This document shows, in pieces, positions 1-64,000 of a DNA stretch of 64,000 nt. The notes under the pieces are model-generated. The model made no database searches. It was given only the letters and a program-made list of their open reading frames with translations, and had not been told where the DNA came from. The DNA is from Boothiomyces macroporosus (Eukaryota > Chytridiomycota > Chytridiomycetes > Rhizophydiales > Terramycetaceae), in contig JADGKB010000016.1 of NCBI GenBank assembly GCA_027604185.1, positions 117,886 through 181,885 of the forward strand, read 5' to 3'. The first letter of the stretch is position 1; every line of letters begins with the position of its first letter. A program made the position numbers and the translations under genes.

Positions 1-162
1 GTTCTTGGATCTGGAGCAAAACTTTGGGGCAAGTTGGTCAATAGCAATGTTGCATATTCATCTAGATTATCGTTCAATCACCTTTCTGAGCTGCCGCTTC
101 ACTGTTTTGTTGGTCGCTATAATCAAGAAACAATTACATTAAAAAATCAACTAATCGCTCTC
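1..162 (+). CDS. Partial C-terminal end of an unknown protein
   Basis: Frame 1 is open from the window edge to a TAA at 160-162 and gives 53 residues with no start codon inside the window. I recognise no family. Its last 29 bases overlap the tail of the minus-strand gene at 134-639, so the two genes would be convergent with overlapping 3' ends, which suits this compact genome. The open stretch is short enough to be chance. Confidence 0.3.
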
Positions 163-639
163 TAAAATTCGTCTTCTTTTTTACTTCAGTAATCTCGCTG
201 CGATTTTCCACTTTCTCTTCCACTTGCATTTTCAACTTGAGCAGCTTTTGTTTTTGAATGGATTCTTGTGGTGAATAATTCTTTGCGTTATCCAGTCTCA
301 TCCACTGCTCATCGATTATATGAGAATGGTGCGTGTATTTCTTTGGTGGTGGTGGGTTTACTTTGATGCGTTCATACAAAGCTGGTGGCATCACCGTCTT
401 GTTTTTCCTAGCACGTTGCGATGCTTTTACCAGTTCTTTATTAGCGGATATTCACCTTGTAATGTCATGGTATTTTTATATCCCTTAGATAGGCTGTTTT
501 CCAAGTCTACATCTGTGGGTACATAGTCTGCGATACCCAACTTTTTTGGTGTAGTTGCAAACCTTTTTTCAGCTGTACTAGACCGTTTTTCTTCCATTGC
601 TGGTTTATCATTGATTGGTGCCAATGCTGGCTGCTGCAT
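134..639 (-). CDS. Small basic protein of unknown function, two exons
   Basis: The reading starts at ATG 637-639, runs to 431, and resumes after a 23-nt intron (408-430, GTAAAA...CTAG) to the stop at 134. Removing the intron restores one frame of 160 codons across a Trp codon (LIKNW then KNKTVMPPALYERIK). The protein is rich in Lys, Pro and Gln, has no membrane segment or signal peptide, and ends in a charged, probably helical region with many Lys and Glu. I do not recognise the family. It is convergent with the partial gene at the window edge and lies tail-to-head with the DnaJ gene on the same strand. The intron type matches those of the conserved genes in the window, which supports it as a real gene. 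Confidence 0.55.
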
Positions 640-838
640 TGGTTTTTTTACTTTGAAAGATTAAGACGTGATGTCACTCAGGACGTGTTGGATTTCCCAC
701 ACACTCTGATTAATTAAATGGTTCATAGCTTACAGTATATCAGCCGACGACTATGATGTGAAAGGTCTCAAGTTATACACGCTTTCATTTAACGCGCTAA
801 TTGTTTGGACACCAAATTTGAAGCAAATATTTATTATT

Positions 839-1933
839 TTACAGAATGCTTGCCAATGATTGTTTTTGTTGATTAGTGAGATTAGGAAGAATAACATTCA
901 CGACCACACGCAAGTCTCCTTTTGAGCCTGGCATCTTGGAAATAGGCATGCCCTCTCCTTTGACCACGATTTCACTTCCAGGTTGGCACATACTATTTTG
1001 GCCACCACTGACAGTAATTGTTCTGCCATCAAGTTGGGTAATCTGCTTGGTAAATCCATTGTAAGCTTGTAGTAAAGTAATGTTAACTGTTGTTAGTAGA
1101 TCATTGTCTTGTCTCTTGAAAGTAGGGTGTTCCTTTTCTTCAATCACAAATTCAAGATCCGTAGGGCCTTCAGGAGTTTCGTCTCCTTCACCAGCAAACT
1201 TGATCTTTGTGCCAGCTTTCCAGCCAGGTTTGAGATTGATTGTCAAGATCTTTTCTGCTTGAGAAAACTGTCCATTTTCAATGACTTTACGGGTAACTTT
1301 TAGTCTTTTTTCGCCTCCAGTGTACAGATCGTTTAGTGAAACTGGGAATGGTCGTTGAACTACGGGATTCTCTTGTCTTCTAATGTGAGGCCCTTCATCA
1401 TACCTTTTGCGAGATCCAGACATTCCACTGGTATTTGAAAACCCTCTTGGCATGCCTCCCATTCCTGGCATACCTCCACCCATTCCTGGCATTCCGCCAA
1501 ACGATGCGAATCCACCAGGGATTCCTCCAAAGCCACCCATATCATCATCGTCGCCGCCTGCTCCTCCAAATGCAGAGAAGAAAGTCTTGAAGATATCTTC
1601 AGGGTTTGAAGGACGGAATCCACCGCCAGATGAGCTAAAGCTAAATGTACCGCCTGGGAATCCTCCAGCAGGGAAACCACCTCCAGGGCCTCCTGGGCCG
1701 CCAGCACCTTTTAGCCCTTCTTCACCAAACTGATCATATACTGCCCTCTTATTCTTGTCGGATAGCACTTCATATGCTTCACTGATCTCTTTGAATTTCT
1801 TGTCTGCCATTTCCTTGTTGTCAGGATTTCTGTCTGGATGCCATTTCAAAGCTAGTTTACGATAGGCTTTCTTTAGCGCGTCCTCGTCGACGGTTTTTGG
1901 AACATCTAGAATTTTGTAATAATCTTTTCCCAT
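839..1933 (-). CDS. Type II J-domain co-chaperone (DNAJB/Sis1-like)
   Basis: This 364-residue protein is an Hsp40 that should stimulate the ATPase of cytosolic Hsp70 and hand over unfolded clients. Residues 1-70 form a J domain with the diagnostic HPD ([10 protein letters not shown]) and the closing [11 protein letters not shown] long Gly/Phe and Gly/Met-rich region follows at roughly 75-170 (repeated GGMPGMGG). The C-terminal half is the two-lobed substrate-binding domain ([48 protein letters not shown]). There are no CxxCxGxG zinc repeats, so it is type II rather than type I. It has no ER signal and no CaaX end. No intron is needed. The start is the first Met of the J domain at 1933. The length is normal for DNAJB4/Sis1-type proteins. 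Confidence 0.93.
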
Positions 1934-2604
1934 TGATTTGAATTAAAAGAGTCTGTTGGAGCTTGCGTTCAATTTATTTGAGTTGGAAAGTCTCTAGAAT
2001 CGCATGGAAAAATATAGTGCCAAGCCACAAAAATTACTCACAGTGAGTAACTTCGAATTAAAGTCCGTAAGAATGAACCAGATGTTGCTCAGGTGATTGC
2101 ATAATATATGATATCATCATTGCTAGTCATTCAGATATTCTGCGATGATGGGATTGCATCCATCTTCCCAAGATACTAAAAGAGCATATTATGCGGGCTA
2201 TTCTCACAACAATCTGCAATTCAAGTCAACTGAATGGTACGATAAAGATTGGTTTGGTTTGACTTTAAGATCTTGCAAAAAATAGCATAGCGGATATTGT
2301 CCACCAGCCGATAAATTTAGATCCGTCTTGAGTTGAAAGTGCCATCCGGTTCGTATTGATGTGTCTAGTTTATTTTGAGCCAAATTTTATCCATGATGGT
2401 GTTTACCAACAAGACACGTCCACAATAACCCACAAATATCATATAGTGACCGCGTTTGCCGGTCGCCATAATCTTACACCGTTCATTTGATACAGCAGCA
2501 CCGAGTGCCGCTGTATTGTTTCATTTTTAGATTGTACTGTACTATTTTGGTTTTGCCATACGAACCCACGAAAATTTTCGTAATTTTTAACCCTCTCAAA
2601 ATAA
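1934..2604. promoter_or_regulatory. Divergent intergenic region between the DnaJ and Clr2-like genes
   Basis: About 670 bases separate two divergently transcribed genes, so this should hold both promoters. I see a perfect inverted repeat at 2034-2050 about 100 bases before the DnaJ start. A 46-codon plus-strand frame begins near 2145 and a minus-strand frame of similar size begins near 2470. Neither resembles a family and neither is backed by a clear intron, so I do not call them. Confidence 0.4.
2034..2050. promoter_or_regulatory. Perfect 8-1-8 palindrome upstream of dnaJ
   Basis: TTACTCAC-A-GTGAGTAA has two exactly complementary 8-base arms around a single A. It lies about 100 bases upstream of the DnaJ start codon. 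The half site TTACTCA/TGAGTAA is close to the sites of Gcn4/AP-1 and Yap bZIP factors, which is suggestive only. I found no classical heat-shock element beside it. Confidence 0.35.
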
Positions 2605-4003
2605 ATGGATTCTAGCGATGAAAGAGATTCTGATCAAGAAACTGTTGATTCCTCAGTTGATAACAGTATTAGAAGGTCAAGTAGATTCAGAAAGAAACTC
2701 AGAGTAGATGTTCAGCAGCCGGTAACACCTAAACTGCCAGAGCCAAGGATTCTTGGGGTTCAGTCTTGTTTGGAAAAATACCAGTTTGTTTATAAGCTTA
2801 CTACCGGGTTTAGTATCGGTGATATCTGCTGGACCTGGGACTCTACGCAAGAGCTGTGGCCTTGCCTGGTGGTTGCCAAAAGAAAGCTAGCCACTACCTC
2901 TGCTGTATCCAGCCCAGCAGTTCCAAAAACCCAGCTAGTTGAAAGCAAAAACATTTCTGAAGAACCTAAACCTAGCAGTGACAAAGTTAAAATGGAAAAT
3001 GGAGATCCTGTTAAGCAAGAGCAAGACCTTCAGGTTGAAGTGAATATAAAAGCGTAAACGCCAGCTTAATTATAGAGAAGAGAAGGAACTAAACGACCCT
3101 GAAAAATCAATACTAGAAAGTCATGCGACAATGTTTGAAAAAGACAAGGAGCTCGAGGGTTACTCGCTACTCCTCAACAAGCGAATTTCAGCATATTACC
3201 AAGATAGATACGAATATTATGTTCAACTACTTCCTTTATCAACCATTGAAACGGACTTGGAGGCAGAGTGGCCCTCCACCACAACTGACATGATATTGAA
3301 ACAAGATTCAAACTTGGCACCTCTGTATTACTCTTCCGCACCGTATTGCGATGATGTACCTAGATATAATAGAGCTCTTATTCAGTCCATAAGCATTAGA
3401 TCTTCATGGGCGGTTCCGTGTCCCAAAATTGAAATTTATCCAGTGCCAGACTTTCAAGAAATAGTTACACCTCCAAACCATACAATTCCAGTTGTTTTGT
3501 CAAATAGCAAAGTAACAGGAAATTACCAAGGAGCAAAGTTGACCCAGAATGTGATAGAGCCTCAGGTGGCTGCGAAATTGAAAGGATCTGTTGTGGACTT
3601 GACTAGCGACTTGCTTACGCAGGGTATATCACACTGGAAGTCGAAAGGATCTATAAAATACACATCCAACAGTGACAAACCAAGCGCGAAGCCGCAAACG
3701 CCATTTCCTATATCAAAAGAGTACCAATATTGCAGATTAGGTTCAGAAATAATCAAGATTAATGATACAGTTATATTGACGAATAATTTACCGATGCAGG
3801 TCAAGAGAATCAAGCAGCAAGACGATTTGCTGATTTTTGATGGAGTGCTAATCTCTACTAGCACAAAATCCGTGACTGTTGATTACAGAATGGTCAAGTG
3901 TAGATATAATGTGGTGTTTTTGGGGGGCGAAAGTCTGGTTTCTGGACAGGTGTGGTGGGATGGTAGTACTATTGTGAAGGTACATCGTAAAGTATACGCC
4001 TAA
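2605..4003 (+). CDS. Clr2-like / chromatin-associated protein, two exons
   Basis: Two frames join through a 22-nt intron (3054-3075) to give 458 residues. The N-terminus is acidic then basic (SSRFRKKLRV). A PWWP- or Tudor-like stretch follows (GFSIGDICWTWDSTQELWPC). The C-terminus has a beta-rich module beginning YCRLGSEIIKINDTVIL that resembles the phrase seen in fungal Clr2-type silencing proteins (LGAE-x-I-x-V-G-D-x-V-x-L). In fission yeast Clr2 belongs to the SHREC histone deacetylase/remodelling complex. The Clr2 assignment rests on this short resemblance and the general layout, so it is tentative; a generic chromatin-reader protein is the alternative. The start is the first ATG, and an AATAAA lies just past the stop. 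Confidence 0.6.
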
Positions 4004-4321
4004 ACCTAATAAATATATATTTAATATATTCGAGCTTTTCATAATAGAGTTTTGTATTATCAGAGAGAAGTACCGGTAGGGACTTTATACAGAAAGTAGA
4101 GACTCTATTCGGGAGTAGGGACTTTATACAGAAAGTAGAGACTCTATTCGGGAGCTGTTGGTCGCAATCTCTTTAATATCAACAAAGCTCAGTTACTAGC
4201 GCTTCATCTGTTTTACGCGGGTAATTCTTTCCACTACTTCGGATGAGCCAGAATTACTACCCCTTTCCTACGCCACTCGTGAAACAAAAGGCAGCAGCAA
4301 TCTTGCTTTTTCAAAACAAAA
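4004..4321. other. Intergenic region with a tandem repeat
   Basis: This gap before the cofilin start contains the 39-bp direct repeat at 4077-4154. I see no gene in it on either strand. Confidence 0.5.
4077..4154. repeat. Two perfect tandem copies of a 39-bp unit
   Basis: The unit starting TAGGGACTTTATACAGAAAG and ending GACTCTATTCGGGAG occurs at 4077-4115 and again at 4116-4154 with no difference. It sits about 170 bases upstream of the cofilin start codon. Confidence 0.95.
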
Positions 4322-4850
4322 ATGGTACGCATTTGCTAATTCAAGTCCAGCGGAGTAGGAGTTTCAAACCAAGTGCTACAAACTTATGAAGATATGAAAT
4401 TGGGTAGAAAGTATGCATACATTGTCTTTGCAATTCAAAATTCTACTGAAATCATTGTTGAGAAAACAATGACTACTGAAGAGGCTTCCAAATTATCTAC
4501 GCCGGAAGTTTACGAATCGTTCAAATCATCTATTCCAAAAGATGAAGCTCGTTACGGTGTGTTTGACCTTGAATACGACTTGGGCCAGAATGGAGTTCGT
4601 TCCAAATTGATTTTCATTGTTTGGTAATTGGCACTAACGCAGGAACCCAAGCGAAGGTAAAATCAGAAGCAAAATGATTTACGCTTCTAGCAAAAAGGCT
4701 CTTAGGGATCGTAATTATGTTTTGATTGTAGGTCTGGATGGAATTCACCAAGAAGTTCAATGCAATGATTTGGATGAATTGGCATTCGAATCAGTGTTTG
4801 AAGTTGTAGCACCAAAAGGCGCTACTTTTAAAACCGCTAAAGAAGAATAA
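4322..4850 (+). CDS. Cofilin/ADF actin-depolymerising factor, four exons
   Basis: The 155-residue protein is a single ADF-H domain that severs and depolymerises actin filaments in the cytosol. Exon 1 is only the ATG (4322-4324). Three tiny introns follow: 21 nt at 4325-4345, 19 nt at 4624-4642 (GTAATTGGCACTAACGCAG) and 21 nt at 4711-4731. The joined product starts MSSGVGVSNQVLQTYEDMKL, has the cofilin signatures YAYIVF, KDEARYGVFDLEY, LIFIVWNPSEGKIRSKM and YASSKKALRD, and ends KTAKEE. The regulated Ser follows the initiator Met as in other cofilins. Its length is slightly above yeast Cof1. An intron right after the start codon is known in other ADF genes. Confidence 0.93.
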
Positions 4851-5319
4851 ATCAGTTTTATCGCAAGAATTATCTATTCTCTCTTTGATATTCTGTATGG
4901 TAATCCGTTAGCCTAGTTCAAAGTAATCCAGCGCCACTAAAGCTACTTTACAAAGTAGAATTGATTGAACTGGCTTTTATCTACTATATGGGATGAACTG
5001 CACCTAAAATATTAGGTTGTAACAGTCCGAACCATTTTATTCACAATACTTGAAATCATATATGCGGCTGACTACATTCGCGTCCCTGAGTCTGAAATTC
5101 AGTGTTGTTCAAATTAGGATATGGTGGTACAATATTATCACGGGAAATATTTGGCACACTGAAAAAGACAGTTGCGAGTATGGTGAAGAGCATTGATTCG
5201 AGGAAACGATCCGCCTACTGCTACATGATCACTGTCCAATGAAAAGGATTTGCTTGTAAAGCAAAGTTGAAACTGTCCAAAAATGTAAGGTCCCGAAATA
5301 GAATTTTTTAAAATTTCCA
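4851..5319. other. Intergenic, nothing recognised
   Basis: I see no coding stretch, repeat or RNA gene here. It should contain the cofilin terminator and the promoter of the 7TM gene that starts at 5320. Confidence 0.4.
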
Positions 5320-6870
5320 ATGCAAACTGCAATCAGCTCATTTGTTCCTCCAGTGTTTCAAATCGGATGGTTAAACAGTTCCTATTGCTCAAGTGCACCT
5401 TCAGTAATGTACAATTACACTGGGATATCCACAGAGCTATATAACAGCACTATATTTGAAACTACGACTTTAACTTCCTGCGGAAACAACTATTTTTCTA
5501 TGCAAAGTGGGTGCTGCCTGTCTACACTTGATGACAGCTTCTCTTATGCTTCGATGGTGCTGAGACGGCTGTTACCTGGTGTAAACTTCCCAATGGTGGC
5601 TGTTGGTGCCCATTACTGCCATTTACAACACTATTCTAAAGGATCATTATGGGATATTAGTGATATTTGGTACTTGAACGATGGATCTTGCATTGATTCC
5701 CATTTTCAATGTATGCCAAATGGTCAATTTACCTTTTATTCTAATGGAGGTTGCAAAGGTGAAAACCAAAGCGTACAGTTGGGTTCAGTGACTAATATGA
5801 CTATTGGAGGCATTGGGAATGTCAATGCTGAATTCGTAAAGATCAATACTGGTGTAGAAACCTACCGATGGACGGCCTTCATTCCTGCAGCATACTTGGT
5901 GTATCGATACCATGTGCCAATGGAAATTATTGCTGCCATTTCATATGCATGCGGATGGATACTCTCTATTTTCGTATTGGGATACTTTGTTTACAGACAC
6001 GTTAATACCAAATCCATGTATATGCTGATACTTGCGGTTTCACAGCTACTTTGGATTATATGGGAAGTAATGGATTTTTCGTACTACAATATTGTATTTC
6101 CCGACAGTAACGTCTACTATGCACAGATATATGGTGAAATTGAAGCTTGCATCTTTAATCTGGCTACACTAACTACAGTCCTTAATACCTGCAATCTAAT
6201 CCTTACCTTTAATCAAATTACATCCAAATGGAAGGTGTACGGGCTTTATTTTTCTGTAATTCTTTTGCATATAGGGCTGTCTGGAGGAAAGTTTGACACT
6301 TATGATGCTTCTATTCAAGGTGCCGGCAATCCATATGCGTCATGGATGCAAATAGCCCCACTTTGGATCTTACTAATGATAATAATCAACACTGTACCTG
6401 CCTTTATGATTACTATTAGATTGCTAAAGAATTCAGAGTACCTGCATGAAATTTCAACTTTGACAGCCATATGCAAAGTCTTTAAAAACAATTCAATATT
6501 CGCGATTCTAGTTATTCTTCAAGTAATCAACTCTATCGGCTATATTATATGTACCTGCATACAAAATTATACAGAAATATTGGGATCAGATAGAAACTTT
6601 TTGGGATTGAATGGAATAATTGCACTGCTATTCGCAATCCACTCGGCAATCAACTGCCTTTTCATTGAACATATTCGAGTATTCCTCAAGCTAAAAACCA
6701 AGTTTTCTTCTTACAAAAACTTGCAACAGTCAATTGTAATCGTGCCAAATGCCCCAACTGAACCTTTGAGTGACGAAATTCCATTCCGCACCAGAAAGCG
6801 GTTGTCAACCATTGAAGAAGTTTGTGTATTCGAAGAAGGAGCGGTGGATGGATTGCCCCAATTATTTTAA
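5320..6870 (+). CDS. Cys-rich-ectodomain 7TM protein (family member 1)
   Basis: The 516-residue protein has an N-terminal soluble part of about 200 residues and then seven hydrophobic segments, starting at HVPMEIIAAISY and ending at the helix LGLNGIIALLFAIHSAINCL. The layout is receptor-like. The soluble part has eight Cys in the order shared by all eight relatives in this window (C, CG, CC, YC, SCID, C, C) and the boundary motif TYRWTAFIP. Several N-x-S/T sites lie in the soluble part. A cytoplasmic tail of about 60 residues follows. No cleavable signal peptide is visible at MQTAISSFVPPVFQIGW. I do not recognise the family. This is the only copy on the plus strand and lies 20 kb from the others. 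No intron is needed. Confidence 0.85.
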   Translation: MQTAISSFVPPVFQIGWLNSSYCSSAPSVMYNYTGISTELYNSTIFETTTLTSCGNNYFSMQSGCCLSTLDDSFSYASMVLRRLLPGVNFPMVAVGAHYCHLQHYSKGSLWDISDIWYLNDGSCIDSHFQCMPNGQFTFYSNGGCKGENQSVQLGSVTNMTIGGIGNVNAEFVKINTGVETYRWTAFIPAAYLVYRYHVPMEIIAAISYACGWILSIFVLGYFVYRHVNTKSMYMLILAVSQLLWIIWEVMDFSYYNIVFPDSNVYYAQIYGEIEACIFNLATLTTVLNTCNLILTFNQITSKWKVYGLYFSVILLHIGLSGGKFDTYDASIQGAGNPYASWMQIAPLWILLMIIINTVPAFMITIRLLKNSEYLHEISTLTAICKVFKNNSIFAILVILQVINSIGYIICTCIQNYTEILGSDRNFLGLNGIIALLFAIHSAINCLFIEHIRVFLKLKTKFSSYKNLQQSIVIVPNAPTEPLSDEIPFRTRKRLSTIEEVCVFEEGAVDGLPQLF

Positions 6871-6922
6871 AATACACTTTTCTCATTTTTCTTTTTTTTC
6901 AAAAATAAAACATATTTCTAGA

Positions 6923-8782
6923 ATGAAAAAGTTTACCTTTGCATTCAAACGGAAGCCAAAGCCAAGGAAAAATCTAAAGCTTTTCGAACCGCAATTCAAA
7001 GCGGATGAATTCAATTTTGATGTGGATATCAAGGACAAGGTGAATTTATCCCCTCCAATCAAACCCATTAAAATCACCAATAATATTATACCGCAACCAG
7101 TAAAGAAAATTGAAGTGATTGAAAAGAAATCCGAAGCGGTAGATTGGACAGACTTTTTAAACCAAAAAAGCACAGTAGAATCAGATGCGACTAGGAATCT
7201 CAAACAAGCTCTACAGTCGAATGCGCTTTCATTCACTTATATTACGCTGTTTTTGCAGGATAATCAAGACCAGCTGATGCATTTCTCTACAACAGAGTTG
7301 CTGGATATATATAGTTTTTACAAGAAATCAAAGTCGCTAAAGCTGCAGGAATATCACATATTCCTCAAAGAATTTTGTTGGAAAGGAGATGTAAAAGGCT
7401 CACTGATGGTTTACGCGGATATCAAAAAGAGCGGGATTGATCCAGATCATTTTGTATATACATGCCTATATTATTTGTACCGCAACGAGCCAAAACAGTT
7501 GAATTTGCTTCATTCGTTTCAGATGAAACACTGGCGGAAATTAAATCAACAGAAATTAGACAGTACAAAGCCAGATACTGTCGTTTCCAATAAATCCATA
7601 TGCAGCTTGCTTAATGGGCTCCTGAGAAGGAATAAACCAGAGAATATAGATAATATTTATTCAAACTATGTGGAAACTGGAATACATTTTAGTACAGACA
7701 CAAATTTGGCTTTTCTGGAAGGATTCAAGAATCAAAAAGATAAAGTAATGATAGAAAAGATTCATTTTCAATTTACAAAGCAGTCCAAAGTACTAGAGAT
7801 GAAGACTTTTGAAGGCTTGATGGCAGCACACTATGAAATTGGTAATAATCGGGCAGTTACTCGACTGTATGATGACTATCAACAAATATACCAACCAAGG
7901 CTAATTGCAGTCAAGTACTACGTTAAAGCTTGCACCGAGCTGGAACTATTCCATTTTGTTACTACTGTTTCCAACAAGTTGCTGCAAGAACGCCGATTAT
8001 TAGATTTTGATACTTATGTTGCACTCTTGGAGTCATTTGAAGCATCTGGCAATGCAAATTTACTCACTAAATGGATTAAAGTAGTTAAAGAGCATCTCGG
8101 TTCTGATAATCCAATTTCGTCAAACATCCTCCGTCATTTGATATCTGCAGTGTCGAAAATAGGGACTTTGGAACAAGGACAAGATCTATTTAAAGAGTAT
8201 TTGAGCCATCATGAAAAGTATAGTGTCGAAATCAACAAAGTAAACGACGTTAATCTTTCGCCTAAAGAAATGGCAGAAATGTTTGATAGCGATAATCAAG
8301 ACGTATTGAAAAAGTTTAAATTATGGCATTCACCAACCCCAGCAAGAAGAGTCTTGTCCCACATGGCATACCTTTATGGCAAATCCCACGACAGCAATTT
8401 GATCAAATCGTTCTTTACGGACCATGTACTGCTCTCTTCTTCCCTTCATTTGCACTGGTCGAGATTTATTAAATCTAATCATGCAAAACTGGATGATTTG
8501 CTAGCAAAAGCCCAAGATAAATTAGATAACGGCGGTGATAAAAGTATTAAAGAGACAATCTCGTGGGTAAACAAACGCAAGAAGCGAGGGTTAGTTCTAA
8601 ACACTGGCGTAGAAGGGCCGTTCAAGTACGTTTATGATGGGTTGATCCACGGGTACAAGAGCAAGGAAACCGACAGCGTCCTTGGTCTCGATAACTTGTT
8701 GCACGAATTGGAAGAATACGAAAAGGCGACTGTTGCGTCGCTCCCAATCAAGTCCAAGTTTGTAACGCTAAAAGAAATTTAA
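6923..8782 (+). CDS. PPR-like helical-repeat protein, probably mitochondrial
   Basis: The frame is open from 6770, but that would overlap the previous gene, so I start at ATG 6923 (619 residues). The N-terminus is strongly basic (MKKFTFAFKRKPKPRKN), compatible with mitochondrial import. The middle has pentatricopeptide-like helical pairs, for example GDVKGSLMVYADIKKSGIDP followed by a helix starting DHFVYTCLYYLY, then repeats with the SLLNGLLRRNKP pattern. Such proteins bind organellar RNA and act in its processing or translation. The family call is from repeat style and not from a diagnostic residue. It begins 52 bases after the 7TM gene and ends 28 bases before the CorA gene. Confidence 0.7.
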   Translation: MKKFTFAFKRKPKPRKNLKLFEPQFKADEFNFDVDIKDKVNLSPPIKPIKITNNIIPQPVKKIEVIEKKSEAVDWTDFLNQKSTVESDATRNLKQALQSNALSFTYITLFLQDNQDQLMHFSTTELLDIYSFYKKSKSLKLQEYHIFLKEFCWKGDVKGSLMVYADIKKSGIDPDHFVYTCLYYLYRNEPKQLNLLHSFQMKHWRKLNQQKLDSTKPDTVVSNKSICSLLNGLLRRNKPENIDNIYSNYVETGIHFSTDTNLAFLEGFKNQKDKVMIEKIHFQFTKQSKVLEMKTFEGLMAAHYEIGNNRAVTRLYDDYQQIYQPRLIAVKYYVKACTELELFHFVTTVSNKLLQERRLLDFDTYVALLESFEASGNANLLTKWIKVVKEHLGSDNPISSNILRHLISAVSKIGTLEQGQDLFKEYLSHHEKYSVEINKVNDVNLSPKEMAEMFDSDNQDVLKKFKLWHSPTPARRVLSHMAYLYGKSHDSNLIKSFFTDHVLLSSSLHLHWSRFIKSNHAKLDDLLAKAQDKLDNGGDKSIKETISWVNKRKKRGLVLNTGVEGPFKYVYDGLIHGYKSKETDSVLGLDNLLHELEEYEKATVASLPIKSKFVTLKEI

Positions 8783-8810
8783 TATAATTTTGACTATTGA
8801 TCTGAAAAAA

Positions 8811-10406
8811 ATGAGTACGCCGATAAAGAGAGAAAACTCTGGATCCGAAAGCGCAGATGAAGTCGTCAACGATCCAAATGCAGCCGCTGCAATGGCATTC
8901 TCACAACCGCAGCGTCCCAAATTCCAAATATCCAGACATTCAGCTTCACAAATTGACCGGAGATATTCAATGATAGCGCCTGGGTACGCAGCGAATTCAC
9001 CAGATAAAGTTACACTTCCGATTTACGAACTTGATAAACGATCGTCTAGTGTCAGTAACCAATCAATGAATATTCAATGTGATGATAATTCGCCAAATTT
9101 CAGGACGATTGCAGCCAGATCTTCTCCAACGATTGATACGAATATTCCTTATGGATCGTTACGCTCTGAACCACAAATTTCGCAATCTTTTAATGAATCG
9201 CCAGAAATGGAAGAGGAACAGCCAGCCCAAGATAGACTGGACTTGGATGACATCGCGAGTTACTTTGAAAGCATTAAAGGGGTCAAATATCAATCTAGCT
9301 CTAGCGTAATAATGACTAATATAGCTGTCTGGACCGCCCAGATATACATTCTATTCTGAAAAAACTGGTGTTGTGAGAGCAAGTTCGTTTTCAACGCTGG
9401 ATTTGTCAAGCGACGAAATGTCGATTAAAGAGATGCTAGAATCTGGCAAGTTTTACTAATCTAGGCCCATTCTGGATCGATTGCTTGTCACCTACATTGA
9501 TAGAGATGAACGATATCAGTAAATTGTTCCACTTGCACCCATTGACAAACGAAGATATTCAGACTTCTGACACAAGAGAAAAGTGCGAAGTATTCGAAAA
9601 GTACTTTTTTGTAGTTGTGCGAAGCTTTGAACAGGATCAATACAAGAATTCTTTTATGCAGCCAATTACAGTCTCGATAGTTATATTTAGGGAGTGTATA
9701 TTATCGGTATCTTTTATTAATCTAGTTTCAGTACAGCCCTACGTTTCACTCCAGGAATGTTCGATCAAGGATAGATCAGCTGTCTGCTTATGGACTGCAC
9801 GTAACAACAGAATGGATAAACTATGCGTTGATTGATGATATTACAGATTCATATATGCCATTCATGAAAGTGATTGAACTGGAAGTAGATACGATAGAAG
9901 AGCTCGTGCTTATACTAGCACAGGAATCCGAACAGTCAGATATGCTTCGAAGAATAGGGATAGTTAGAAAAAGAGTTATGCAGTTGTTGAGATTAATGAA
10001 CACCAAGGCAGATGTAATCAAAATGATTATTAATAGATGTCTTGATACCTCAATCGGAAATGAAACCCGATTCTATCTTGAAGATATTCACGACCATGTA
10101 CTGACAATGATGCAGAACTTGTCCCACTACGAAAAATCATTGGCACGATCTCATTCAAACTATTTAGCACAGATATCTATAGATATTACACAGGCATCTA
10201 ATAGGACATCTGACACTGTGATGCGTATGACCCTGCTAGCGTCCATCCTAGTTCCGCTAAACATTATCACCGGTCTTTGGGGCATGAACGTTCGTGTTCC
10301 TGGGCAAGACAGAGACGATCTCACATGGTTCTTTTCAATCATATGCACAATGTTTTTCCTTATCACTGGTACATATTACTTTGTTAGAAGAATGAAGCTG
10401 GTATAA
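8811..10406 (+). CDS. CorA-family magnesium transporter (Alr1-like), four exons
   Basis: The 512-residue product is a pentameric Mg2+ channel of the plasma membrane type. Three 19-nt introns are removed: 9306-9324 (GTAATAATGACTAATATAG), 9446-9464 (a GC-AG intron, GCAAGTTTTACTAATCTAG) and 9707-9725 (GTATCTTTTATTAATCTAG). The joins restore RYTFYSEKTGVVRA, SGPFWIDCLSPT and CILSFQYSPTFHSRNV. The long Ser-rich N-terminus, the acidic and helical cytoplasmic funnel (YALIDDITDSYMPFMKVIE) and two C-terminal membrane helices are typical. The pore motif GMN is in LNIITGLWGMNVRVPG. Alr-type proteins are often longer at the N-terminus. The start is the ATG 28 bases after the upstream gene's stop. Confidence 0.93.
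9446..9464 (+). other. 19-nt GC-AG intron in the CorA gene
   Basis: Removing GCAAGTTTTACTAATCTAG joins LESG to PFWIDCL in frame. A GT donor 4 bases downstream would leave a 15-nt intron and the wrong frame. The donor GCAAGT is the usual strong form of the minor GC class, and a TACTAAT branch-point-like sequence precedes the acceptor. Confidence 0.75.
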
Positions 10407-10735
10407 TAAACTGTTTAGACAAAAAAAGTGATCTTAAAGTAACGACGGCTTTAAAATCGTGGAGATGTCCTATTACTATTGCTACCTTCAGTTGAAAGCA
10501 CAGAGATACTGACTACCGCAGTGGTGTCTCCGGCATCAAACCCGAATGAGCGGATAAACAAACACTCAGCTATTGGCAACTGGAAAACCAATTCAAGTTC
10601 CCAGTGTTGAATGTTTGAATGCTTTGGCAAGAATTTTTCTGTCGGAGAATTTCTTTGACGAGCAAAGCCACGACAAGTCAATCAACGAGCCCGTTAGCCA
10701 TATCCAGCGTCTTTAATTCAAGCTTTTGCAAATTA
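10407..10735. other. Intergenic with an unresolved small gene candidate
   Basis: Both strands hold suggestive but unresolved coding. On the minus strand, 10451-10681 is open for 76 codons without an ATG. On the plus strand, exons near 10531-10605 and 10634-10707 could join through an intron of about 28 nt. Neither reading matches a family I know, and at most one can be right. Confidence 0.25.
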
Positions 10736-11719
10736 ATGGACGACGATGAAAGGCTTTCAGCGAAATACCCCAAATTATCTCCAGAACTATACCCATGTAA
10801 AGACGGTAAGGATAGTTTTATCCAGGCAGCACGGTACCGCTTTCGGACGGAAGAGTGTTGGGGTACAAGGAATACGTAGGCAAGGATACAGATACAAGCA
10901 GCCTGCCAGTTATTACTCTCTTTCCTGGGATTCCTGGAACGAGGTTATTCTCACATCCGCTAATTGATGCGGGCAACTTTTCAGGATATAGATTTATTGT
11001 ATTGGAGCGACCTGGGTTTGGATTGTCAACCGCCAAGAAAGGAAGAAATATTAGAGATTGGGTTAACGACGTATTGGAATTTATGGACTATATGAAAATA
11101 GACAAAATGTCTGTTATTGGGTACAGTGCGGGTGGACCTTACGCTTTGGCAGTAGCGCATGCGATTCCACACCGTTTAAACAAAGTTGCCTTGATTAGCT
11201 CGATATCCCCTAGAGAAGCACAAAATGTGTACGCTGGGATGCCATGGCTCTTTAAAATTGCTTGGTTCTGTACTGCTTATGCCCCGTCTATTGTCAAATA
11301 TTTTGCAAGCAGGGTAAACCGAGATGAGATGCTGTATGATCCCGTTAGATTCCACAGGGCAGATTGTGATCTTTCTCCCAAGTGTGATGTCGATGTTCTA
11401 TTGAATCCGGACGTTGAATACATGTTTTGTGCTAGTACAATGGAAATTTATTCCCGTAGCCAAATGGACACTGAAAGCGAAGAGTATGCTTTATGGGGTC
11501 GCGACTGGGGATTTGAACTCAAAGGTAAACCATTCTCATTTAGAAATCAAAGCAGAAGTTAGTGTTTGGCAAGGCGCATTGGATCCAGGAACAACTGTAC
11601 CAATGGCAGAATACATTGCAAAGAAAATCGACTGTCCATTAATAGTCAAGTATGGCCATGGTCATATGCTCTATTTCTCAATGTTTGAGCAGATTACCAG
11701 ATGGCTGCTAGTTAAATAA
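10736..11719 (+). CDS. Alpha/beta hydrolase, three exons
   Basis: Two tiny introns, 10806-10825 (GTAAGGATAGTTTTATCCAG) and 11525-11543 (GTAAACCATTCTCATTTAG), join into a 314-residue protein. The core is an alpha/beta hydrolase fold: oxyanion region LFPGIPGTRLF, strand YRFIVLERPGFGLS, nucleophile elbow VIGYSAGGPYALA with Ser in GYSAG, the acid probably in WQGALDPGTTVP, and the His in VKYGHGHMLYFS. The substrate cannot be told from sequence; relatives act on esters, epoxides or lipids. The N-terminus (MDDDERLSAKYPKLSPELYP) has no signal peptide or membrane helix, so a cytosolic enzyme is likely. The start is the only ATG ahead of the conserved SDGRVLGYKEY. Confidence 0.88.
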
Positions 11720-11774
11720 CATCAATAAAATCATATTCTTCAAATAGAAATCTGTTGGATTAAAGCATAATATA

Positions 11775-12999
11775 TTAGAATGGATTTTGTTCTCTATAAT
11801 GGTGTTGCAATTTGTTTGCTTTTTCACCCACTCTGGCATCATACAACTGTTGTTTCTGCATAATCATTTTGCTAGCTTTGTGCTTTTGCTTCAATTCAAG
11901 CTTTCTTTGCTGAACAACGAGAGCCTGAGAGAATTGCGCTGGTGTAGAGAATCCAAGTGTCTTGTAGTTGTTGCTCAATCTAGAGATCATTTCTGGGTCT
12001 CTCATTGAGCCAGGTACTACAGCCACTGGTCGAATATTTTGCTTCCAATATTTTCTGAATTGACGGTTACCAATTCTAACTCCAGAAGGTAGAATCATCT
12101 CAGTATCGTCAGCAGTGATAGTGGCGGTTCTATAATTAACTAGTAGGTACCTATCAACATTGCTCCAATCGTCAGCATCATCGTTAGAATCAGCTTCGCC
12201 ATCTTCATCTTCCCATTCATCATCTTTTTCAAAATCATAGTATTCGGCAACATCGTCTTCATCCCCATCTTCGTAAGGAATTTTGCAGTGCCCTTTGCTA
12301 ATCTAAATTAGAGATTTGTATTACCATATGATCCCTGACTGCTTCCAAAGAGTGCAATGCTCTTCCTTTTCCGTTACAAAATATACAGACATTAGCAATA
12401 GATATTTTATCCGCAAGGTATTGAATTAATCCTTTCAAGTCAGCCAAGTGCTCGATATCAGGAATAAAGAAGGAGTGCTTGTTGGCCATATGGTCCATTG
12501 ATTCTTCAAATGAATGAGACTTGTGGGCGCAGAATAAGCAATCGGTCTCTTCCAAGCGGACAGAGTTTTTGATTTTCTCGTCCAAAATGTCATTTACTTC
12601 TTGTTCCGTTTGGGCTTCTCCCAACTTTTGCTTCCAATTGGTCTTTTCTACAGTGTTTTCCTTTGCGACTCTTTCTTTAGGCACATGGTTCTTTGCCTTT
12701 TCCAAATGTTTTTTTGACAAACAATGGCTCTTGTATTGATTCTCGCTAGAGTACTCTTTCTTGCAAGGCTCACAGTAAGCGCTGAATTCCTGCTTGTCCA
12801 ACTCTTGCTGTTGCTGTTGACTAGTGAGCTTTTGATTGAACGCTTCAAACGAAACCGCAGGCAACTCGACAACTTTTCTTTTTAAATTATAACGGTGCCA
12901 ATCGGTGCGCATATGATCCCTTTGTAGCTGCGCTGTTTCGAATGCGACTTGGCACTAGGATTAATTTGGTTCTACTGATAAGCAAGTGAAAACTGACAT
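11775..12999 (-). CDS. REI1: Rei1/ZNF622-like 60S ribosome maturation factor, three exons
   Basis: The 393-residue product is a cytoplasmic zinc-finger protein that helps recycle Arx1 and mature pre-60S subunits. A 21-nt intron (12955-12975) splits the first zinc finger: MSVFTCLS joins to CQVAFETAQLQRDHMRTDWH, rebuilding C-x2-C...H...H and the family phrase HMRTDWHRYNLKRKV. A second intron of 22 nt (12303-12324) joins RDHM to ISKGHCKIPYE. Three more zinc fingers follow (YCEPCKKEY, CLFCAHKS, CIFCNGKG), then an acidic stretch and the conserved tail LPSGVRIGNRQFRKYWKQN. Length and order match the family. The start is the ATG just ahead of the first finger. Confidence 0.94.
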
Positions 13000-13248
13000 T
13001 TCTAAAAAAAAAGAAAAAAATGGAGGCTTAAGTAAGGAAAAATCCAAGTGACTCACTTTGTAGCAGAACAGTCCTGAGCATTAAGATTTCATGGCCATAA
13101 AGCGCCGTTCCGAGTCATATCCTTGGATTAAAGTCATTCCATTTTATACCTTGTGACTGATTTGGTGCTACATCTGAACTCCTAATATAATACCACTTTA
13201 TTTGGTGCTATCTGGTTTGGAGTGTTTAAATTTTTTCCTTCTTGCTGG

Positions 13249-14570
13249 ATGGCTGACGTTATTATTTACGGTGCAACTGGATACACAGGAGTAAAGATTT
13301 GTCAAGAATTCGCATTGAACCCGCCAAAATCATGGATCATTGCAGGGAGAAGCAAAGCAAAGCTTGAAAAGCTTTCAAACGAATTGAAATGCTCAAACCC
13401 ACCAAAAGTTGTAGTCGCAGATTTGCACGAACTTGATTTTATCAAGGGAGCAAAAGTATTGATTAACTGCGTTGGTCCGTTTAGATTGTACGGAGAACCA
13501 GTCGTCAAGGCTTGTGTAGAACATGGTGTGAATTATATCGATATTTGCGGGGAAACCGAGGTTATCGAAAAAGTAACTAGAGTTAACTTTAGCTCTACGC
13601 TGACTACAACCAATTAGCAATCGACAAGCGAATCTCTATCGTGCCAGCCTGTGGCTATGACAGTGTTCCTGCAGATTTAGGGCAATGGTACACCAAGCTT
13701 CAATTCCAAAAGCAACAAGCTATCTGCTCAACTATTGAAATGATTGTAAAGTTTCATGCTGGGAAATCTGGAATTACAGGGAACGCGACAACATTTGAGT
13801 CTGCAATCCTTGGGTTTGCGAGGTAATTATTACTTATGTAGTGTCGACAACTTGCGCCAGCTTCGCAAAAAGACTCATCGATCAGTACCTACTATTGGGA
13901 GATCTCTTCATGTTTACAGAAATCCTAGATGGGATAAACGTGTAGATTGCTGGACTGGTACTCAATAACTAACATAGTTCCTGCTGCTGTAGCGGATGTA
14001 CCGTTGGTCAAACTAGGTCAGCAAATGATTGAAAATCACCATGATGCTTACAAGAAAGGTGTTCTTTACAACTTGTACAAACCGCCCCACGTTACTCCGG
14101 TTCATTTTGCTGGCTACTTTGGTTTAACATCCTACATCTCTGTCCTATTTCTGTCTTGGATTGGTTTCCTCTTGAACACTTCAAAATGGCTCACACCGTT
14201 AAGAAAGTTGCTGATTAGATTCCCAGCGTTCTTTACTTTTGGGGTATTTAAAAAAAGTGGCCCAACCGAAGCGCAATTGCGGGAAGGAGGTTTCACTACT
14301 ACTTTAATAGGCCATGGATTTAGGAAAGGATCCGACTATAATGGCGACACTAATGTGAAAATTGTTACTGCCATCACTGGACCAGAAGCAGGGTATATTA
14401 CAACTTCCAGATGTATCGTAAGTTGTGCAACATGCTTTTTGTCCAGAACTGAGTCTGAACAACTTCCATTCGGAGTATTGACTCCTGCAGCTGCGTTCTC
14501 CAATGTATTTGACTCTTTGCTCTCTCGCCTCAGTGCAAGCGGTATACATTTTCAAGTTATTGAACAATAA
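13249..14570 (+). CDS. Saccharopine dehydrogenase-like oxidoreductase (SCCPDH), copy A
   Basis: Three introns (13573-13592, 20 nt; 13823-13841, 19 nt; 13958-13977, 20 nt) are removed to give 420 residues that align along the whole animal and fungal SCCPDH layout. The N-terminus is a Rossmann fold (MADVIIYGATGYTGVKICQE). VIEKLYADYNQLAIDKRISI, ACGYDSVPADLG and LIRFPAFFTFGVFKKSGPT are family signatures, and the C-terminus GPEAGYITTS...GVLTPAAAF is typical. Relatives associate with lipid droplets or mitochondria; the substrate is not established. A hydrophobic stretch (FGLTSYISVLFLSWIGFLL) may anchor it to a membrane. It lies at the left edge of the 6.4-kb duplication, whose unit starts at 13268, inside codon 7. 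Confidence 0.92.
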
Positions 14571-14628
14571 ATGCACTATAGGAGTTTATTAAATATAAAT
14601 TTGGGTTCGAATACATGGTCGACTAAAA

Positions 14629-16407
14629 TCAATAAGGAACATAGGTATTGGTTGACCAAATTGTTGTTCCACTTGTAGTTACAACCAAGCTACCAGAGTT
14701 TTGCATGGATAGCTGGTACACGGCAGAGGCAGAAGAAACTCCAGTGGAGCACCATATTCGCGACCCATAATAATCGTAAATACACAAATCGCCGTCATAT
14801 TGCAAATACAATTGATATGGAGCCACACCCATCCCACCACTATAACTACTCCATATCAACTGGTTTTGCCTGTTGTACACATTCAGCGAGCCGTCTGCCT
14901 TGAACGACATCCAGCAGTTCATGTCTGGCGACATGATGCCGTTTGGTGAGTTGAGGTAAACATTAGATCCAGACGGGTTTTGAATATAATTGCCATAGTT
15001 TGTAGGAAAGAAAAAGTATGTACTAGCAATACTAAGATAGTTGTAGCCCATTTGAAATCTAAAGTAGCCTTGTTCTCCCCAACTGGTTCCCCAAGAATTC
15101 TTTCCAATCCAGTATTGTCCGTAATATGGATCAGTTCCATAGCCAATGATTGTTACAGCGTGATTGGGAGTATTAGTACACCCAGTGTAAGACAAGATTC
15201 CAGAGCTATAGTATTGGAATTCCACGCAACTGGCATCGATTAATGCAGCAACCGGCTGTTGATACACTTGCTGAAGAAGTTGAGATTCCCCAGTTCCCCA
15301 AGAGAATCCATACAGAGGAAATGTTTTCTGCGGAGTTTTACAATAAGACTGCTGAGCAGTGTATGGATAATACGAAGCACTGCTTAAGGCCAGCTGATTG
15401 CTTCCCATCAGATTTTGAAACGCGTTACTTAGTGAAGAGCCATCAGCACATACATAAGCGTCTTGAGAGTAACAATCCAATATTTGCTGAGCAGAAAGAT
15501 CTTGAAAATATCCACCAGTCATTGGTCCGAATGCTTCATATGTTGCAGCGACAGCAAACATTACACAAGAATTGCAATTTATGTATGCCGTGTTTTGATT
15601 CTTTACTGATGCAACGAGTCCGTAATTTCGCCAGTCCCAAGCAGATGGCGGAGTTCCTCTCTTTTTTACATTCACAAATGGAACGATTGTAATCGTATCA
15701 TTACTACCAGTTCCTGCGGTTGGTACTGTTGGAAGTGTGGACGTTACCGTTACTGGTGGGACCAATTTCACAGCCGCAGGAAGATTACCCACAGTGCCTT
15801 TTGGGATGGTTTTGTTTACAGGGTCCATGGATGGCTTTGCGGTCAACAAACTCTTGTAGGTGGCACGAGACATGTCGCTGAATTGATTCAGACCAAGTTT
15901 CAATGAGCTTGGATTATTTGTGACTGCAAAGCTGCTCATTGAACCTGGTGCAACGTTTTGGCCTTCGTTAAATGCTTGGATAAATTGCAAATGCTTTGTA
16001 AAAAGAGTAAGTTTTTCAAGCTCCAAATCTGGCGGATTGGATTTGTCAAACTGAGCTTTGTAAGTATCGTATTCCGCCTCAGCAGTGGTAACGTTTGTCA
16101 CGATATCTGTAAGTGGCTTTCCTATTGCAGTGGGAAGCTGGTCATTGCGATCGACATATGTAGAGTTTAATGTTGACGTAAAGTTTGAAGTTGTTGTATT
16201 CAATCCAGTGATGTCTCTTGGAGAAAGCGATTTGCTAGAACTATCAACTTCAACTGCAGTGGAAGGATCTGATTGTTCTTTGGAAGCGAGGAACCGTTCA
16301 ACACCATAGTAGATCAAAGTTCCGCTGACCAATAGAATCAAAAAGTAGCCAGCGATTGTATAATAGTACTGTCTAGCAGAAAGACGTTTCTGAAAGATGG
16401 CAAGCAT
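14629..16407 (-). CDS. Cathepsin-like cysteine protease fused to a bulb-type lectin, copy A
   Basis: The 592-residue protein has an N-terminal membrane anchor (residues about 14-35, YYYTIAGYFLILLVSGTLIY) and a Ser/Thr-rich linker. An I29-type propeptide (LGLNQFSDMSRATYKSLL), a C1A papain-type domain beginning SAWDWRNYGLVASVKNQ, and a C-terminal bulb-type lectin region with repeated GDLCIYDYYG- and GSLVV-type strands follow. The catalytic His (TPNHAVTIIGYG) and Asn (WIGKNSWGTSWGEQGYF) are present. The Cys lies in NCNSCVMFA instead of CGSCWAF, with a longer loop after NQ that recalls cathepsin X/Z. It is probably a secretory-pathway or vacuolar protease; the lectin part may bind mannose-rich glycans. 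No intron is needed. Confidence 0.88.
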   Translation of the reverse strand: MLAIFQKRLSARQYYYTIAGYFLILLVSGTLIYYGVERFLASKEQSDPSTAVEVDSSSKSLSPRDITGLNTTTSNFTSTLNSTYVDRNDQLPTAIGKPLTDIVTNVTTAEAEYDTYKAQFDKSNPPDLELEKLTLFTKHLQFIQAFNEGQNVAPGSMSSFAVTNNPSSLKLGLNQFSDMSRATYKSLLTAKPSMDPVNKTIPKGTVGNLPAAVKLVPPVTVTSTLPTVPTAGTGSNDTITIVPFVNVKKRGTPPSAWDWRNYGLVASVKNQNTAYINCNSCVMFAVAATYEAFGPMTGGYFQDLSAQQILDCYSQDAYVCADGSSLSNAFQNLMGSNQLALSSASYYPYTAQQSYCKTPQKTFPLYGFSWGTGESQLLQQVYQQPVAALIDASCVEFQYYSSGILSYTGCTNTPNHAVTIIGYGTDPYYGQYWIGKNSWGTSWGEQGYFRFQMGYNYLSIASTYFFFPTNYGNYIQNPSGSNVYLNSPNGIMSPDMNCWMSFKADGSLNVYNRQNQLIWSSYSGGMGVAPYQLYLQYDGDLCIYDYYGSRIWCSTGVSSASAVYQLSMQNSGSLVVTTSGTTIWSTNTYVPY

Positions 16408-16529
16408 AAAGATATTAAATTTTACTTGATTTATTTATTGCGTCAGTGTACATTTAATACTGACAAATTAACAGTGCACGTCAAATTAACGCGACATTAA
16501 TATAAGGAATTAGAAATACAACATGGGAA

Positions 16530-18270
16530 CTATGGTGAGCACCGCCCAGTAAATCGCGGATAGAGACATACTTCACGAACTGTGTGACGGTTCAAGATCC
16601 AAGCCAAATACCTCTCGATCCCGAGTCCAAATCCCCCGTGCTCGACAGACCCGTATTTTCTTTGATCTGTAAACCAATAGTATGGAGATGGGTCAATGTG
16701 TTCCCTTTCATATGCTTTTATTAACTCTGCATAATCGGATATTCTCATACCTAAAGATTAATATGATATACTGGCACCGGTTATTTCCCCTACCCCTGGC
16801 ATCAGAACATCTACGCTTTCCGTTAAAGCAGGGTTGAGCGGACATTTTTTCATATAGAACGCTTTTAATTCTACTGGGAATCTCGTCAACAAAATTGGCT
16901 GTCCTATTGTATCGGTCATTGTTCTTTCCGCTGATTCGACAATATCGTCTCCAAATTTGTAAGGCTCTTGACCAACTTTGACGTCGTTAACATAAACATC
17001 CCTTTCAATATTGTTTCGCTGAAGCCATTGGATTGCATCAGTGTATTCCATTCGTAAAAACGGTTTCTGTGGAGGCTGAAAATTAGGATTGAGTTCCTTG
17101 ATAATCCCAGCACTTTTTGGATTCGTTACCAGGGAATTTGTTACAGTGACTAACTCGAGTTAACTAGGATTACCATATCTTCAATAAATCCAAGAAGCTG
17201 ATCAAAGGTTATGAATCCTAATTCAGCCTCAACGTGAGTGAATTGGGACAAATGTCTCCGGGTAACAGAATGTTCAGCTCTAAATGATTCTGTAATACAA
17301 TAGTTATCACCAACGGAAGGCAGAGCAGTTTCCAGATACAGCTGCGAGCTTTGAGTTAAGTATGCAGGGTTTCCATAATAATCAACTGCAAATACATTAC
17401 TTCCACCTTCTGCTTGAGTTTCCACCAGTAAAGGAGGTGACACTTCACACAGATTTTTAGAATCAAAGTAATCTCTAAAAGCCTTCAAAGTAAGAGATCT
17501 AAATCTAATGCAAGACGAAGCTGTCTCTCCACGTAAAACCATATGACGATTGTCCAGTTGGATGCTTGGACTAGCCTCAGCATTCAAGATATTTCCAAAA
17601 GCTTCGTCACCACCAGGCGCCTTGGAAATGATTTCAAAAGCTTCAACGATTAATTCGATTCCATTTGAGGACTAAATTAGCCATTTGCTACCTGCTTTCC
17701 CTCTGGGACTTTTTTTACTGTTCCAAAAAGATTGATGGAGGATTCCACCGTTAATTCCTGCATATCGACTATTGCACACAAATCACTTCCTACAACACAT
17801 TGCAGAAACCCATATCCATCACGTATTACCAGAAATTTCATCTTTTTTCCTTGAACTCGTTGACGATGAACCCATCCAGCAATTTTCACTTGCTTGTCCA
17901 CATAATTAATCGCTTCATCAATTCGAACAAAGGGCAGATGCTCGTATTTCGAGATATCCAGCTTTGCATTTGGTTTTAATTTAGAATCCTGATTTTCTTG
18001 AACTAGAGATGACTGTGCTTCCTGCTGCTGAGCTCTTGAAAGCTTTGAAAAGTAAATTTTTGACCATTTCAATTCTTTTTTCAGAGCAGATTTTGAAATT
18101 GGTTGAAATGGGTGATTTATATCGTTCCTAATGTAAATTTCAGCATTCGCATTATCCAATGGAATTGCATTCAATGGCTTATCCGGCGATCCAGTTCCGG
18201 CATTAGTGCCTGCAATTTTGCAAATATGAATCCTCTGGGTAGTATATTTTCGAATTATTGATTTCAACAT
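16530..18270 (-). CDS. Asparaginyl-tRNA synthetase, cytosolic type, copy A
   Basis: Three introns (17677-17696, 20 nt, GTAGCAAATGGCTAATTTAG; 17154-17173, 20 nt; 16751-16771, 21 nt) are removed to give 559 residues. The protein charges tRNA-Asn. It has the eukaryote-specific N-terminal extension (IHICKIAGTNAGTGSPDKPL), an OB-fold anticodon domain (VKIAGWVHRQRVQGKKMKFL) and the class II core: motif 2 (ITESFRAEHSVTRRHLSQFT, then HVEAE) and motif 3 (GGFGLGIERYLAWILNRHTV). It ends LYPRFTGRCSP, as eukaryotic cytosolic AsnRS does. The first 15 residues (MLKSIIRKYTTQRIH) could serve as a mitochondrial targeting peptide, so dual localisation is possible. The tail-to-head spacing to the protease gene is about 120 bases. 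Confidence 0.93.
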
Positions 18271-18452
18271 TTGCTGCCAAAATTTTTTTGGGTTCCAGCA
18301 TCAAATGGACAGGTTTCTGTTACTGGTAAATATCCAGTAAAAGAGCCAGGATAATTGCTTAGAATCTCATGCTTGGTGTATTTATTACCAAGACAGGTTA
18401 GAGAACAAGGTTGGCTACCGCCATCAATCACCGATCCTATCTTGATCGCCAT
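18264..18452 (-). other. 62-codon frame just upstream of AsnRS, possible uORF
   Basis: An ATG-initiated frame (MAIKIGSVIDGGSQPC...) ends with a TGA that overlaps the AsnRS start codon. It contains five Cys and no recognisable domain. It could be an upstream ORF in the AsnRS leader or chance. It recurs unchanged at 24676-24864 in unit B. Confidence 0.25.
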
Positions 18453-18564
18453 AAAGTTAGCGGAGTTTCAAAAATATGTTGTTTGTTTATCAACTCCAAA
18501 ATATTAATATACGCGTCTCGAGGAATAAATAGCAATGTTGATGTGGATAAATCAAGGAGCTCGC

Positions 18565-19779
18565 ATGAAATTCATCTTACTTCACCTGCTTATTGCATGC
18601 TTTGGGGCATCGCCAGTAGTTAGACGTCAAGCAATGACAGATATCCCGACCATGACAATGACGATGGATGAAATAGCTACCACTGACAACATCCAAACCA
18701 TAATTATCACTGATTTACCACCATTCACTCCAGAAACAACTATGGATTCCAGTTTAGTTACTACTGATAACAACACGGACTTAAATGTCACTGTTACAAG
18801 CACTGCAAGCGATATACTATCCACCAGTAGCACCACTGATGGTAATTTTACAACCGCAGACTCATTAACCGATTCTAGTATGAGCTATCAGGTTACTGAT
18901 TCAAACTTATCACCAACATCTACCGATGATGATTCTACTTCCACTTTTGATAATAGCTCAACTGGTATCAATTCTGATGGCTATGTCACCACTGAAGATT
19001 CAATAACAGATTCACCAACAGCTACTTTGGATGAATGGTCAAGCGACACTTTGGGTACATCTGCTCCTTCAGATACCTCCACGGATGATCTGGCCCAAAG
19101 TGATAGCATTCTTTCATCTAGTGCCTTTGATGTCCTTACCGCGTCTACACAAACTTTATCATTTGGCGGAGGGTTTTCAGATACTCTGCTGAATACCGAC
19201 ACTGTGCAATATTCCACTTCAGGTGCAGGTACATTTGATGCCAACCAAGGCACAGGTTCTTTGTTTTTGGTTTCGACTGTTGAAACCAGTGACACAATCG
19301 CTGAATCAACAACTGTGGATGTAAATAGTGCTACTGCTGAACCCACTGCAACAGAATCACTAGGTTTTAGCGTTACTATTTCATACTCTTATACCCCGCC
19401 ATTACCAACTGAAGGGCAATCGCCAACAGCTGAAAACACTCCTCCTTCAATCACACCTTTGCCCCCAGCATTTACAAATTCACCACCGCCAATAACTGTA
19501 CCTCCTACAACATTTATTGGTACCCCACCTCCTAATACTTTTACTCCAAAGTCAGATACTACTATGGAGATGATTCCTTCAAAAACCGCTCAATATCCAC
19601 CAATGCCACAATTACCACCGCTATACACCTACATCCCTCCGTTGAACACCTACATCCCTCCGTTGAACACCTACATCCCACGGTGCAACTGGATACACAG
19701 GAGTAAAGATTTGTCAAGAATTCGCATTGAACCCGCCAAAATCATGGATCATTGCAGGGAGAAGCAAAGCAAAGCTTGA
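18565..19779 (+). CDS. Mucin-like Ser/Thr-rich secreted protein, copy A, 3' end replaced
   Basis: I start at ATG 18565 because it gives a clean signal peptide (MKFILLHLLIACFGASPVVR); an in-frame ATG 30 bases upstream would bury it. The mature part is rich in Ser, Thr and Asp (SSTTDGNFTTADSLTDSSMS), suited to heavy O-glycosylation, and then turns Pro-rich (TPPSITPLPPAFTNSPPPIT). It ends in repeats of IPPLNTY. At 19680 the duplication junction cuts the repeat array after about two units. The frame then runs into out-of-frame SCCPDH sequence for about 33 residues (CNWIHRSKDLSRIRIEP...), stopping at 19779. The chimeric tail is basic and unrelated to a wall protein. It is likely a surface or cell-wall glycoprotein; function unknown. 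Confidence 0.75.
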   Translation: MKFILLHLLIACFGASPVVRRQAMTDIPTMTMTMDEIATTDNIQTIIITDLPPFTPETTMDSSLVTTDNNTDLNVTVTSTASDILSTSSTTDGNFTTADSLTDSSMSYQVTDSNLSPTSTDDDSTSTFDNSSTGINSDGYVTTEDSITDSPTATLDEWSSDTLGTSAPSDTSTDDLAQSDSILSSSAFDVLTASTQTLSFGGGFSDTLLNTDTVQYSTSGAGTFDANQGTGSLFLVSTVETSDTIAESTTVDVNSATAEPTATESLGFSVTISYSYTPPLPTEGQSPTAENTPPSITPLPPAFTNSPPPITVPPTTFIGTPPPNTFTPKSDTTMEMIPSKTAQYPPMPQLPPLYTYIPPLNTYIPPLNTYIPRCNWIHRSKDLSRIRIEPAKIMDHCREKQSKA

Positions 19780-20982
19780 AAAGCTTTCAAACGAATTGAA
19801 ATGCTCAAACCCACCAAAAGTTGTAGTCGCAGATTTGCACGAACTTGATTTTATCAAGGGAGCAAAAGTATTGATTAACTGCGTTGGTCCGTTTAGATTG
19901 TACGGAGAACCAGTCGTCAAGGCTTGTGTAGAACATGGTGTGAATTATATCGATATTTGCGGGGAAACCGAGGTTATCGAAAAAGTAACTAGAGTTAACT
20001 TTAGCTCTACGCTGACTACAACCAATTAGCAATCGACAAGCGAATCTCTATCGTGCCAGCCTGTGGCTATGACAGTGTTCCTGCAGATTTAGGGCAATGG
20101 TACACCAAGCTTCAATTCCAAAAGCAACAAGCTATCTGCTCAACTATTGAAATGATTGTAAAGTTTCATGCTGGGAAATCTGGAATTACAGGGAACGCGA
20201 CAACATTTGAGTCTGCAATCCTTGGGTTTGCGAGGTAATTATTACTTATGTAGTGTCGACAACTTGCGCCAGCTTCGCAAAAAGACTCATCGATCAGTAC
20301 CTACTATTGGGAGATCTCTTCATGTTTACAGAAATCCTAGATGGGATAAACGTGTAGATTGCTGGACTGGTACTCAATAACTAACATAGTTCCTGCTGCT
20401 GTAGCGGATGTACCGTTGGTCAAACTAGGTCAGCAAATGATTGAAAATCACCATGATGCTTACAAGAAAGGTGTTCTTTACAACTTGTACAAACCGCCCC
20501 ACGTTACTCCGGTTCATTTTGCTGGCTACTTTGGTTTAACATCCTACATCTCTGTCCTATTTCTGTCTTGGATTGGTTTCCTCTTGAACACTTCAAAATG
20601 GCTCACACCGTTAAGAAAGTTGCTGATTAGATTCCCAGCGTTCTTTACTTTTGGGGTATTTAAAAAAAGTGGCCCAACCGAAGCGCAATTGCGGGAAGGA
20701 GGTTTCACTACTACTTTAATAGGCCATGGATTTAGGAAAGGATCCGACTATAATGGCGACACTAATGTGAAAATTGTTACTGCCATCACTGGACCAGAAG
20801 CAGGGTATATTACAACTTCCAGATGTATCGTAAGTTGTGCAACATGCTTTTTGTCCAGAACTGAGTCTGAACAACTTCCATTCGGAGTATTGACTCCTGC
20901 AGCTGCGTTCTCCAATGTATTTGACTCTTTGCTCTCTCGCCTCAGTGCAAGCGGTATACATTTTCAAGTTATTGAACAATAA
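19680..20982 (+). pseudogene. SCCPDH-like oxidoreductase, copy B, 5' truncated
   Basis: This is the second copy of the 13249-14570 gene without its promoter, ATG and first six codons. The sequence ahead of the junction is the mucin repeat of copy A. In the SCCPDH frame that sequence carries a TGA and no ATG before the Rossmann motif GATGYTG, so the dinucleotide-binding loop cannot be translated from its own start. The introns and all downstream codons are intact and identical to copy A. It looks like a by-product of the tandem duplication. Transcription from the mucin promoter is possible, but the upstream frame differs. Confidence 0.85.
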
Positions 20983-21040
20983 ATGCACTATAGGAGTTTA
21001 TTAAATATAAATTTGGGTTCGAATACATGGTCGACTAAAA

Positions 21041-22819
21041 TCAATAAGGAACATAGGTATTGGTTGACCAAATTGTTGTTCCACTTGTAGTTACAACCAA
21101 GCTACCAGAGTTTTGCATGGATAGCTGGTACACGGCAGAGGCAGAAGAAACTCCAGTGGAGCACCATATTCGCGACCCATAATAATCGTAAATACACAAA
21201 TCGCCGTCATATTGCAAATACAATTGATATGGAGCCACACCCATCCCACCACTATAACTACTCCATATCAACTGGTTTTGCCTGTTGTACACATTCAGCG
21301 AGCCGTCTGCCTTGAACGACATCCAGCAGTTCATGTCTGGCGACATGATGCCGTTTGGTGAGTTGAGGTAAACATTAGATCCAGACGGGTTTTGAATATA
21401 ATTGCCATAGTTTGTAGGAAAGAAAAAGTATGTACTAGCAATACTAAGATAGTTGTAGCCCATTTGAAATCTAAAGTAGCCTTGTTCTCCCCAACTGGTT
21501 CCCCAAGAATTCTTTCCAATCCAGTATTGTCCGTAATATGGATCAGTTCCATAGCCAATGATTGTTACAGCGTGATTGGGAGTATTAGTACACCCAGTGT
21601 AAGACAAGATTCCAGAGCTATAGTATTGGAATTCCACGCAACTGGCATCGATTAATGCAGCAACCGGCTGTTGATACACTTGCTGAAGAAGTTGAGATTC
21701 CCCAGTTCCCCAAGAGAATCCATACAGAGGAAATGTTTTCTGCGGAGTTTTACAATAAGACTGCTGAGCAGTGTATGGATAATACGAAGCACTGCTTAAG
21801 GCCAGCTGATTGCTTCCCATCAGATTTTGAAACGCGTTACTTAGTGAAGAGCCATCAGCACATACATAAGCGTCTTGAGAGTAACAATCCAATATTTGCT
21901 GAGCAGAAAGATCTTGAAAATATCCACCAGTCATTGGTCCGAATGCTTCATATGTTGCAGCGACAGCAAACATTACACAAGAATTGCAATTTATGTATGC
22001 CGTGTTTTGATTCTTTACTGATGCAACGAGTCCGTAATTTCGCCAGTCCCAAGCAGATGGCGGAGTTCCTCTCTTTTTTACATTCACAAATGGAACGATT
22101 GTAATCGTATCATTACTACCAGTTCCTGCGGTTGGTACTGTTGGAAGTGTGGACGTTACCGTTACTGGTGGGACCAATTTCACAGCCGCAGGAAGATTAC
22201 CCACAGTGCCTTTTGGGATGGTTTTGTTTACAGGGTCCATGGATGGCTTTGCGGTCAACAAACTCTTGTAGGTGGCACGAGACATGTCGCTGAATTGATT
22301 CAGACCAAGTTTCAATGAGCTTGGATTATTTGTGACTGCAAAGCTGCTCATTGAACCTGGTGCAACGTTTTGGCCTTCGTTAAATGCTTGGATAAATTGC
22401 AAATGCTTTGTAAAAAGAGTAAGTTTTTCAAGCTCCAAATCTGGCGGATTGGATTTGTCAAACTGAGCTTTGTAAGTATCGTATTCCGCCTCAGCAGTGG
22501 TAACGTTTGTCACGATATCTGTAAGTGGCTTTCCTATTGCAGTGGGAAGCTGGTCATTGCGATCGACATATGTAGAGTTTAATGTTGACGTAAAGTTTGA
22601 AGTTGTTGTATTCAATCCAGTGATGTCTCTTGGAGAAAGCGATTTGCTAGAACTATCAACTTCAACTGCAGTGGAAGGATCTGATTGTTCTTTGGAAGCG
22701 AGGAACCGTTCAACACCATAGTAGATCAAAGTTCCGCTGACCAATAGAATCAAAAAGTAGCCAGCGATTGTATAATAGTACTGTCTAGCAGAAAGACGTT
22801 TCTGAAAGATGGCAAGCAT
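21041..22819 (-). CDS. Cathepsin-like cysteine protease fused to a bulb-type lectin, copy B
   Basis: The translation is identical over all 592 residues to the gene at 14629-16407, including the unusual NCNSCVMFA active-site loop and the lectin repeats. It lies wholly inside the duplicated unit with its own 5' and 3' flanks, so both copies should be expressed. If the duplication is real, dosage of this surface or vacuolar protease is doubled. Confidence 0.87.
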   Translation of the reverse strand: MLAIFQKRLSARQYYYTIAGYFLILLVSGTLIYYGVERFLASKEQSDPSTAVEVDSSSKSLSPRDITGLNTTTSNFTSTLNSTYVDRNDQLPTAIGKPLTDIVTNVTTAEAEYDTYKAQFDKSNPPDLELEKLTLFTKHLQFIQAFNEGQNVAPGSMSSFAVTNNPSSLKLGLNQFSDMSRATYKSLLTAKPSMDPVNKTIPKGTVGNLPAAVKLVPPVTVTSTLPTVPTAGTGSNDTITIVPFVNVKKRGTPPSAWDWRNYGLVASVKNQNTAYINCNSCVMFAVAATYEAFGPMTGGYFQDLSAQQILDCYSQDAYVCADGSSLSNAFQNLMGSNQLALSSASYYPYTAQQSYCKTPQKTFPLYGFSWGTGESQLLQQVYQQPVAALIDASCVEFQYYSSGILSYTGCTNTPNHAVTIIGYGTDPYYGQYWIGKNSWGTSWGEQGYFRFQMGYNYLSIASTYFFFPTNYGNYIQNPSGSNVYLNSPNGIMSPDMNCWMSFKADGSLNVYNRQNQLIWSSYSGGMGVAPYQLYLQYDGDLCIYDYYGSRIWCSTGVSSASAVYQLSMQNSGSLVVTTSGTTIWSTNTYVPY

Positions 22820-22941
22820 AAAGATATTAAATTTTACTTGATTTATTTATTGCGTCAGTGTACATTTAATACTGACAAATTAACAGTGCACGTCAAATTA
22901 ACGCGACATTAATATAAGGAATTAGAAATACAACATGGGAA

Positions 22942-24682
22942 CTATGGTGAGCACCGCCCAGTAAATCGCGGATAGAGACATACTTCACGAACTGTGTGAC
23001 GGTTCAAGATCCAAGCCAAATACCTCTCGATCCCGAGTCCAAATCCCCCGTGCTCGACAGACCCGTATTTTCTTTGATCTGTAAACCAATAGTATGGAGA
23101 TGGGTCAATGTGTTCCCTTTCATATGCTTTTATTAACTCTGCATAATCGGATATTCTCATACCTAAAGATTAATATGATATACTGGCACCGGTTATTTCC
23201 CCTACCCCTGGCATCAGAACATCTACGCTTTCCGTTAAAGCAGGGTTGAGCGGACATTTTTTCATATAGAACGCTTTTAATTCTACTGGGAATCTCGTCA
23301 ACAAAATTGGCTGTCCTATTGTATCGGTCATTGTTCTTTCCGCTGATTCGACAATATCGTCTCCAAATTTGTAAGGCTCTTGACCAACTTTGACGTCGTT
23401 AACATAAACATCCCTTTCAATATTGTTTCGCTGAAGCCATTGGATTGCATCAGTGTATTCCATTCGTAAAAACGGTTTCTGTGGAGGCTGAAAATTAGGA
23501 TTGAGTTCCTTGATAATCCCAGCACTTTTTGGATTCGTTACCAGGGAATTTGTTACAGTGACTAACTCGAGTTAACTAGGATTACCATATCTTCAATAAA
23601 TCCAAGAAGCTGATCAAAGGTTATGAATCCTAATTCAGCCTCAACGTGAGTGAATTGGGACAAATGTCTCCGGGTAACAGAATGTTCAGCTCTAAATGAT
23701 TCTGTAATACAATAGTTATCACCAACGGAAGGCAGAGCAGTTTCCAGATACAGCTGCGAGCTTTGAGTTAAGTATGCAGGGTTTCCATAATAATCAACTG
23801 CAAATACATTACTTCCACCTTCTGCTTGAGTTTCCACCAGTAAAGGAGGTGACACTTCACACAGATTTTTAGAATCAAAGTAATCTCTAAAAGCCTTCAA
23901 AGTAAGAGATCTAAATCTAATGCAAGACGAAGCTGTCTCTCCACGTAAAACCATATGACGATTGTCCAGTTGGATGCTTGGACTAGCCTCAGCATTCAAG
24001 ATATTTCCAAAAGCTTCGTCACCACCAGGCGCCTTGGAAATGATTTCAAAAGCTTCAACGATTAATTCGATTCCATTTGAGGACTAAATTAGCCATTTGC
24101 TACCTGCTTTCCCTCTGGGACTTTTTTTACTGTTCCAAAAAGATTGATGGAGGATTCCACCGTTAATTCCTGCATATCGACTATTGCACACAAATCACTT
24201 CCTACAACACATTGCAGAAACCCATATCCATCACGTATTACCAGAAATTTCATCTTTTTTCCTTGAACTCGTTGACGATGAACCCATCCAGCAATTTTCA
24301 CTTGCTTGTCCACATAATTAATCGCTTCATCAATTCGAACAAAGGGCAGATGCTCGTATTTCGAGATATCCAGCTTTGCATTTGGTTTTAATTTAGAATC
24401 CTGATTTTCTTGAACTAGAGATGACTGTGCTTCCTGCTGCTGAGCTCTTGAAAGCTTTGAAAAGTAAATTTTTGACCATTTCAATTCTTTTTTCAGAGCA
24501 GATTTTGAAATTGGTTGAAATGGGTGATTTATATCGTTCCTAATGTAAATTTCAGCATTCGCATTATCCAATGGAATTGCATTCAATGGCTTATCCGGCG
24601 ATCCAGTTCCGGCATTAGTGCCTGCAATTTTGCAAATATGAATCCTCTGGGTAGTATATTTTCGAATTATTGATTTCAACAT
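22942..24682 (-). CDS. Asparaginyl-tRNA synthetase, cytosolic type, copy B
   Basis: This is an exact repeat of the AsnRS at 16530-18270, with introns at 24089-24108, 23566-23585 and 23163-23183. All motifs and the 559-residue length are kept, and the upstream flank is duplicated too, so it should be functional. A second recent AsnRS copy is unusual, since one gene normally suffices. Confidence 0.92.
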
Positions 24683-24976
24683 TTGCTGCCAAAATTTTTT
24701 TGGGTTCCAGCATCAAATGGACAGGTTTCTGTTACTGGTAAATATCCAGTAAAAGAGCCAGGATAATTGCTTAGAATCTCATGCTTGGTGTATTTATTAC
24801 CAAGACAGGTTAGAGAACAAGGTTGGCTACCGCCATCAATCACCGATCCTATCTTGATCGCCATAAAGTTAGCGGAGTTTCAAAAATATGTTGTTTGTTT
24901 ATCAACTCCAAAATATTAATATACGCGTCTCGAGGAATAAATAGCAATGTTGATGTGGATAAATCAAGGAGCTCGC

Positions 24977-26206
24977 ATGAAATTCATCTTACTTCACCTG
25001 CTTATTGCATGCTTTGGGGCATCGCCAGTAGTTAGACGTCAAGCAATGACAGATATCCCGACCATGACAATGACGATGGATGAAATAGCTACCACTGACA
25101 ACATCCAAACCATAATTATCACTGATTTACCACCATTCACTCCAGAAACAACTATGGATTCCAGTTTAGTTACTACTGATAACAACACGGACTTAAATGT
25201 CACTGTTACAAGCACTGCAAGCGATATACTATCCACCAGTAGCACCACTGATGGTAATTTTACAACCGCAGACTCATTAACCGATTCTAGTATGAGCTAT
25301 CAGGTTACTGATTCAAACTTATCACCAACATCTACCGATGATGATTCTACTTCCACTTTTGATAATAGCTCAACTGGTATCAATTCTGATGGCTATGTCA
25401 CCACTGAAGATTCAATAACAGATTCACCAACAGCTACTTTGGATGAATGGTCAAGCGACACTTTGGGTACATCTGCTCCTTCAGATACCTCCACGGATGA
25501 TCTGGCCCAAAGTGATAGCATTCTTTCATCTAGTGCCTTTGATGTCCTTACCGCGTCTACACAAACTTTATCATTTGGCGGAGGGTTTTCAGATACTCTG
25601 CTGAATACCGACACTGTGCAATATTCCACTTCAGGTGCAGGTACATTTGATGCCAACCAAGGCACAGGTTCTTTGTTTTTGGTTTCGACTGTTGAAACCA
25701 GTGACACAATCGCTGAATCAACAACTGTGGATGTAAATAGTGCTACTGCTGAACCCACTGCAACAGAATCACTAGGTTTTAGCGTTACTATTTCATACTC
25801 TTATACCCCGCCATTACCAACTGAAGGGCAATCGCCAACAGCTGAAAACACTCCTCCTTCAATCACACCTTTGCCCCCAGCATTTACAAATTCACCACCG
25901 CCAATAACTGTACCTCCTACAACATTTATTGGTACCCCACCTCCTAATACTTTTACTCCAAAGTCAGATACTACTATGGAGATGATTCCTTCAAAAACCG
26001 CTCAATATCCACCAATGCCACAATTACCACCGCTATACACCTACATCCCTCCGTTGAACACCTACATCCCTCCGTTGAACACCTACATCCCTCCGTTGAA
26101 TACCTACATCCCTCCGTTGAACACCTACATCCCTCCGTTGAATACCTACATCCCTCCATTGAACACGTATGAACCACCTTTGGTAACAGCTTATGCTAAA
26201 GAATAA
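24977..26206 (+). CDS. Mucin-like Ser/Thr- and Pro-rich secreted protein, copy B, complete
   Basis: The start at ATG 24977 gives the same signal peptide as copy A. The body is identical, and this copy keeps the full C-terminus. It has six perfect-frame copies of a 21-bp unit (TYIPPLN, 26039-26164), one degenerate copy (TYEPPLV) and the end TAYAKE. No GPI signal or membrane helix follows, so the protein is probably shed or held in the wall by its repeats. Total length is about 409 residues. Such Thr/Ser-rich proteins are usual in fungal walls and adhesive coats. I do not recognise the family. Confidence 0.82.
   Translation: MKFILLHLLIACFGASPVVRRQAMTDIPTMTMTMDEIATTDNIQTIIITDLPPFTPETTMDSSLVTTDNNTDLNVTVTSTASDILSTSSTTDGNFTTADSLTDSSMSYQVTDSNLSPTSTDDDSTSTFDNSSTGINSDGYVTTEDSITDSPTATLDEWSSDTLGTSAPSDTSTDDLAQSDSILSSSAFDVLTASTQTLSFGGGFSDTLLNTDTVQYSTSGAGTFDANQGTGSLFLVSTVETSDTIAESTTVDVNSATAEPTATESLGFSVTISYSYTPPLPTEGQSPTAENTPPSITPLPPAFTNSPPPITVPPTTFIGTPPPNTFTPKSDTTMEMIPSKTAQYPPMPQLPPLYTYIPPLNTYIPPLNTYIPPLNTYIPPLNTYIPPLNTYIPPLNTYEPPLVTAYAKE
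26039..26185 (+). repeat. 21-bp coding minisatellite (TYIPPLN)n
   Basis: Six copies of ACCTACATCCCTCCGTTGAA-C run from 26039 to 26164, with only silent AAC/AAT- or CCG/CCA-type changes, followed by a degenerate seventh. In unit A only the first two units and part of a third remain before the junction (19627-19679). Confidence 0.93.
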
Positions 26207-26228
26207 ATCTATTCTAACGAATCTTTAT

Positions 26229-27827
26229 TTAGAAATACTGCACCACATTTCTCTTTGCCTTTGTATCCTCACCGTTCTGGAAAAATGTAAAGTTTTCAAA
26301 AGATCCAGGTTCAGCAGCCGACCTTGCATGCCCAGAAGTAAGTCTAGAAGTAGTAGATTCAGTTGGCCCAGTGCTGCTTAGCGGCCGTAAAACCATCAAG
26401 TTTGTGCTTCTAGATTTGACAGACTGTGAATAGCCAGATCTGATTTTAAGCACAGTGCGGATATGCTCGATAAACAGGCAGTTTGTGCCCGCATGGAGTG
26501 CATAGATGAACGCAAAGATGCCATACATTGATAAAAAGTTTCTATCCGAACCAGGTATTTGCGTAAACTGTTGAATGTAGTAGAAACTAATTATAGAAAC
26601 AATATTGACCAACTGCAAAAAGACCAACCCACAGAATTTTTTGTCTACCACTAATAGCTTTGTGATTGCAGTGAATGTAGACATTTTTTGCAAGTACTCG
26701 GAATTCTTGACTAGTGGGACAGCAATTGAAAACGCAGGCACGGTGTTGAAGATGAACATTAGCAAGGTCCAAAATGGCAGCAACTGGATCCACCTTTGCC
26801 AAAAACTCCCCTCCCCTGTGGTCAAATACCAATAGTCGAAATAGTATCCACCAGCCAGCACGATATGTAAAATTACAATTGCACTGTAAATGACAATTTT
26901 TGCTCCCAGGCCAGTGATAGTACGAAATCCAATAATGAAATTGGCAGTGTTAAGAACAGTCGTCAATGCGGCCAGGTTAAATATACAAGCTTTGACTTGC
27001 GCGTAGCGCTGTGGCCAGTTCATTGGGTCCACTGGAAAGGCAATGTTCAAGTATCCAAAATCCAAAGAAATCCAGATTACCCACAATAATTGGGAAATTA
27101 CAACTATGGTCATATAGGAGGATCTAGTTCTGATGTACTTGAAAATAAAGTACACAAATACAACAAGGGATATCATGACACCAAAGATGTAACAAATTAA
27201 AGAGACTAGCTCCATCGGCACTTGATATTTAAACACCAATTCAGCTGAAGGGATATATGCTGTCCAAGTGTATACTTCAGAACCACCACTAATAGTTACC
27301 ATTTCACCAGTGATGCCGCCCATATCTGCAAAATTGAACTTTGCAGTTTTGCTAGAGAGTTGAACAGACTTTGAAGTGCCAGCACATCCACCTTGAGAAT
27401 AGTAGCGGAATTCTCCACTTGATAGACACGAGTAGCGGCTTTCTATGCACGAGGAATCAGCAATATACCAGATATCTGAATATCCATACAAAGAGCCATT
27501 GTCTTGTTTTTGAAGGTGACAGTAGCTAGCGCCATCAGCAGCAACTGGAAAGTTTGACTTGCCAGTGAACGCTGCTCTTTGTGTTAAGCTTGTGTAGCCG
27601 CTAAAGTACGAGGTATCAATATTTGAAAAGCAGCAACCACCGTTCATGGGAAACAAGTTGTTACCGCAAGAGTCTAAGCTAAATTGTTCGTTAATGGTTT
27701 CATTGTACAAGGCGGTAGTAATACCCGTAAACGAAAACATTACATTTGGAGGTGTTGCACAGTGATAATTGTGCAGCCAGCCGACTTGGAATACTGCAGG
27801 CACATCCGCGCTTAAGGACGTATTCAT
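26229..27827 (-). CDS. Cys-rich-ectodomain 7TM protein (family member 2)
   Basis: I start at ATG 27827 (MNTSLSADVPAVFQVGW), the position shared with paralogues, giving 532 residues; the frame is open to an ATG at 27953, which would add 42 unconserved residues. The soluble part holds the eight family Cys (CATPP, SCGNN, GGCC, YCHLQ, SSCIE, SCLSS, GCAG). TYTWTAYIPS leads into seven hydrophobic segments. The last ones carry PGSDRNFLSMYGIFAFIYAL and CLFIEHIR, the most conserved run of the family. A Ser/Thr-rich tail of about 70 residues could be phosphorylated. It begins the minus-strand cluster, 22 bases past the mucin gene with which it is convergent. Confidence 0.85.
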   Translation of the reverse strand: MNTSLSADVPAVFQVGWLHNYHCATPPNVMFSFTGITTALYNETINEQFSLDSCGNNLFPMNGGCCFSNIDTSYFSGYTSLTQRAAFTGKSNFPVAADGASYCHLQKQDNGSLYGYSDIWYIADSSCIESRYSCLSSGEFRYYSQGGCAGTSKSVQLSSKTAKFNFADMGGITGEMVTISGGSEVYTWTAYIPSAELVFKYQVPMELVSLICYIFGVMISLVVFVYFIFKYIRTRSSYMTIVVISQLLWVIWISLDFGYLNIAFPVDPMNWPQRYAQVKACIFNLAALTTVLNTANFIIGFRTITGLGAKIVIYSAIVILHIVLAGGYYFDYWYLTTGEGSFWQRWIQLLPFWTLLMFIFNTVPAFSIAVPLVKNSEYLQKMSTFTAITKLLVVDKKFCGLVFLQLVNIVSIISFYYIQQFTQIPGSDRNFLSMYGIFAFIYALHAGTNCLFIEHIRTVLKIRSGYSQSVKSRSTNLMVLRPLSSTGPTESTTSRLTSGHARSAAEPGSFENFTFFQNGEDTKAKRNVVQYF

Positions 27828-28494
27828 ATTATGTGATGAACACCTTGGATTCCTATTTATTCGAGCGGCAGGGGTAACGCAAGATTGCCACATTGTGGCA
27901 TGGGATGTTTGGCAATTGCTTGTATATTGGTATGCGGAACACAAAAAATTCATAAAGTACGTTGCGATTTATGCGCCATCGCTGAATGGCAATTCAACAG
28001 TGAATGAATTTATCCGGCTGCGCTCACTCTGTTTTTGAATTTTTAATTTGGTTTTTAGGAAAAAGAAAATCCGAAGGTTGCACCAACAGTCTTTGCGTAA
28101 AATGATTGTACCCTTCAGCCGCATTTTTAATATAGAAAATTGGGTGGAGCCATGATGATAGAAGTGCGAAAAATAACAGAGTGAGGTAAAAGCTTGAGCC
28201 TATTATTATCCGCATACTTTTCATATTATCGGTTCAGAGCGTCGCTTATCGCAGAATTAAACTATAGGACCCTAACAAATCCCTGATTGCTTGTAACAGT
28301 TATCATGTGGGTTAATTAATTGGATTTTGGCAAGAAACAAATGGTGAATTTGATTCCATTCTTGAAGCAATGCTAATGTTGCATTCAGGTTGGTTGAACG
28401 AGCTGCAAGATTTCACTCTCCAGATACTCCTGGTAATGTGAACTTTACCATGAAAATCAGTTCATAAACTAGCAAACTGCTTAATACATGACAT
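27828..28494. other. Intergenic between 7TM members 2 and 3
   Basis: The only coding candidate is the 66-residue frame at 28024-28224. The rest should hold the promoter of member 2 and the 3' region of member 3. I see no repeat. Confidence 0.35.
28024..28224 (-). CDS. Possible 66-residue single-pass membrane protein
   Basis: The frame runs from ATG 28222-28224 to TGA. It has one hydrophobic segment near the N-terminus (IIIGSSFYLTLLFFALLSSW) and a polar, Lys-rich C-terminus (FPKNQIKNSKTE). It matches no family I know. Small ER or mitochondrial membrane subunits look like this, but so can chance frames in AT-rich spacer. It lies between two 7TM genes on the same strand. Confidence 0.35.
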   Translation of the reverse strand: MKSMRIIIGSSFYLTLLFFALLSSWLHPIFYIKNAAEGYNHFTQRLLVQPSDFLFPKNQIKNSKTE

Positions 28495-29985
28495 TTATTT
28501 TAATGAATCTGATCCAGCAGATTCACACGATTCATTTTCAACACTACTCCATGGCCGCAAGAGCGTATTTTCAGCCTTTTTTGGTTTCTTGGTTGTTGGG
28601 GTTTGCAACCTTGACTTTAGCAACAGTCTTGAATGCTCGATAAACAGGCAGTTGAGACCTGCATGTAGCGCATAGACAAACGCAAAAATACCAAACATGG
28701 AAAGGTAGTTTCTATCTGTTCCAGGTATCTGAGTAAACTGTTGAATATAGTACACCATTCCGATAAACAAGACATTCAAGAGCTGGAGCCCAACCAAACT
28801 TGCGAATTTCTTGTCTTTAAGCAACACTTTTCGACTAGCTTGAAAGGTTGTCAAGTGATTTGAAGTGGTATTTTGTACAATCGAAACTGCTATTGAAAAC
28901 GCTGGCAGCGTGTTGAAGATGAACATCAAAAACGTCCACAGCGGTGCAATCTGTATCCATTTCTGCCAAACACTGCCATTGGCCATAGTCAAGTAATAGT
29001 AAGTAAAGTAGTTGCCACCTGCCAGTAGTAGATGCAAGAACAAGACAGTTCCGTATAGAACCTGCTTGCTCATTTGATCAAGCGCTTTGAAACCTATAAT
29101 GAAATTGGCGGTATTCAACACTGTTGAGAGGGATGCTAAATTAAATAGAACCGCTTTGAACTCTGCATATACTTGTGGTGCATTACTTTGGGGGAACACA
29201 ATGTTCAAATACATGAAATCCAACAGTAGCCAGAGTAGCCACAGTATTTGTGATACAACCACCATTGACAAATATGTAGATTTGGTTGTGTTATATTTTT
29301 GCAAGAAATAAATCAAAACGGCTAGTGAGATTGATATTGCTATCAAGTAACATAGTAATGCAATGATTTCCATCGGCACTTTGTACTTGAACGTCAAGAG
29401 CGAAGATGGAATGAATGCCGTCCAGGTGTACGTTTCTATTCCATCATTTATCAAAAGCAACTCCCCTTTAATACTCCCCATATCTCTGAAACTGAATGTG
29501 CTTGAATTGGTATATAGCTGTATACTATCGGATGGCCCAGTGCATCCAGATTGGTTATAGTAATGGAATTCACCATTGAAATTGCACGAGTAAAAATTGT
29601 TGATACAAGAAGAGTCTGCTAAAAACCAGATATCAGAATAACCATATAAGGCACCAGGACTGTTTTGCTGGATGTGGCAGTAAGAGGCACCGTTAGCTGC
29701 GGCAGGAAAGTTTGATTTGTCTGTAAACAATGTCCGTTGAACTAGACTAGCATAACCACCAAGATAATTTGTATCAATATTAGAAAAACAACAACCGCCA
29801 TTCATTGAAAACAAATTATTTCCGCAGGAATTCAAGCTGTACTGTTCAAATATCGTTTCGTTGTACAGGAGGGTAGTGATTCCTGTAAAGGAATACATTA
29901 CCGTTGGAGGGGTAGAGCAATATGCACTATTTAACCAAGCTATTTGGAATACTGATGGTACACTTGTGCTTGCACTGGTATTCAT
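28495..29985 (-). CDS. Cys-rich-ectodomain 7TM protein (family member 3)
   Basis: The start at ATG 29985 (MNTSASTSVPSVFQIAW) matches the paralogues and gives 496 residues; the frame extends upstream to 30159 without conserved sequence. The ectodomain carries the eight Cys and the motif SLNSCGNNLFSMNGGCCFSN. TYTWTAFIPSSLLTFKYKVP leads to the first membrane helix. The seventh segment is LSMFGIFAFVYALHAGLNCL followed by FIEHSR, with Ser where others have Ile. It is closest by eye to members 2 and 4, as expected of local tandem copies. The tail is short and ends SCESAGSDSLK. Confidence 0.85.
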   Translation of the reverse strand: MNTSASTSVPSVFQIAWLNSAYCSTPPTVMYSFTGITTLLYNETIFEQYSLNSCGNNLFSMNGGCCFSNIDTNYLGGYASLVQRTLFTDKSNFPAAANGASYCHIQQNSPGALYGYSDIWFLADSSCINNFYSCNFNGEFHYYNQSGCTGPSDSIQLYTNSSTFSFRDMGSIKGELLLINDGIETYTWTAFIPSSLLTFKYKVPMEIIALLCYLIAISISLAVLIYFLQKYNTTKSTYLSMVVVSQILWLLWLLLDFMYLNIVFPQSNAPQVYAEFKAVLFNLASLSTVLNTANFIIGFKALDQMSKQVLYGTVLFLHLLLAGGNYFTYYYLTMANGSVWQKWIQIAPLWTFLMFIFNTLPAFSIAVSIVQNTTSNHLTTFQASRKVLLKDKKFASLVGLQLLNVLFIGMVYYIQQFTQIPGTDRNYLSMFGIFAFVYALHAGLNCLFIEHSRLLLKSRLQTPTTKKPKKAENTLLRPWSSVENESCESAGSDSLK

Positions 29986-30175
29986 AGGGTTGAGATCATT
30001 CTGGGTGGTATTTATCATTGGGCTTTCCACAGCCACACGCATTAGCCTATTGATTAGGTTACTTGAATAGGGGGCATGTTTAGCATTATATGCAAGTGAC
30101 GAATTGAAACCTGTTATCACAAATTCAAAGACACGTAAATCTCGAACAAAGAATTGCACAACCTATTCCGTTCAC

Positions 30176-31660
30176 TTATATTTTATTTAAAAGCTTTGAA
30201 TCTGGATCAATTATGGGACTGCTGATTGATGTATGGCCATTAGACTGAGAGCCCTTTGACCTCGAGGAATACACGCTACTCGATAATAATATACTCCGCA
30301 AGTGTTCCATAAACAAACTGTTTATCCCTGCATGTACAGCATAATTGAACGCGAATATTCCACTCATGGCAAGGAAATTCCTATCAGAGCCAGGTATTTG
30401 AGTGAACTGCTGAATCACATAAGATGTTACAATCGCAATGGTATTTACAGTTTGTAAAGAAAAGAGCGTGGAAAAGGTTGAATCTGTTACAAACAAACTT
30501 TTGATTGCGTCCAGAGTTGAAATTTGCTTTAAAATGTCATAGCTCTTTACGATAGGGACTGCCACGAGAAATGCAGGGATTGTGTTGAAGATAATCATTG
30601 AGAGCGACCAAACAGGGAGAAGCAACAACCATTTCTGCCAAAAAGTCCCACTCCCAAGAGAAAGGAACATGTAATTAAAGTAGTTTCCTCCGGCAAAGAT
30701 AGCATGGAAGATAATAATCAACGCGAACATGATTGTTTTAGCTGTCAAACTGGTAATATTTCGGAAGCCAATGATGAAATTCGCAGTGTTGAGTACTGTC
30801 GTCAAAGCTGCGAGGTTAAACAAGCAGCCGTCAATCTCATTGTAAATCATTGTACTTGAATCGCTTGGGAACAAGATGTTGTAGTATCCAAAATCCATCA
30901 GAGTCCACAGAGCCCATAGTAGCTGTGAAATCATGACAATAGTCAAATACAAAGACTTTGTTTTTACAAACTTTCCAAATGAATATCCCAACACACCTAG
31001 CGATATACCAATTGCACAAATGTAGCATATTAGCGATACTATTTCCATAGGCACTTGGTATCGGTAAACCAATAGGGCTGAAGGAATATATGCGGTCCAA
31101 GTATACGTCTCTGAACCTTCAGAAATGGCTATAAATTCCCCTGTAATATTCCCCATATCTCCAAGATCATATATACCGGCTTTTGAATTGAATTGAACTG
31201 AGGTTGATACCCCTGTACATCCCATTTGAGTATATTTGACAAATGCACCAGTCGATCCACAAGCATAAAAGCTATCCATACAGGTATAATCTGCCTTGTA
31301 CCAAATGTCTGAATATCCAAATAACGAATCATTGCTGGTCGCTTTTAAATGGCAGTACTTTGTCCCTATTGATGCAACCGGGAAGTTTGACCTGTCATCA
31401 AAAGCTTCCCGTTGAACTAGGCTTGCATACCCGCCTAGAAAATGAGTGTCGATATTTGAGTTGCAGCATCCACCATGCATTGGAAATAGATTACTTCCGC
31501 AAGATGATAGAGAGTACTGGTCATTTGAAGTTTGGTTGTACAAAGTTGTGGTAATTCCGGTGAAGGCGTACATTGAGTTTGGGGCTGTTGCGCAATATGA
31601 ATTATTTAACCATCCAATTTGGAATACTGGTGGAATGTCTGTGTTTATAGCTGTATCCAT
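30176..31660 (-). CDS. Cys-rich-ectodomain 7TM protein (family member 4)
   Basis: ATG 31660 (MDTAINTDIPPVFQIGWLNN) aligns with the family start and gives 494 residues; an in-frame extension reaches 31693. The ectodomain has the eight Cys with HGGCCNSNID and SDIWYKADYTCMDSF. Seven hydrophobic segments follow from YQVPMEIVSLICYICAIGIS. The third segment NLAALTTVLNTANFIIGF and the seventh AMSGIFAFNYAVHAGINSLF with MEHLR are family hallmarks. It is separated from member 3 by fewer than 200 bases and shares its direction. The Ser-rich tail has about 40 residues. Confidence 0.85.
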   Translation of the reverse strand: MDTAINTDIPPVFQIGWLNNSYCATAPNSMYAFTGITTTLYNQTSNDQYSLSSCGSNLFPMHGGCCNSNIDTHFLGGYASLVQREAFDDRSNFPVASIGTKYCHLKATSNDSLFGYSDIWYKADYTCMDSFYACGSTGAFVKYTQMGCTGVSTSVQFNSKAGIYDLGDMGNITGEFIAISEGSETYTWTAYIPSALLVYRYQVPMEIVSLICYICAIGISLGVLGYSFGKFVKTKSLYLTIVMISQLLWALWTLMDFGYYNILFPSDSSTMIYNEIDGCLFNLAALTTVLNTANFIIGFRNITSLTAKTIMFALIIIFHAIFAGGNYFNYMFLSLGSGTFWQKWLLLLPVWSLSMIIFNTIPAFLVAVPIVKSYDILKQISTLDAIKSLFVTDSTFSTLFSLQTVNTIAIVTSYVIQQFTQIPGSDRNFLAMSGIFAFNYAVHAGINSLFMEHLRSILLSSSVYSSRSKGSQSNGHTSISSPIIDPDSKLLNKI

Positions 31661-31974
31661 GAACTGCTGTGATTCTATTTCCGTTTTTAACAAAGTGGGC
31701 TTTCTTGGGGCTCAATTACGCACGTACTTGTAGGTGTAAGCCAAAATATCAGGAGAAACGTTTGATATGATGAGCAAGTATGGATATCAATTAGTCCAAT
31801 TGCTTGACTTGATAATCCACCAAACTTTTTTGCTCATAGTAAAGGTTTGTAGATTTTGAAGCTGTCAAATTGTGCCTCTTTGGGGCGTTATCCTGACGTC
31901 CAGGTCTAAAATTTAGAGGCTATGGAGATCAGTCTGGAACAGATCAAAAACAATTTCTAAAGGCTTTAGGTTTA
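31661..31974. other. Intergenic, nothing recognised
   Basis: This spacer lies between 7TM member 4 and the first phospholipase C-like gene. I see no coding stretch, repeat or RNA gene. Confidence 0.35.
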
Positions 31975-33258
31975 TTAAAATCGATTCATGTTGACTGGCG
32001 GAAGATAGTTTGGGCAGTCTGTTCTAGGAGTGTCTAATAGTACAGACTCGAAATTTCCAGCCCAAGCTTCTCTAGCAGAAAGAGGAGGAGAGTTTAATCT
32101 GAAAATTGACCTAATAGTTGAAGCAATAGACGCATGAGTGAATTGGCTGTCTTGTTGAGGTCCATAAGGCTCGTGAACAACGGCACCTCTAGGAACCCAC
32201 GGAGAAATTAAGGTAACTGGAACCCTGACACCAAGTCTATCAAAGCTATAAAAGATACTTGAATCTTTGTCGTCATATGCAGTAATTCCATCTGGATTTG
32301 GAGCTCTTGGTGGCGGGACATGATCAAAGTACCCACCATGCTCATCATAAGTGATCATGAAAAGCGTGGTTTCCCATTGAGGAGAGTTGCGGAGAGTTTC
32401 ATAAATTCTCTTGATCAAAGCTTCTGTATTATGCATTGAGCCTCCACCAGGATGTCCGTCATCTTCTTTGCCCTTGTTTCCAGGAAGTTCACCATAATTT
32501 GGCTCCAAAAATGTGTAGTTTGGCAATTCACCTTTTTGAGCAGCCTCGTAAAAGTCTTCCATTCCTCTACTTCTAGTCACCATTGGCCCTCGTAAATTTT
32601 TTAGAAAGAGTAGCGATGGCTCTTCTTCATAGTAGTCCATCCAAGTTAAGCCAGCGTCTTGCAAATCTTCAAAAATAGTTCTGCATCCATTGCCTAATAT
32701 TCGGTTTTGCGCGTTAGAGTATTGTCCTCCAGTAGTGGTGCAGTGAGCAGAAATTCTATTTGGCTGAGTAGGACCTGGGATAGCAGCGAACCATCGATCG
32801 AAAATTGTAAATTCAGCTGCCAAAGTAGATTGAATTGGAATGTAATATGGGTCATAACTGGCCATTACTTGCTGTATTTGGTTCAAGCTAGTACCTCTAT
32901 ATGCTCCAACTGCAGCTTGATACGCGAATCCGTTCATTGGCGCAACAGGCGGTAACGGATATTGAGGGCTATTGTAATAATATGAGCCATAGATTTGAGC
33001 AGTTACGTCCTTGTATTCGTGGTCTGGACTGATTGGGGTAGAATCCACTTGATTTGGAGCAGTGCACACAGTTCCAGAATTTGCATTATACGGGTCGATA
33101 TAATTGCAGAAAGGATTCTTGCCAACCAAGTTATCGATTTCCGGATTATGAGTCAAATACCCAAACATTGTATCAAATGCTCGATTTTCGAGCATCAAAT
33201 GAACAATATTTTGAACATTGTGACCGTAAGCTTGGGCTACCAGGGCAGAAATAAGCAT
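31975..33258 (-). CDS. Secreted phospholipase C-like phosphoesterase, paralogue 1
   Basis: The 427-residue protein belongs to the phosphoesterase family of non-specific (phosphatidylcholine-preferring) phospholipases C and acid phosphatases. A short hydrophobic leader (MLISALVAQAYG) precedes the mature start. Family motifs occur in order: NIVHLMLENRAFDTMFGYL (first metal ligand Glu), ISPDHEY, GPTQPNRISAHC, NYTFLEPNYGELPGNKGKED then DGHPGG, FMITYDEHGGYFDHVPPPRA (metal ligands) and GVRVPVTLISPWVPRGAV. It would cleave phospholipids or phosphate esters outside the cell or in the vacuole. It needs no intron and has a close tandem paralogue 700 bases upstream. Confidence 0.9.
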   Translation of the reverse strand: MLISALVAQAYGHNVQNIVHLMLENRAFDTMFGYLTHNPEIDNLVGKNPFCNYIDPYNANSGTVCTAPNQVDSTPISPDHEYKDVTAQIYGSYYYNSPQYPLPPVAPMNGFAYQAAVGAYRGTSLNQIQQVMASYDPYYIPIQSTLAAEFTIFDRWFAAIPGPTQPNRISAHCTTTGGQYSNAQNRILGNGCRTIFEDLQDAGLTWMDYYEEEPSLLFLKNLRGPMVTRSRGMEDFYEAAQKGELPNYTFLEPNYGELPGNKGKEDDGHPGGGSMHNTEALIKRIYETLRNSPQWETTLFMITYDEHGGYFDHVPPPRAPNPDGITAYDDKDSSIFYSFDRLGVRVPVTLISPWVPRGAVVHEPYGPQQDSQFTHASIASTIRSIFRLNSPPLSAREAWAGNFESVLLDTPRTDCPNYLPPVNMNRF

Positions 33259-33980
33259 TGGATGGAATGAAATATTTTACGCTATTTATCCTGTTAAGTA
33301 CGACCAATTTGGAAGCGTGGAATTTCCATGATAAGAACAAGCATTTCCAACATTTTTTGAATATAAATTTGAGACGAGGTCGATGGTAGGTATTGTTTTA
33401 GGCAAAGGATAATCCGATTGCTGAGGAACCAAGCTTTGTTTTCGTTCATACCAGTGTTCATTTTTTTCAGGACCCTGGAAATTGCGCAACTGATGCGACA
33501 CCAAATTGAGCGATAAGGCACACGGTCTTCTGATCAATGTGTAAATTAAGAAACAAGTTCGCGGACTGGAAAGCTTATGCTGATCATTACTGCGCTTATC
33601 GTTAAATTCCATTCCTGTTTGCGTTATTTTGACATTCCGCCCAATGAGAGTCAAGTGAAAGGTACCAAGAAATTTCAGCATTATGCCAACGATAAAAGGT
33701 GGAAAATTAACCTTGTAGGAGTGTGTTTGGAATGCAAGTCATTTGACTATTTGTTTGGGGTCAGACTTCAACCATGAGCTGGCTGCTCAAATCCCATGGT
33801 TTCATTGGATATCCTATGGTTGCCTTATCTAGAGTTGCAAATTGAGGGTCAACACTAAACTCATTTCTAAAGTCGTATACGACTGAATCTTTCAAGAATA
33901 ATGAAATATTCAAAACTATCGCTTACAAGTGATCAACACCCAGTGAGAGGTGCAAAAGTACATATGGCCGATCTAATTTA
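33259..33980. other. Spacer between the two phospholipase genes
   Basis: The spacer of about 720 bases holds one candidate small gene (33286-33681, minus) and otherwise nothing I recognise. It must contain the promoter of paralogue 1. Confidence 0.35.
33286..33681 (-). CDS. Possible 131-residue protein, unknown
   Basis: The frame starts at ATG 33681. The second half reads like a real, basic mitochondrial-type sequence (LIRRPCALSLNLVSHQLRNF, then ERKQSLVPQQSDYPLPKTIP). The first 45 residues are less convincing, and the true 5' exon may lie elsewhere behind a tiny intron. I recognise no family. It ends only 27 bases before the start of phospholipase paralogue 1, which leaves little promoter for that gene. 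This is odd if both are real. Confidence 0.3.
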   Translation of the reverse strand: MLKFLGTFHLTLIGRNVKITQTGMEFNDKRSNDQHKLSSPRTCFLIYTLIRRPCALSLNLVSHQLRNFQGPEKNEHWYERKQSLVPQQSDYPLPKTIPTIDLVSNLYSKNVGNACSYHGNSTLPNWSYLTG

Positions 33981-35270
33981 TTAAAATCCATTCATGTTGA
34001 CTGCAGGCATGATAATTGGACAGTCAGTTCTAGGAGTGTCAAGCAAAATGGATTCAAAGTTTCCAGCCCATGCTTCTCGCTTGGTAAGTGGTGGTGATTG
34101 AAGATTGAAAATAGCACGAATGGTAGCTGGAATGGAAGCGTGGGTGAATTGACTGTCTGGCTGCGGACCATTAGGTTCGTGTACTACAGCACCTTTGGCT
34201 ACCCATGGAGAAATAACAGTAACAGGAACTCTTACTCCAAGTCTATCGAATTCATAAACAATGGTTGGGTCTTGGGCATCTTGAGTAGTAATTCCATCTG
34301 GATTTGGTGCTCTTGGGGTTGGAACATGATCAAAGTAGCCACCATGCTCATCATATGTAATCAACAACAAGGTAGTTTCCCACTGTGGAGAATTGCGAAG
34401 GGTTTCGTAAACTCTTTTGACTAAATATTCAGAGTTGTGGACAAACCCACCACCTGGATGTGCGTCATCTTCCTTGCCTTTGTTACCTGGAAGTTCTCCA
34501 TAGTTTGGTTCCAAGAAAGTATAGTTTGGCAACTGTCCTGCATGCGCATCGCTAAAGAATTGGGAGAATGGTCTGCTCTTTTCAACCATATCTTCTCTGA
34601 TATTTCTTAAATATAATAGTGATGGTTCTTCTTCGAAATAGTTCATCCATGAAAGGCCAGCATCGTCCAAGTCTTCAAAAATACTTCTGCATGGGTTTCC
34701 GTCAACAATATGCTGAGTGTTTGTGTACATACCGGCAGTGGTTGCACAGTGGGCAGAAATACGATTAGGTTGAGTTGGCCCAGGAACACCGGCAAACCAT
34801 CTATCAAAAATAGTGAATTCTGCAGCCAAAGTAGCTTGTACTGGTATATTTTTAGGATCAAAGCCTGCCATAACCTGTTGCAAATCTTTGTTGCTTGCTC
34901 CTGCAAAAGCACCAATATACGCTTGATGAACAAATCCGTTCATTGGGGCTACTGCTGGTAGTTGCAAGCTAGGGTTATTGTAATTTGGTGACCCATATAT
35001 TTCAGTTGTAACTTTGCTGTATTCATGGTCAGGATCATATGAAGTGCTGTCAATTTGGTTTGGAGCCGTGCATATTTTGGCAGAGTTTGGATCAGTTGGG
35101 TCTACAAAATTGCAGAGCGGTTGTTTTCCCACCAGATTGTCTATATCGGGATTGTGAGTCAAGTAGCCAAACATGGTGTCAAAGGCTCTATTTTCCAGCA
35201 TCAAATGGACAACATTTTGAATGTTGTGGGCTTGGACAGCAATGGTTAAACCAGCTAGCTTGAGGAGCAT
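33981..35270 (-). CDS. Secreted phospholipase C-like phosphoesterase, paralogue 2
   Basis: The 429-residue protein aligns end to end with paralogue 1 and clearly arose by tandem duplication. The leader is MLLKLAGLTIAVQA, after which both mature proteins begin HN-x-QN-x-VHLMLENRAFD. The metal-binding set is complete: LMLENRAFD, YDPDHEY, NRISAHC, EDDAHPGG and LLITYDEHGGYFDHVPTPRA. It differs from paralogue 1 in many surface positions, so the duplication is old compared with the 6.4-kb one. It should have the same type of activity, possibly on a different head group. Confidence 0.9.
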   Translation of the reverse strand: MLLKLAGLTIAVQAHNIQNVVHLMLENRAFDTMFGYLTHNPDIDNLVGKQPLCNFVDPTDPNSAKICTAPNQIDSTSYDPDHEYSKVTTEIYGSPNYNNPSLQLPAVAPMNGFVHQAYIGAFAGASNKDLQQVMAGFDPKNIPVQATLAAEFTIFDRWFAGVPGPTQPNRISAHCATTAGMYTNTQHIVDGNPCRSIFEDLDDAGLSWMNYFEEEPSLLYLRNIREDMVEKSRPFSQFFSDAHAGQLPNYTFLEPNYGELPGNKGKEDDAHPGGGFVHNSEYLVKRVYETLRNSPQWETTLLLITYDEHGGYFDHVPTPRAPNPDGITTQDAQDPTIVYEFDRLGVRVPVTVISPWVAKGAVVHEPNGPQPDSQFTHASIPATIRAIFNLQSPPLTKREAWAGNFESILLDTPRTDCPIIMPAVNMNGF

Positions 35271-35291
35271 ATTTTAGTGATACGAAAACCT

Positions 35292-35738
35292 TCATGGCTT
35301 TATCTCTTTCTCCAGGTCTCGACCTTTCTCGAAATGGAAACTCGGGAAAAACGTTGTTGGAGCTACCGTATACACTTTTTCCAAAATTCTCGCTCTAATT
35401 GGAGGGTAATATTGTATCGACTCCAAATCACTGAAATATGGGATGGCCGACAGTTTGCGTATTCTTCCAACTGGAATTGAGCGTTTAAACATTTGTCTAG
35501 TGTGGCCCAGGTCAAAACGTTTGTTGAATGACGGACCTCGCTGTAACACAAGAGGCTTGATACAATTTCCCCCACCAACTAATTTATCGCCTCGCAATGA
35601 CTTTCCAGACAGCCTTCATCTTTGGAACTGTTGAATCTACAAGTTTCTTTCCAGATTGACAATTGACCGAGATACTGAGTCTGTATCGCTTGGCACGTTC
35701 TCAACGGCCGACGTAGTGTCTGGTAGCTCAAAGATCAT
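35292..35738 (-). CDS. Candidate two-exon gene, 139 residues, unknown
   Basis: Exon 1 runs from ATG 35738 to 35641 (MIFELPDTTSAVENVPSDTD...). After a 27-nt intron (35614-35640) the frame continues to a stop at 35292. The join is in frame and gives SRSIVNLERNLLSGKSLRGD, then KLVGGGNCIKPLVLQRGPSF. The product has an acidic start and a basic middle (FNKRFDLGHTRQMFKRSIPV). No family is recognised. The intron is longer than the usual 18-23 nt here and its acceptor (GATGAAG) lacks a clear branch site, so the model is provisional. Confidence 0.4.
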
Positions 35739-36130
35739 GCGTGATTGAACAAATGAATTGATAGGGCAAGGTTAATAGACGTTACTTTCGCATTCCGCAT
35801 TCCTGACCCGATGGACACGGACATGTATGTGCCCATGATGTGGGTTTAATAAGCTATGCCAACAACTTGAGGGGATGTATTCTCATTTGATTGACTTGAA
35901 GCATCATCTATCTTCAAAGTCAAGTAAATAAAGTAGTTTCGATCACTTTTGAGTGTCACTATTAAGAGGTGTTTGCTCATAAAGCAAGACACACATGTTT
36001 TGAACATCTACAGTGCTGCACAAGTTGAAACCTGATTGAATATTTGGCAATTCATGAGATGCATTCGTTTACTACAATTGCTATTAAAGTTTCAGACTGA
36101 TTAGTCTCAATCTACTTGAAACAAACATAT
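35739..36130. other. Intergenic, nothing recognised
   Basis: I see no coding stretch or repeat between the candidate gene and the end of 7TM member 5. Confidence 0.35.
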
Positions 36131-37657
36131 TTAATTTATTGGTTGTATTGGTGCAAATAGATTTGATACTCTGTAGTTGATGTGTTGATTATCGCCGCTG
36201 GATGCTGTCAATGGATTAGAGTATCCCAAATCAGCAGTTGCAGATTTAATTGAGCTACTGTAGCCAGCGCCAAAATGAAGAACTGCTCTGATATGCTCTA
36301 TAAATAAACAGTTAATTCCTGTATGAAGGGCATACAGCAAAGCTAGTACACCACTCATTGACAGGAAATTTCTATCCGACCCCAAAGACTGAGTAAACTC
36401 TTGAATGTAATAGAAAACCAATACCGATATTGTGTTGGCAGTTTGTAGTAGCACTAGCGAAGCAAACTTTTTATCAATGACAAGCAACTTTTTGATTGCT
36501 GAGAATGTCGACATTTTCCGCAAGTATTCTGAATTCTTTACCAACGGCACCGCGATTGTAAATGAAGGGACAGTATTGAAAATAAACATTAGCACCGTCC
36601 ATACTGGAACAAGGTGAATCCACTTCTGCCAAATACTTCCATTTCCACTTGCTAAATACCAGTAGGTAAAGTAATTTCCCCCAGCGAGAATAATGTGTAA
36701 AAGTATAATTGACGCGTAGATGCATATTTTGGTGTGTCTTTCTGTTATAGACTGAAACCCAATGATAAAGTTTGCAGTGTTTAGCACTGTAGTAATTGCA
36801 GCAAGATTGAAGATACACCCACGAATTTCAGCATACTGCTGGACCAAAGTAGAGGGGCTTGCTGGAAATACGATATTCAAATAAGAGAAATCTAGCACAA
36901 TCCATAGTAGCCATAGAACCTGGGAGATAACCACCACCGTCAAATAAAAAGATCTAGTCTTTAAAAATTTCAAGACAAAGTACACCAGCACTGCAAATGA
37001 AATCACCATTGCAAATATGTAGCAGAATAGAGCTACACATTCCATTTGGCTTTGATAGTTTAGCACCAGCAGCGATGAAGGGATATACGCAGTCCAACTG
37101 TAAATCTCTGTTCCATCTGTAATGGTGGTAAATTGCCCTGTTACGTTTCCCATACTCTCAAATGTGAATAGCTGAGAGTTATTTTTTAATTTCAAGGATT
37201 TTGGAGAGCCAGTACATCCAGGTTGCGAAAACGCTTGAAACTCGCCTCCAGTTGTACAAGTGTAATAGCTGTCTATACAGGAAGAGTCTGCCAAATACCA
37301 AATATCAGAGTATCCAAACAATGACTCTGGTGTAGCTTGCTGAAGATGACAATATGAAGCACCGTTTGCTACTGCTGGAAAGTTTGACTTTCCCAATAAC
37401 TGTTGCCTTTGTACGACACTTGCATAGCCACTTAGATAATGGCTATCTAAATTTGAAAAGCAGCATCCTTCATTCATTGAAAAGACATTATTCCCACATG
37501 AAGTCAAACTATACTGCTCTGCACTGATTTCATTGTACAGCTTGGTGGCGATCCCAGCAAATTGGTACATTGCGGTTGGTGCCGTTCCGCAATACGAGTT
37601 TGTTGCCCATACAAGCTGAAATACAGCCGGTACACTGGTGCTTATAGTCGTATCCAT
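36131..37657 (-). CDS. Cys-rich-ectodomain 7TM protein (family member 5)
   Basis: The start at ATG 37657 (MDTTISTSVPAVFQLVW) matches the paralogues and gives 508 residues. The ectodomain has the eight Cys (CGTAP, SCGNN, EGCCFSN, YCHLQ, SSCID, YTCTT, GCTG). The boundary is IYSWTAYIPSSLLVLNYQSQ, where the usual VPME is changed to SQME. Seven hydrophobic segments follow, with NLAAITTVLNTANFIIGF third and SMSGVLALLYALHTGINCLF with IEHIR last. The tail is about 50 residues and ends in FAPIQPIN. It lies in the same direction as member 6 upstream. Confidence 0.85.
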   Translation of the reverse strand: MDTTISTSVPAVFQLVWATNSYCGTAPTAMYQFAGIATKLYNEISAEQYSLTSCGNNVFSMNEGCCFSNLDSHYLSGYASVVQRQQLLGKSNFPAVANGASYCHLQQATPESLFGYSDIWYLADSSCIDSYYTCTTGGEFQAFSQPGCTGSPKSLKLKNNSQLFTFESMGNVTGQFTTITDGTEIYSWTAYIPSSLLVLNYQSQMECVALFCYIFAMVISFAVLVYFVLKFLKTRSFYLTVVVISQVLWLLWIVLDFSYLNIVFPASPSTLVQQYAEIRGCIFNLAAITTVLNTANFIIGFQSITERHTKICIYASIILLHIILAGGNYFTYWYLASGNGSIWQKWIHLVPVWTVLMFIFNTVPSFTIAVPLVKNSEYLRKMSTFSAIKKLLVIDKKFASLVLLQTANTISVLVFYYIQEFTQSLGSDRNFLSMSGVLALLYALHTGINCLFIEHIRAVLHFGAGYSSSIKSATADLGYSNPLTASSGDNQHINYRVSNLFAPIQPIN

Positions 37658-37983
37658 CTGCAAGATTTTCACGTTTTCTTTTTTGGTTATCTACTACATG
37701 AAACACATGTGGCACTGCCAAATACTTGAATCTTGCCATTTCAAACCAAATATCCTGTACTATTGAAGCAACGAAAAGTTAGTCGCACTGTCAATGCGGT
37801 CGATGAGAAGCACTAATTTTTGCTGCTTTCATCTGCAACTTTGAATTTCTGAAATAGCTGAGCCTGCCCAATCTAAACGAGAATGAATTGCAATGAGTTG
37901 CCAAATATGGTCCAACAGTAATTAAATCAACCATGATAGTAAGGAATATACACTAGCCCAGTTACTGATAAAACTATTTTATT
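37658..37983. other. Intergenic, nothing recognised
   Basis: Spacer between 7TM members 5 and 6. No feature is seen on either strand. Confidence 0.35.
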
Positions 37984-39480
37984 CTAAACTTTGTTGACTA
38001 GATTCAGCTCTGGCCCGATCTGGCTGTCTTCCTTGTAGGTATTGGCAGAGAACACCATTATGTTGTGAGACTTTGAGCTGTAAGCTTTACCAGATTTCAA
38101 AACGGATCGAATGTGCTCGATAAACATGCTATTGATAACGGCATGAATAGAATAGTTTAGCGCAAACACTCCGTTCATCGAATAGTAATTTCGGTCGGAG
38201 CCAAGTACCTGAGTGAATTGCTGAATGTAATAAAACACAATCACACATATCGTGTTCAACAATTGTAGGAATACCAAACCAGAGAAAATCAAGTCAGTCA
38301 CCAAGAGTTTTCGAATTGCTGTTGCTGTAGACATACTGCGCAGGTACTCTGAGTTCTTTACCAACGGAATGGCAATAGTGAACGAAGGGACAGTATTAAA
38401 GATAAACATCATAAGTGTCCACAGTGGCAGAATTTGGTGCCAGCTTTGCCAAATGGTCCCTTCACCCATAGTCAAGTACCAATAGGTAAAATAATTACCA
38501 CCAGCCAAGGCAAGATGCATCACCATGATGAAACCATAAATCCCGTATTTGAATACTGGTGAAGTGATGTTTCTGAACCCAACAATAAAGTTTGCTGTAT
38601 TCAAAACAGTGGTCAGAGAAGCCATGTTGAAAATACATGCTTCAATTTCAGCATACTTTTCGTCCAGATTAGCCGCAGTTACAGGAAAGGCGATGTTCAA
38701 GTAAGCGAAATCCATTGCTATCCAAATTACCCACAGAGTTTGGGAAATTACAACTACAGTGAGGTACATTGATCGTGTTTTGAGGTACTTGTTTATCGAA
38801 TAAGCAAGAACTGCTAGTGAAATACCAAAGGCAGTCAGGTAACAAACCGCGGCAGCTATTTCCATCGGGACCTGGTATTTGAATATCAGCATTACAGATG
38901 GTACATAGGTTGTCCAAGTGTATTTTTCAGATCCGCCTGTCACGGATAAAAATTCACCTGAAATATTACCCATCGTTTGGAAATTGAAATTTGCTTCTTT
39001 GGTATTTAGCTGTATTGAACTGGAGGTGCCTGTGCACTGCGAATTTGGATAGTAATGGAATTCCCCATTTGGTTTACAAGAAAAGTGGTCATCAATACAA
39101 GTAGAATCCGCCAAGTACCAAATATCAGATAGTCCGTAGAGCGAACCGTTATTTAAGGCTTTTACATGGCAGTAATTTGCTCCATTTGCCGCAACAGGAA
39201 AATTTGACTTGTCCGTGAAAGCCTGTCTTTGAACGAGACTAGAGTACCCACTGAAAAAAGTAGTAGGGTCCAGGTTAGACAGACAGCAACCGCCATTCAT
39301 TGGAAACAAGTTACTGCCACAGGTAGTGAGGGTAACTTGCTCATTGATAGTTTCATTGTATAAAGTGGTGGTGATGCCAGAAAATGAGTACATTACATTT
39401 GGCGGTGTTGAGCAATCAGTAGAGCGAACCCATCCGATTTGAAATACATCGGGTACGCTAGAGCTAAGTGCAGTGTTCAT
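37984..39480 (-). CDS. Cys-rich-ectodomain 7TM protein (family member 6)
   Basis: The 498-residue frame starts exactly at the family start (MNTALSSSVPDVFQIGWVRS). It is a good reference for the layout: Cys in CSTPPNVMYSF, TTCGSNLF, NGGCCLSNLD, NYCHV, STCIDD, FSCKPNGEF and SQCTG. Then comes KYTWTTYVPSVMLIFKYQVP and seven hydrophobic segments ending SMNGVFALNYSIHAVINSMF. The soluble part is about 190 residues. A 35-residue tail contains SSKSHNIMVF. Predicted N-x-S/T sites in the ectodomain include NETIN and NGSLY, as in other members. Confidence 0.86.
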   Translation of the reverse strand: MNTALSSSVPDVFQIGWVRSTDCSTPPNVMYSFSGITTTLYNETINEQVTLTTCGSNLFPMNGGCCLSNLDPTTFFSGYSSLVQRQAFTDKSNFPVAANGANYCHVKALNNGSLYGLSDIWYLADSTCIDDHFSCKPNGEFHYYPNSQCTGTSSSIQLNTKEANFNFQTMGNISGEFLSVTGGSEKYTWTTYVPSVMLIFKYQVPMEIAAAVCYLTAFGISLAVLAYSINKYLKTRSMYLTVVVISQTLWVIWIAMDFAYLNIAFPVTAANLDEKYAEIEACIFNMASLTTVLNTANFIVGFRNITSPVFKYGIYGFIMVMHLALAGGNYFTYWYLTMGEGTIWQSWHQILPLWTLMMFIFNTVPSFTIAIPLVKNSEYLRSMSTATAIRKLLVTDLIFSGLVFLQLLNTICVIVFYYIQQFTQVLGSDRNYYSMNGVFALNYSIHAVINSMFIEHIRSVLKSGKAYSSKSHNIMVFSANTYKEDSQIGPELNLVNKV

Positions 39481-39802
39481 GGCTCTTTAGAAATTTTGTT
39501 TGATTTTATATCATCACTGTCGCCACAAAATACGGTAGCCTGAGTGTGTACCTGCATACAAAAATTGATTCCAAACTCGCAACCAAAGGCAATCTTTAAG
39601 CTATACTAAGCCCGATTCTTTGTTGCAAGTGCCCTTCATCTTGCCGCTTGCTGTTCTTTTGGAATTTTTAATTTGTCCATTCGGTATGACATGAAGCCCC
39701 AATCCATTAGCTACGAGCGCCATACAACAAATCTGAAACACAAAACACAACGAAACTAGCGCAAAGGAGATAAAAAAGCAATTCTAATATCTATTGCTTT
39801 AT
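39481..39802. other. Intergenic, nothing recognised
   Basis: Spacer between 7TM members 6 and 7. No gene or repeat is seen. Confidence 0.35.
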
Positions 39803-41374
39803 TTACGAATTGTTGGTAGATGAAGATGCTATGGCAGTTGAGACGACACTAGAGTTAACGTCACTGAAATCTCCTAATATTTTCAAATGCTTGTTATTTA
39901 ATGAATAAAGATGTTGGAAATTGTTGCTTGTAAATGTACTGTGGGGCGGGGAAATTGTGTTGATGGAATATAAGTGAGGCGCCGTTGATATTAACTTTGA
40001 GTGCGCAAACTTCAAGTAAACCCGGAGCAATTCTCTGATGTGGTCGATCCACACGCAGTTGAGGCAAGCATGCACTGTATACTGCAGAGCGTATATTCCA
40101 TTTAGTGCGATAAAATTTCTATCGTTTGCCAGCACAAGCGAGTAATTCTGGATCACAAAAAGTACAAAGTACAGCAGAGTATTTACAGTTTGAATGAATA
40201 TCAAGGCAGTTAGTTTGGAATCCTCTGAAAATAGCTTCCAGATTGCACCAACAATGGATTTGCCTTTCGAATATTCAAATTTTTTAATTAGCCCTACGGA
40301 AATGAAATAATAACTGAGCGTGTCAAAAAGCAGTACCAAGATAATCCACAGATATCGAAGCTGAAACCATAACCTGAACACTCCAGACAATTCTCCATTT
40401 TTGAAATACGAAAAATATCCGCTTCCTCCAACCAACAAGTGCACCGTCATTAAAATACCATACGATAAAAAAAGTATTCCTTCATCCCTAACTCTATGAA
40501 ATTTCACAATCAAATGGATACTATTCACAACGGTAAACAGTGAAGCCAGACTAAATACAACATCTTCAAGTTCCAGATAAATACTCTTGGATTTTGTCAG
40601 TGTAAGATTCATAAATGCCAAATCTGCACAAACCCAAATGATCCACAGCACAAGTGACATAATCATTAGTAGTTCATAAATCGCTCTTGATTTCAAAAAC
40701 ATTTTAAAGATATAAACGGCCGCTGTTAGGGTGAATATAATTGATAATATGTAACAAATTAACGACAGGATTTCCATGGGTATTACGTACGCATAAGTAA
40801 GCGATTGCGGTGGTATAAATGCTGTCCATTTGTATTGCACAGAGGCGTCATTGATGTGAATTATTTGGCCAGTGAAAATACCAAGATTTGGAAACAGTAA
40901 TTGAACCCGTTTTTCTGTTAATACTACTGATTGCGATTCCCCACCGCATCCTTCCCCAGTAAAGTACTGAAACTTCCCATTTGGGTTGCATTTAAAATGC
41001 TTGTCGATACAAGACCCATCTGCCAAGTAATAAATTTCAGCAAACCCAAGTAACGACGATTGGTTTGATGAAGTGAGATGGCAGTACTGATTTCCATTTG
41101 CGCTTGCAGGTATATTGGAAGATGAATTGACTTTTTGACTAAAGCTACTGTAGAACTGCAAATCAGGGTTGTTTAGCATTGAATAGCAACATCCAGAGGG
41201 TACAGCCAATGGGCTATCTCCACACGACTCTATTGGTGTCTGAATATTAATCCCCGTAAATGATTGATTCACAGGCTGAGTGAGAGTGTACATTGAGGTT
41301 GGTGGTTGCAAACATGCATAATCAAGAATCCATGCGCTTAGAAAAATCCCCTGGATATTTGAACTAAAGACCAT
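39803..41374 (-). CDS. Cys-rich-ectodomain 7TM protein (family member 7, divergent)
   Basis: I start at ATG 41374 (MVFSSNIQGIFLSAWILDYA), which aligns with the VFQIGW start of relatives and gives 523 residues; the frame is open to 41458. It is clearly divergent but keeps all eight Cys (CLQPP, SCGDS, SGCCYS, YCHLTS, GSCIDK, FKCNPNGKF, GCGG). It also keeps QYKWTAFIPPQSLTYAYVIP and the last helix ALNGIYALQYTVHACLNCVW followed by IDHIREL. The fourth loop has GGSGYFSYF in place of the usual AGGNYF. The long Ser/Thr/Asn-rich tail ends in a run of Ser and Asn. Confidence 0.83.
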   Translation of the reverse strand: MVFSSNIQGIFLSAWILDYACLQPPTSMYTLTQPVNQSFTGINIQTPIESCGDSPLAVPSGCCYSMLNNPDLQFYSSFSQKVNSSSNIPASANGNQYCHLTSSNQSSLLGFAEIYYLADGSCIDKHFKCNPNGKFQYFTGEGCGGESQSVVLTEKRVQLLFPNLGIFTGQIIHINDASVQYKWTAFIPPQSLTYAYVIPMEILSLICYILSIIFTLTAAVYIFKMFLKSRAIYELLMIMSLVLWIIWVCADLAFMNLTLTKSKSIYLELEDVVFSLASLFTVVNSIHLIVKFHRVRDEGILFLSYGILMTVHLLVGGSGYFSYFKNGELSGVFRLWFQLRYLWIILVLLFDTLSYYFISVGLIKKFEYSKGKSIVGAIWKLFSEDSKLTALIFIQTVNTLLYFVLFVIQNYSLVLANDRNFIALNGIYALQYTVHACLNCVWIDHIRELLRVYLKFAHSKLISTAPHLYSINTISPPHSTFTSNNFQHLYSLNNKHLKILGDFSDVNSSVVSTAIASSSTNNS

Positions 41375-41644
41375 GAGGAAAATTCTCCAACGATCGCTTT
41401 TCACTTGTGGTGAGCGGCTATGGTAGGAAAAAGGACCCGAATTACAAGCTTTGACCATTAAAGACCGTGCACCAATTAATAGCTGTCAAACACCATTCCA
41501 GGAGTTTGCAGTTGACACGTTGTGGGATAGTCACTCTATATCCCCAGTCTTTTCAAGTTTCTTTTACCTCCATCAATCCTACTCGAATTTCCGGGTCCTC
41601 ATTCAGTGTCTTATTTGGGGCGGGCAAACACAGACGACTTTATT

Positions 41645-43596
41645 TCACACTAAAGGAATCAAAGTGATCCCTTTAAACAAGCTAACCATGTTATTGAAAG
41701 CAAATCCGAGAGAGTTCTCGTCAATATCTTCATATCCGTTTTCTCCTACTCTCGGGTCACTTAGAAGCAACTCAGCAACATCCTTGTGTCCTCTTTTCAT
41801 GGCAATTCGGATACAAAAGTTGTTGTCGACCGTTGGATCTACTCGCGGGTCATTTAACAACAATCTAACTACCTCTGTATGACCATTTTGGCATGCAAAT
41901 CTAATGGCGTATTGGTTATCCACTGCTGGATCAACACGCTTATCAGACAGCAAGAATTCTACAGTCTCTACATGTCCATCTTGACAAGCCCATCCCAGAG
42001 CGTATCCATCGTCTGCAGTTGGGTCTACTCTAGGGTCAGTCAAAAGTAGTTTAACTATTGCAGTATGACCGTGATTTGCGGCTAACCTTACTGCATAGTT
42101 GTCATCATCAGCCGCGTTTACCCGAATATCATCCAGCAGTAATTTAACAACGTCATAGTGCCCATTTTCAGCTGCTTTACCTATTGCATAGTTTTCCAAA
42201 TCTGCTGGATCAACCATAGGATGTTCCATCAATATCTTTACAATTTGAAGGAATCCATACTCAGCTGCTACTCTAATCGGGTAGTTATCATCCACAGATG
42301 GGTCTACAGTTTCAAATGACAACAGATATTTCACAATTTCAAACTTTCCTCCTTCGCAGGCTTCTTGTACTGCACAGTTATCTTCAACATTAGGAGGAAC
42401 ATTTAGTTCTTCAAATATATACTTTAGAACATCCATGTGTCCCAAATTTGCAGCTATTTTAACACAATAGTAATCGTCAGCCGAGATTTCTACCCTTGGA
42501 TCCATCATCAACAGCTTCATTATCTCCAAATGGTTATTCTCGGCAGCCACTTGAATCGAGTGATTTTTATCCGCACTAGGATCCACTCGTTTATCATCCA
42601 TCAATAGTTTCACAATATCAAAAAATCCAAATTCCGAAGCGAGGCAAATACAAACATTATCTAGTTTAAATAAAAGCTACTGTCGTCAGACGGATCAACT
42701 CTAGGGTCTTTTAGCAACATTTTCACTATTTTCAAGTGTCCGTTCCTACATGCTTCTATAATAGCTTCATTTTCAAAGTCAGAAGGATCGACTCTTTCGT
42801 CGTCCATCAATAATTTTACAATCTCATAGTGACCACTAGCTGCAGCCATTCTTATTGCTTCATTATCCAATGCTGATGGATCTACCAATTCATAATGTAA
42901 TAGCGCTTTGACCATATCCACATATCCATTTGCACAGCTTGTTCTAATAGCATAATCATCCTCTGCATTGAGGTATATCCTTTCTTCTTCCAGCAAGAGA
43001 GAAAGGATCGACATTTGGTTATGATCAACCACAGTTTTCAATAGAACATCATCTTGGTCTGAAGGATCAACTCTCTCATCCTGTAACAATAACGATACCA
43101 TTTGAGCGTTATTCAACGTTGCAGCTAGTATAATAGATTGGTTATCACCACTACTCGGATCCACATTTTCATTAGTCAATAGTTTCTTTACAGCTGTCAA
43201 AGACCCATTTGCTACACAAAGATAAAACAAATCATCGCACAAGTCAAAGTCTGGTACATTATCCAGCAACCCAATAGCAATATCCGAATCAAACGATTTT
43301 GCAGTATTAATCATATTGTAGAGAACGGTTTCTTGGTCTTTTACCGAAGCCTCTTTGACAGATTTCTTAAATTGTGTGTAGTGGCCTTTGAGGCAAATGT
43401 AATTGAATGATTTTGTAGTTGTTGTTTTTAGCTGGATATATTTCGATGGGTCTTTTGCGTGTATCAATTCCACGCTTTCTTTGTATGCTGTAAACGTAAA
43501 GACAGGCTCTAACGGGAGATTAATTGCCATTCGCAGATTGTAATAATCAGTAATATTCAGATGCTGGATGATAAGCGGATCAGTAACACTAAACAT
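41645..43596 (-). CDS. Long ankyrin-repeat protein, two exons
   Basis: Two frames join through a 20-nt intron (42661-42680, GTAGCTTTTATTTAAACTAG) to give 643 residues. After an N-terminal region of about 100 residues (LNITDYYNLRMAINLPLEPV, weakly F-box-like) come roughly fifteen ankyrin repeats of the type A-x-x-GH-x-EIVKLLL-x-D-x-RVDPS-x-DDN-x-AIR. Such arrays mediate protein binding and are expanded in several chytrid genomes. The repeats are near 33 residues with a nearly constant DPRVDP turn, which implies recent internal duplication. No enzymatic domain is seen. It lies between 7TM members 7 and 8 on the same strand. Confidence 0.88.
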
Positions 43597-43630
43597 TTTC
43601 TAAAACTTTTTTTTTCATTGTTTTTATTGT

Positions 43631-45073
43631 TTACAAGATTGATTTGGAAGTAAGAGTATTAGAGCGAGATATTTCACTTCTTATGGACATTAGGATCTTG
43701 ATGTGCTCGATAAATAGGCAGTTTAATGCCCCGTGGATAGCCCAGATCAATGTAACTACACCAGAGAGCGCTAATACGTTTCTATCGGTCATTAACACGC
43801 TTGTATAGTACGACAGACATATCAGTACAAAGTATAAGGCTGCATTTGCCAACTGCGAGAGGTTAAGGAATGAGAATCGCTTGTCTCTTTGATGGAGAAT
43901 CCATAGTGACCCCAATGCAGAAGTTCTTTCTACTGTAGCGGACTGCACTAGCTTCACTGCAACAAAGAATGACGGGACAGTATCATAAATGATGGTAAAG
44001 ATTGACCAGAATGGCTCCCATTTGAACCAAGCTTCTACAAAAGCAGCAAAGCTACCATTAGGATCCGCGTGGTCATTGGCATATGTCAAGTACCAAGAGC
44101 CAGCAAATACAACATGTACAGCAATAACACCAAAGTAAATCAAGTGGCCCCAGATTTTTCCAGATAGATTGTTGAAACCGACAATGAAATAGGTGGTATT
44201 CAACACAGTGGTCAAAGTAGCAGCACAGAATAACACTCTTTTAGTTTGAGTAAATATTGAAAGTGTTTCGCCATTGAGGAAAATAGTATTGTAGTAAACA
44301 TCCTCGAATATCGTCCACAGAACCCAGAGTAGCTGTGAGAGCAGGAAGAAGAGCATGTAATTGGTTCTCTTTTGATGATACTTTACAACGAAATAGACAA
44401 ATATAGCAACACTGACAATAGTAGATACTACATATGAAATGATGGATAGTATTTCCATAGGGATGTGGAATTTAGGTACTAGTAGTGTTTGAGGAGTGTA
44501 AGTAGTCCATTTGTAAGTCTCGCTGCCTTGCAAAACATCTATAAATGACAGAGAAACGTTGCCAATAGTAGCATCTTGAATAGTCTTGTTGTTAGTGCTG
44601 TACGACAAAAAGTTTCCTTTGCAGTCCTTGCCGCTATACACTTGGAGAGTACCGTCACTCGTACACATGTAATTATTGTCAATACAACTGCCGTCGGCTT
44701 TGTAATAAACTTGCTGGAATCCAAATAGCGAGGAATTGTCTTTGGAGATTAATTTGCAGTAGCTAGTTCCAACAGCAGATTTTGGGAAATCAGAAGAGTC
44801 TAAAGTGGTGATAAAATGATATGTTTGAGAGGAATATGGTTGCGGAATAGTGGGATCAAGAGATACAACACAGCATCCTTGATTTACATCTTGAGGATCC
44901 AACCCACAAGTTGGAGGTAAATATTCGTTAATTGCATCCTGAAAAACTAGTGTTCCATTTGTAGTTTGGTCAAATGTGTACATGCTAGTTGGGGCTCCAC
45001 TGCATTCTCCTTGCATCCATACAGACTGGAACACCGTGTATGGACCAGTCATATTTACATTCGTTGCCAGCAT
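43631..45073 (-). CDS. Cys-rich-ectodomain 7TM protein (family member 8, divergent)
   Basis: The 480-residue frame starts at ATG 45073 (MLATNVNMTGPYTVFQSVWM). It keeps the eight Cys (CSGAP, TCGLD, QGCCVVS, YCKL, GSCIDN, YMCTSDG, DCKG) and the boundary TYKWTTYTPQTLLVPKFHIP. Seven hydrophobic segments follow, with TTVLNTTYFIVGFNNL third and LSGVVTLIWAIHGALNCLF with IEHIKIL last. The tail is short, so signalling through a long phosphorylated tail is less likely here. It ends the 7TM cluster and starts 34 bases beyond the ankyrin gene's start codon. Confidence 0.84.
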   Translation of the reverse strand: MLATNVNMTGPYTVFQSVWMQGECSGAPTSMYTFDQTTNGTLVFQDAINEYLPPTCGLDPQDVNQGCCVVSLDPTIPQPYSSQTYHFITTLDSSDFPKSAVGTSYCKLISKDNSSLFGFQQVYYKADGSCIDNNYMCTSDGTLQVYSGKDCKGNFLSYSTNNKTIQDATIGNVSLSFIDVLQGSETYKWTTYTPQTLLVPKFHIPMEILSIISYVVSTIVSVAIFVYFVVKYHQKRTNYMLFFLLSQLLWVLWTIFEDVYYNTIFLNGETLSIFTQTKRVLFCAATLTTVLNTTYFIVGFNNLSGKIWGHLIYFGVIAVHVVFAGSWYLTYANDHADPNGSFAAFVEAWFKWEPFWSIFTIIYDTVPSFFVAVKLVQSATVERTSALGSLWILHQRDKRFSFLNLSQLANAALYFVLICLSYYTSVLMTDRNVLALSGVVTLIWAIHGALNCLFIEHIKILMSIRSEISRSNTLTSKSIL

Positions 45074-46025
45074 TACTTTTTGGTAATTATTTTTTTGTTT
45101 TATAAAATTGGAGGCGCTCTGGTCAGGGGTCTCTGGATCACGAAGCGCAAATGTTGCGGCCTACCATTCCTTCAAGACAACTGGAACAAACAGAAAAAAA
45201 TCCCACAGACAAACCCAGAGGGAAAAATTATTGCGGATACTTATATTTAAATAGAATTGCTATCATTTTTTTTGTTTGCAAAGCTTATTAAATATTCTAT
45301 TTGAATAGTGTGGGGCTTCGTGGTATCTGTTCTCTTGACTTTTTTTTAATGGCGCACATCACAAAAAACCAATTCAGCCGCATTATGATTAAATTTACCC
45401 TGGGACGGGGTTGCCTCTAGTTTTCATAGTAATCAATTGTTCTATTTTCAGTAGGATTAGAGCTAACGGTTTCCTTAAGAAAACAACACGGATGATGATT
45501 GGTGTTTCACCATAGAAGCCTACACATGAAATTGTTTCAGGCTCGTTTGCTTCATTGTACAAGTTTGAGCTGATGAAATCGATGAGCATTTCCTTCAAAT
45601 CAGCTCTAATTGTGTGCTATGCTGGGGAGCGACTCTCAAACTGTCACCATCGATAAGCAAATACAAGACTCGCAATAGAGTGTAATTGATAGAGTGTTGA
45701 ACATAACATTTGATTTACTCTTTTTAATCTTCTTGGAGTTCAATATTTTATCCATGTCGATTCCTATGGATTTCAATAAGCTTGCATTGGTGATACAATC
45801 TTAAGGTTACAATTGGTTAAAAGAATCGAGAAATTGACATTGTTTGAATATGCCGCCCGCTGTCCAAATTTATTATTGTGTGAGATGACCAGTTACTCGG
45901 AACATTCCTCCATTTATTCACATTTTTAATCTTCAAACCAAACCTTAAAACATTAAAACTCTAATCTTAAACTCTAATCTTTAACTCTAATTTACTATAA
46001 ATTCAAGAAAAGGCAAAACACAGAA
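45074..46025. other. Intergenic with an unresolved minus-strand candidate
   Basis: A minus-strand frame at 45395-45598 (MKEMLIDFISSNLYNEANEP...) reads like protein for its first 45 residues and then becomes less convincing. Further open pieces lie upstream to about 45760. These may be exons of one small gene split by tiny introns, but I could not find joins that work. Near 45955-45995 are three imperfect copies of AAACTCTAATCT just ahead of the next gene. Confidence 0.3.
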
Positions 46026-46520
46026 ATGAACTTTAAATGTCCCAAGTGTGAATTCAAGTCACCAACAGCTAAAATTGTACAGTCGCACTGTTTCAATATC
46101 CACCGACTCAATATTCCAAAATCTCGGTTAAACTGCGAAAACAAACTTGACGATCACTGTTTAATGCAAATGAATCAATCAGAGCCAATCCAAAAGAACT
46201 CCAATCCTGAATGTCCACCTTCACTTAAAGACCCTTCAAATACAGACTGCGAGCCCTTCACTCTTGAATATCACATAAATTTAATTGAAAAATTATCAAG
46301 AAAAGTAGTGGAGCTAAAAAACAGAAACTCTAGTTTAGAATCTCAGCTAAAAACAAGCCTAAATAGATGCTCAGCACTTGAAATACAATCCAATTACCTA
46401 AAGCAATTGGTAAATATTTTTGCAAAGAAGGAAATGAAGAATTATGCTTTAAAGACTTTGGACTATTATTCACAGAAATCGAGTTATTTACAGTACAAGA
46501 AAAAGAAATTACTATTTTGA
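46026..46520 (+). CDS. Single C2H2 zinc finger plus coiled coil, 164 residues
   Basis: The protein starts MNFKCPKCEFKSP and has one C2H2-like finger, C5-x2-C8-x12-H21-x4-H26. Residues about 88-135 form a likely coiled coil (LIEKLSRKVVELKNRNSSLE then SQLKTSLNRCSALEI). The end is Lys-rich (QYKKKKLLF). It could be a small DNA- or RNA-binding dimer; no family is recognised. It lies between the 7TM cluster and the potassium channel gene, transcribed toward the channel. Confidence 0.6.
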   Translation: MNFKCPKCEFKSPTAKIVQSHCFNIHRLNIPKSRLNCENKLDDHCLMQMNQSEPIQKNSNPECPPSLKDPSNTDCEPFTLEYHINLIEKLSRKVVELKNRNSSLESQLKTSLNRCSALEIQSNYLKQLVNIFAKKEMKNYALKTLDYYSQKSSYLQYKKKKLLF

Positions 46521-46624
46521 ATATATGCAATGATGATTCAGATAGGTTTCAAGCTGTGGCTATGCCATGGCTATGTGTTTGACACTGAAAATATCTTTAA
46601 AAAAGTGGTTGGTGGTAAATTACG

Positions 46625-47923
46625 ATGCTTTCTCTCAATGGTTTCTTTGAAAAAAATCAATCCCTAGCAATGAAACCATACTTTTACAGCAATCTTGCGA
46701 GTAACTTTGCCTTTCTGTGTATCATCAGATCAATAGGTCAATCAACTTGGATTATTACCTCTAATTACGACCCAGAGCAAATCGCAAATTCTTATTATGG
46801 TGTTCAAGAAACATTGGTCCAACGGTACTTTCTTGGGTTTTGTATTCTCACTAGTTTGGTCAATGAAATATGTATCAGGGTGCGTTCTCTTGGCTATAAA
46901 GAAAAGATAATGACTATATTGATGGTGATGTGCGATTCTACACAAATATCCCTCTTGATATTCAATATAAAAAGATGGACAGATCAATTCCCCACAAACG
47001 AGAACATCTACAGCCCAGGAGGATTTAACGCTAGTTGCTCGGCATTAATAGCATCTTGCATCTCATTCGCACTGATACTATCTGATTTACTATATTTTCA
47101 ACGGTTCAAACTTGTCTCTGGGGAGCAGAGCAAGTACGAATTTGCAAATTTCTTGCTTTATGGATGGATTCTGGTTGGTGCTCTAGTTTTCAGTTTAGTT
47201 GAAAGTTGGACATTCGAAACTGCGGGAATATTCTGTTTAATGACACTACTAACTATAGGGTATGGTGGGTTGGTACCATTGACGCTTGCTGGAAAATGGA
47301 TAATGTTTGTTTTTACTAGTGTTGGGCTTTTTCTAATCGGGTTCTGTGTTTTGGATTATGAAGAGGTACTTGTAGCTGATGCTAATTTGTATCGTGAAAC
47401 ACCCCAGGATGATATTGGTGTAGTTCAAATGGAAGGTTCAGATTCTGGCTCGTTACTTCCGTTGGAAAGAATTGATGGTCTAAGACGAAGAGATAGATAC
47501 AATCCAGCCCCTTCAAGTTTGCCATTGGAGCAATTCCCAACATTTACTTCTATTCTTCAACCAGAAAAAAAGACACCATTCAGGTACACACTTTTACTAG
47601 TAGTGGGAAGATTAGTCGTCTTTTGGATGATTTCTTCAACCATCTTTATGATAACTGAACCAGGCTGGCAGTTTATCGACGGTATGTACTTTGCGTTCGT
47701 TACAATGACTGGAATTGGATACGGAAACTACGTTCTTAAATCACCAATAAGCAATGAATTTTGCTGGATCTTTTTGTTTAACGCCATATCGTTATTGGCT
47801 TCCGCTGGAAATGCTATTACAGACAAGATTAATGGCTTCTATAGAGAAAATTACAGGAATCGTTATGAACAGAAAATCCGCAAGTTGCTGGATCAAAGTA
47901 GAACTATCGCTGTTGTTCGTTGA
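46625..47923 (+). CDS. TOK-type two-pore potassium channel
   Basis: The 432-residue protein has the eight-helix, two-pore layout of fungal outward-rectifying K+ channels (TOK1). Five hydrophobic segments precede the first pore MTLLTIGYGGLVPLT, whose filter is TIGYG. Segment six follows (IMFVFTSVGLFLIGFCVL), then a charged linker (DGLRRRDRY), segment seven, the second pore FVTMTGIGYGN with filter GIGYG, and segment eight (FLFNAISLLASAGNA). It would release K+ at the plasma membrane on depolarisation and help set membrane potential. It is shorter than yeast Tok1, mainly in the C-terminal tail, which here is about 35 basic residues. Confidence 0.9.
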   Translation: MLSLNGFFEKNQSLAMKPYFYSNLASNFAFLCIIRSIGQSTWIITSNYDPEQIANSYYGVQETLVQRYFLGFCILTSLVNEICIRVRSLGYKEKIMTILMVMCDSTQISLLIFNIKRWTDQFPTNENIYSPGGFNASCSALIASCISFALILSDLLYFQRFKLVSGEQSKYEFANFLLYGWILVGALVFSLVESWTFETAGIFCLMTLLTIGYGGLVPLTLAGKWIMFVFTSVGLFLIGFCVLDYEEVLVADANLYRETPQDDIGVVQMEGSDSGSLLPLERIDGLRRRDRYNPAPSSLPLEQFPTFTSILQPEKKTPFRYTLLLVVGRLVVFWMISSTIFMITEPGWQFIDGMYFAFVTMTGIGYGNYVLKSPISNEFCWIFLFNAISLLASAGNAITDKINGFYRENYRNRYEQKIRKLLDQSRTIAVVR

Positions 47924-48137
47924 TTAAAAGTTTGATTTCATTCAAATGTCTTTTGGAAATACGGTTCATCCAATTGAACAGCACTTTCCCGGATATTGAA
48001 TAAATCCCTTTCATAGCCCAGATAGAATTTCGCCCTTATTTCAATCTCATTTGTTTACAGCACATCTCATTTCGCGTATTATTCCCTTTCATTGTCTTGC
48101 ATTGTGTAAATTTCCATTGAGTTTCTTTTCACAACAA

Positions 48138-49727
48138 ATGCCTCAGCTTAGCTATCAAACACAACAGACGCTATTCTGGACATTAATATCTATATTCAAC
48201 ATTCCATATTTCACCCTATGGGCAATTCTCTTGGTGTTTTTTAGGGATACTGAAACAATCAAGAGAAGGAATCCTATTCTTGTGTATGCGATTGCTGTAG
48301 GGCACTTTCTGTTCTTTCACGGTATAATTATCAGCTGCAATTTCTTTTCAGATTACCTTCAAGGCTTTACTAATACGTGGCTGGTTCATTTGCTTGTAAC
48401 TGTTGGTGGATCAATCTTTCTAATGTCATACTCAATAATGGCACTTTCACTAGGTGTCAATCAACTGCTTGCTCATGCAAGATTAAATATTGAAAATAAC
48501 GCAGAAGGAGAGGTTTTTGATTCGGCCCAAATTATCATCATTAAAATATTTATGCAGTTGAAACACGATCCCTTTGAAAAGCGGGTAAGGAATGGTAGTA
48601 GGCCATCTGTAATGTCTCCATCCCAGCAGCAATCGCAATCCCAGGCCCAGGCCCAGATTGAAAGACAGTCAACATACCGATTTGATAATTTAAACGGACA
48701 TATTCCAAATAGAGTCGTATTGATGCACTTGGGTGTTTCCGTTATATTCTCAGTAATTATATCAATCGTATCTATTCTGGTATTTATGCCAATGGGATAC
48801 AATAGCCAGTACACCAGCACATTTTTGAAACTAATGATTTTTGGGATTACAGTTGTCAATTTATCATTCCTAATTGACTTGCTAGTATCTATTCGCAAGT
48901 TCAAAGACAGTTTAGGAATCAAAAATGAAATCACTGTATTCATTGGCTATTTCCTGATTATCATTACCGCATATCAAATATTGGAATACGCGCCATTCAT
49001 GAATGGAACCGATTTCAAACTATATGTTGGATCTAACATATTGCTGTTGATTGAAACCTATGTAATTTTATTTGCATCAAGCTTCTATGTTCTACTCTTC
49101 GCATACTCTGAAAAGAAGGATCGAATCAAGATGATGAACATCAATCACAATTTATTCCGAAAGAGCACAATGATCAAATCAAACGAGAACATTCAACCAA
49201 AAGTGATCGAGAAACGACCTTCTGCTTTGACATACGGCATGGATGACCTTATTGACATTACTCTCACACCAAGCAGATTCAAGAAATTGAAAAAAAGCTT
49301 GGCTGAGGATTTAGCACCAGAGAACGCCATGTTTGTAGAGGACCTTATCCAAGGCTACGCTAAATTGGGCAGGACATTGCTCATATTCGACCACCCACCA
49401 GTTAACGTTGCCAATCATCTTTCCCAGACAAAAGCTGCTTCCGCAGATAACCTCACCCAAGTACCAGAATCAAACATAAAAAATATGAACGAAATCAATG
49501 AAATCGTATTCTTGAAATACCTCTACAAAAAGTACATTCAGCCAAATTCACCAAATGAACTCAACATCCCATCAAAATTCAGAAAAGAAATCACGGCAAA
49601 GTTGATTGAAGAGCGCAATATCAACTTGACTATTGGGCTGTATGATAAAGTGAGGGACGAAGTTTACAAAATGATTTTCTTGAATAACTATCCGAAATTC
49701 AAAAAGAAAGAGGAGCCTATTGGTTGA
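48138..49727 (+). CDS. 7TM receptor-like protein with C-terminal RGS domain
   Basis: I start at ATG 48138 (MPQLSYQTQQTLFW), giving 529 residues; the frame is open further upstream without an ATG. Seven hydrophobic segments occupy the first two thirds, with a long Gln/Ala-rich loop (QQQSQSQAQAQIERQS) between segments four and five. The C-terminus carries an RGS domain (ENAMFVEDLIQGYAKLGRTL ... KYIQPNSPNELNIPSKFRKE ... LYDKVRDEVYKMIFLNNYPK). RGS domains speed GTP hydrolysis by G-alpha. Fungal 7TM-RGS proteins of this order are known. The insertion in the RGS between FDHPPV and MNEINEI is longer than usual. It implies heterotrimeric G-protein signalling in this organism. Confidence 0.82.
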   Translation: MPQLSYQTQQTLFWTLISIFNIPYFTLWAILLVFFRDTETIKRRNPILVYAIAVGHFLFFHGIIISCNFFSDYLQGFTNTWLVHLLVTVGGSIFLMSYSIMALSLGVNQLLAHARLNIENNAEGEVFDSAQIIIIKIFMQLKHDPFEKRVRNGSRPSVMSPSQQQSQSQAQAQIERQSTYRFDNLNGHIPNRVVLMHLGVSVIFSVIISIVSILVFMPMGYNSQYTSTFLKLMIFGITVVNLSFLIDLLVSIRKFKDSLGIKNEITVFIGYFLIIITAYQILEYAPFMNGTDFKLYVGSNILLLIETYVILFASSFYVLLFAYSEKKDRIKMMNINHNLFRKSTMIKSNENIQPKVIEKRPSALTYGMDDLIDITLTPSRFKKLKKSLAEDLAPENAMFVEDLIQGYAKLGRTLLIFDHPPVNVANHLSQTKAASADNLTQVPESNIKNMNEINEIVFLKYLYKKYIQPNSPNELNIPSKFRKEITAKLIEERNINLTIGLYDKVRDEVYKMIFLNNYPKFKKKEEPIG

Positions 49728-49834
49728 TCAAAACAAGAGTCTACTGGACAATCATTCAGTCTGATTCATCTTTTCAGAATAAAATATTTTACCCTTGATT
49801 TCCAGCTTCAATGTTTTTGTAATTTAAAATTTCC

Positions 49835-50251
49835 ATGAATTGCAAATGCCATCCACCAGCTACCTACTCCCAGTCATTGCATGAAATGGATTTTGAAAGG
49901 TCAATTCATAACGCTGCGCATAAAAACAATCTCAATAAAGTCGAACGAATGGTAGACTCGCTTGTAAACGAATTTGATTCGGCTGGATATCTTCCAATAC
50001 ATTATGCAGTCAGGCAAGGATATCTGGAAATGACCAAGTTGTTAATTCGCAAAGGCGCATGTGTAAATGCGAAAACAATGTATGGACAGGTGAGCGTTTT
50101 GCATAGGGCTTGCATGTCTGGAAACTTGGAACTGGTTCGTTTCTTGATACAGCAAGGAGCAGATTTGGAAGCCGTGGATAAAGACGGTCGAACGGTATTT
50201 GATATTGCTCCGGAAAACAAAGAACTGGCAAAGCTATTGAGTGGTAACTGA
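49835..50251 (+). CDS. ANKRD39-like ankyrin-repeat protein
   Basis: The 138-residue protein has the ANKRD39 N-terminus: a Cys-rich start (MNCKCHPPATYSQSLHEMDF) followed by ERSIHNAAHKNNLNKVERMV, matching the EMDFERGIWSAA phrase of the animal protein. Three ankyrin repeats follow (DSAGYLPIHYAVRQGYLEMT, VLHRACMSGNLELVRFLI and the DKDGRTVFDIA repeat). It lacks about one repeat compared with animal ANKRD39. The cellular role of ANKRD39 is not settled. Its presence fits a lineage that retains flagellum-era genes, but that is inference. No intron is needed. Confidence 0.78.
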   Translation: MNCKCHPPATYSQSLHEMDFERSIHNAAHKNNLNKVERMVDSLVNEFDSAGYLPIHYAVRQGYLEMTKLLIRKGACVNAKTMYGQVSVLHRACMSGNLELVRFLIQQGADLEAVDKDGRTVFDIAPENKELAKLLSGN

Positions 50252-50505
50252 TTGAAAGATTGAGACCAGGCACGTTAAGAGTATCATTTGCTGTGTCTCT
50301 ATAATTGCGCTTCACGCTATCTAATCAAGTTCAAGAACAAGTTTCTATTCCAATGCAAATTTTCCCGCAACAAATTGGTTCTACAAGATTCAATGTAGAT
50401 TTGGAATCAAAATAAAGGTGTTTGGTTGGATTTAATCAGTTGCTCCTATTTAGGAACCGCGGCATCTATTTCAGGGTCTTGGCTTTTTAAATGTTTCACC
50501 AATAG

Positions 50506-51324
50506 ATGAAGATTTTGGCACTAGTCGGGTTTGTTCTAGCAGGTGTAAATGACGATGGAAGCCCCTGCTATATTGGAAACTGCTGGAACAACAACACAGA
50601 GCTGGTCAATTGGACGGCAAGTAACTCAACTGGTGCGCCAGTTTGGGCTGACGATGGTTCCGCTGGAATCACATTTGAATTGCTCTATGAAAGAAAATTA
50701 GAGCTGCCTCCTTTAGATGGGTACTGGGCAAAAAGGCATTTCAATTACAGACTAGTCACGCAAAAAACTGGAGGATCCAAACAATATTTAACAGGTATTC
50801 AAAAAGGACGTCCTTTGCAAGACTATCTTTATTTTATGAAGTCTGTAGGGTATGCGCTTGTAAAGATTTACGATGATATCAAGATGCAAACCACAGATTA
50901 CAAGGTAGGTGTTGATGGCTCTTTTACTGTTTTGCCTGCTTCATACTACATCCCATCACCAGATGGAAGGCTACTTTCATCACTTAGCTGCAATCAATCT
51001 TCTTGTGCCCTCGCTTTCTTGGATTCTCACTCTCTAAATTCAGTTGGAAATAGCTTTTCTTTAAATTTGTCTGGTAAACAATCCACCAGATAGACCTCTA
51101 GAAATCAATTCATTGTTTCAGATGCGTCAAATTACTCTTATTCAATTGATCCTTTTGGAAACGCGACAGATATTCCATTATCTGTATGTTTTGGTGCTCA
51201 GACGACAAGCAGCAAAATCAATACCAATGGTGATATTATTGGAATCACTAGAGATTGGTTTTTTAATGAAAGAATGTCTGTAATAGGAAAAGCTTCTGTC
51301 TCTGAAAAGTTTGACTGCAAATAA
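50506..51324 (+). pseudogene. Secreted protein of unknown family with an in-frame stop
   Basis: A signal peptide (MKILALVGFVLAGVNDDG) starts at ATG 50506. The protein has several N-x-S/T sites (NNNTELVNWTASNSTG) and no domain I recognise. A TAG at 51091-51093 interrupts the frame after residue 195. The same frame continues sensibly for 76 codons (QFIVSDASNYSYSIDPFGNA, GDIIGITRDWFFNERMSVIG) to a TAA at 51324. A usual 20-nt intron at the site (GTAAACAATCCACCAGATAG) would shift the frame into a stop. A 33-nt intron with a weak GTCTGG donor would keep it. So this is either a fresh nonsense allele, a gene with a slightly long intron, or a 195-residue protein with fossil 3' sequence. Confidence 0.55.
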
Positions 51325-51353
51325 ACCGGTTTCGATAACAGTTTTATTCGGAT

Positions 51354-52187
51354 CTATTCCTGCAAGAATGGATTCTTTTGTTGAGGCTTGATTGTCGCGA
51401 ATGTATGGTTTACATCTCGATGGTTGGCTTCATCAGCACGAACTGCCAGAAACATGTCTCTGAGCGTTGCGTTTTCTCCCAAGCGCCAGTACGACACTGC
51501 GATCTCTGGAGCAGGCTGGTCCTTCCATTCCGGGAGCCTGCCGTCATCAATAGCAGCAATGATGTCGGTGTAGGTTTTGACGGCTTCCTCCTCCAGATAC
51601 CCAACGAACCGATGGCAGAACTTTGGGCTGAGCAAGTAAGCCAAAAAGAAGCCATTCATGAAGATGCCTTGCGTAGCAACAACGCAGAACCGAAAGAGCA
51701 GCCCGGGCTGCTTGAGCTTGATAAAAGTCAGCAAATGCATTCGCTCGTTCTCTGCCTCTTCCAGCAGCGTGTGGATCCAGCCGTAGTCTCGCTCCATCCT
51801 GCGGAGAGAGCGCAAATGACGGAGGATGCCAGCAGTGAAGCCAGGAACCCCAGCAACGGTTTCCAAAAAGATTGCTCTGTTAAGAACTTTGGAGGTAGTC
51901 AGCTTGCCAAATCTGTATCCCGAAAGAGTATCAAAGCTGAATCGAGCGAGCTTTACAGACAAGTAGGCAAGCTGGTCAGACAAATCTTTAGTTTCAACAT
52001 GCGTCTTCTTTACTTGCAGCACCTCGTCTTTACTATACACTGGATGGTAGATTGGGTTTTCCCAAATGTTTTCATTCTTTTTGAAATGCTGCATGTTGCT
52101 CTTAGACGCTTCAGAGGCCAGCTGACTGGACCATCGAATTCCTATAGCTTGCTTGATTGCGGGTGCGAATTTAATTAAATGAGGCAT
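51354..52187 (-). CDS. AOX: Mitochondrial alternative oxidase
   Basis: The 277-residue protein is the di-iron ubiquinol oxidase of the inner mitochondrial membrane that bypasses complexes III and IV. The N-terminus (MPHLIKFAPAIKQAIGIRWS) is a plausible import peptide. All ligand motifs are present: LETVAGVPG (Glu), LLEEAENERMHLLTF (ExxH), LEEEAVKTYTDII (Glu) and RADEANHRDVNH (ExxH). Two hydrophobic helices lie in between (GFTAGILRHL, FCVVATQGIFMNGFFLAYLL). No CxxC or regulatory Cys near the N-terminus is seen, as in fungal forms. Length is slightly short because the presequence is short. The opposite strand is also open here but is a shadow. Confidence 0.96.
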   Translation of the reverse strand: MPHLIKFAPAIKQAIGIRWSSQLASEASKSNMQHFKKNENIWENPIYHPVYSKDEVLQVKKTHVETKDLSDQLAYLSVKLARFSFDTLSGYRFGKLTTSKVLNRAIFLETVAGVPGFTAGILRHLRSLRRMERDYGWIHTLLEEAENERMHLLTFIKLKQPGLLFRFCVVATQGIFMNGFFLAYLLSPKFCHRFVGYLEEEAVKTYTDIIAAIDDGRLPEWKDQPAPEIAVSYWRLGENATLRDMFLAVRADEANHRDVNHTFATIKPQQKNPFLQE

Positions 52188-52233
52188 GTATACTTAGTGT
52201 TGTACCAAAATATATACTTTCAGTGACTAAGAG

Positions 52234-52241
52234 TCACGTGA
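52234..52241. promoter_or_regulatory. TCACGTGA palindrome in the AOX promoter
   Basis: The perfect 8-bp palindrome TCACGTGA lies 47 bases upstream of the AOX start codon, in the 72-bp gap before the end of the P450 gene. This is the preferred site type of bHLH factors such as Cbf1, Pho4 and SREBP in fungi. Function is inferred from position only. Confidence 0.45.
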
Positions 52242-52259
52242 AACTGATAACAAAATATT

Positions 52260-53880
52260 TTATTTTCGCTCTTTTACAGAAATAATCATTGGTTTGTTCA
52301 AGCTATAGGTAATGGACTGCATCCCTTCATATTCAAATTCCGGGTCCAAAAGAAACTCAAATTTCTGAATTAAGCCAATCATTATAATTTTTGCTTCAAT
52401 GATTGCCATTTTTTGCCCAATACAATTGTGGGGGCCTGGCATTAGTCAACATTACCATCGCTGAATGGCATGAAGGAGCCGGGAACAATAGGGCCGTTCC
52501 AACGGTCAGGGTTGAATTCTAGTGGATTCTTGAATAATTTTCCGTCAAGATGTAAACCTCGAATGAATATTCCGCAACGAGTCCCTTTCTTGATGTTATA
52601 ACCCAACACTTGAGTATCTTCCTTGGCGGCCCGGAATACCTGTGAAACTACTGGGTGTAAGCGTTGCGCTTCCTTGAGGGTGTTATCCAGATATCTAGAT
52701 TAATTGGTAAGGCATACTTTAGATTGTTGATCACTTCAATCATATTATCATTTTCAAAATCGACAGATTTAACTTCATCATATAATTTCTGACATATTTG
52801 AGGGTTTCGACACAGTTCAAGAAGCATAAACGTCATTGTATGCGCCGTTGTTCTACGTTAGTTGTTTAATACTCATGTCCAGCAAAGAAGAATCCCACCA
52901 TTTCACCGTACACTTCCTCTTTAGTAATGAGCTACATTAATACCGTTTACCCCCTTTTCTTGAGATATTAGCAAGCGATGCAAAACGTCCATCTCCCATC
53001 CTTCCTGCCCTTGTTCATTATTTCTAATCTTTCTTAGCCGCTCTTCGGATAGCGTATTTAGCAAGTCATACACTTGTTTCTTGGCAGACGCAACTTCAGG
53101 AGAGGTTATATCACAGCGCAATAGCTTGTACATGAAACTTGGAAAGGCAGATCTCTTGCTGTTAATAATACTTACATAGATGAACGGTTTTGCAGACATG
53201 TTGTCCAGGTTATCCCAACTTCCAGCCCCACCTTCTTCTAGTGCTTCAATTGAACGCATCGGATGATTAAAGGCTACTTGGCCAATAACATCCAGAGTAA
53301 TACATTTGAACATGGTTCTCGCATCCACCTTTAGTTCTTTTTTCTTTTCAAGCTCCAAAAGGAATTTCTCTCTGATTTCAAGAGTGGAGGACTGCGATAC
53401 TCTTGCTGCATGTCTCAAATGGGTAGGCCCAAAAGCCGGTTGGAGTAGTTTGCGATGCTTTTTCCATAAATCGTCTGAAGGAAGAAGGAAGAGAGCATAG
53501 TCCAGCAACCCCACCATTCGCTTGCGTGCAAAATCAGTCTTTCCGAATAAAGTAGTGTCGGTAACAATTCTTTTAGCTTCATTAGGATCTTTGACAACCA
53601 CCAATCGTCCAGCTGGCCCTACATAGCTAAATATCGGTCCATACTTTTTGGAATTAACTTCAGTGAAAAGGTGGATTTGCTTTCGGAAGAGATATCTGGT
53701 TAGAAATGTTTACTTGTAAAAACTCAAGGTGCCGAATATTGGAACTGGAAGCGGCCCTGGAATTGCATACTTTGATAACCTTTGCTTATAGTAGAACCAC
53801 ACCAGGTACAAAATCAGCAAGGCAGACTTGTGCTCCGCGAGATACTTGATCTTGTGAATCAATACTTCAGCTACAGACAT
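52260..53880 (-). CDS. Cytochrome P450, six exons
   Basis: Five tiny introns are removed (53696-53713, 18 nt; 52932-52950, 19; 52853-52872, 20; 52695-52717, 23; 52436-52455, 20), giving 506 residues. An N-terminal membrane anchor (SALLILYLVWFYYKQRL) precedes the hinge AIPGPLPVPIFG. The joins restore the I-helix oxygen site FFFAGHETTAHTM, the K-helix ExxR (TLKEAQRLHPV) and the heme loop FSDGPHNCIGQKMA with the Cys thiolate. It is an ER mono-oxygenase needing P450 reductase; the layout is like CYP4/CYP3-type clan enzymes. The substrate is unknown. The 18-nt intron GTAAACATTTCTAACCAG is the shortest in the window. Confidence 0.93.
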
Positions 53881-53967
53881 TTTTTAGAAAGAGTTCGGCA
53901 ATCCCTCCGCTTCGGCCTACCCGCGAAATGTGATGCAGATTCAGTAAACACGTAAACAACGAATATA

Positions 53968-56774
53968 TTAGAGATTGGTGAAAATCCAAGACTTTACATC
54001 GTCAGTATCCCTCTTTGCGTACCGCAGAGAAACTTCAAGGGAGCTGATGCGATTAAGGACAGTTCGCTGGATTCCATTAATTTCTTTGATTCTCTCTGAT
54101 GGCTCTGGCAAATCCTTTCCTTCTGACCAACTTTTCAGTTCAATGAGAAAGTCTTCATTAGTTTGCCCAGCACATGCTGAAAAAATCATATTCAAGAGCC
54201 CTAGAGTTGAAGAGTAATTCTTGTGTAGCACCTTCCAGTTGGATGTGAACCATTTCCAAAGCAATTCCCGGTTGGCCAACAATAGAGATCTTGGAGCATA
54301 AACCCCAAGTCCCCGAAGAACCAGTGGGATGTTTTGAGAAGAGATGAGGTCTTGGTTGAATACCATATCTAATGCCCTGTTGACAAAGTTTGGATCATTC
54401 ACACCACCGATTGCGAGTAAAGCAGCACGGACTTCAACAGGGTTGTTTCTTTGTGCAAGCTGAAGAATGTAGTTAAAGTCCTTTTCAACTTCCTTGGATT
54501 CATTCATTCCAACTGCTAATGCAATTTCGTAAATGTTGGCATGGATAGAAGGGATTTCCCCATCTCGGTATTTGCTGTACAAATCCTGTAATACTTTTAC
54601 AGTTCTGCTGTTAATTAAAAAGTTACTTTTGCTCACCAGCTAGAGCACAGGCTTTGATGGCAAACTTTCTAATGATGCTGATGGCGTTGTCTTCTTTTGG
54701 ATCGAACTCATATCCATATTTCGCAATTACTCTTGAAAAGATAGATTTTTGAATGGCGTGAATAGCATTTACCACTTCAGAGTTATCAGTCCAAACACGC
54801 AACAAACCTTCAAGGCAGTCGTCAATCTGTTCCAGGACCAGTCTGTTTGATTCATTCACAAATGCTTGAACGAGCGCGAGTGCATGAGAGGTCTTGGACA
54901 ATCCGGCGGCAGCCAAGGCAAAGCTGTTTGATACCAATAAGCACTTGTCTGGAACCGTCAAAGCATCGACATTTGCAGAGACAACCGAGGAAAGTTTGTC
55001 GATATGTTCTTTAGAGTATTGAACCCTGTAGAACCCAGTTGCCTTGTAGTTTACCAACCAAAATTCAGTGCCACTGGCATAAGGGATGGTTATCGTCCCT
55101 TCCTTTTTGTCCAGCAGATAATTGGTTACTTTTCCATCACTTGTGTAGATGGTCAAGGGAACGCTCCAAATAGCTGCCTCTTCTTCAGCCGTCAAGTCGC
55201 CAGCAATCAAAAACCAATTTTGTTTGAAATTGAGAGTTAAAGTCTGGCTTTCGGTGTTGTATGTTTCACTAACATGCACAAGTGGATATCCCATTTGGCA
55301 GGTCCAGTTGTTCATGAGACTTTTCACATCAGTACCAGAGACTTGAGAAAGCGAATCCCACAAGTCATTGGTGACAGTGTTCTTGTATGCGTGTTTCTTC
55401 AAGTAATTTTTGACGCCTTCCTTGAATGCAGCTGAACCAAGGTAAGCCTCAAGCATTCTGATGACAGAAGCACCTTTAGAGTATGAAATTCCATCAAATA
55501 CTTCATTCACTTCCTGAGGAGTATTTACTGTGACTTCGATAGGGTGACTGTTTCTTTCTGCATCAAGTTCAAGTGCATATCCGAATCTATATATCACAAA
55601 ATTGCCAAAGTTATCCCACTCTGGGAATAAGTGATCAGTTGCAAATGTCCCAATGAATGTTGCGAATCCTTCGTTCAACCACAAATCATTCCACCAATCT
55701 AATATTAGTTTTATGTACTCATGGTAACCAAGTTTCCAAACCATTGATGAGCAAGTTCGTGGCATACCGTGCTAGCAATTCCCCGCTTGAATTGATCACC
55801 AGATTTATCTTTGTCATACAAGATGAGAATTTCCGTGTACGTAATCAATCCCCAGTTCTCCATACCTCCAACAGATAACTCTGGAACAGCAATTTGATCG
55901 CACTAGATTAGAACTTTGATACTTTTGGAAGTGGATACGGTATACCAAAGTACTCTGAAAAGAACTCCAAAGTCTTTACTCCAACCTCTAGTGCGAAAAC
56001 ACCCTCCATCTGCTTTCCTTTTGGAGTGTAGACTCTGCACTTAATCGGCTTTGCTCCTTCAACTTTAGGGTTAGCGATTGCTTCCACATAGTCAAACTCT
56101 CCAACACACATGGCAACTAGATAGGTACTCATGATTGGTGTAGAGTCAAATTTGATGATTTTCAGGTCCTTGTTGTTGATTACAGTGTTCTCTTCCTTGA
56201 CAATATTCATGTTGGATAGACAGGTGAGATTGCGGGGCACATAGAGCGTGATATCGAACACTGCTTTCATGTTTGGTTGATCGAACGATGGGAAACATGA
56301 GCGGCACCCGCTCGATTGGAACTGAGTGGTAACCATATACTTTTTTACTCCTGCTTCATCAACATATTGGGTGCGATAAAATCCATTCATATCATCCCCA
56401 TGAATACCAGCAAATTCTGCAAACAAAATGACTTGCGAATCCGCCGGTATTTCGCTGCCAAACTCAAATATAATCAAATCATCCTTTTCGCCATATGAAA
56501 CCGATGCAGCTTCCTGAGTATTGCGATGAGTTGTAGGATCCTTTGGCCAGGAAACCGATTCGATTCCATTCTTTGTGCGCAACAAGGAGACTGAAGACTT
56601 GATGATTTTCAAATCCTTTCCGTTCACAATAATCTTGTTTGTGCTTTCCAAAACCGAAATGCTGGGGTTAAATCTTGGTCACCTTATTGAAACGCTTCCA
56701 GAAAAGTTTGGAGACTCTACGCTGGGAAAGAGCGTCACATAGTAGTTGGTTGGCAAGAAGCTCCTGTTCAACAT
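53968..56774 (-). CDS. M1 zinc aminopeptidase, downstream module (B)
   Basis: With introns 56662-56682 (21 nt), 55903-55922 (20), 55699-55718 (20) and 54608-54626 (19) removed, this is 908 residues from ATG 56774 ([20 protein letters not shown]). The M1 motifs are VPELSVGGMENWGLI (GxMEN, here GGMEN), [20 protein letters not shown] (HExxH) and [11 protein letters not shown] (third zinc ligand). An ERAP1-like helical C-terminus follows and ends DDVKSWIFTNL. It removes N-terminal residues from peptides. The frame is open upstream into module A, so it may not be a separate gene; either an internal start at 56774 or a double protein is possible. Confidence 0.9.
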
Positions 56775-56811
56775 TGTTTTGGAACCTTGCTTCTTGTGGT
56801 TATTTATAGGA
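54014..56811. repeat. 2,798-bp direct tandem duplication, unit B (M1 aminopeptidase)
   Basis: The stretch recurs at +2,798 (56812-59609). The unit begins in the codons for SLRYA near the C-terminus and ends 37 bases before the start codon. The copies are nearly identical but differ in two clusters, around the GxMEN motif and just after the third zinc ligand. Confidence 0.95.
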
Positions 56812-59572
56812 TTTGCGTACCGCAGAGAAACTTCAAGGGAGCTGATGCGATTAAGGACAGTTCGCTGGATTCCATTAATTTCTTTGATTCTCTCTGATGG
56901 CTCTGGCAAATCCTTTCCTTCTGACCAACTTTTCAGTTCAATGAGAAAGTCTTCATTAGTTTGCCCAGCACATGCTGAAAAAATCATATTCAAGAGCCCT
57001 AGAGTTGAAGAGTAATTCTTGTGTAGCACCTTCCAGTTGGATGTGAACCATTTCCAAAGCAATTCCCGGTTGGCCAACAATAGAGATCTTGGAGCATAAA
57101 CCCCAAGTCCCCGAAGAACCAGTGGGATGTTTTGAGAAGAGATGAGGTCTTGGTTGAATACCATATCTAATGCCCTGTTGACAAAGTTTGGATCATTCAC
57201 ACCACCGATTGCGAGTAAAGCAGCACGGACTTCAACAGGGTTGTTTCTTTGTGCAAGCTGAAGAATGTAGTTAAAGTCCTTTTCAACTTCCTTGGATTCA
57301 TTCATTCCAACTGCTAATGCAATTTCGTAAATGTTGGCATGGATAGAAGGGATTTCCCCATCTCGGTATTTGCTGTACAAATCCTGTAATACTTTTACAG
57401 TTCTGCTGTTAATTAAAAAGTTACTTTTGCTCACCAGCTAGAGCACAGGCTTTGATGGCAAACTTTCTAATGATGCTGATGGCGTTGTCTTCTTTTGGAT
57501 CGAACTCATATCCATATTTCGCAATTACTCTTGAAAAGATAGATTTTTGAATGGCGTGAATAGCATTTACCACTTCAGAGTTATCAGTCCAAACACGCAA
57601 CAAACCTTCAAGACAGTCGTCAATCTGTTCCAGGACCAGTCTGTTTGATTCATTCACAAATGCTTGAACGAGCGCGAGTGCGTGAGAGGTCTTGGACAAT
57701 CCGGCGGCAGCCAAGGCAAAGCTGTTTGATACCAATAGGCACTTGTCTGGAACTGTCAAAGCATCGACATTTGCAGAGACAACCGAGGAAAGTTTGTCGA
57801 TATGTTCTTTAGAGTATTGAACCCTGTAGAACCCAGTTGCCTTGTAGTTTACCAACCAAAATTCAGTGCCACTGGCATAAGGGATGGTTATCGTCCCTTC
57901 CTTTTTGTCCAGCAGATAATTGGTTACTTTTCCATCACTTGTGTAGATGGTCAAGGGAACACTCCAAATAGCTGCCTCTTCTTCAGCCGTCAAGTCGCCA
58001 GCAATCAAAAACCAATTTTGTTTGAAATTGAGAGTTAAAGTCTGGCTTTCGGTGTTGTATGTTTCACTAACATGCACAAGTGGATATCCCATTTGACAGG
58101 TCCAGTTGTTCATGAGACTTTTCACATCAGCACCAGAGACTTGAGAAAGCGAATCCCACAAGTCATTGGTGACAGTGTTCTTGTATGCGTGTTTCTTCAA
58201 GTAATTTTTGACGCCTTCCTTGAATGCAGCTGAACCAAGGTAAGCCTCAAGCATTCTGATGACAGAAGCACCTTTAGAGTATGAAATTCCATCAAATACT
58301 TCATTCACTTCCTGAGGAGTATTTACTGTGACTTCTATAGGGTGACTGTTTCTTTCTGCGTCCACATGAAGAGCATATCCAAACTCATCAATCACAAAAT
58401 CACCAAATATGTTCCACTCTGGGAATAAGTGATCAGTTGCAAATGTCCCAATGAATGTTGCGAATCCTTCGTTCAACCACAAATCATTCCACCAATCTAA
58501 TATTAGTTTTATGTACTCATGGTAACCAAGTTTCCAAACCATTGATGAGCAAGTTCGTGGCATACTGTGCTAGCAATTCCCCGCTTGAATTGATCACCAG
58601 ATTTATCTTTGTCATACAAGATGAGAATTTCACGATAAGTAATCAATCCCCAGTTTTCCATCGCTCCAAAAGATAACTCTGGAACAGCAATTTGATCGCA
58701 CTACATTAGGGCTTTGATACTTTTGGAAGTGGATACGGTATACCAAAGTACTCTGAAAAGAACTCCAAAGTCTTTACTCCAACCTCTAGTGCGAAAACAC
58801 CCTCCATCTGCTTTCCTTTTGGAGTGTATACTCTGCACTTAATCGGCTTTGCTCCTTCAACTTTAGGGTTAGCGATTGCTTCCACATAGTCAAACTCTCC
58901 AACACACATGGCAACTAGATAGGTACTCATGATTGGTGTAGAGTCAAATTTGATGATTTTCAGGTCCTTGTTGTTGATTACAGTGTTCTCTTCCTTGACA
59001 ATATTCATGTTGGATAGACAGGTGAGATTGCGGGGCACATAGAGCGTGATATCGAACACTGCTTTCATGTTTGGTTGATCGAACGATGGGAAACATGAGC
59101 GGCACCCGCTCGATTGGAACTGAGTGGTAACCATATACTTTTTTACTCCTGCTTCATCAACATATTGGGTGCGATAAAATCCATTCATATCATCCCCATG
59201 AATACCAGCAAATTCTGCAAACAAAATGACTTGCGAATCCGCCGGTATTTCGCTGCCAAACTCAAATATAATCAAATCATCCTTTTCGCCATATGAAACC
59301 GATGCAGCTTCCTGAGTATTGCGATGAGTTGTAGGATCCTTTGGCCAGGAAACCGATTCGATTCCATTCTTTGTGCGCAACAAGGAGACTGAAGACTTGA
59401 TGATTTTCAAATCCTTTCCGTTCACAATAATCTTGTTTGTGCTTTCCAAAACCGAAATGCTGGGGTTAAATCTTGGTCACCTTATTGAAACGCTTCCAGA
59501 AAAGTTTGGAGACTCTACGCTGGGAAAGAGCGTCACATAGTAGTTGGTTGGCAAGAAGCTCCTGTTCAACAT
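56775..59572 (-). CDS. M1 zinc aminopeptidase, upstream module (A), fused in frame to module B
   Basis: Starting at ATG 59572, introns 59460-59480 (21 nt), 58701-58720 (20), 58497-58516 (20) and 57406-57424 (19) are removed. The module has 906 codons and no stop: after EVSLRYA it reads [13 protein letters not shown], which is the old 5' leader of module B translated, and enters [12 protein letters not shown] of module B. The whole would be 1,814 residues. Its active site is [25 protein letters not shown] and [11 protein letters not shown], so it is intact, with the canonical GAMEN. It lacks the native C-terminal 16 or so residues. Ordinary relatives are single-module, so this would be a double aminopeptidase. 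Confidence 0.88.
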
Positions 59573-59609
59573 TGTTTTGGAACCTTGCTTCTTGTGGTTA
59601 TTTATAGGA
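56812..59609. repeat. 2,798-bp direct tandem duplication, unit A (M1 aminopeptidase)
   Basis: This is the partner of 54014-56811. The outer border at 59609/59610 and the inner border at 56811/56812 share only a single T, so the event did not use long homology. Confidence 0.95.
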
Positions 59610-59808
59610 TGTAGTGGCGTGACTCAATATTGCTTGTACCAACGCCAAAGAAATGACAACTTTTGTACTACAATCAAACTCTGCATTGAAGCACGATTCT
59701 CCGTTGTATATCCCCAGTAGTGAGAGGGATCCCCATTGAAATTAGACTATTTCTGATTCTTCTAGTCTTTCCTACTTTGCTTTGAATTCGATTTCCTTTA
59801 ATTGAAAT

Positions 59809-60201
59809 ATGAGCAATCCAACAGAATGGCTACGAGATGATCATGGGCTTTTAAACCAGTCAGAAAAACACTTGTCGATTATTGAAAAGATAACTTGGAG
59901 CCATTATTATCGTTTTAAAATAAACGGTGTCTCAAAGTTGACTTCTCTTTATGATGAACCTGTCTAAATCTAGTGTCAGCATAGATGAACAGCCAAACTA
60001 AAGACAAATACCCAATACAAAGTAATGAATGTTCCATCTAAACTGAAAGCCGTGGAACAAACACTGAAAACATTCAATTGTGGGTATCGTACCTTTTATA
60101 CCCACATCTATCGCCAATTCGTAGCTTACTCGTCCCTAACGAACTTGTGCAAGTATCTGAGCAAGCACGCCAGCAACTATTACCACACATTAAACGTATG
60201 A
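59809..60201 (+). CDS. Candidate three-exon gene, 116 residues, unknown
   Basis: Three short open pieces join in frame through introns at 59962-59984 (23 nt) and 60031-60049 (19 nt, GTTCCATCTAAACTGAAAG). The product starts MSNPTEWLRDDHGLLNQSEK and ends LSKHASNYYHTLNV. It has no signal peptide or membrane helix and no family I know; Tyr, His and Lys are frequent. It is divergent from the aminopeptidase gene with 236 bases between the starts, and convergent with the kinase gene. The first donor (GTCTAA) is weak, so that boundary may be off. Confidence 0.4.
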
Positions 60202-60247
60202 GAAATTATAACCTACCAAACGTAAAACCCAAAAAACTACTAATTTA

Positions 60248-62231
60248 TTAATTTGTCCACTGCAACTTGTTCACCAGCTCTTTGATAAATTCATCTGCAT
60301 TCCCAGATTTTACTGTGATTTTTAAAGCGTGTAATTTCAGCAGCCATATTTTACATAATTCAATTTCAACCTCGGTTTTGTCATTACTTAGATTAAATAT
60401 ATAGAATTCAGGTACTTTTTTCACGACCAGTCTATAGCTTTGCTGTAAATCTACCAAAGCCCGATGTAGATCTTGGAACATTACTGGTGGTTCGAGTGTA
60501 GATGAAAAGCCCTTTCTACAGGATATTTTCATTGTCCGAATGAGTTTAGGTGGTTTGTGGATTCGGTGCCATTCGTTTATTTCTTCATAATTCAGTTTGG
60601 TGGTATCTTCAACAAATACTTTGCTCATTCTGTCAATCACCGATAGTTCCCTGAGCTTGTCTTGTGTGTGATGGAGAAAAGGTGTGAAACTGGTGCTTTT
60701 CCTACGACCAAAAATGTCACCACTTGATTCTCTACGTGGAGTAAGAGGTGGTTTCGTCGTGATGCCAAAGTGGTTTATAGTGTGGCTTCTAGTTATTTGC
60801 GCCAGTTCTGGATGCAAGGAACTAACTTCGCTGTTTGTTTTTTCATTTGGTGTGGGGATACTACTTATTGTAGAGTAGGATGGACTGGTTACTTGGAATG
60901 AAATGGAACTGGAAGATAATTCATCAATTGATGGAGACGTTGAGGGTGGAGAATACAATCTATCTGTACTTGGCTGCACGGTGATACTCTTTTTTCTCTT
61001 TAAATTGATTATATTGTGGTTTTTGCTACTGCGTCTTTGCCTGTCTTCGAATGTTTCAACCCCTTTTTGCAACTGATTGTGCGCGTTGATGCTGTATACT
61101 GTAATATCATTTTCTCTTGTTACACTAGATATCGCTCTTCCTAAAGATTCGACTGTTGTAATTGGCGGTTGAATCTTTTCTGGTAGTGTAGAGCAGCCTA
61201 TATTCACCCACCTACCTCTCCTTATCCCATCAATGGTAATCCGGTTGACAGGATCAGCAGTAAATATGAGATTGATTAAATCCACCAGTTCTGCAGAAAA
61301 ATGTGAGGGTGTAGTGTATTTAACTTGCTTGATCTTTTTGTACAATAGTTTTACAGACTCGGCAGAAAATGGCAACTCTCCTGCAATCATAGCATAGAGT
61401 ATCACTCCCATTGCCCATATATCGGCCTTTGCCCCATGGTATACATCCCCTTGAATAATTTCAGGCGCTGCATACGATGGTGTACCGCAGAATGTCTACA
61501 TTAATTTGGATTACATTCATAGAGTCATTGCCAGAGAATGTCTTTCCCAATCCAAAATCTGAAATTAGAATATTATTTTGTTCATCTAATAGAATGTTTT
61601 CCAGCTTCAAATCTCGATGTATTACCTTGGATTCATGGATAAAATCCATTGCTGATACAATTTGTCTAAATAGCCGTCGTCCTTCAATTTCTGTCAAGTA
61701 AGTATTTTTGCTAATATGGCCCCCTAAATCGCCTCCATATGCATAAGCCCTGCTTTAGCATGTAATTACATTACGATATACACGTTTTCTGGCGATTCTA
61801 TTACTTTGAAAATCTTGATTATGTTTGGGTGATTGAAGCGCATTAGTAGCAGGGCTTCTTTTTGGAAATTGGACAAGTATTCGAGCTGTGGAATTGGAAC
61901 AGGCTCCTTTTTCTCTTCTACTTTAATCTTGGAGATAAATTCCGAAAGGTCCAGTCCATCGCCTTCCAAGACAGGGTCTTGCAGCATTTGATCTAGAGCC
62001 TTTTGGTAAATTTTTTGCGTTGCTTTTCTTATCATTGCTTTTTCTATGTTATCTTGCTTTTTTTTCTTGTTTATTTCAATTTCTTGCAATTTCCGTTTAT
62101 TCATGATTTTAATTGCGACCTTGTCAGCCAAAAGTTACTTTTTCCCCAGATGGTAGATGCCTTCCAATTTTTACTTTTCCGAAAGCTCCCTGACCTATCG
62201 TTTTACCAATTTGGTAGTTTGATAATTTCAT
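60248..62231 (-). CDS. Serine/threonine kinase, CAMK/SNF1-like, with possible KA1-type tail, four exons
   Basis: Introns at 62120-62138 (19 nt), 61750-61769 (20) and 61496-61514 (19) are removed to give 641 residues. The kinase domain starts near residue 5: GQGAFGKVKIG (Gly loop), GEKVAIKIMNKRK (catalytic Lys), HRDLKLEN, SDFGLGK and CGTPSYAAPEIIQGDVYHG. About 70 charged residues are inserted between the beta-3 Lys and the alpha-C Glu (QKEALLLMRFNHPNI). After the lobe come a long Ser-rich linker and a C-terminal domain (VEIELCKIWLLKLHALKITV) resembling the KA1 membrane- or autoinhibition module of AMPK-related kinases. Hsl1/Kin-type kinases are the nearest in layout. A polarity, stress or cell-cycle role is inferred. 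Confidence 0.9.
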
Positions 62232-63039
62232 AAAGCAAACAATCCATTGTTTGGGATATCTCGCGTATTCCTGGCAACTATAGTCGTCCACAACAGTGGG
62301 ATATTTATCAAATTGTTTCTTTTATAAATGGTTGATATGAATTTAGTTACTAGCAAGGAAACATTTCCGAATGGTACTAACAAGGTATTAGAAATTGGGA
62401 CCACAATTGCTCTCAAGTTTTCAAAAGAAGTTTATTATATTTAATAGCCTGGCTCATCGAGGGTTAATTTTTGTTGTTACGGATGTCAAAATTGTACCGT
62501 GGACCATCTCCACGAATTTCAAACTATGGACAAACTTTCAACGGGAAAATGCTAGATAGTGCTAAACAGTGTTATAATTCATAATTAAAATAGACCAACA
62601 TGTTTGACTTTTAGAGATTCGGGGTCACACTAGATTTAATATATCTGGCATTCTCTAGACTGCAAATTCATGGAATTCTAATGGTTATGCAACAGATATG
62701 CAACAGATATGCAACAAATATGCAACAAATATGCAACAGATATGCAACAGATATGCAACAAATATGCAATAAATATGCAACAGATATGCTTATAACCATC
62801 TCCAGCTTAAAATAGTAAATGCCTTTGCAGGCCCTTGATATGAGAACTATCTGTAGCATTACATCAACAGATTTATTTGTTTCTTTTCAATTGAGAGTGA
62901 AAGACAAAGGGTCTGTGTAAAAGACGTTTGGTGAATACTTGTATCACGCAAATGTTGCACACAATTAATCTGTACGGAAAACTAATACAAGATCATCCAG
63001 TTGTCGAAATGTACCAACAATACATGAATCTGAAAACTT
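62232..63039. other. Intergenic region with an 11-bp minisatellite
   Basis: About 800 bases lie upstream of the kinase gene and downstream of the 7TM gene at 63040. Apart from the repeat at 62687-62785 I see no gene; the open frames across the repeat are low-complexity artefacts. Confidence 0.4.
62687..62785. repeat. 11-bp minisatellite, nine units
   Basis: Nine head-to-tail units of ATGCAACAGAT or its variants ATGCAACAAAT and ATGCAATAAAT run without spacers. The variants alternate in pairs (two CAGAT, two CAAAT, two CAGAT and so on), which suggests a higher-order 44-bp duplication. Confidence 0.93.
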
Positions 63040-63864
63040 TTATTCTAATTGCATGGTATCCTCAATCTTTGGCTTTGGCAGCTTTTTCTTTTCAATCGAC
63101 ACTTTGGCAAACATCTCTAGAATCTTTACCATTCCTAACGTGTGTATACAACTGCACATTAGACTGGCGACAGAATAATAGCTCGCGGATCCTGAATCAT
63201 CCACAGCTCCAAATGAATATAGAATTAGACCGATCCAGTCCATAAGAACTACCATCCCATTGAATTTTATAATCTCCTTAAATTCTTTGACAAGGTATAG
63301 TGCATGCTCGGTTTTGGTTTTCCTTTTCTTGTATCCAAATATAAGATAGCCTAAATAGATTGTTTGAATGTTATCGTATAAAGCTACCATCACCGCATAC
63401 ACACCCAACAGTACATTTGACAAGAGAATTGTAAGGTCGTCTGTCACAAAAAGTGGTAGAACCGTATACACCAACACCATCAGATATATTGGAAATACTA
63501 TTGCCTTTACCCAATTGAGCTTTGCATTGGTAATCTTTTCGTTTAGTATTGAAAAAACGCGCAAGATTTCAATATCAGTGAGAAATATCACAAAGAGCTG
63601 CAGGCTGACAACAATAGCCCCGATTTGTATAATATTGTTATCATTTCCATGCCATAGAGCATAATCACTATAATAAAGGATAATCCAGACACTGAGTATA
63701 ATACACTGAGCAATATTGAAACATAATAGAAAATTGAATAGAAACACAAATGACCTGACGGCAGTTTTCCTGAAATTAATCTGATAGCTGAAATATAATG
63801 AAGTTGAAAGGACAAATGTGAATATCAAAATCCATAATAGATCCACTCCAGGGATGCGCGACAT
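63040..63864 (-). CDS. Multi-pass (about seven-helix) membrane protein, unknown
   Basis: The frame starts at ATG 63864 (MSRIPGVDLLWILIFTFVLS) and gives 274 residues. It has about seven hydrophobic segments, for example SFVFLFNFLLCFNIAQCIIL, IVVSLQLFVIFLTDIEIL, IVFPIYLMVLVYTVLPLFV and VVLMDWIGLILYSFGAV. The C-terminus is short and Lys-rich (VSIEKKKLPKPKIEDTMQLE). It has no Cys-rich ectodomain and does not share motifs with the eight-member family, so it is a separate 7TM-like protein. A receptor role is possible but not shown. Confidence 0.7.
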   Translation of the reverse strand: MSRIPGVDLLWILIFTFVLSTSLYFSYQINFRKTAVRSFVFLFNFLLCFNIAQCIILSVWIILYYSDYALWHGNDNNIIQIGAIVVSLQLFVIFLTDIEILRVFSILNEKITNAKLNWVKAIVFPIYLMVLVYTVLPLFVTDDLTILLSNVLLGVYAVMVALYDNIQTIYLGYLIFGYKKRKTKTEHALYLVKEFKEIIKFNGMVVLMDWIGLILYSFGAVDDSGSASYYSVASLMCSCIHTLGMVKILEMFAKVSIEKKKLPKPKIEDTMQLE

Positions 63865-63946
63865 AAGCAAAGGTAAATCGTCATAATCTCTTCCAGTTAT
63901 TAGAATCTTTGAAAGTTGCTGTCTTTATGTGAGGAGTGAAAATACC

Positions 63947-63998
63947 AAATACCATTAAATACGTATTATATCAAATACCATTAAATACGTATTATATC
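63947..63998. repeat. Two perfect tandem copies of a 26-bp unit at the window edge
   Basis: AAATACCATTAAATACGTAT-TATATC occurs at 63947-63972 and 63973-63998. The array may continue past the window. Each unit holds the palindrome ATACGTAT. Confidence 0.9.
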
Positions 63999-64000
63999 AA

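Follow-up and report, generated by a model that had tools for sequence, protein, structure and literature searches.

Introns of about 20 nucleotides as the apparent standard class in the chytrid Boothiomyces macroporosus

Introduction

Conserved genes in a stretch of the nuclear genome of the chytrid Boothiomyces macroporosus are interrupted by segments of 18–23 nt with intron-like ends, raising the question of whether pieces this short are spliceosomal introns and, if so, whether they form the standard intron class of a fungus. Excerpts of a fungal survey describe chytrids as intron-rich and give a mean of 63 bp for the introns of Cryptococcus neoformans, described there as relatively short (PMC8476143); in the excerpts of the literature searched, including that survey, no fungus with a standard class of about 20 nt was found. 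Surveys that discard introns below 30 nt, as was done for all species in PMC10639083, are blind to such a class. A preliminary description of the stretch had proposed a genome-wide class of 18–23 nt introns and raised a possible loss of the polypyrimidine-tract reader; the observation is confirmed here and that first interpretation partly supported.

Sequence sample and gene finding

The statistical sample comprised 264 kb, made up of the window (the whole 64,000-nt stretch analysed, from a contig of 181,885 bases) and twenty 10-kb pieces, a non-random choice covering about 1.7% of the 15.2-Mb genome. All intron counts come from a gene finder of our own build, trained on the same sequence and run with a flat prior on intron lengths of 10–150 nt, the control being the same gene finding with a reversed-grammar decoy. 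GT...AG ends were a requirement of the search and the branch-site motif was favoured by the scoring, whereas the spacing of that motif and the intron length were free, the length peak not being imposed. One window intron, 19985–20004, was missed in a run allowing 13–40 nt and was counted as an exact duplicate of 13573–13592. Ten splicing parts were sought (U1, U2, U6, SF1, U2AF65, SLU7, PRP18, YJU2, CWC25, and ISY1).

Predicted introns of the window

The curated set contains 45 intron places of 18–23 nt across 12 genes (Table 1), corresponding to 35 distinct introns once duplicated genes are collapsed, the remainder being duplicate copies. This matches the roughly 35 distinct introns in at least twelve genes described before, and the three introns quoted as examples (53696–53713, 9306–9324, and 52436–52455) lie exactly where they had been placed. 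Lengths are 18 nt in one case, 19 in ten, 20 in 19, 21 in ten, 22 in four, and 23 in one; if retained, 34 would cause a frameshift, eight a stop, and three a silent in-frame insert. Twelve of the 15 spliced models (12 genes and three duplicate copies) are open from ATG to stop, while one is truncated by the window edge, one is a duplicate without a start, and one is an aminopeptidase copy without its own stop before the adjoining copy.

Where joins fall within the alignment, those of cofilin, the aminopeptidase, and asparagine-tRNA ligase are gapless against solved homologues, as are three of the six cytochrome P450 joins against CYP3A4, the other three having a gap of 1–4 residues nearby. Pfam domain matches continue across joins in the genes for the CorA-type transporter, the protein kinase, the zinc-finger protein, and the hydrolase. 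The genes at 1–639 (three introns) and 2605–4003 (one intron) have no Pfam match, so the gene finder is the sole source of their four introns. In the aminopeptidase copies, excision of the 21-nt calls at 56662–56682 and 59460–59480 removes an in-frame stop, and the intron at 55903–55922 differs from its counterpart in the other copy at three bases, none of them in GTA, CTAAT, or TAG. The 3' site at 54605/54608 reads CAGCAG, an ambiguous acceptor.

Four calls were dropped as false: 8762–8774 (13 nt), which fuses two genes; 16715–16750 and its duplicate 23127–23162 (36 nt), because the residues they would cut out match human ligase; and 63919–63952 (34 nt), which is weak.

Table 1. Predicted introns of the window and the evidence bearing on each (positions in the window; gene extents in brackets)
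Gene	Intron	Position	Strand	Evidence
Gene of no known family (1–639)	20 nt	62–81	-	gene finder; no homology support
Same gene (1–639)	21 nt	117–137	-	gene finder; in-frame stop if retained; no homology support
Same gene (1–639)	20 nt	436–455	-	gene finder; no homology support
Gene of no Pfam family (2605–4003)	22 nt	3054–3075	+	gene finder; frameshift if retained; no homology support
Cofilin (4322–4850)	21 nt, directly after ATG	4325–4345	+	stop if retained
Cofilin	19 nt	4624–4642	+	gapless join vs yeast cofilin
Cofilin	21 nt, TTGAT branch site	4711–4731	+	gapless join vs yeast cofilin
CorA-type transporter (8811–10406)	19 nt	9306–9324	+	frameshift if retained
CorA-type transporter	19 nt, GC-AG	9446–9464	+	CorA domain starts two residues past join
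CorA-type transporter	19 nt	9707–9725	+	CorA domain match crosses join
Alpha/beta hydrolase (10736–11719)	20 nt	10806–10825	+	gene finder
Alpha/beta hydrolase	19 nt	11525–11543	+	join inside Abhydrolase_6 match
Zinc-finger gene resembling REI1 (11775–12999)	21 nt	12130–12150	-	gene finder
Zinc-finger gene	22 nt	12303–12324	-	join inside zf-C2H2_2 match
Zinc-finger gene	21 nt	12955–12975	-	stop if retained
Saccharopine-dehydrogenase-like copy 1 (13249–14570)	20 nt	13573–13592	+	gene finder
Saccharopine-dehydrogenase-like copy 1	19 nt	13823–13841	+	gene finder
Saccharopine-dehydrogenase-like copy 1	20 nt	13958–13977	+	gene finder
Asparagine-tRNA ligase copy 1 (16530–18270)	21 nt	16751–16771	-	gapless join vs human enzyme; stop if retained
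Asparagine-tRNA ligase copy 1	20 nt	17154–17173	-	gapless join vs human enzyme
Asparagine-tRNA ligase copy 1	20 nt	17672–17691	-	gapless join vs human enzyme
Saccharopine-dehydrogenase-like copy 2	20 nt	19985–20004	+	exact duplicate
Saccharopine-dehydrogenase-like copy 2	19 nt	20235–20253	+	exact duplicate
Saccharopine-dehydrogenase-like copy 2	20 nt	20370–20389	+	exact duplicate
Asparagine-tRNA ligase copy 2 (22942–24682)	21 nt	23163–23183	-	exact duplicate
Asparagine-tRNA ligase copy 2	20 nt	23566–23585	-	exact duplicate
Asparagine-tRNA ligase copy 2	20 nt	24084–24103	-	exact duplicate
Ankyrin-repeat gene (41645–43596)	20 nt	42661–42680	-	ankyrin repeats on both sides
Cytochrome P450 (52260–53880)	20 nt	52436–52455	-	gapless join vs CYP3A4; join shared with deposited P0002
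Cytochrome P450	23 nt	52695–52717	-	gapless join vs CYP3A4; join shared with deposited P0002
Cytochrome P450	20 nt, within AGHETT motif	52853–52872	-	gapless join vs CYP3A4; segment absent in deposited P0002
Cytochrome P450	19 nt	52932–52950	-	CYP3A4 alignment, one-residue gap close to join
Cytochrome P450	21 nt, in frame (VSIINSK in deposited proteins)	53155–53175	-	insert missing in Terramyces P0003
Cytochrome P450	18 nt	53696–53713	-	four-residue gap close to join; stop if retained; join in deposited P0002
M1 aminopeptidase copy 2 (53968–56774)	22 nt (or 19 nt, 54608–54626)	54605–54626	-	gapless join vs human puromycin-sensitive aminopeptidase
M1 aminopeptidase copy 2	20 nt	55699–55718	-	gapless join
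M1 aminopeptidase copy 2	20 nt	55903–55922	-	gapless join
M1 aminopeptidase copy 2	21 nt, GTG donor	56662–56682	-	gapless join; stop if retained
M1 aminopeptidase copy 1 (56775–59572)	22 nt (or 19 nt)	57403–57424	-	as copy 2
M1 aminopeptidase copy 1	20 nt	58497–58516	-	as copy 2
M1 aminopeptidase copy 1	20 nt	58701–58720	-	as copy 2
M1 aminopeptidase copy 1	21 nt, GTG donor	59460–59480	-	as copy 2; stop if retained
Protein kinase (60248–62231)	19 nt	61496–61514	-	join inside Pkinase match
Protein kinase	20 nt	61750–61769	-	join inside Pkinase match
Protein kinase	19 nt	62120–62138	-	frameshift if retained

Length class across the genome

Across the 264 kb, 284 of 416 introns called with the flat prior measure 17–24 nt, compared with 46 of 466 under the decoy grammar, which gives no peak at 19–22 nt comparable to the real one; the corresponding figures for the window are 40/69 and 15/112. 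Introns of 17–24 nt occur in all 20 samples outside the window, and longer introns of 25–150 nt show no excess over the decoy in the 264 kb (129 real against 400 decoy calls). Both the genome-wide extent of a class spliceosomal in form and its place as the standard class of this fungus, as claimed earlier, are borne out by these counts. Independently of any gene model, the spacing of GTA...CTAAY...AG in the same 264 kb peaks at 19–21 nt (33, 35, and 16) against 1–13 per length from 22 to 60 nt. A pattern search of the whole genome returned 864 matches, 82 of the 100 listed being 19–22 nt long where 29 lengths were allowed, against a control that is not clean, with 326 matches to the reversed pattern and weak bumps near 19–21 nt for some partly overlapping motifs.

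These results bear on the possibility that a permissive gene finder has used fake short introns to patch decayed genes or indels arising in sequencing or assembly. The assembly contains an exact 6,412-bp tandem repeat and so may not be flawless, and the four false calls in the window point the same way, but indels would not carry GTA...YTRAY...AG at a fixed spacing, the decoy lacks the peak, the motif spacing recovers it from the bare sequence, and removing the segments leaves conserved enzymes intact, which together make this explanation very improbable.

The layout read from the sequence is a GTA donor, about eight freer bases, a YTRAY branch site, two to three bases, and AG. The GTA-type donor noted earlier is the usual form, with exceptions in the GC-AG intron of the CorA gene and the GTG donors of the aminopeptidase introns. 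In 318 core introns, the branch A stands at position 14 in 126, 15 in 144, and 16 in 34, with six introns placing it below 14; its distance to the intron end, previously given as 4–7 nt before the AG, is corrected to a usual 5–6 nt counted with the AG included (283/318). TTAAT (69), CTAAT (58), TTAAC (52), and CTAAC (25) serve as putative branch sites, and the ends, imposed by the search, are GT-AG or, in three cases, GC-AG. U12-type introns have a ATATCCTT-like donor and a TTCCTTRAY-like branch site; the motifs observed here look U2-like.

An alternative in which the segments represent plain coding sequence or are retained in the mRNA, a subset of the in-frame 18- or 21-nt ones being translated, finds some footing in the 79 of 318 core introns that are multiples of three and in the deposited P450 proteins P0001 and P0002, which translate the 21-nt intron as VSIINSK. 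The other 239, however, would shift the frame if kept, 57 of the 78 multiples of three with known frame contain an in-frame stop, and VSIINSK is missing from Terramyces P0003, so that we regard this alternative as highly unlikely. No selection against stop-less introns of 3n length is claimed from the 57/78, set against 140/227 for the others, the gene finder being biased in the same direction. The deposited P0002 model itself uses the 18-, 23-, and 20-nt joins.

Splicing machinery and U2AF65

All ten splicing parts sought are encoded in the genome, and the recognition stretches are canonical in all three snRNAs found: U1 contains ACTTACCT (68.8 bits, marginally below the cut-off of 69.5), U2, present at two loci, contains GTGTAGTATCTG, and U6 contains ACAGAGA. 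Removal at the DNA level, comparable to the internal eliminated sequences of ciliates, or a non-spliceosomal RNA process might be suspected from the uniform length and AT-richness (A+T 0.705) of the segments, which are reminiscent of such elements, but they are still in the assembled genome and their GT-AG ends, branch-site motif, and accompanying canonical U1, U2, and U6 suit a spliceosome, leaving such a process extremely unlikely.

Yeast work indicates that a short branch-to-end distance of 5–6 nt could make some of U2AF65, SF1, SLU7, and PRP18 dispensable. Loss of any of these was considered for this reason and rejected, all four being present. A loss of the CWC25 plug as in Stentor was likewise rejected, since CWC25 is present with an intact MGGGDLNLKKSWHP plug. 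The first 36 residues of ISY1 do not align to human ISY1, and nothing is drawn from this because in that region the gene model includes an implausible exon of 1 nt.

The polypyrimidine-tract reader suspected lost among U1, U2, U2AF, and SF1 is not missing as a gene, U2AF65 being encoded along with U1, U2, U6, and SF1, and only a narrower form of that expectation survives. In RRM1 of U2AF65, the product of a gene interrupted by four introns of 19–20 nt, the aromatic pair of RNP1 is replaced by His/His; the deposited model of the species agrees with ours (98% identity over 98%). Of the 234 listed relatives whose sequence includes the site, 232 have an aromatic at both positions, so the constraint is normally strong. 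Among the listed proteins, no U2AF65 named as Terramyces or another Boothiomyces covers the RRM1 site. The putative loss of pyrimidine reading stands on two RRM1 residues, and its link to intron size is a correlation from one named species.

We give an even chance to the class being real and the RRM1 change incidental drift unrelated to intron size: RRM2 of U2AF65 retains its aromatics and the next named relatives listed, Globomyces and Kappamyces, keep the RRM1 pair, whereas the near-invariance of that pair among the listed relatives and a genome in whose introns no tract would fit between branch site and AG argue against drift.

Discussion

The segments are very probably genuine U2-type spliceosomal introns with 19–22 nt as the genome-wide standard, their excision being inferred from sequence. 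Intron length would then be the sum of the footprints of the splicing machine: a donor element recognised first by U1 and later by U6 (about +1 to +6), some 3 nt of spacer, and the U2-branch helix, with the nearest downstream AG presumably chosen as 3' site after branching. As no space remains between branch site and AG for a polypyrimidine tract, selection of the branch site and of the 3' end would fall to SF1/U2 and to the nearness of the AG, and U2AF65 would be retained for protein contacts instead of pyrimidine reading at that place. The distribution of branch positions breaks off sharply below 14, which may mark the smallest lariat loop tolerated by the spliceosome, a floor down to which deletion would have eroded the introns.

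A broader joint reading is offered tentatively, as possible rather than probable. In the lineage of this chytrid, the intron would have shrunk to one indivisible recognition unit that dispenses with a polypyrimidine tract and in which donor and branch site lie 14–15 nt apart and the AG follows at once. In step with this, U2AF65, both RNP1 aromatics now histidines, would have lost pyrimidine reading by RRM1 and act through SF1 and U2AF35 contacts, while the spliceosome would otherwise be ordinary, CWC25 plug included.

A single narrow class of about 15–26 nt as genome standard is shared with the Bigelowiella natans nucleomorph, Stentor, and mikrocytids, as excerpts of the papers cited here describe them. 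The nucleomorph of this chlorarachniophyte, with 852 introns of 18–21 nt (PMC2222250, PMC10245619), has a standard class of nearly equal length range but is what remains of an endosymbiont's nucleus, its genome reduced, unlike a 15.2-Mb fungal nuclear genome with all ten splicing parts sought. Stentor coeruleus, with introns of 15–16 nt, resembles B. macroporosus in its uniform ultrashort class and conserved U1 ACUUACCU, U2 GUAGUA, and U6 ACAGAGA, yet its branch A lies at position 10–11 without strong consensus, compared with 14–15 and YTRAY here, and it is reported to lack the glycine-rich CWC25 plug (PMC9505925). The parasitic mikrocytids (16–17 nt; PMC10245619) share the narrow length range and conserved sequence but have a reduced spliceosome, whereas the parts sought are present here. 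Such reduction or alteration of the machinery, reported for Stentor and mikrocytids, does not strictly define ultrashort-intron genomes. Dicyemids (26.2 ± 1.9 nt, n = 16; PMC2222250) and Paramecium and Nyctotherus (about 25 nt; PMC5014332) also have a short narrow class as standard, though about 5 nt longer and in different lineages. The earlier attribution of such introns to a nucleomorph and some ciliates stands for both, with mikrocytids and the slightly longer dicyemids to be added.

Published descriptions of ultrashort standard classes concern a relict nucleus, parasites, and ciliates. On the practical side, deposited gene models of the species drop conserved segments, as in P0002, which lacks 41 P450 residues including AGHETT. 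The introns described here, among the shortest known, could be used to ask what minimum size a normal spliceosome can remove. If the joint reading is true, lengths of 19–20 nt would be reachable without CWC25 remodelling and position 14 would be the floor for a normal spliceosome. Boothiomyces macroporosus grows in culture. With introns of about 20 nt throughout and splicing machinery that looks ordinary, it would offer a test bed for the minimum donor-to-branch distance, for how U1 and U2 crowd one another, and for whether a polypyrimidine tract is needed.

Length distribution and extent of the intron class

The genome of Boothiomyces macroporosus, a chytrid of the order Rhizophydiales and family Terramycetaceae, comprises 15,203,306 bases in 216 contigs, of which contig C16 accounts for 181,885; the window occupies positions 117886-181885 of C16. 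Introns were called in a 264-kb sample made up of the window and twenty 10-kb pieces from 20 contigs, one of them on C16 outside the window, by a gene finder that combines codon scores with a model of donor, branch site and acceptor, is length-neutral over 10-150 nt and was trained on the same 264 kb. Under the real intron grammar, 284 of 416 introns measured 17-24 nt (272 of them 19-22 nt), 129 measured 25-150 nt and 3 measured 10-16 nt, whereas a decoy with reversed grammar placed 46 of 466 calls at 17-24 nt (28 at 19-22 nt), 400 at 25-150 nt and 20 at 10-16 nt. The short class thus stands about tenfold above the decoy at 19-22 nt, while longer introns show no excess. Counts at 17-24 nt were 40/69 real against 15/112 decoy in the window alone, and 244/347 against 31/354 in the twenty samples. 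A run restricted to 13-40 nt gave 342 calls in the 264 kb, 318 of which were 17-24 nt long and are termed core introns here.

The preferred length is also visible without a gene model. With the two strands of the 264 kb taken together, the spacing GTA...CTAAY...AG peaks at 19-21 nt (33, 35 and 16 occurrences), as does GTA...TTAAY...AG (38, 49 and 36); GTG donors and a CATAY control give no peak at this spacing. Weaker bumps accompany GTT donors, the triplet AGT, which is one base away from the donor, and the motifs YAATC, AATCY and CTGAY, which overlap the branch site. Across the whole genome, GTAA-N(2-30)-CTAAY-NN-TAG occurs 864 times and, when reversed, 326 times, and 82 of the 100 matches listed for the forward form are 19-22 nt long, though 29 lengths are permitted. 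That the ultrashort class is real can be stated with high confidence, and on present evidence it is genome-wide, as the preliminary description had proposed: the 17-24 nt peak exceeds the decoy, and the 13-40 nt run found short introns in 20 of 20 samples.

Introns of the window

Curation of the window yielded 45 intron places, 35 of them distinct, in 12 genes, in agreement with the earlier estimate of about 35 distinct introns in at least twelve genes, and the three introns quoted there were found exactly where they had been placed (see table). Lengths were 18 nt (one intron), 19 (10), 20 (19), 21 (10), 22 (4) and 23 (one). Against solved homologues, the joins were gapless in four of four cases in an M1 aminopeptidase copy, three of three in asparagine-tRNA ligase and two of three in cofilin, whose third join lies directly after the ATG; the P450 aligned with CYP3A4 without a gap at three of six joins and with a nearby gap of 1-4 residues at the other three. 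Joins are spanned by Pfam matches in the genes for the CorA-type transporter, the protein kinase, the zinc-finger protein and the hydrolase, and one further join has ankyrin repeats on either side. The joins of the saccharopine-dehydrogenase-like gene fall outside its Pfam match, and two genes have no Pfam match, so that their four introns are supported by the gene finder alone. Between the two aminopeptidase copies, 62 of 2652 positions outside three masked introns differ, against 3 of the 62 positions within them; all three intron differences fall in one intron and leave its GTA, CTAAT and TAG untouched, and the fourth intron shows none. This divergence agrees with the intron model and is too slight for proof.

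Coordinates of the features (window positions unless a contig or outside locus is named)
Feature	Position	Observation
Quoted introns	53696-53713; 9306-9324; 52436-52455	
P450 intron	53155-53175	21 nt
CAGCAG tandem acceptors	54605-54608; 57403-57406	intron of 19 or 22 nt, one codon apart
GC-AG introns	9446-9464; L006 1460-1480; L019 4968-4988; L044	GCAAGT donors
Genes without Pfam match	1-639; 2605-4003	four introns
Tandem duplication	13268-19679; 19680-26091	6,412 bp, zero differences
Second saccharopine-dehydrogenase-like copy	in 19680-26091	no start
Upstream aminopeptidase copy	56775-59572	no own stop before the in-frame ATG of the next copy; final residues unlike those of the other copy
Membrane-like proteins	5320-6870; 26229-45073	several, about 500 residues, alike by eye, mostly without predicted introns
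Phosphoesterase gene	31975-33258	intronless; matches PF04185 across almost its full length
Neighbouring gene	33981-35270	intronless; alike by eye
Repeated introns, contig C2	~270-306 kb; 313-348 kb	five identical introns, 42,596 bases apart

Other features of the assembly were noted alongside. The tandem duplication may be an assembly artefact, and the repeated introns on contig C2 suggest a much larger tandem repeat or an assembly duplication. The membrane-like proteins, one of which was checked and matched no Pfam family, may be receptors or channels of a family specific to this lineage.

Intron anatomy and density

Among the 318 core introns, donors are mainly GTAA (180), GTAT (45), GTAC (39) and GTAG (26), and acceptors are TAG (212), CAG (59), AAG (40) and GAG (7). 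The branch motif is mostly YTAAY, with TTAAT, CTAAT, TTAAC or CTAAC in 204. The branch A lies at intron position 14 (126 introns), 15 (144) or 16 (34), falling below 14 in six, and is followed by 5 or 6 nt in 283. GC-AG introns are infrequent, with 3 in 342 in the sample plus one in PRP18. Gene models with at least 450 nt of coding sequence carry 2.07 core introns each, 43 of 143 having none, and the density per kb of coding sequence is 1.39; extrapolation of the gene-finder calls, at 1,204 introns per Mb over 15.2 Mb, gives about 18,000.

Splicing machinery

Family searches across the whole genome recovered U1, two U2 loci and U6 snRNAs as well as the proteins YJU2, CWC25 (two equal matches, on contigs C49 and C100), U2AF65, ISY1, SF1, SLU7 and PRP18. 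U1, scoring 68.8 bits, slightly below the 69.5 cut-off, has the usual 5' end ACTTACCT, despite which intron position +5 in the 264-kb sample is T at a frequency of 0.42 and G at only 0.17. The U2 loci, the second on a 20-kb contig, differ in sequence and share the branch-recognition stretch GTGTAGTATCTG; U6 carries ACAGAGA. From their N-termini, we take the PF04502 match to be YJU2 and not its sister SAF4, and the Cir_N match to be CWC25, the latter also by N-terminal comparison with human CWC25. The CWC25 N-terminus reads MGGGDLNLKKSWHP, as in human, and the first 36 residues of the ISY1 model fail to align. Judged from their sequence anatomy and the machinery encoded, the introns would be removed by the spliceosome.

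In the ciliate Stentor, according to PMC9505925, CWC25 has no glycine plug and the ISY1 N-terminus is not conserved, changes suggested there to avoid a clash with a tight lariat. Compared with Stentor, the predicted lariat loop here is 4-5 nt larger and the CWC25 plug is kept; since plug and loop coexist, loss of the CWC25 plug would not be needed for introns of 19-20 nt.

An altered RRM1 in U2AF65

The U2AF65 candidate scores 230.7 bits in an exon-by-exon search, below the 310.3 cut-off, and is identified as U2AF65 because the spliced protein matches human U2AF65, aligning over RRM1-RRM2 and the C-terminal domain; on the N-terminal side it aligns with a piece of fission-yeast U2AF59. Its RRM1 RNP1 reads NKEHCHVEF, against DKNFAFLEF in human, so that both aromatics, RNA-contacting residues in human U2AF65, are histidines, encoded in one exon just 5' of a 19-nt intron; the FxF of RRM2 is retained. 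The comparison set comprised 239 best-scoring relatives rather than a random set (the best 120 of 1337 and the best 120 of 477, one being common), of which 234 cover the site and 232 have F or Y at each of the two positions. The other two are the deposited B. macroporosus protein (P0121) and an environmental protein (P0124; S and I).

Deposited gene models

A search with the window P450 returned the B. macroporosus protein (P0002) and that of Boothiomyces sp. JEL0838 (P0001), then Terramyces (P0003). P0002 uses the 18-, 23- and 20-nt joins, retains the 21-nt intron as VSIINSK, which is also in P0001 and absent from P0003, and omits 41 P450 residues including AGHETT. The deposited U2AF65 starts with a PF17136 domain fused ahead of it and omits MFLLPCHLLK, a similar stretch of which Globomyces retains. 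Short introns are possibly the cause of these losses of conserved segments and fusions of neighbours.

Short introns in fungi

Searches of open-access literature for short introns in yeasts, fungi and chytrids and for Boothiomyces/Terramycetaceae brought up no such fungal class among the papers listed. PMC8476143 gives Cryptococcus neoformans introns, with a mean of 63 bp, as relatively short, and PMC10639083 left out introns below 30 bp for all species. B. macroporosus adds a fungal member to the few genomes with ultrashort introns. What is new about it is the seemingly ordinary spliceosome, the sharp lower limit of the branch A at position 14 and the altered U2AF65 RRM1.
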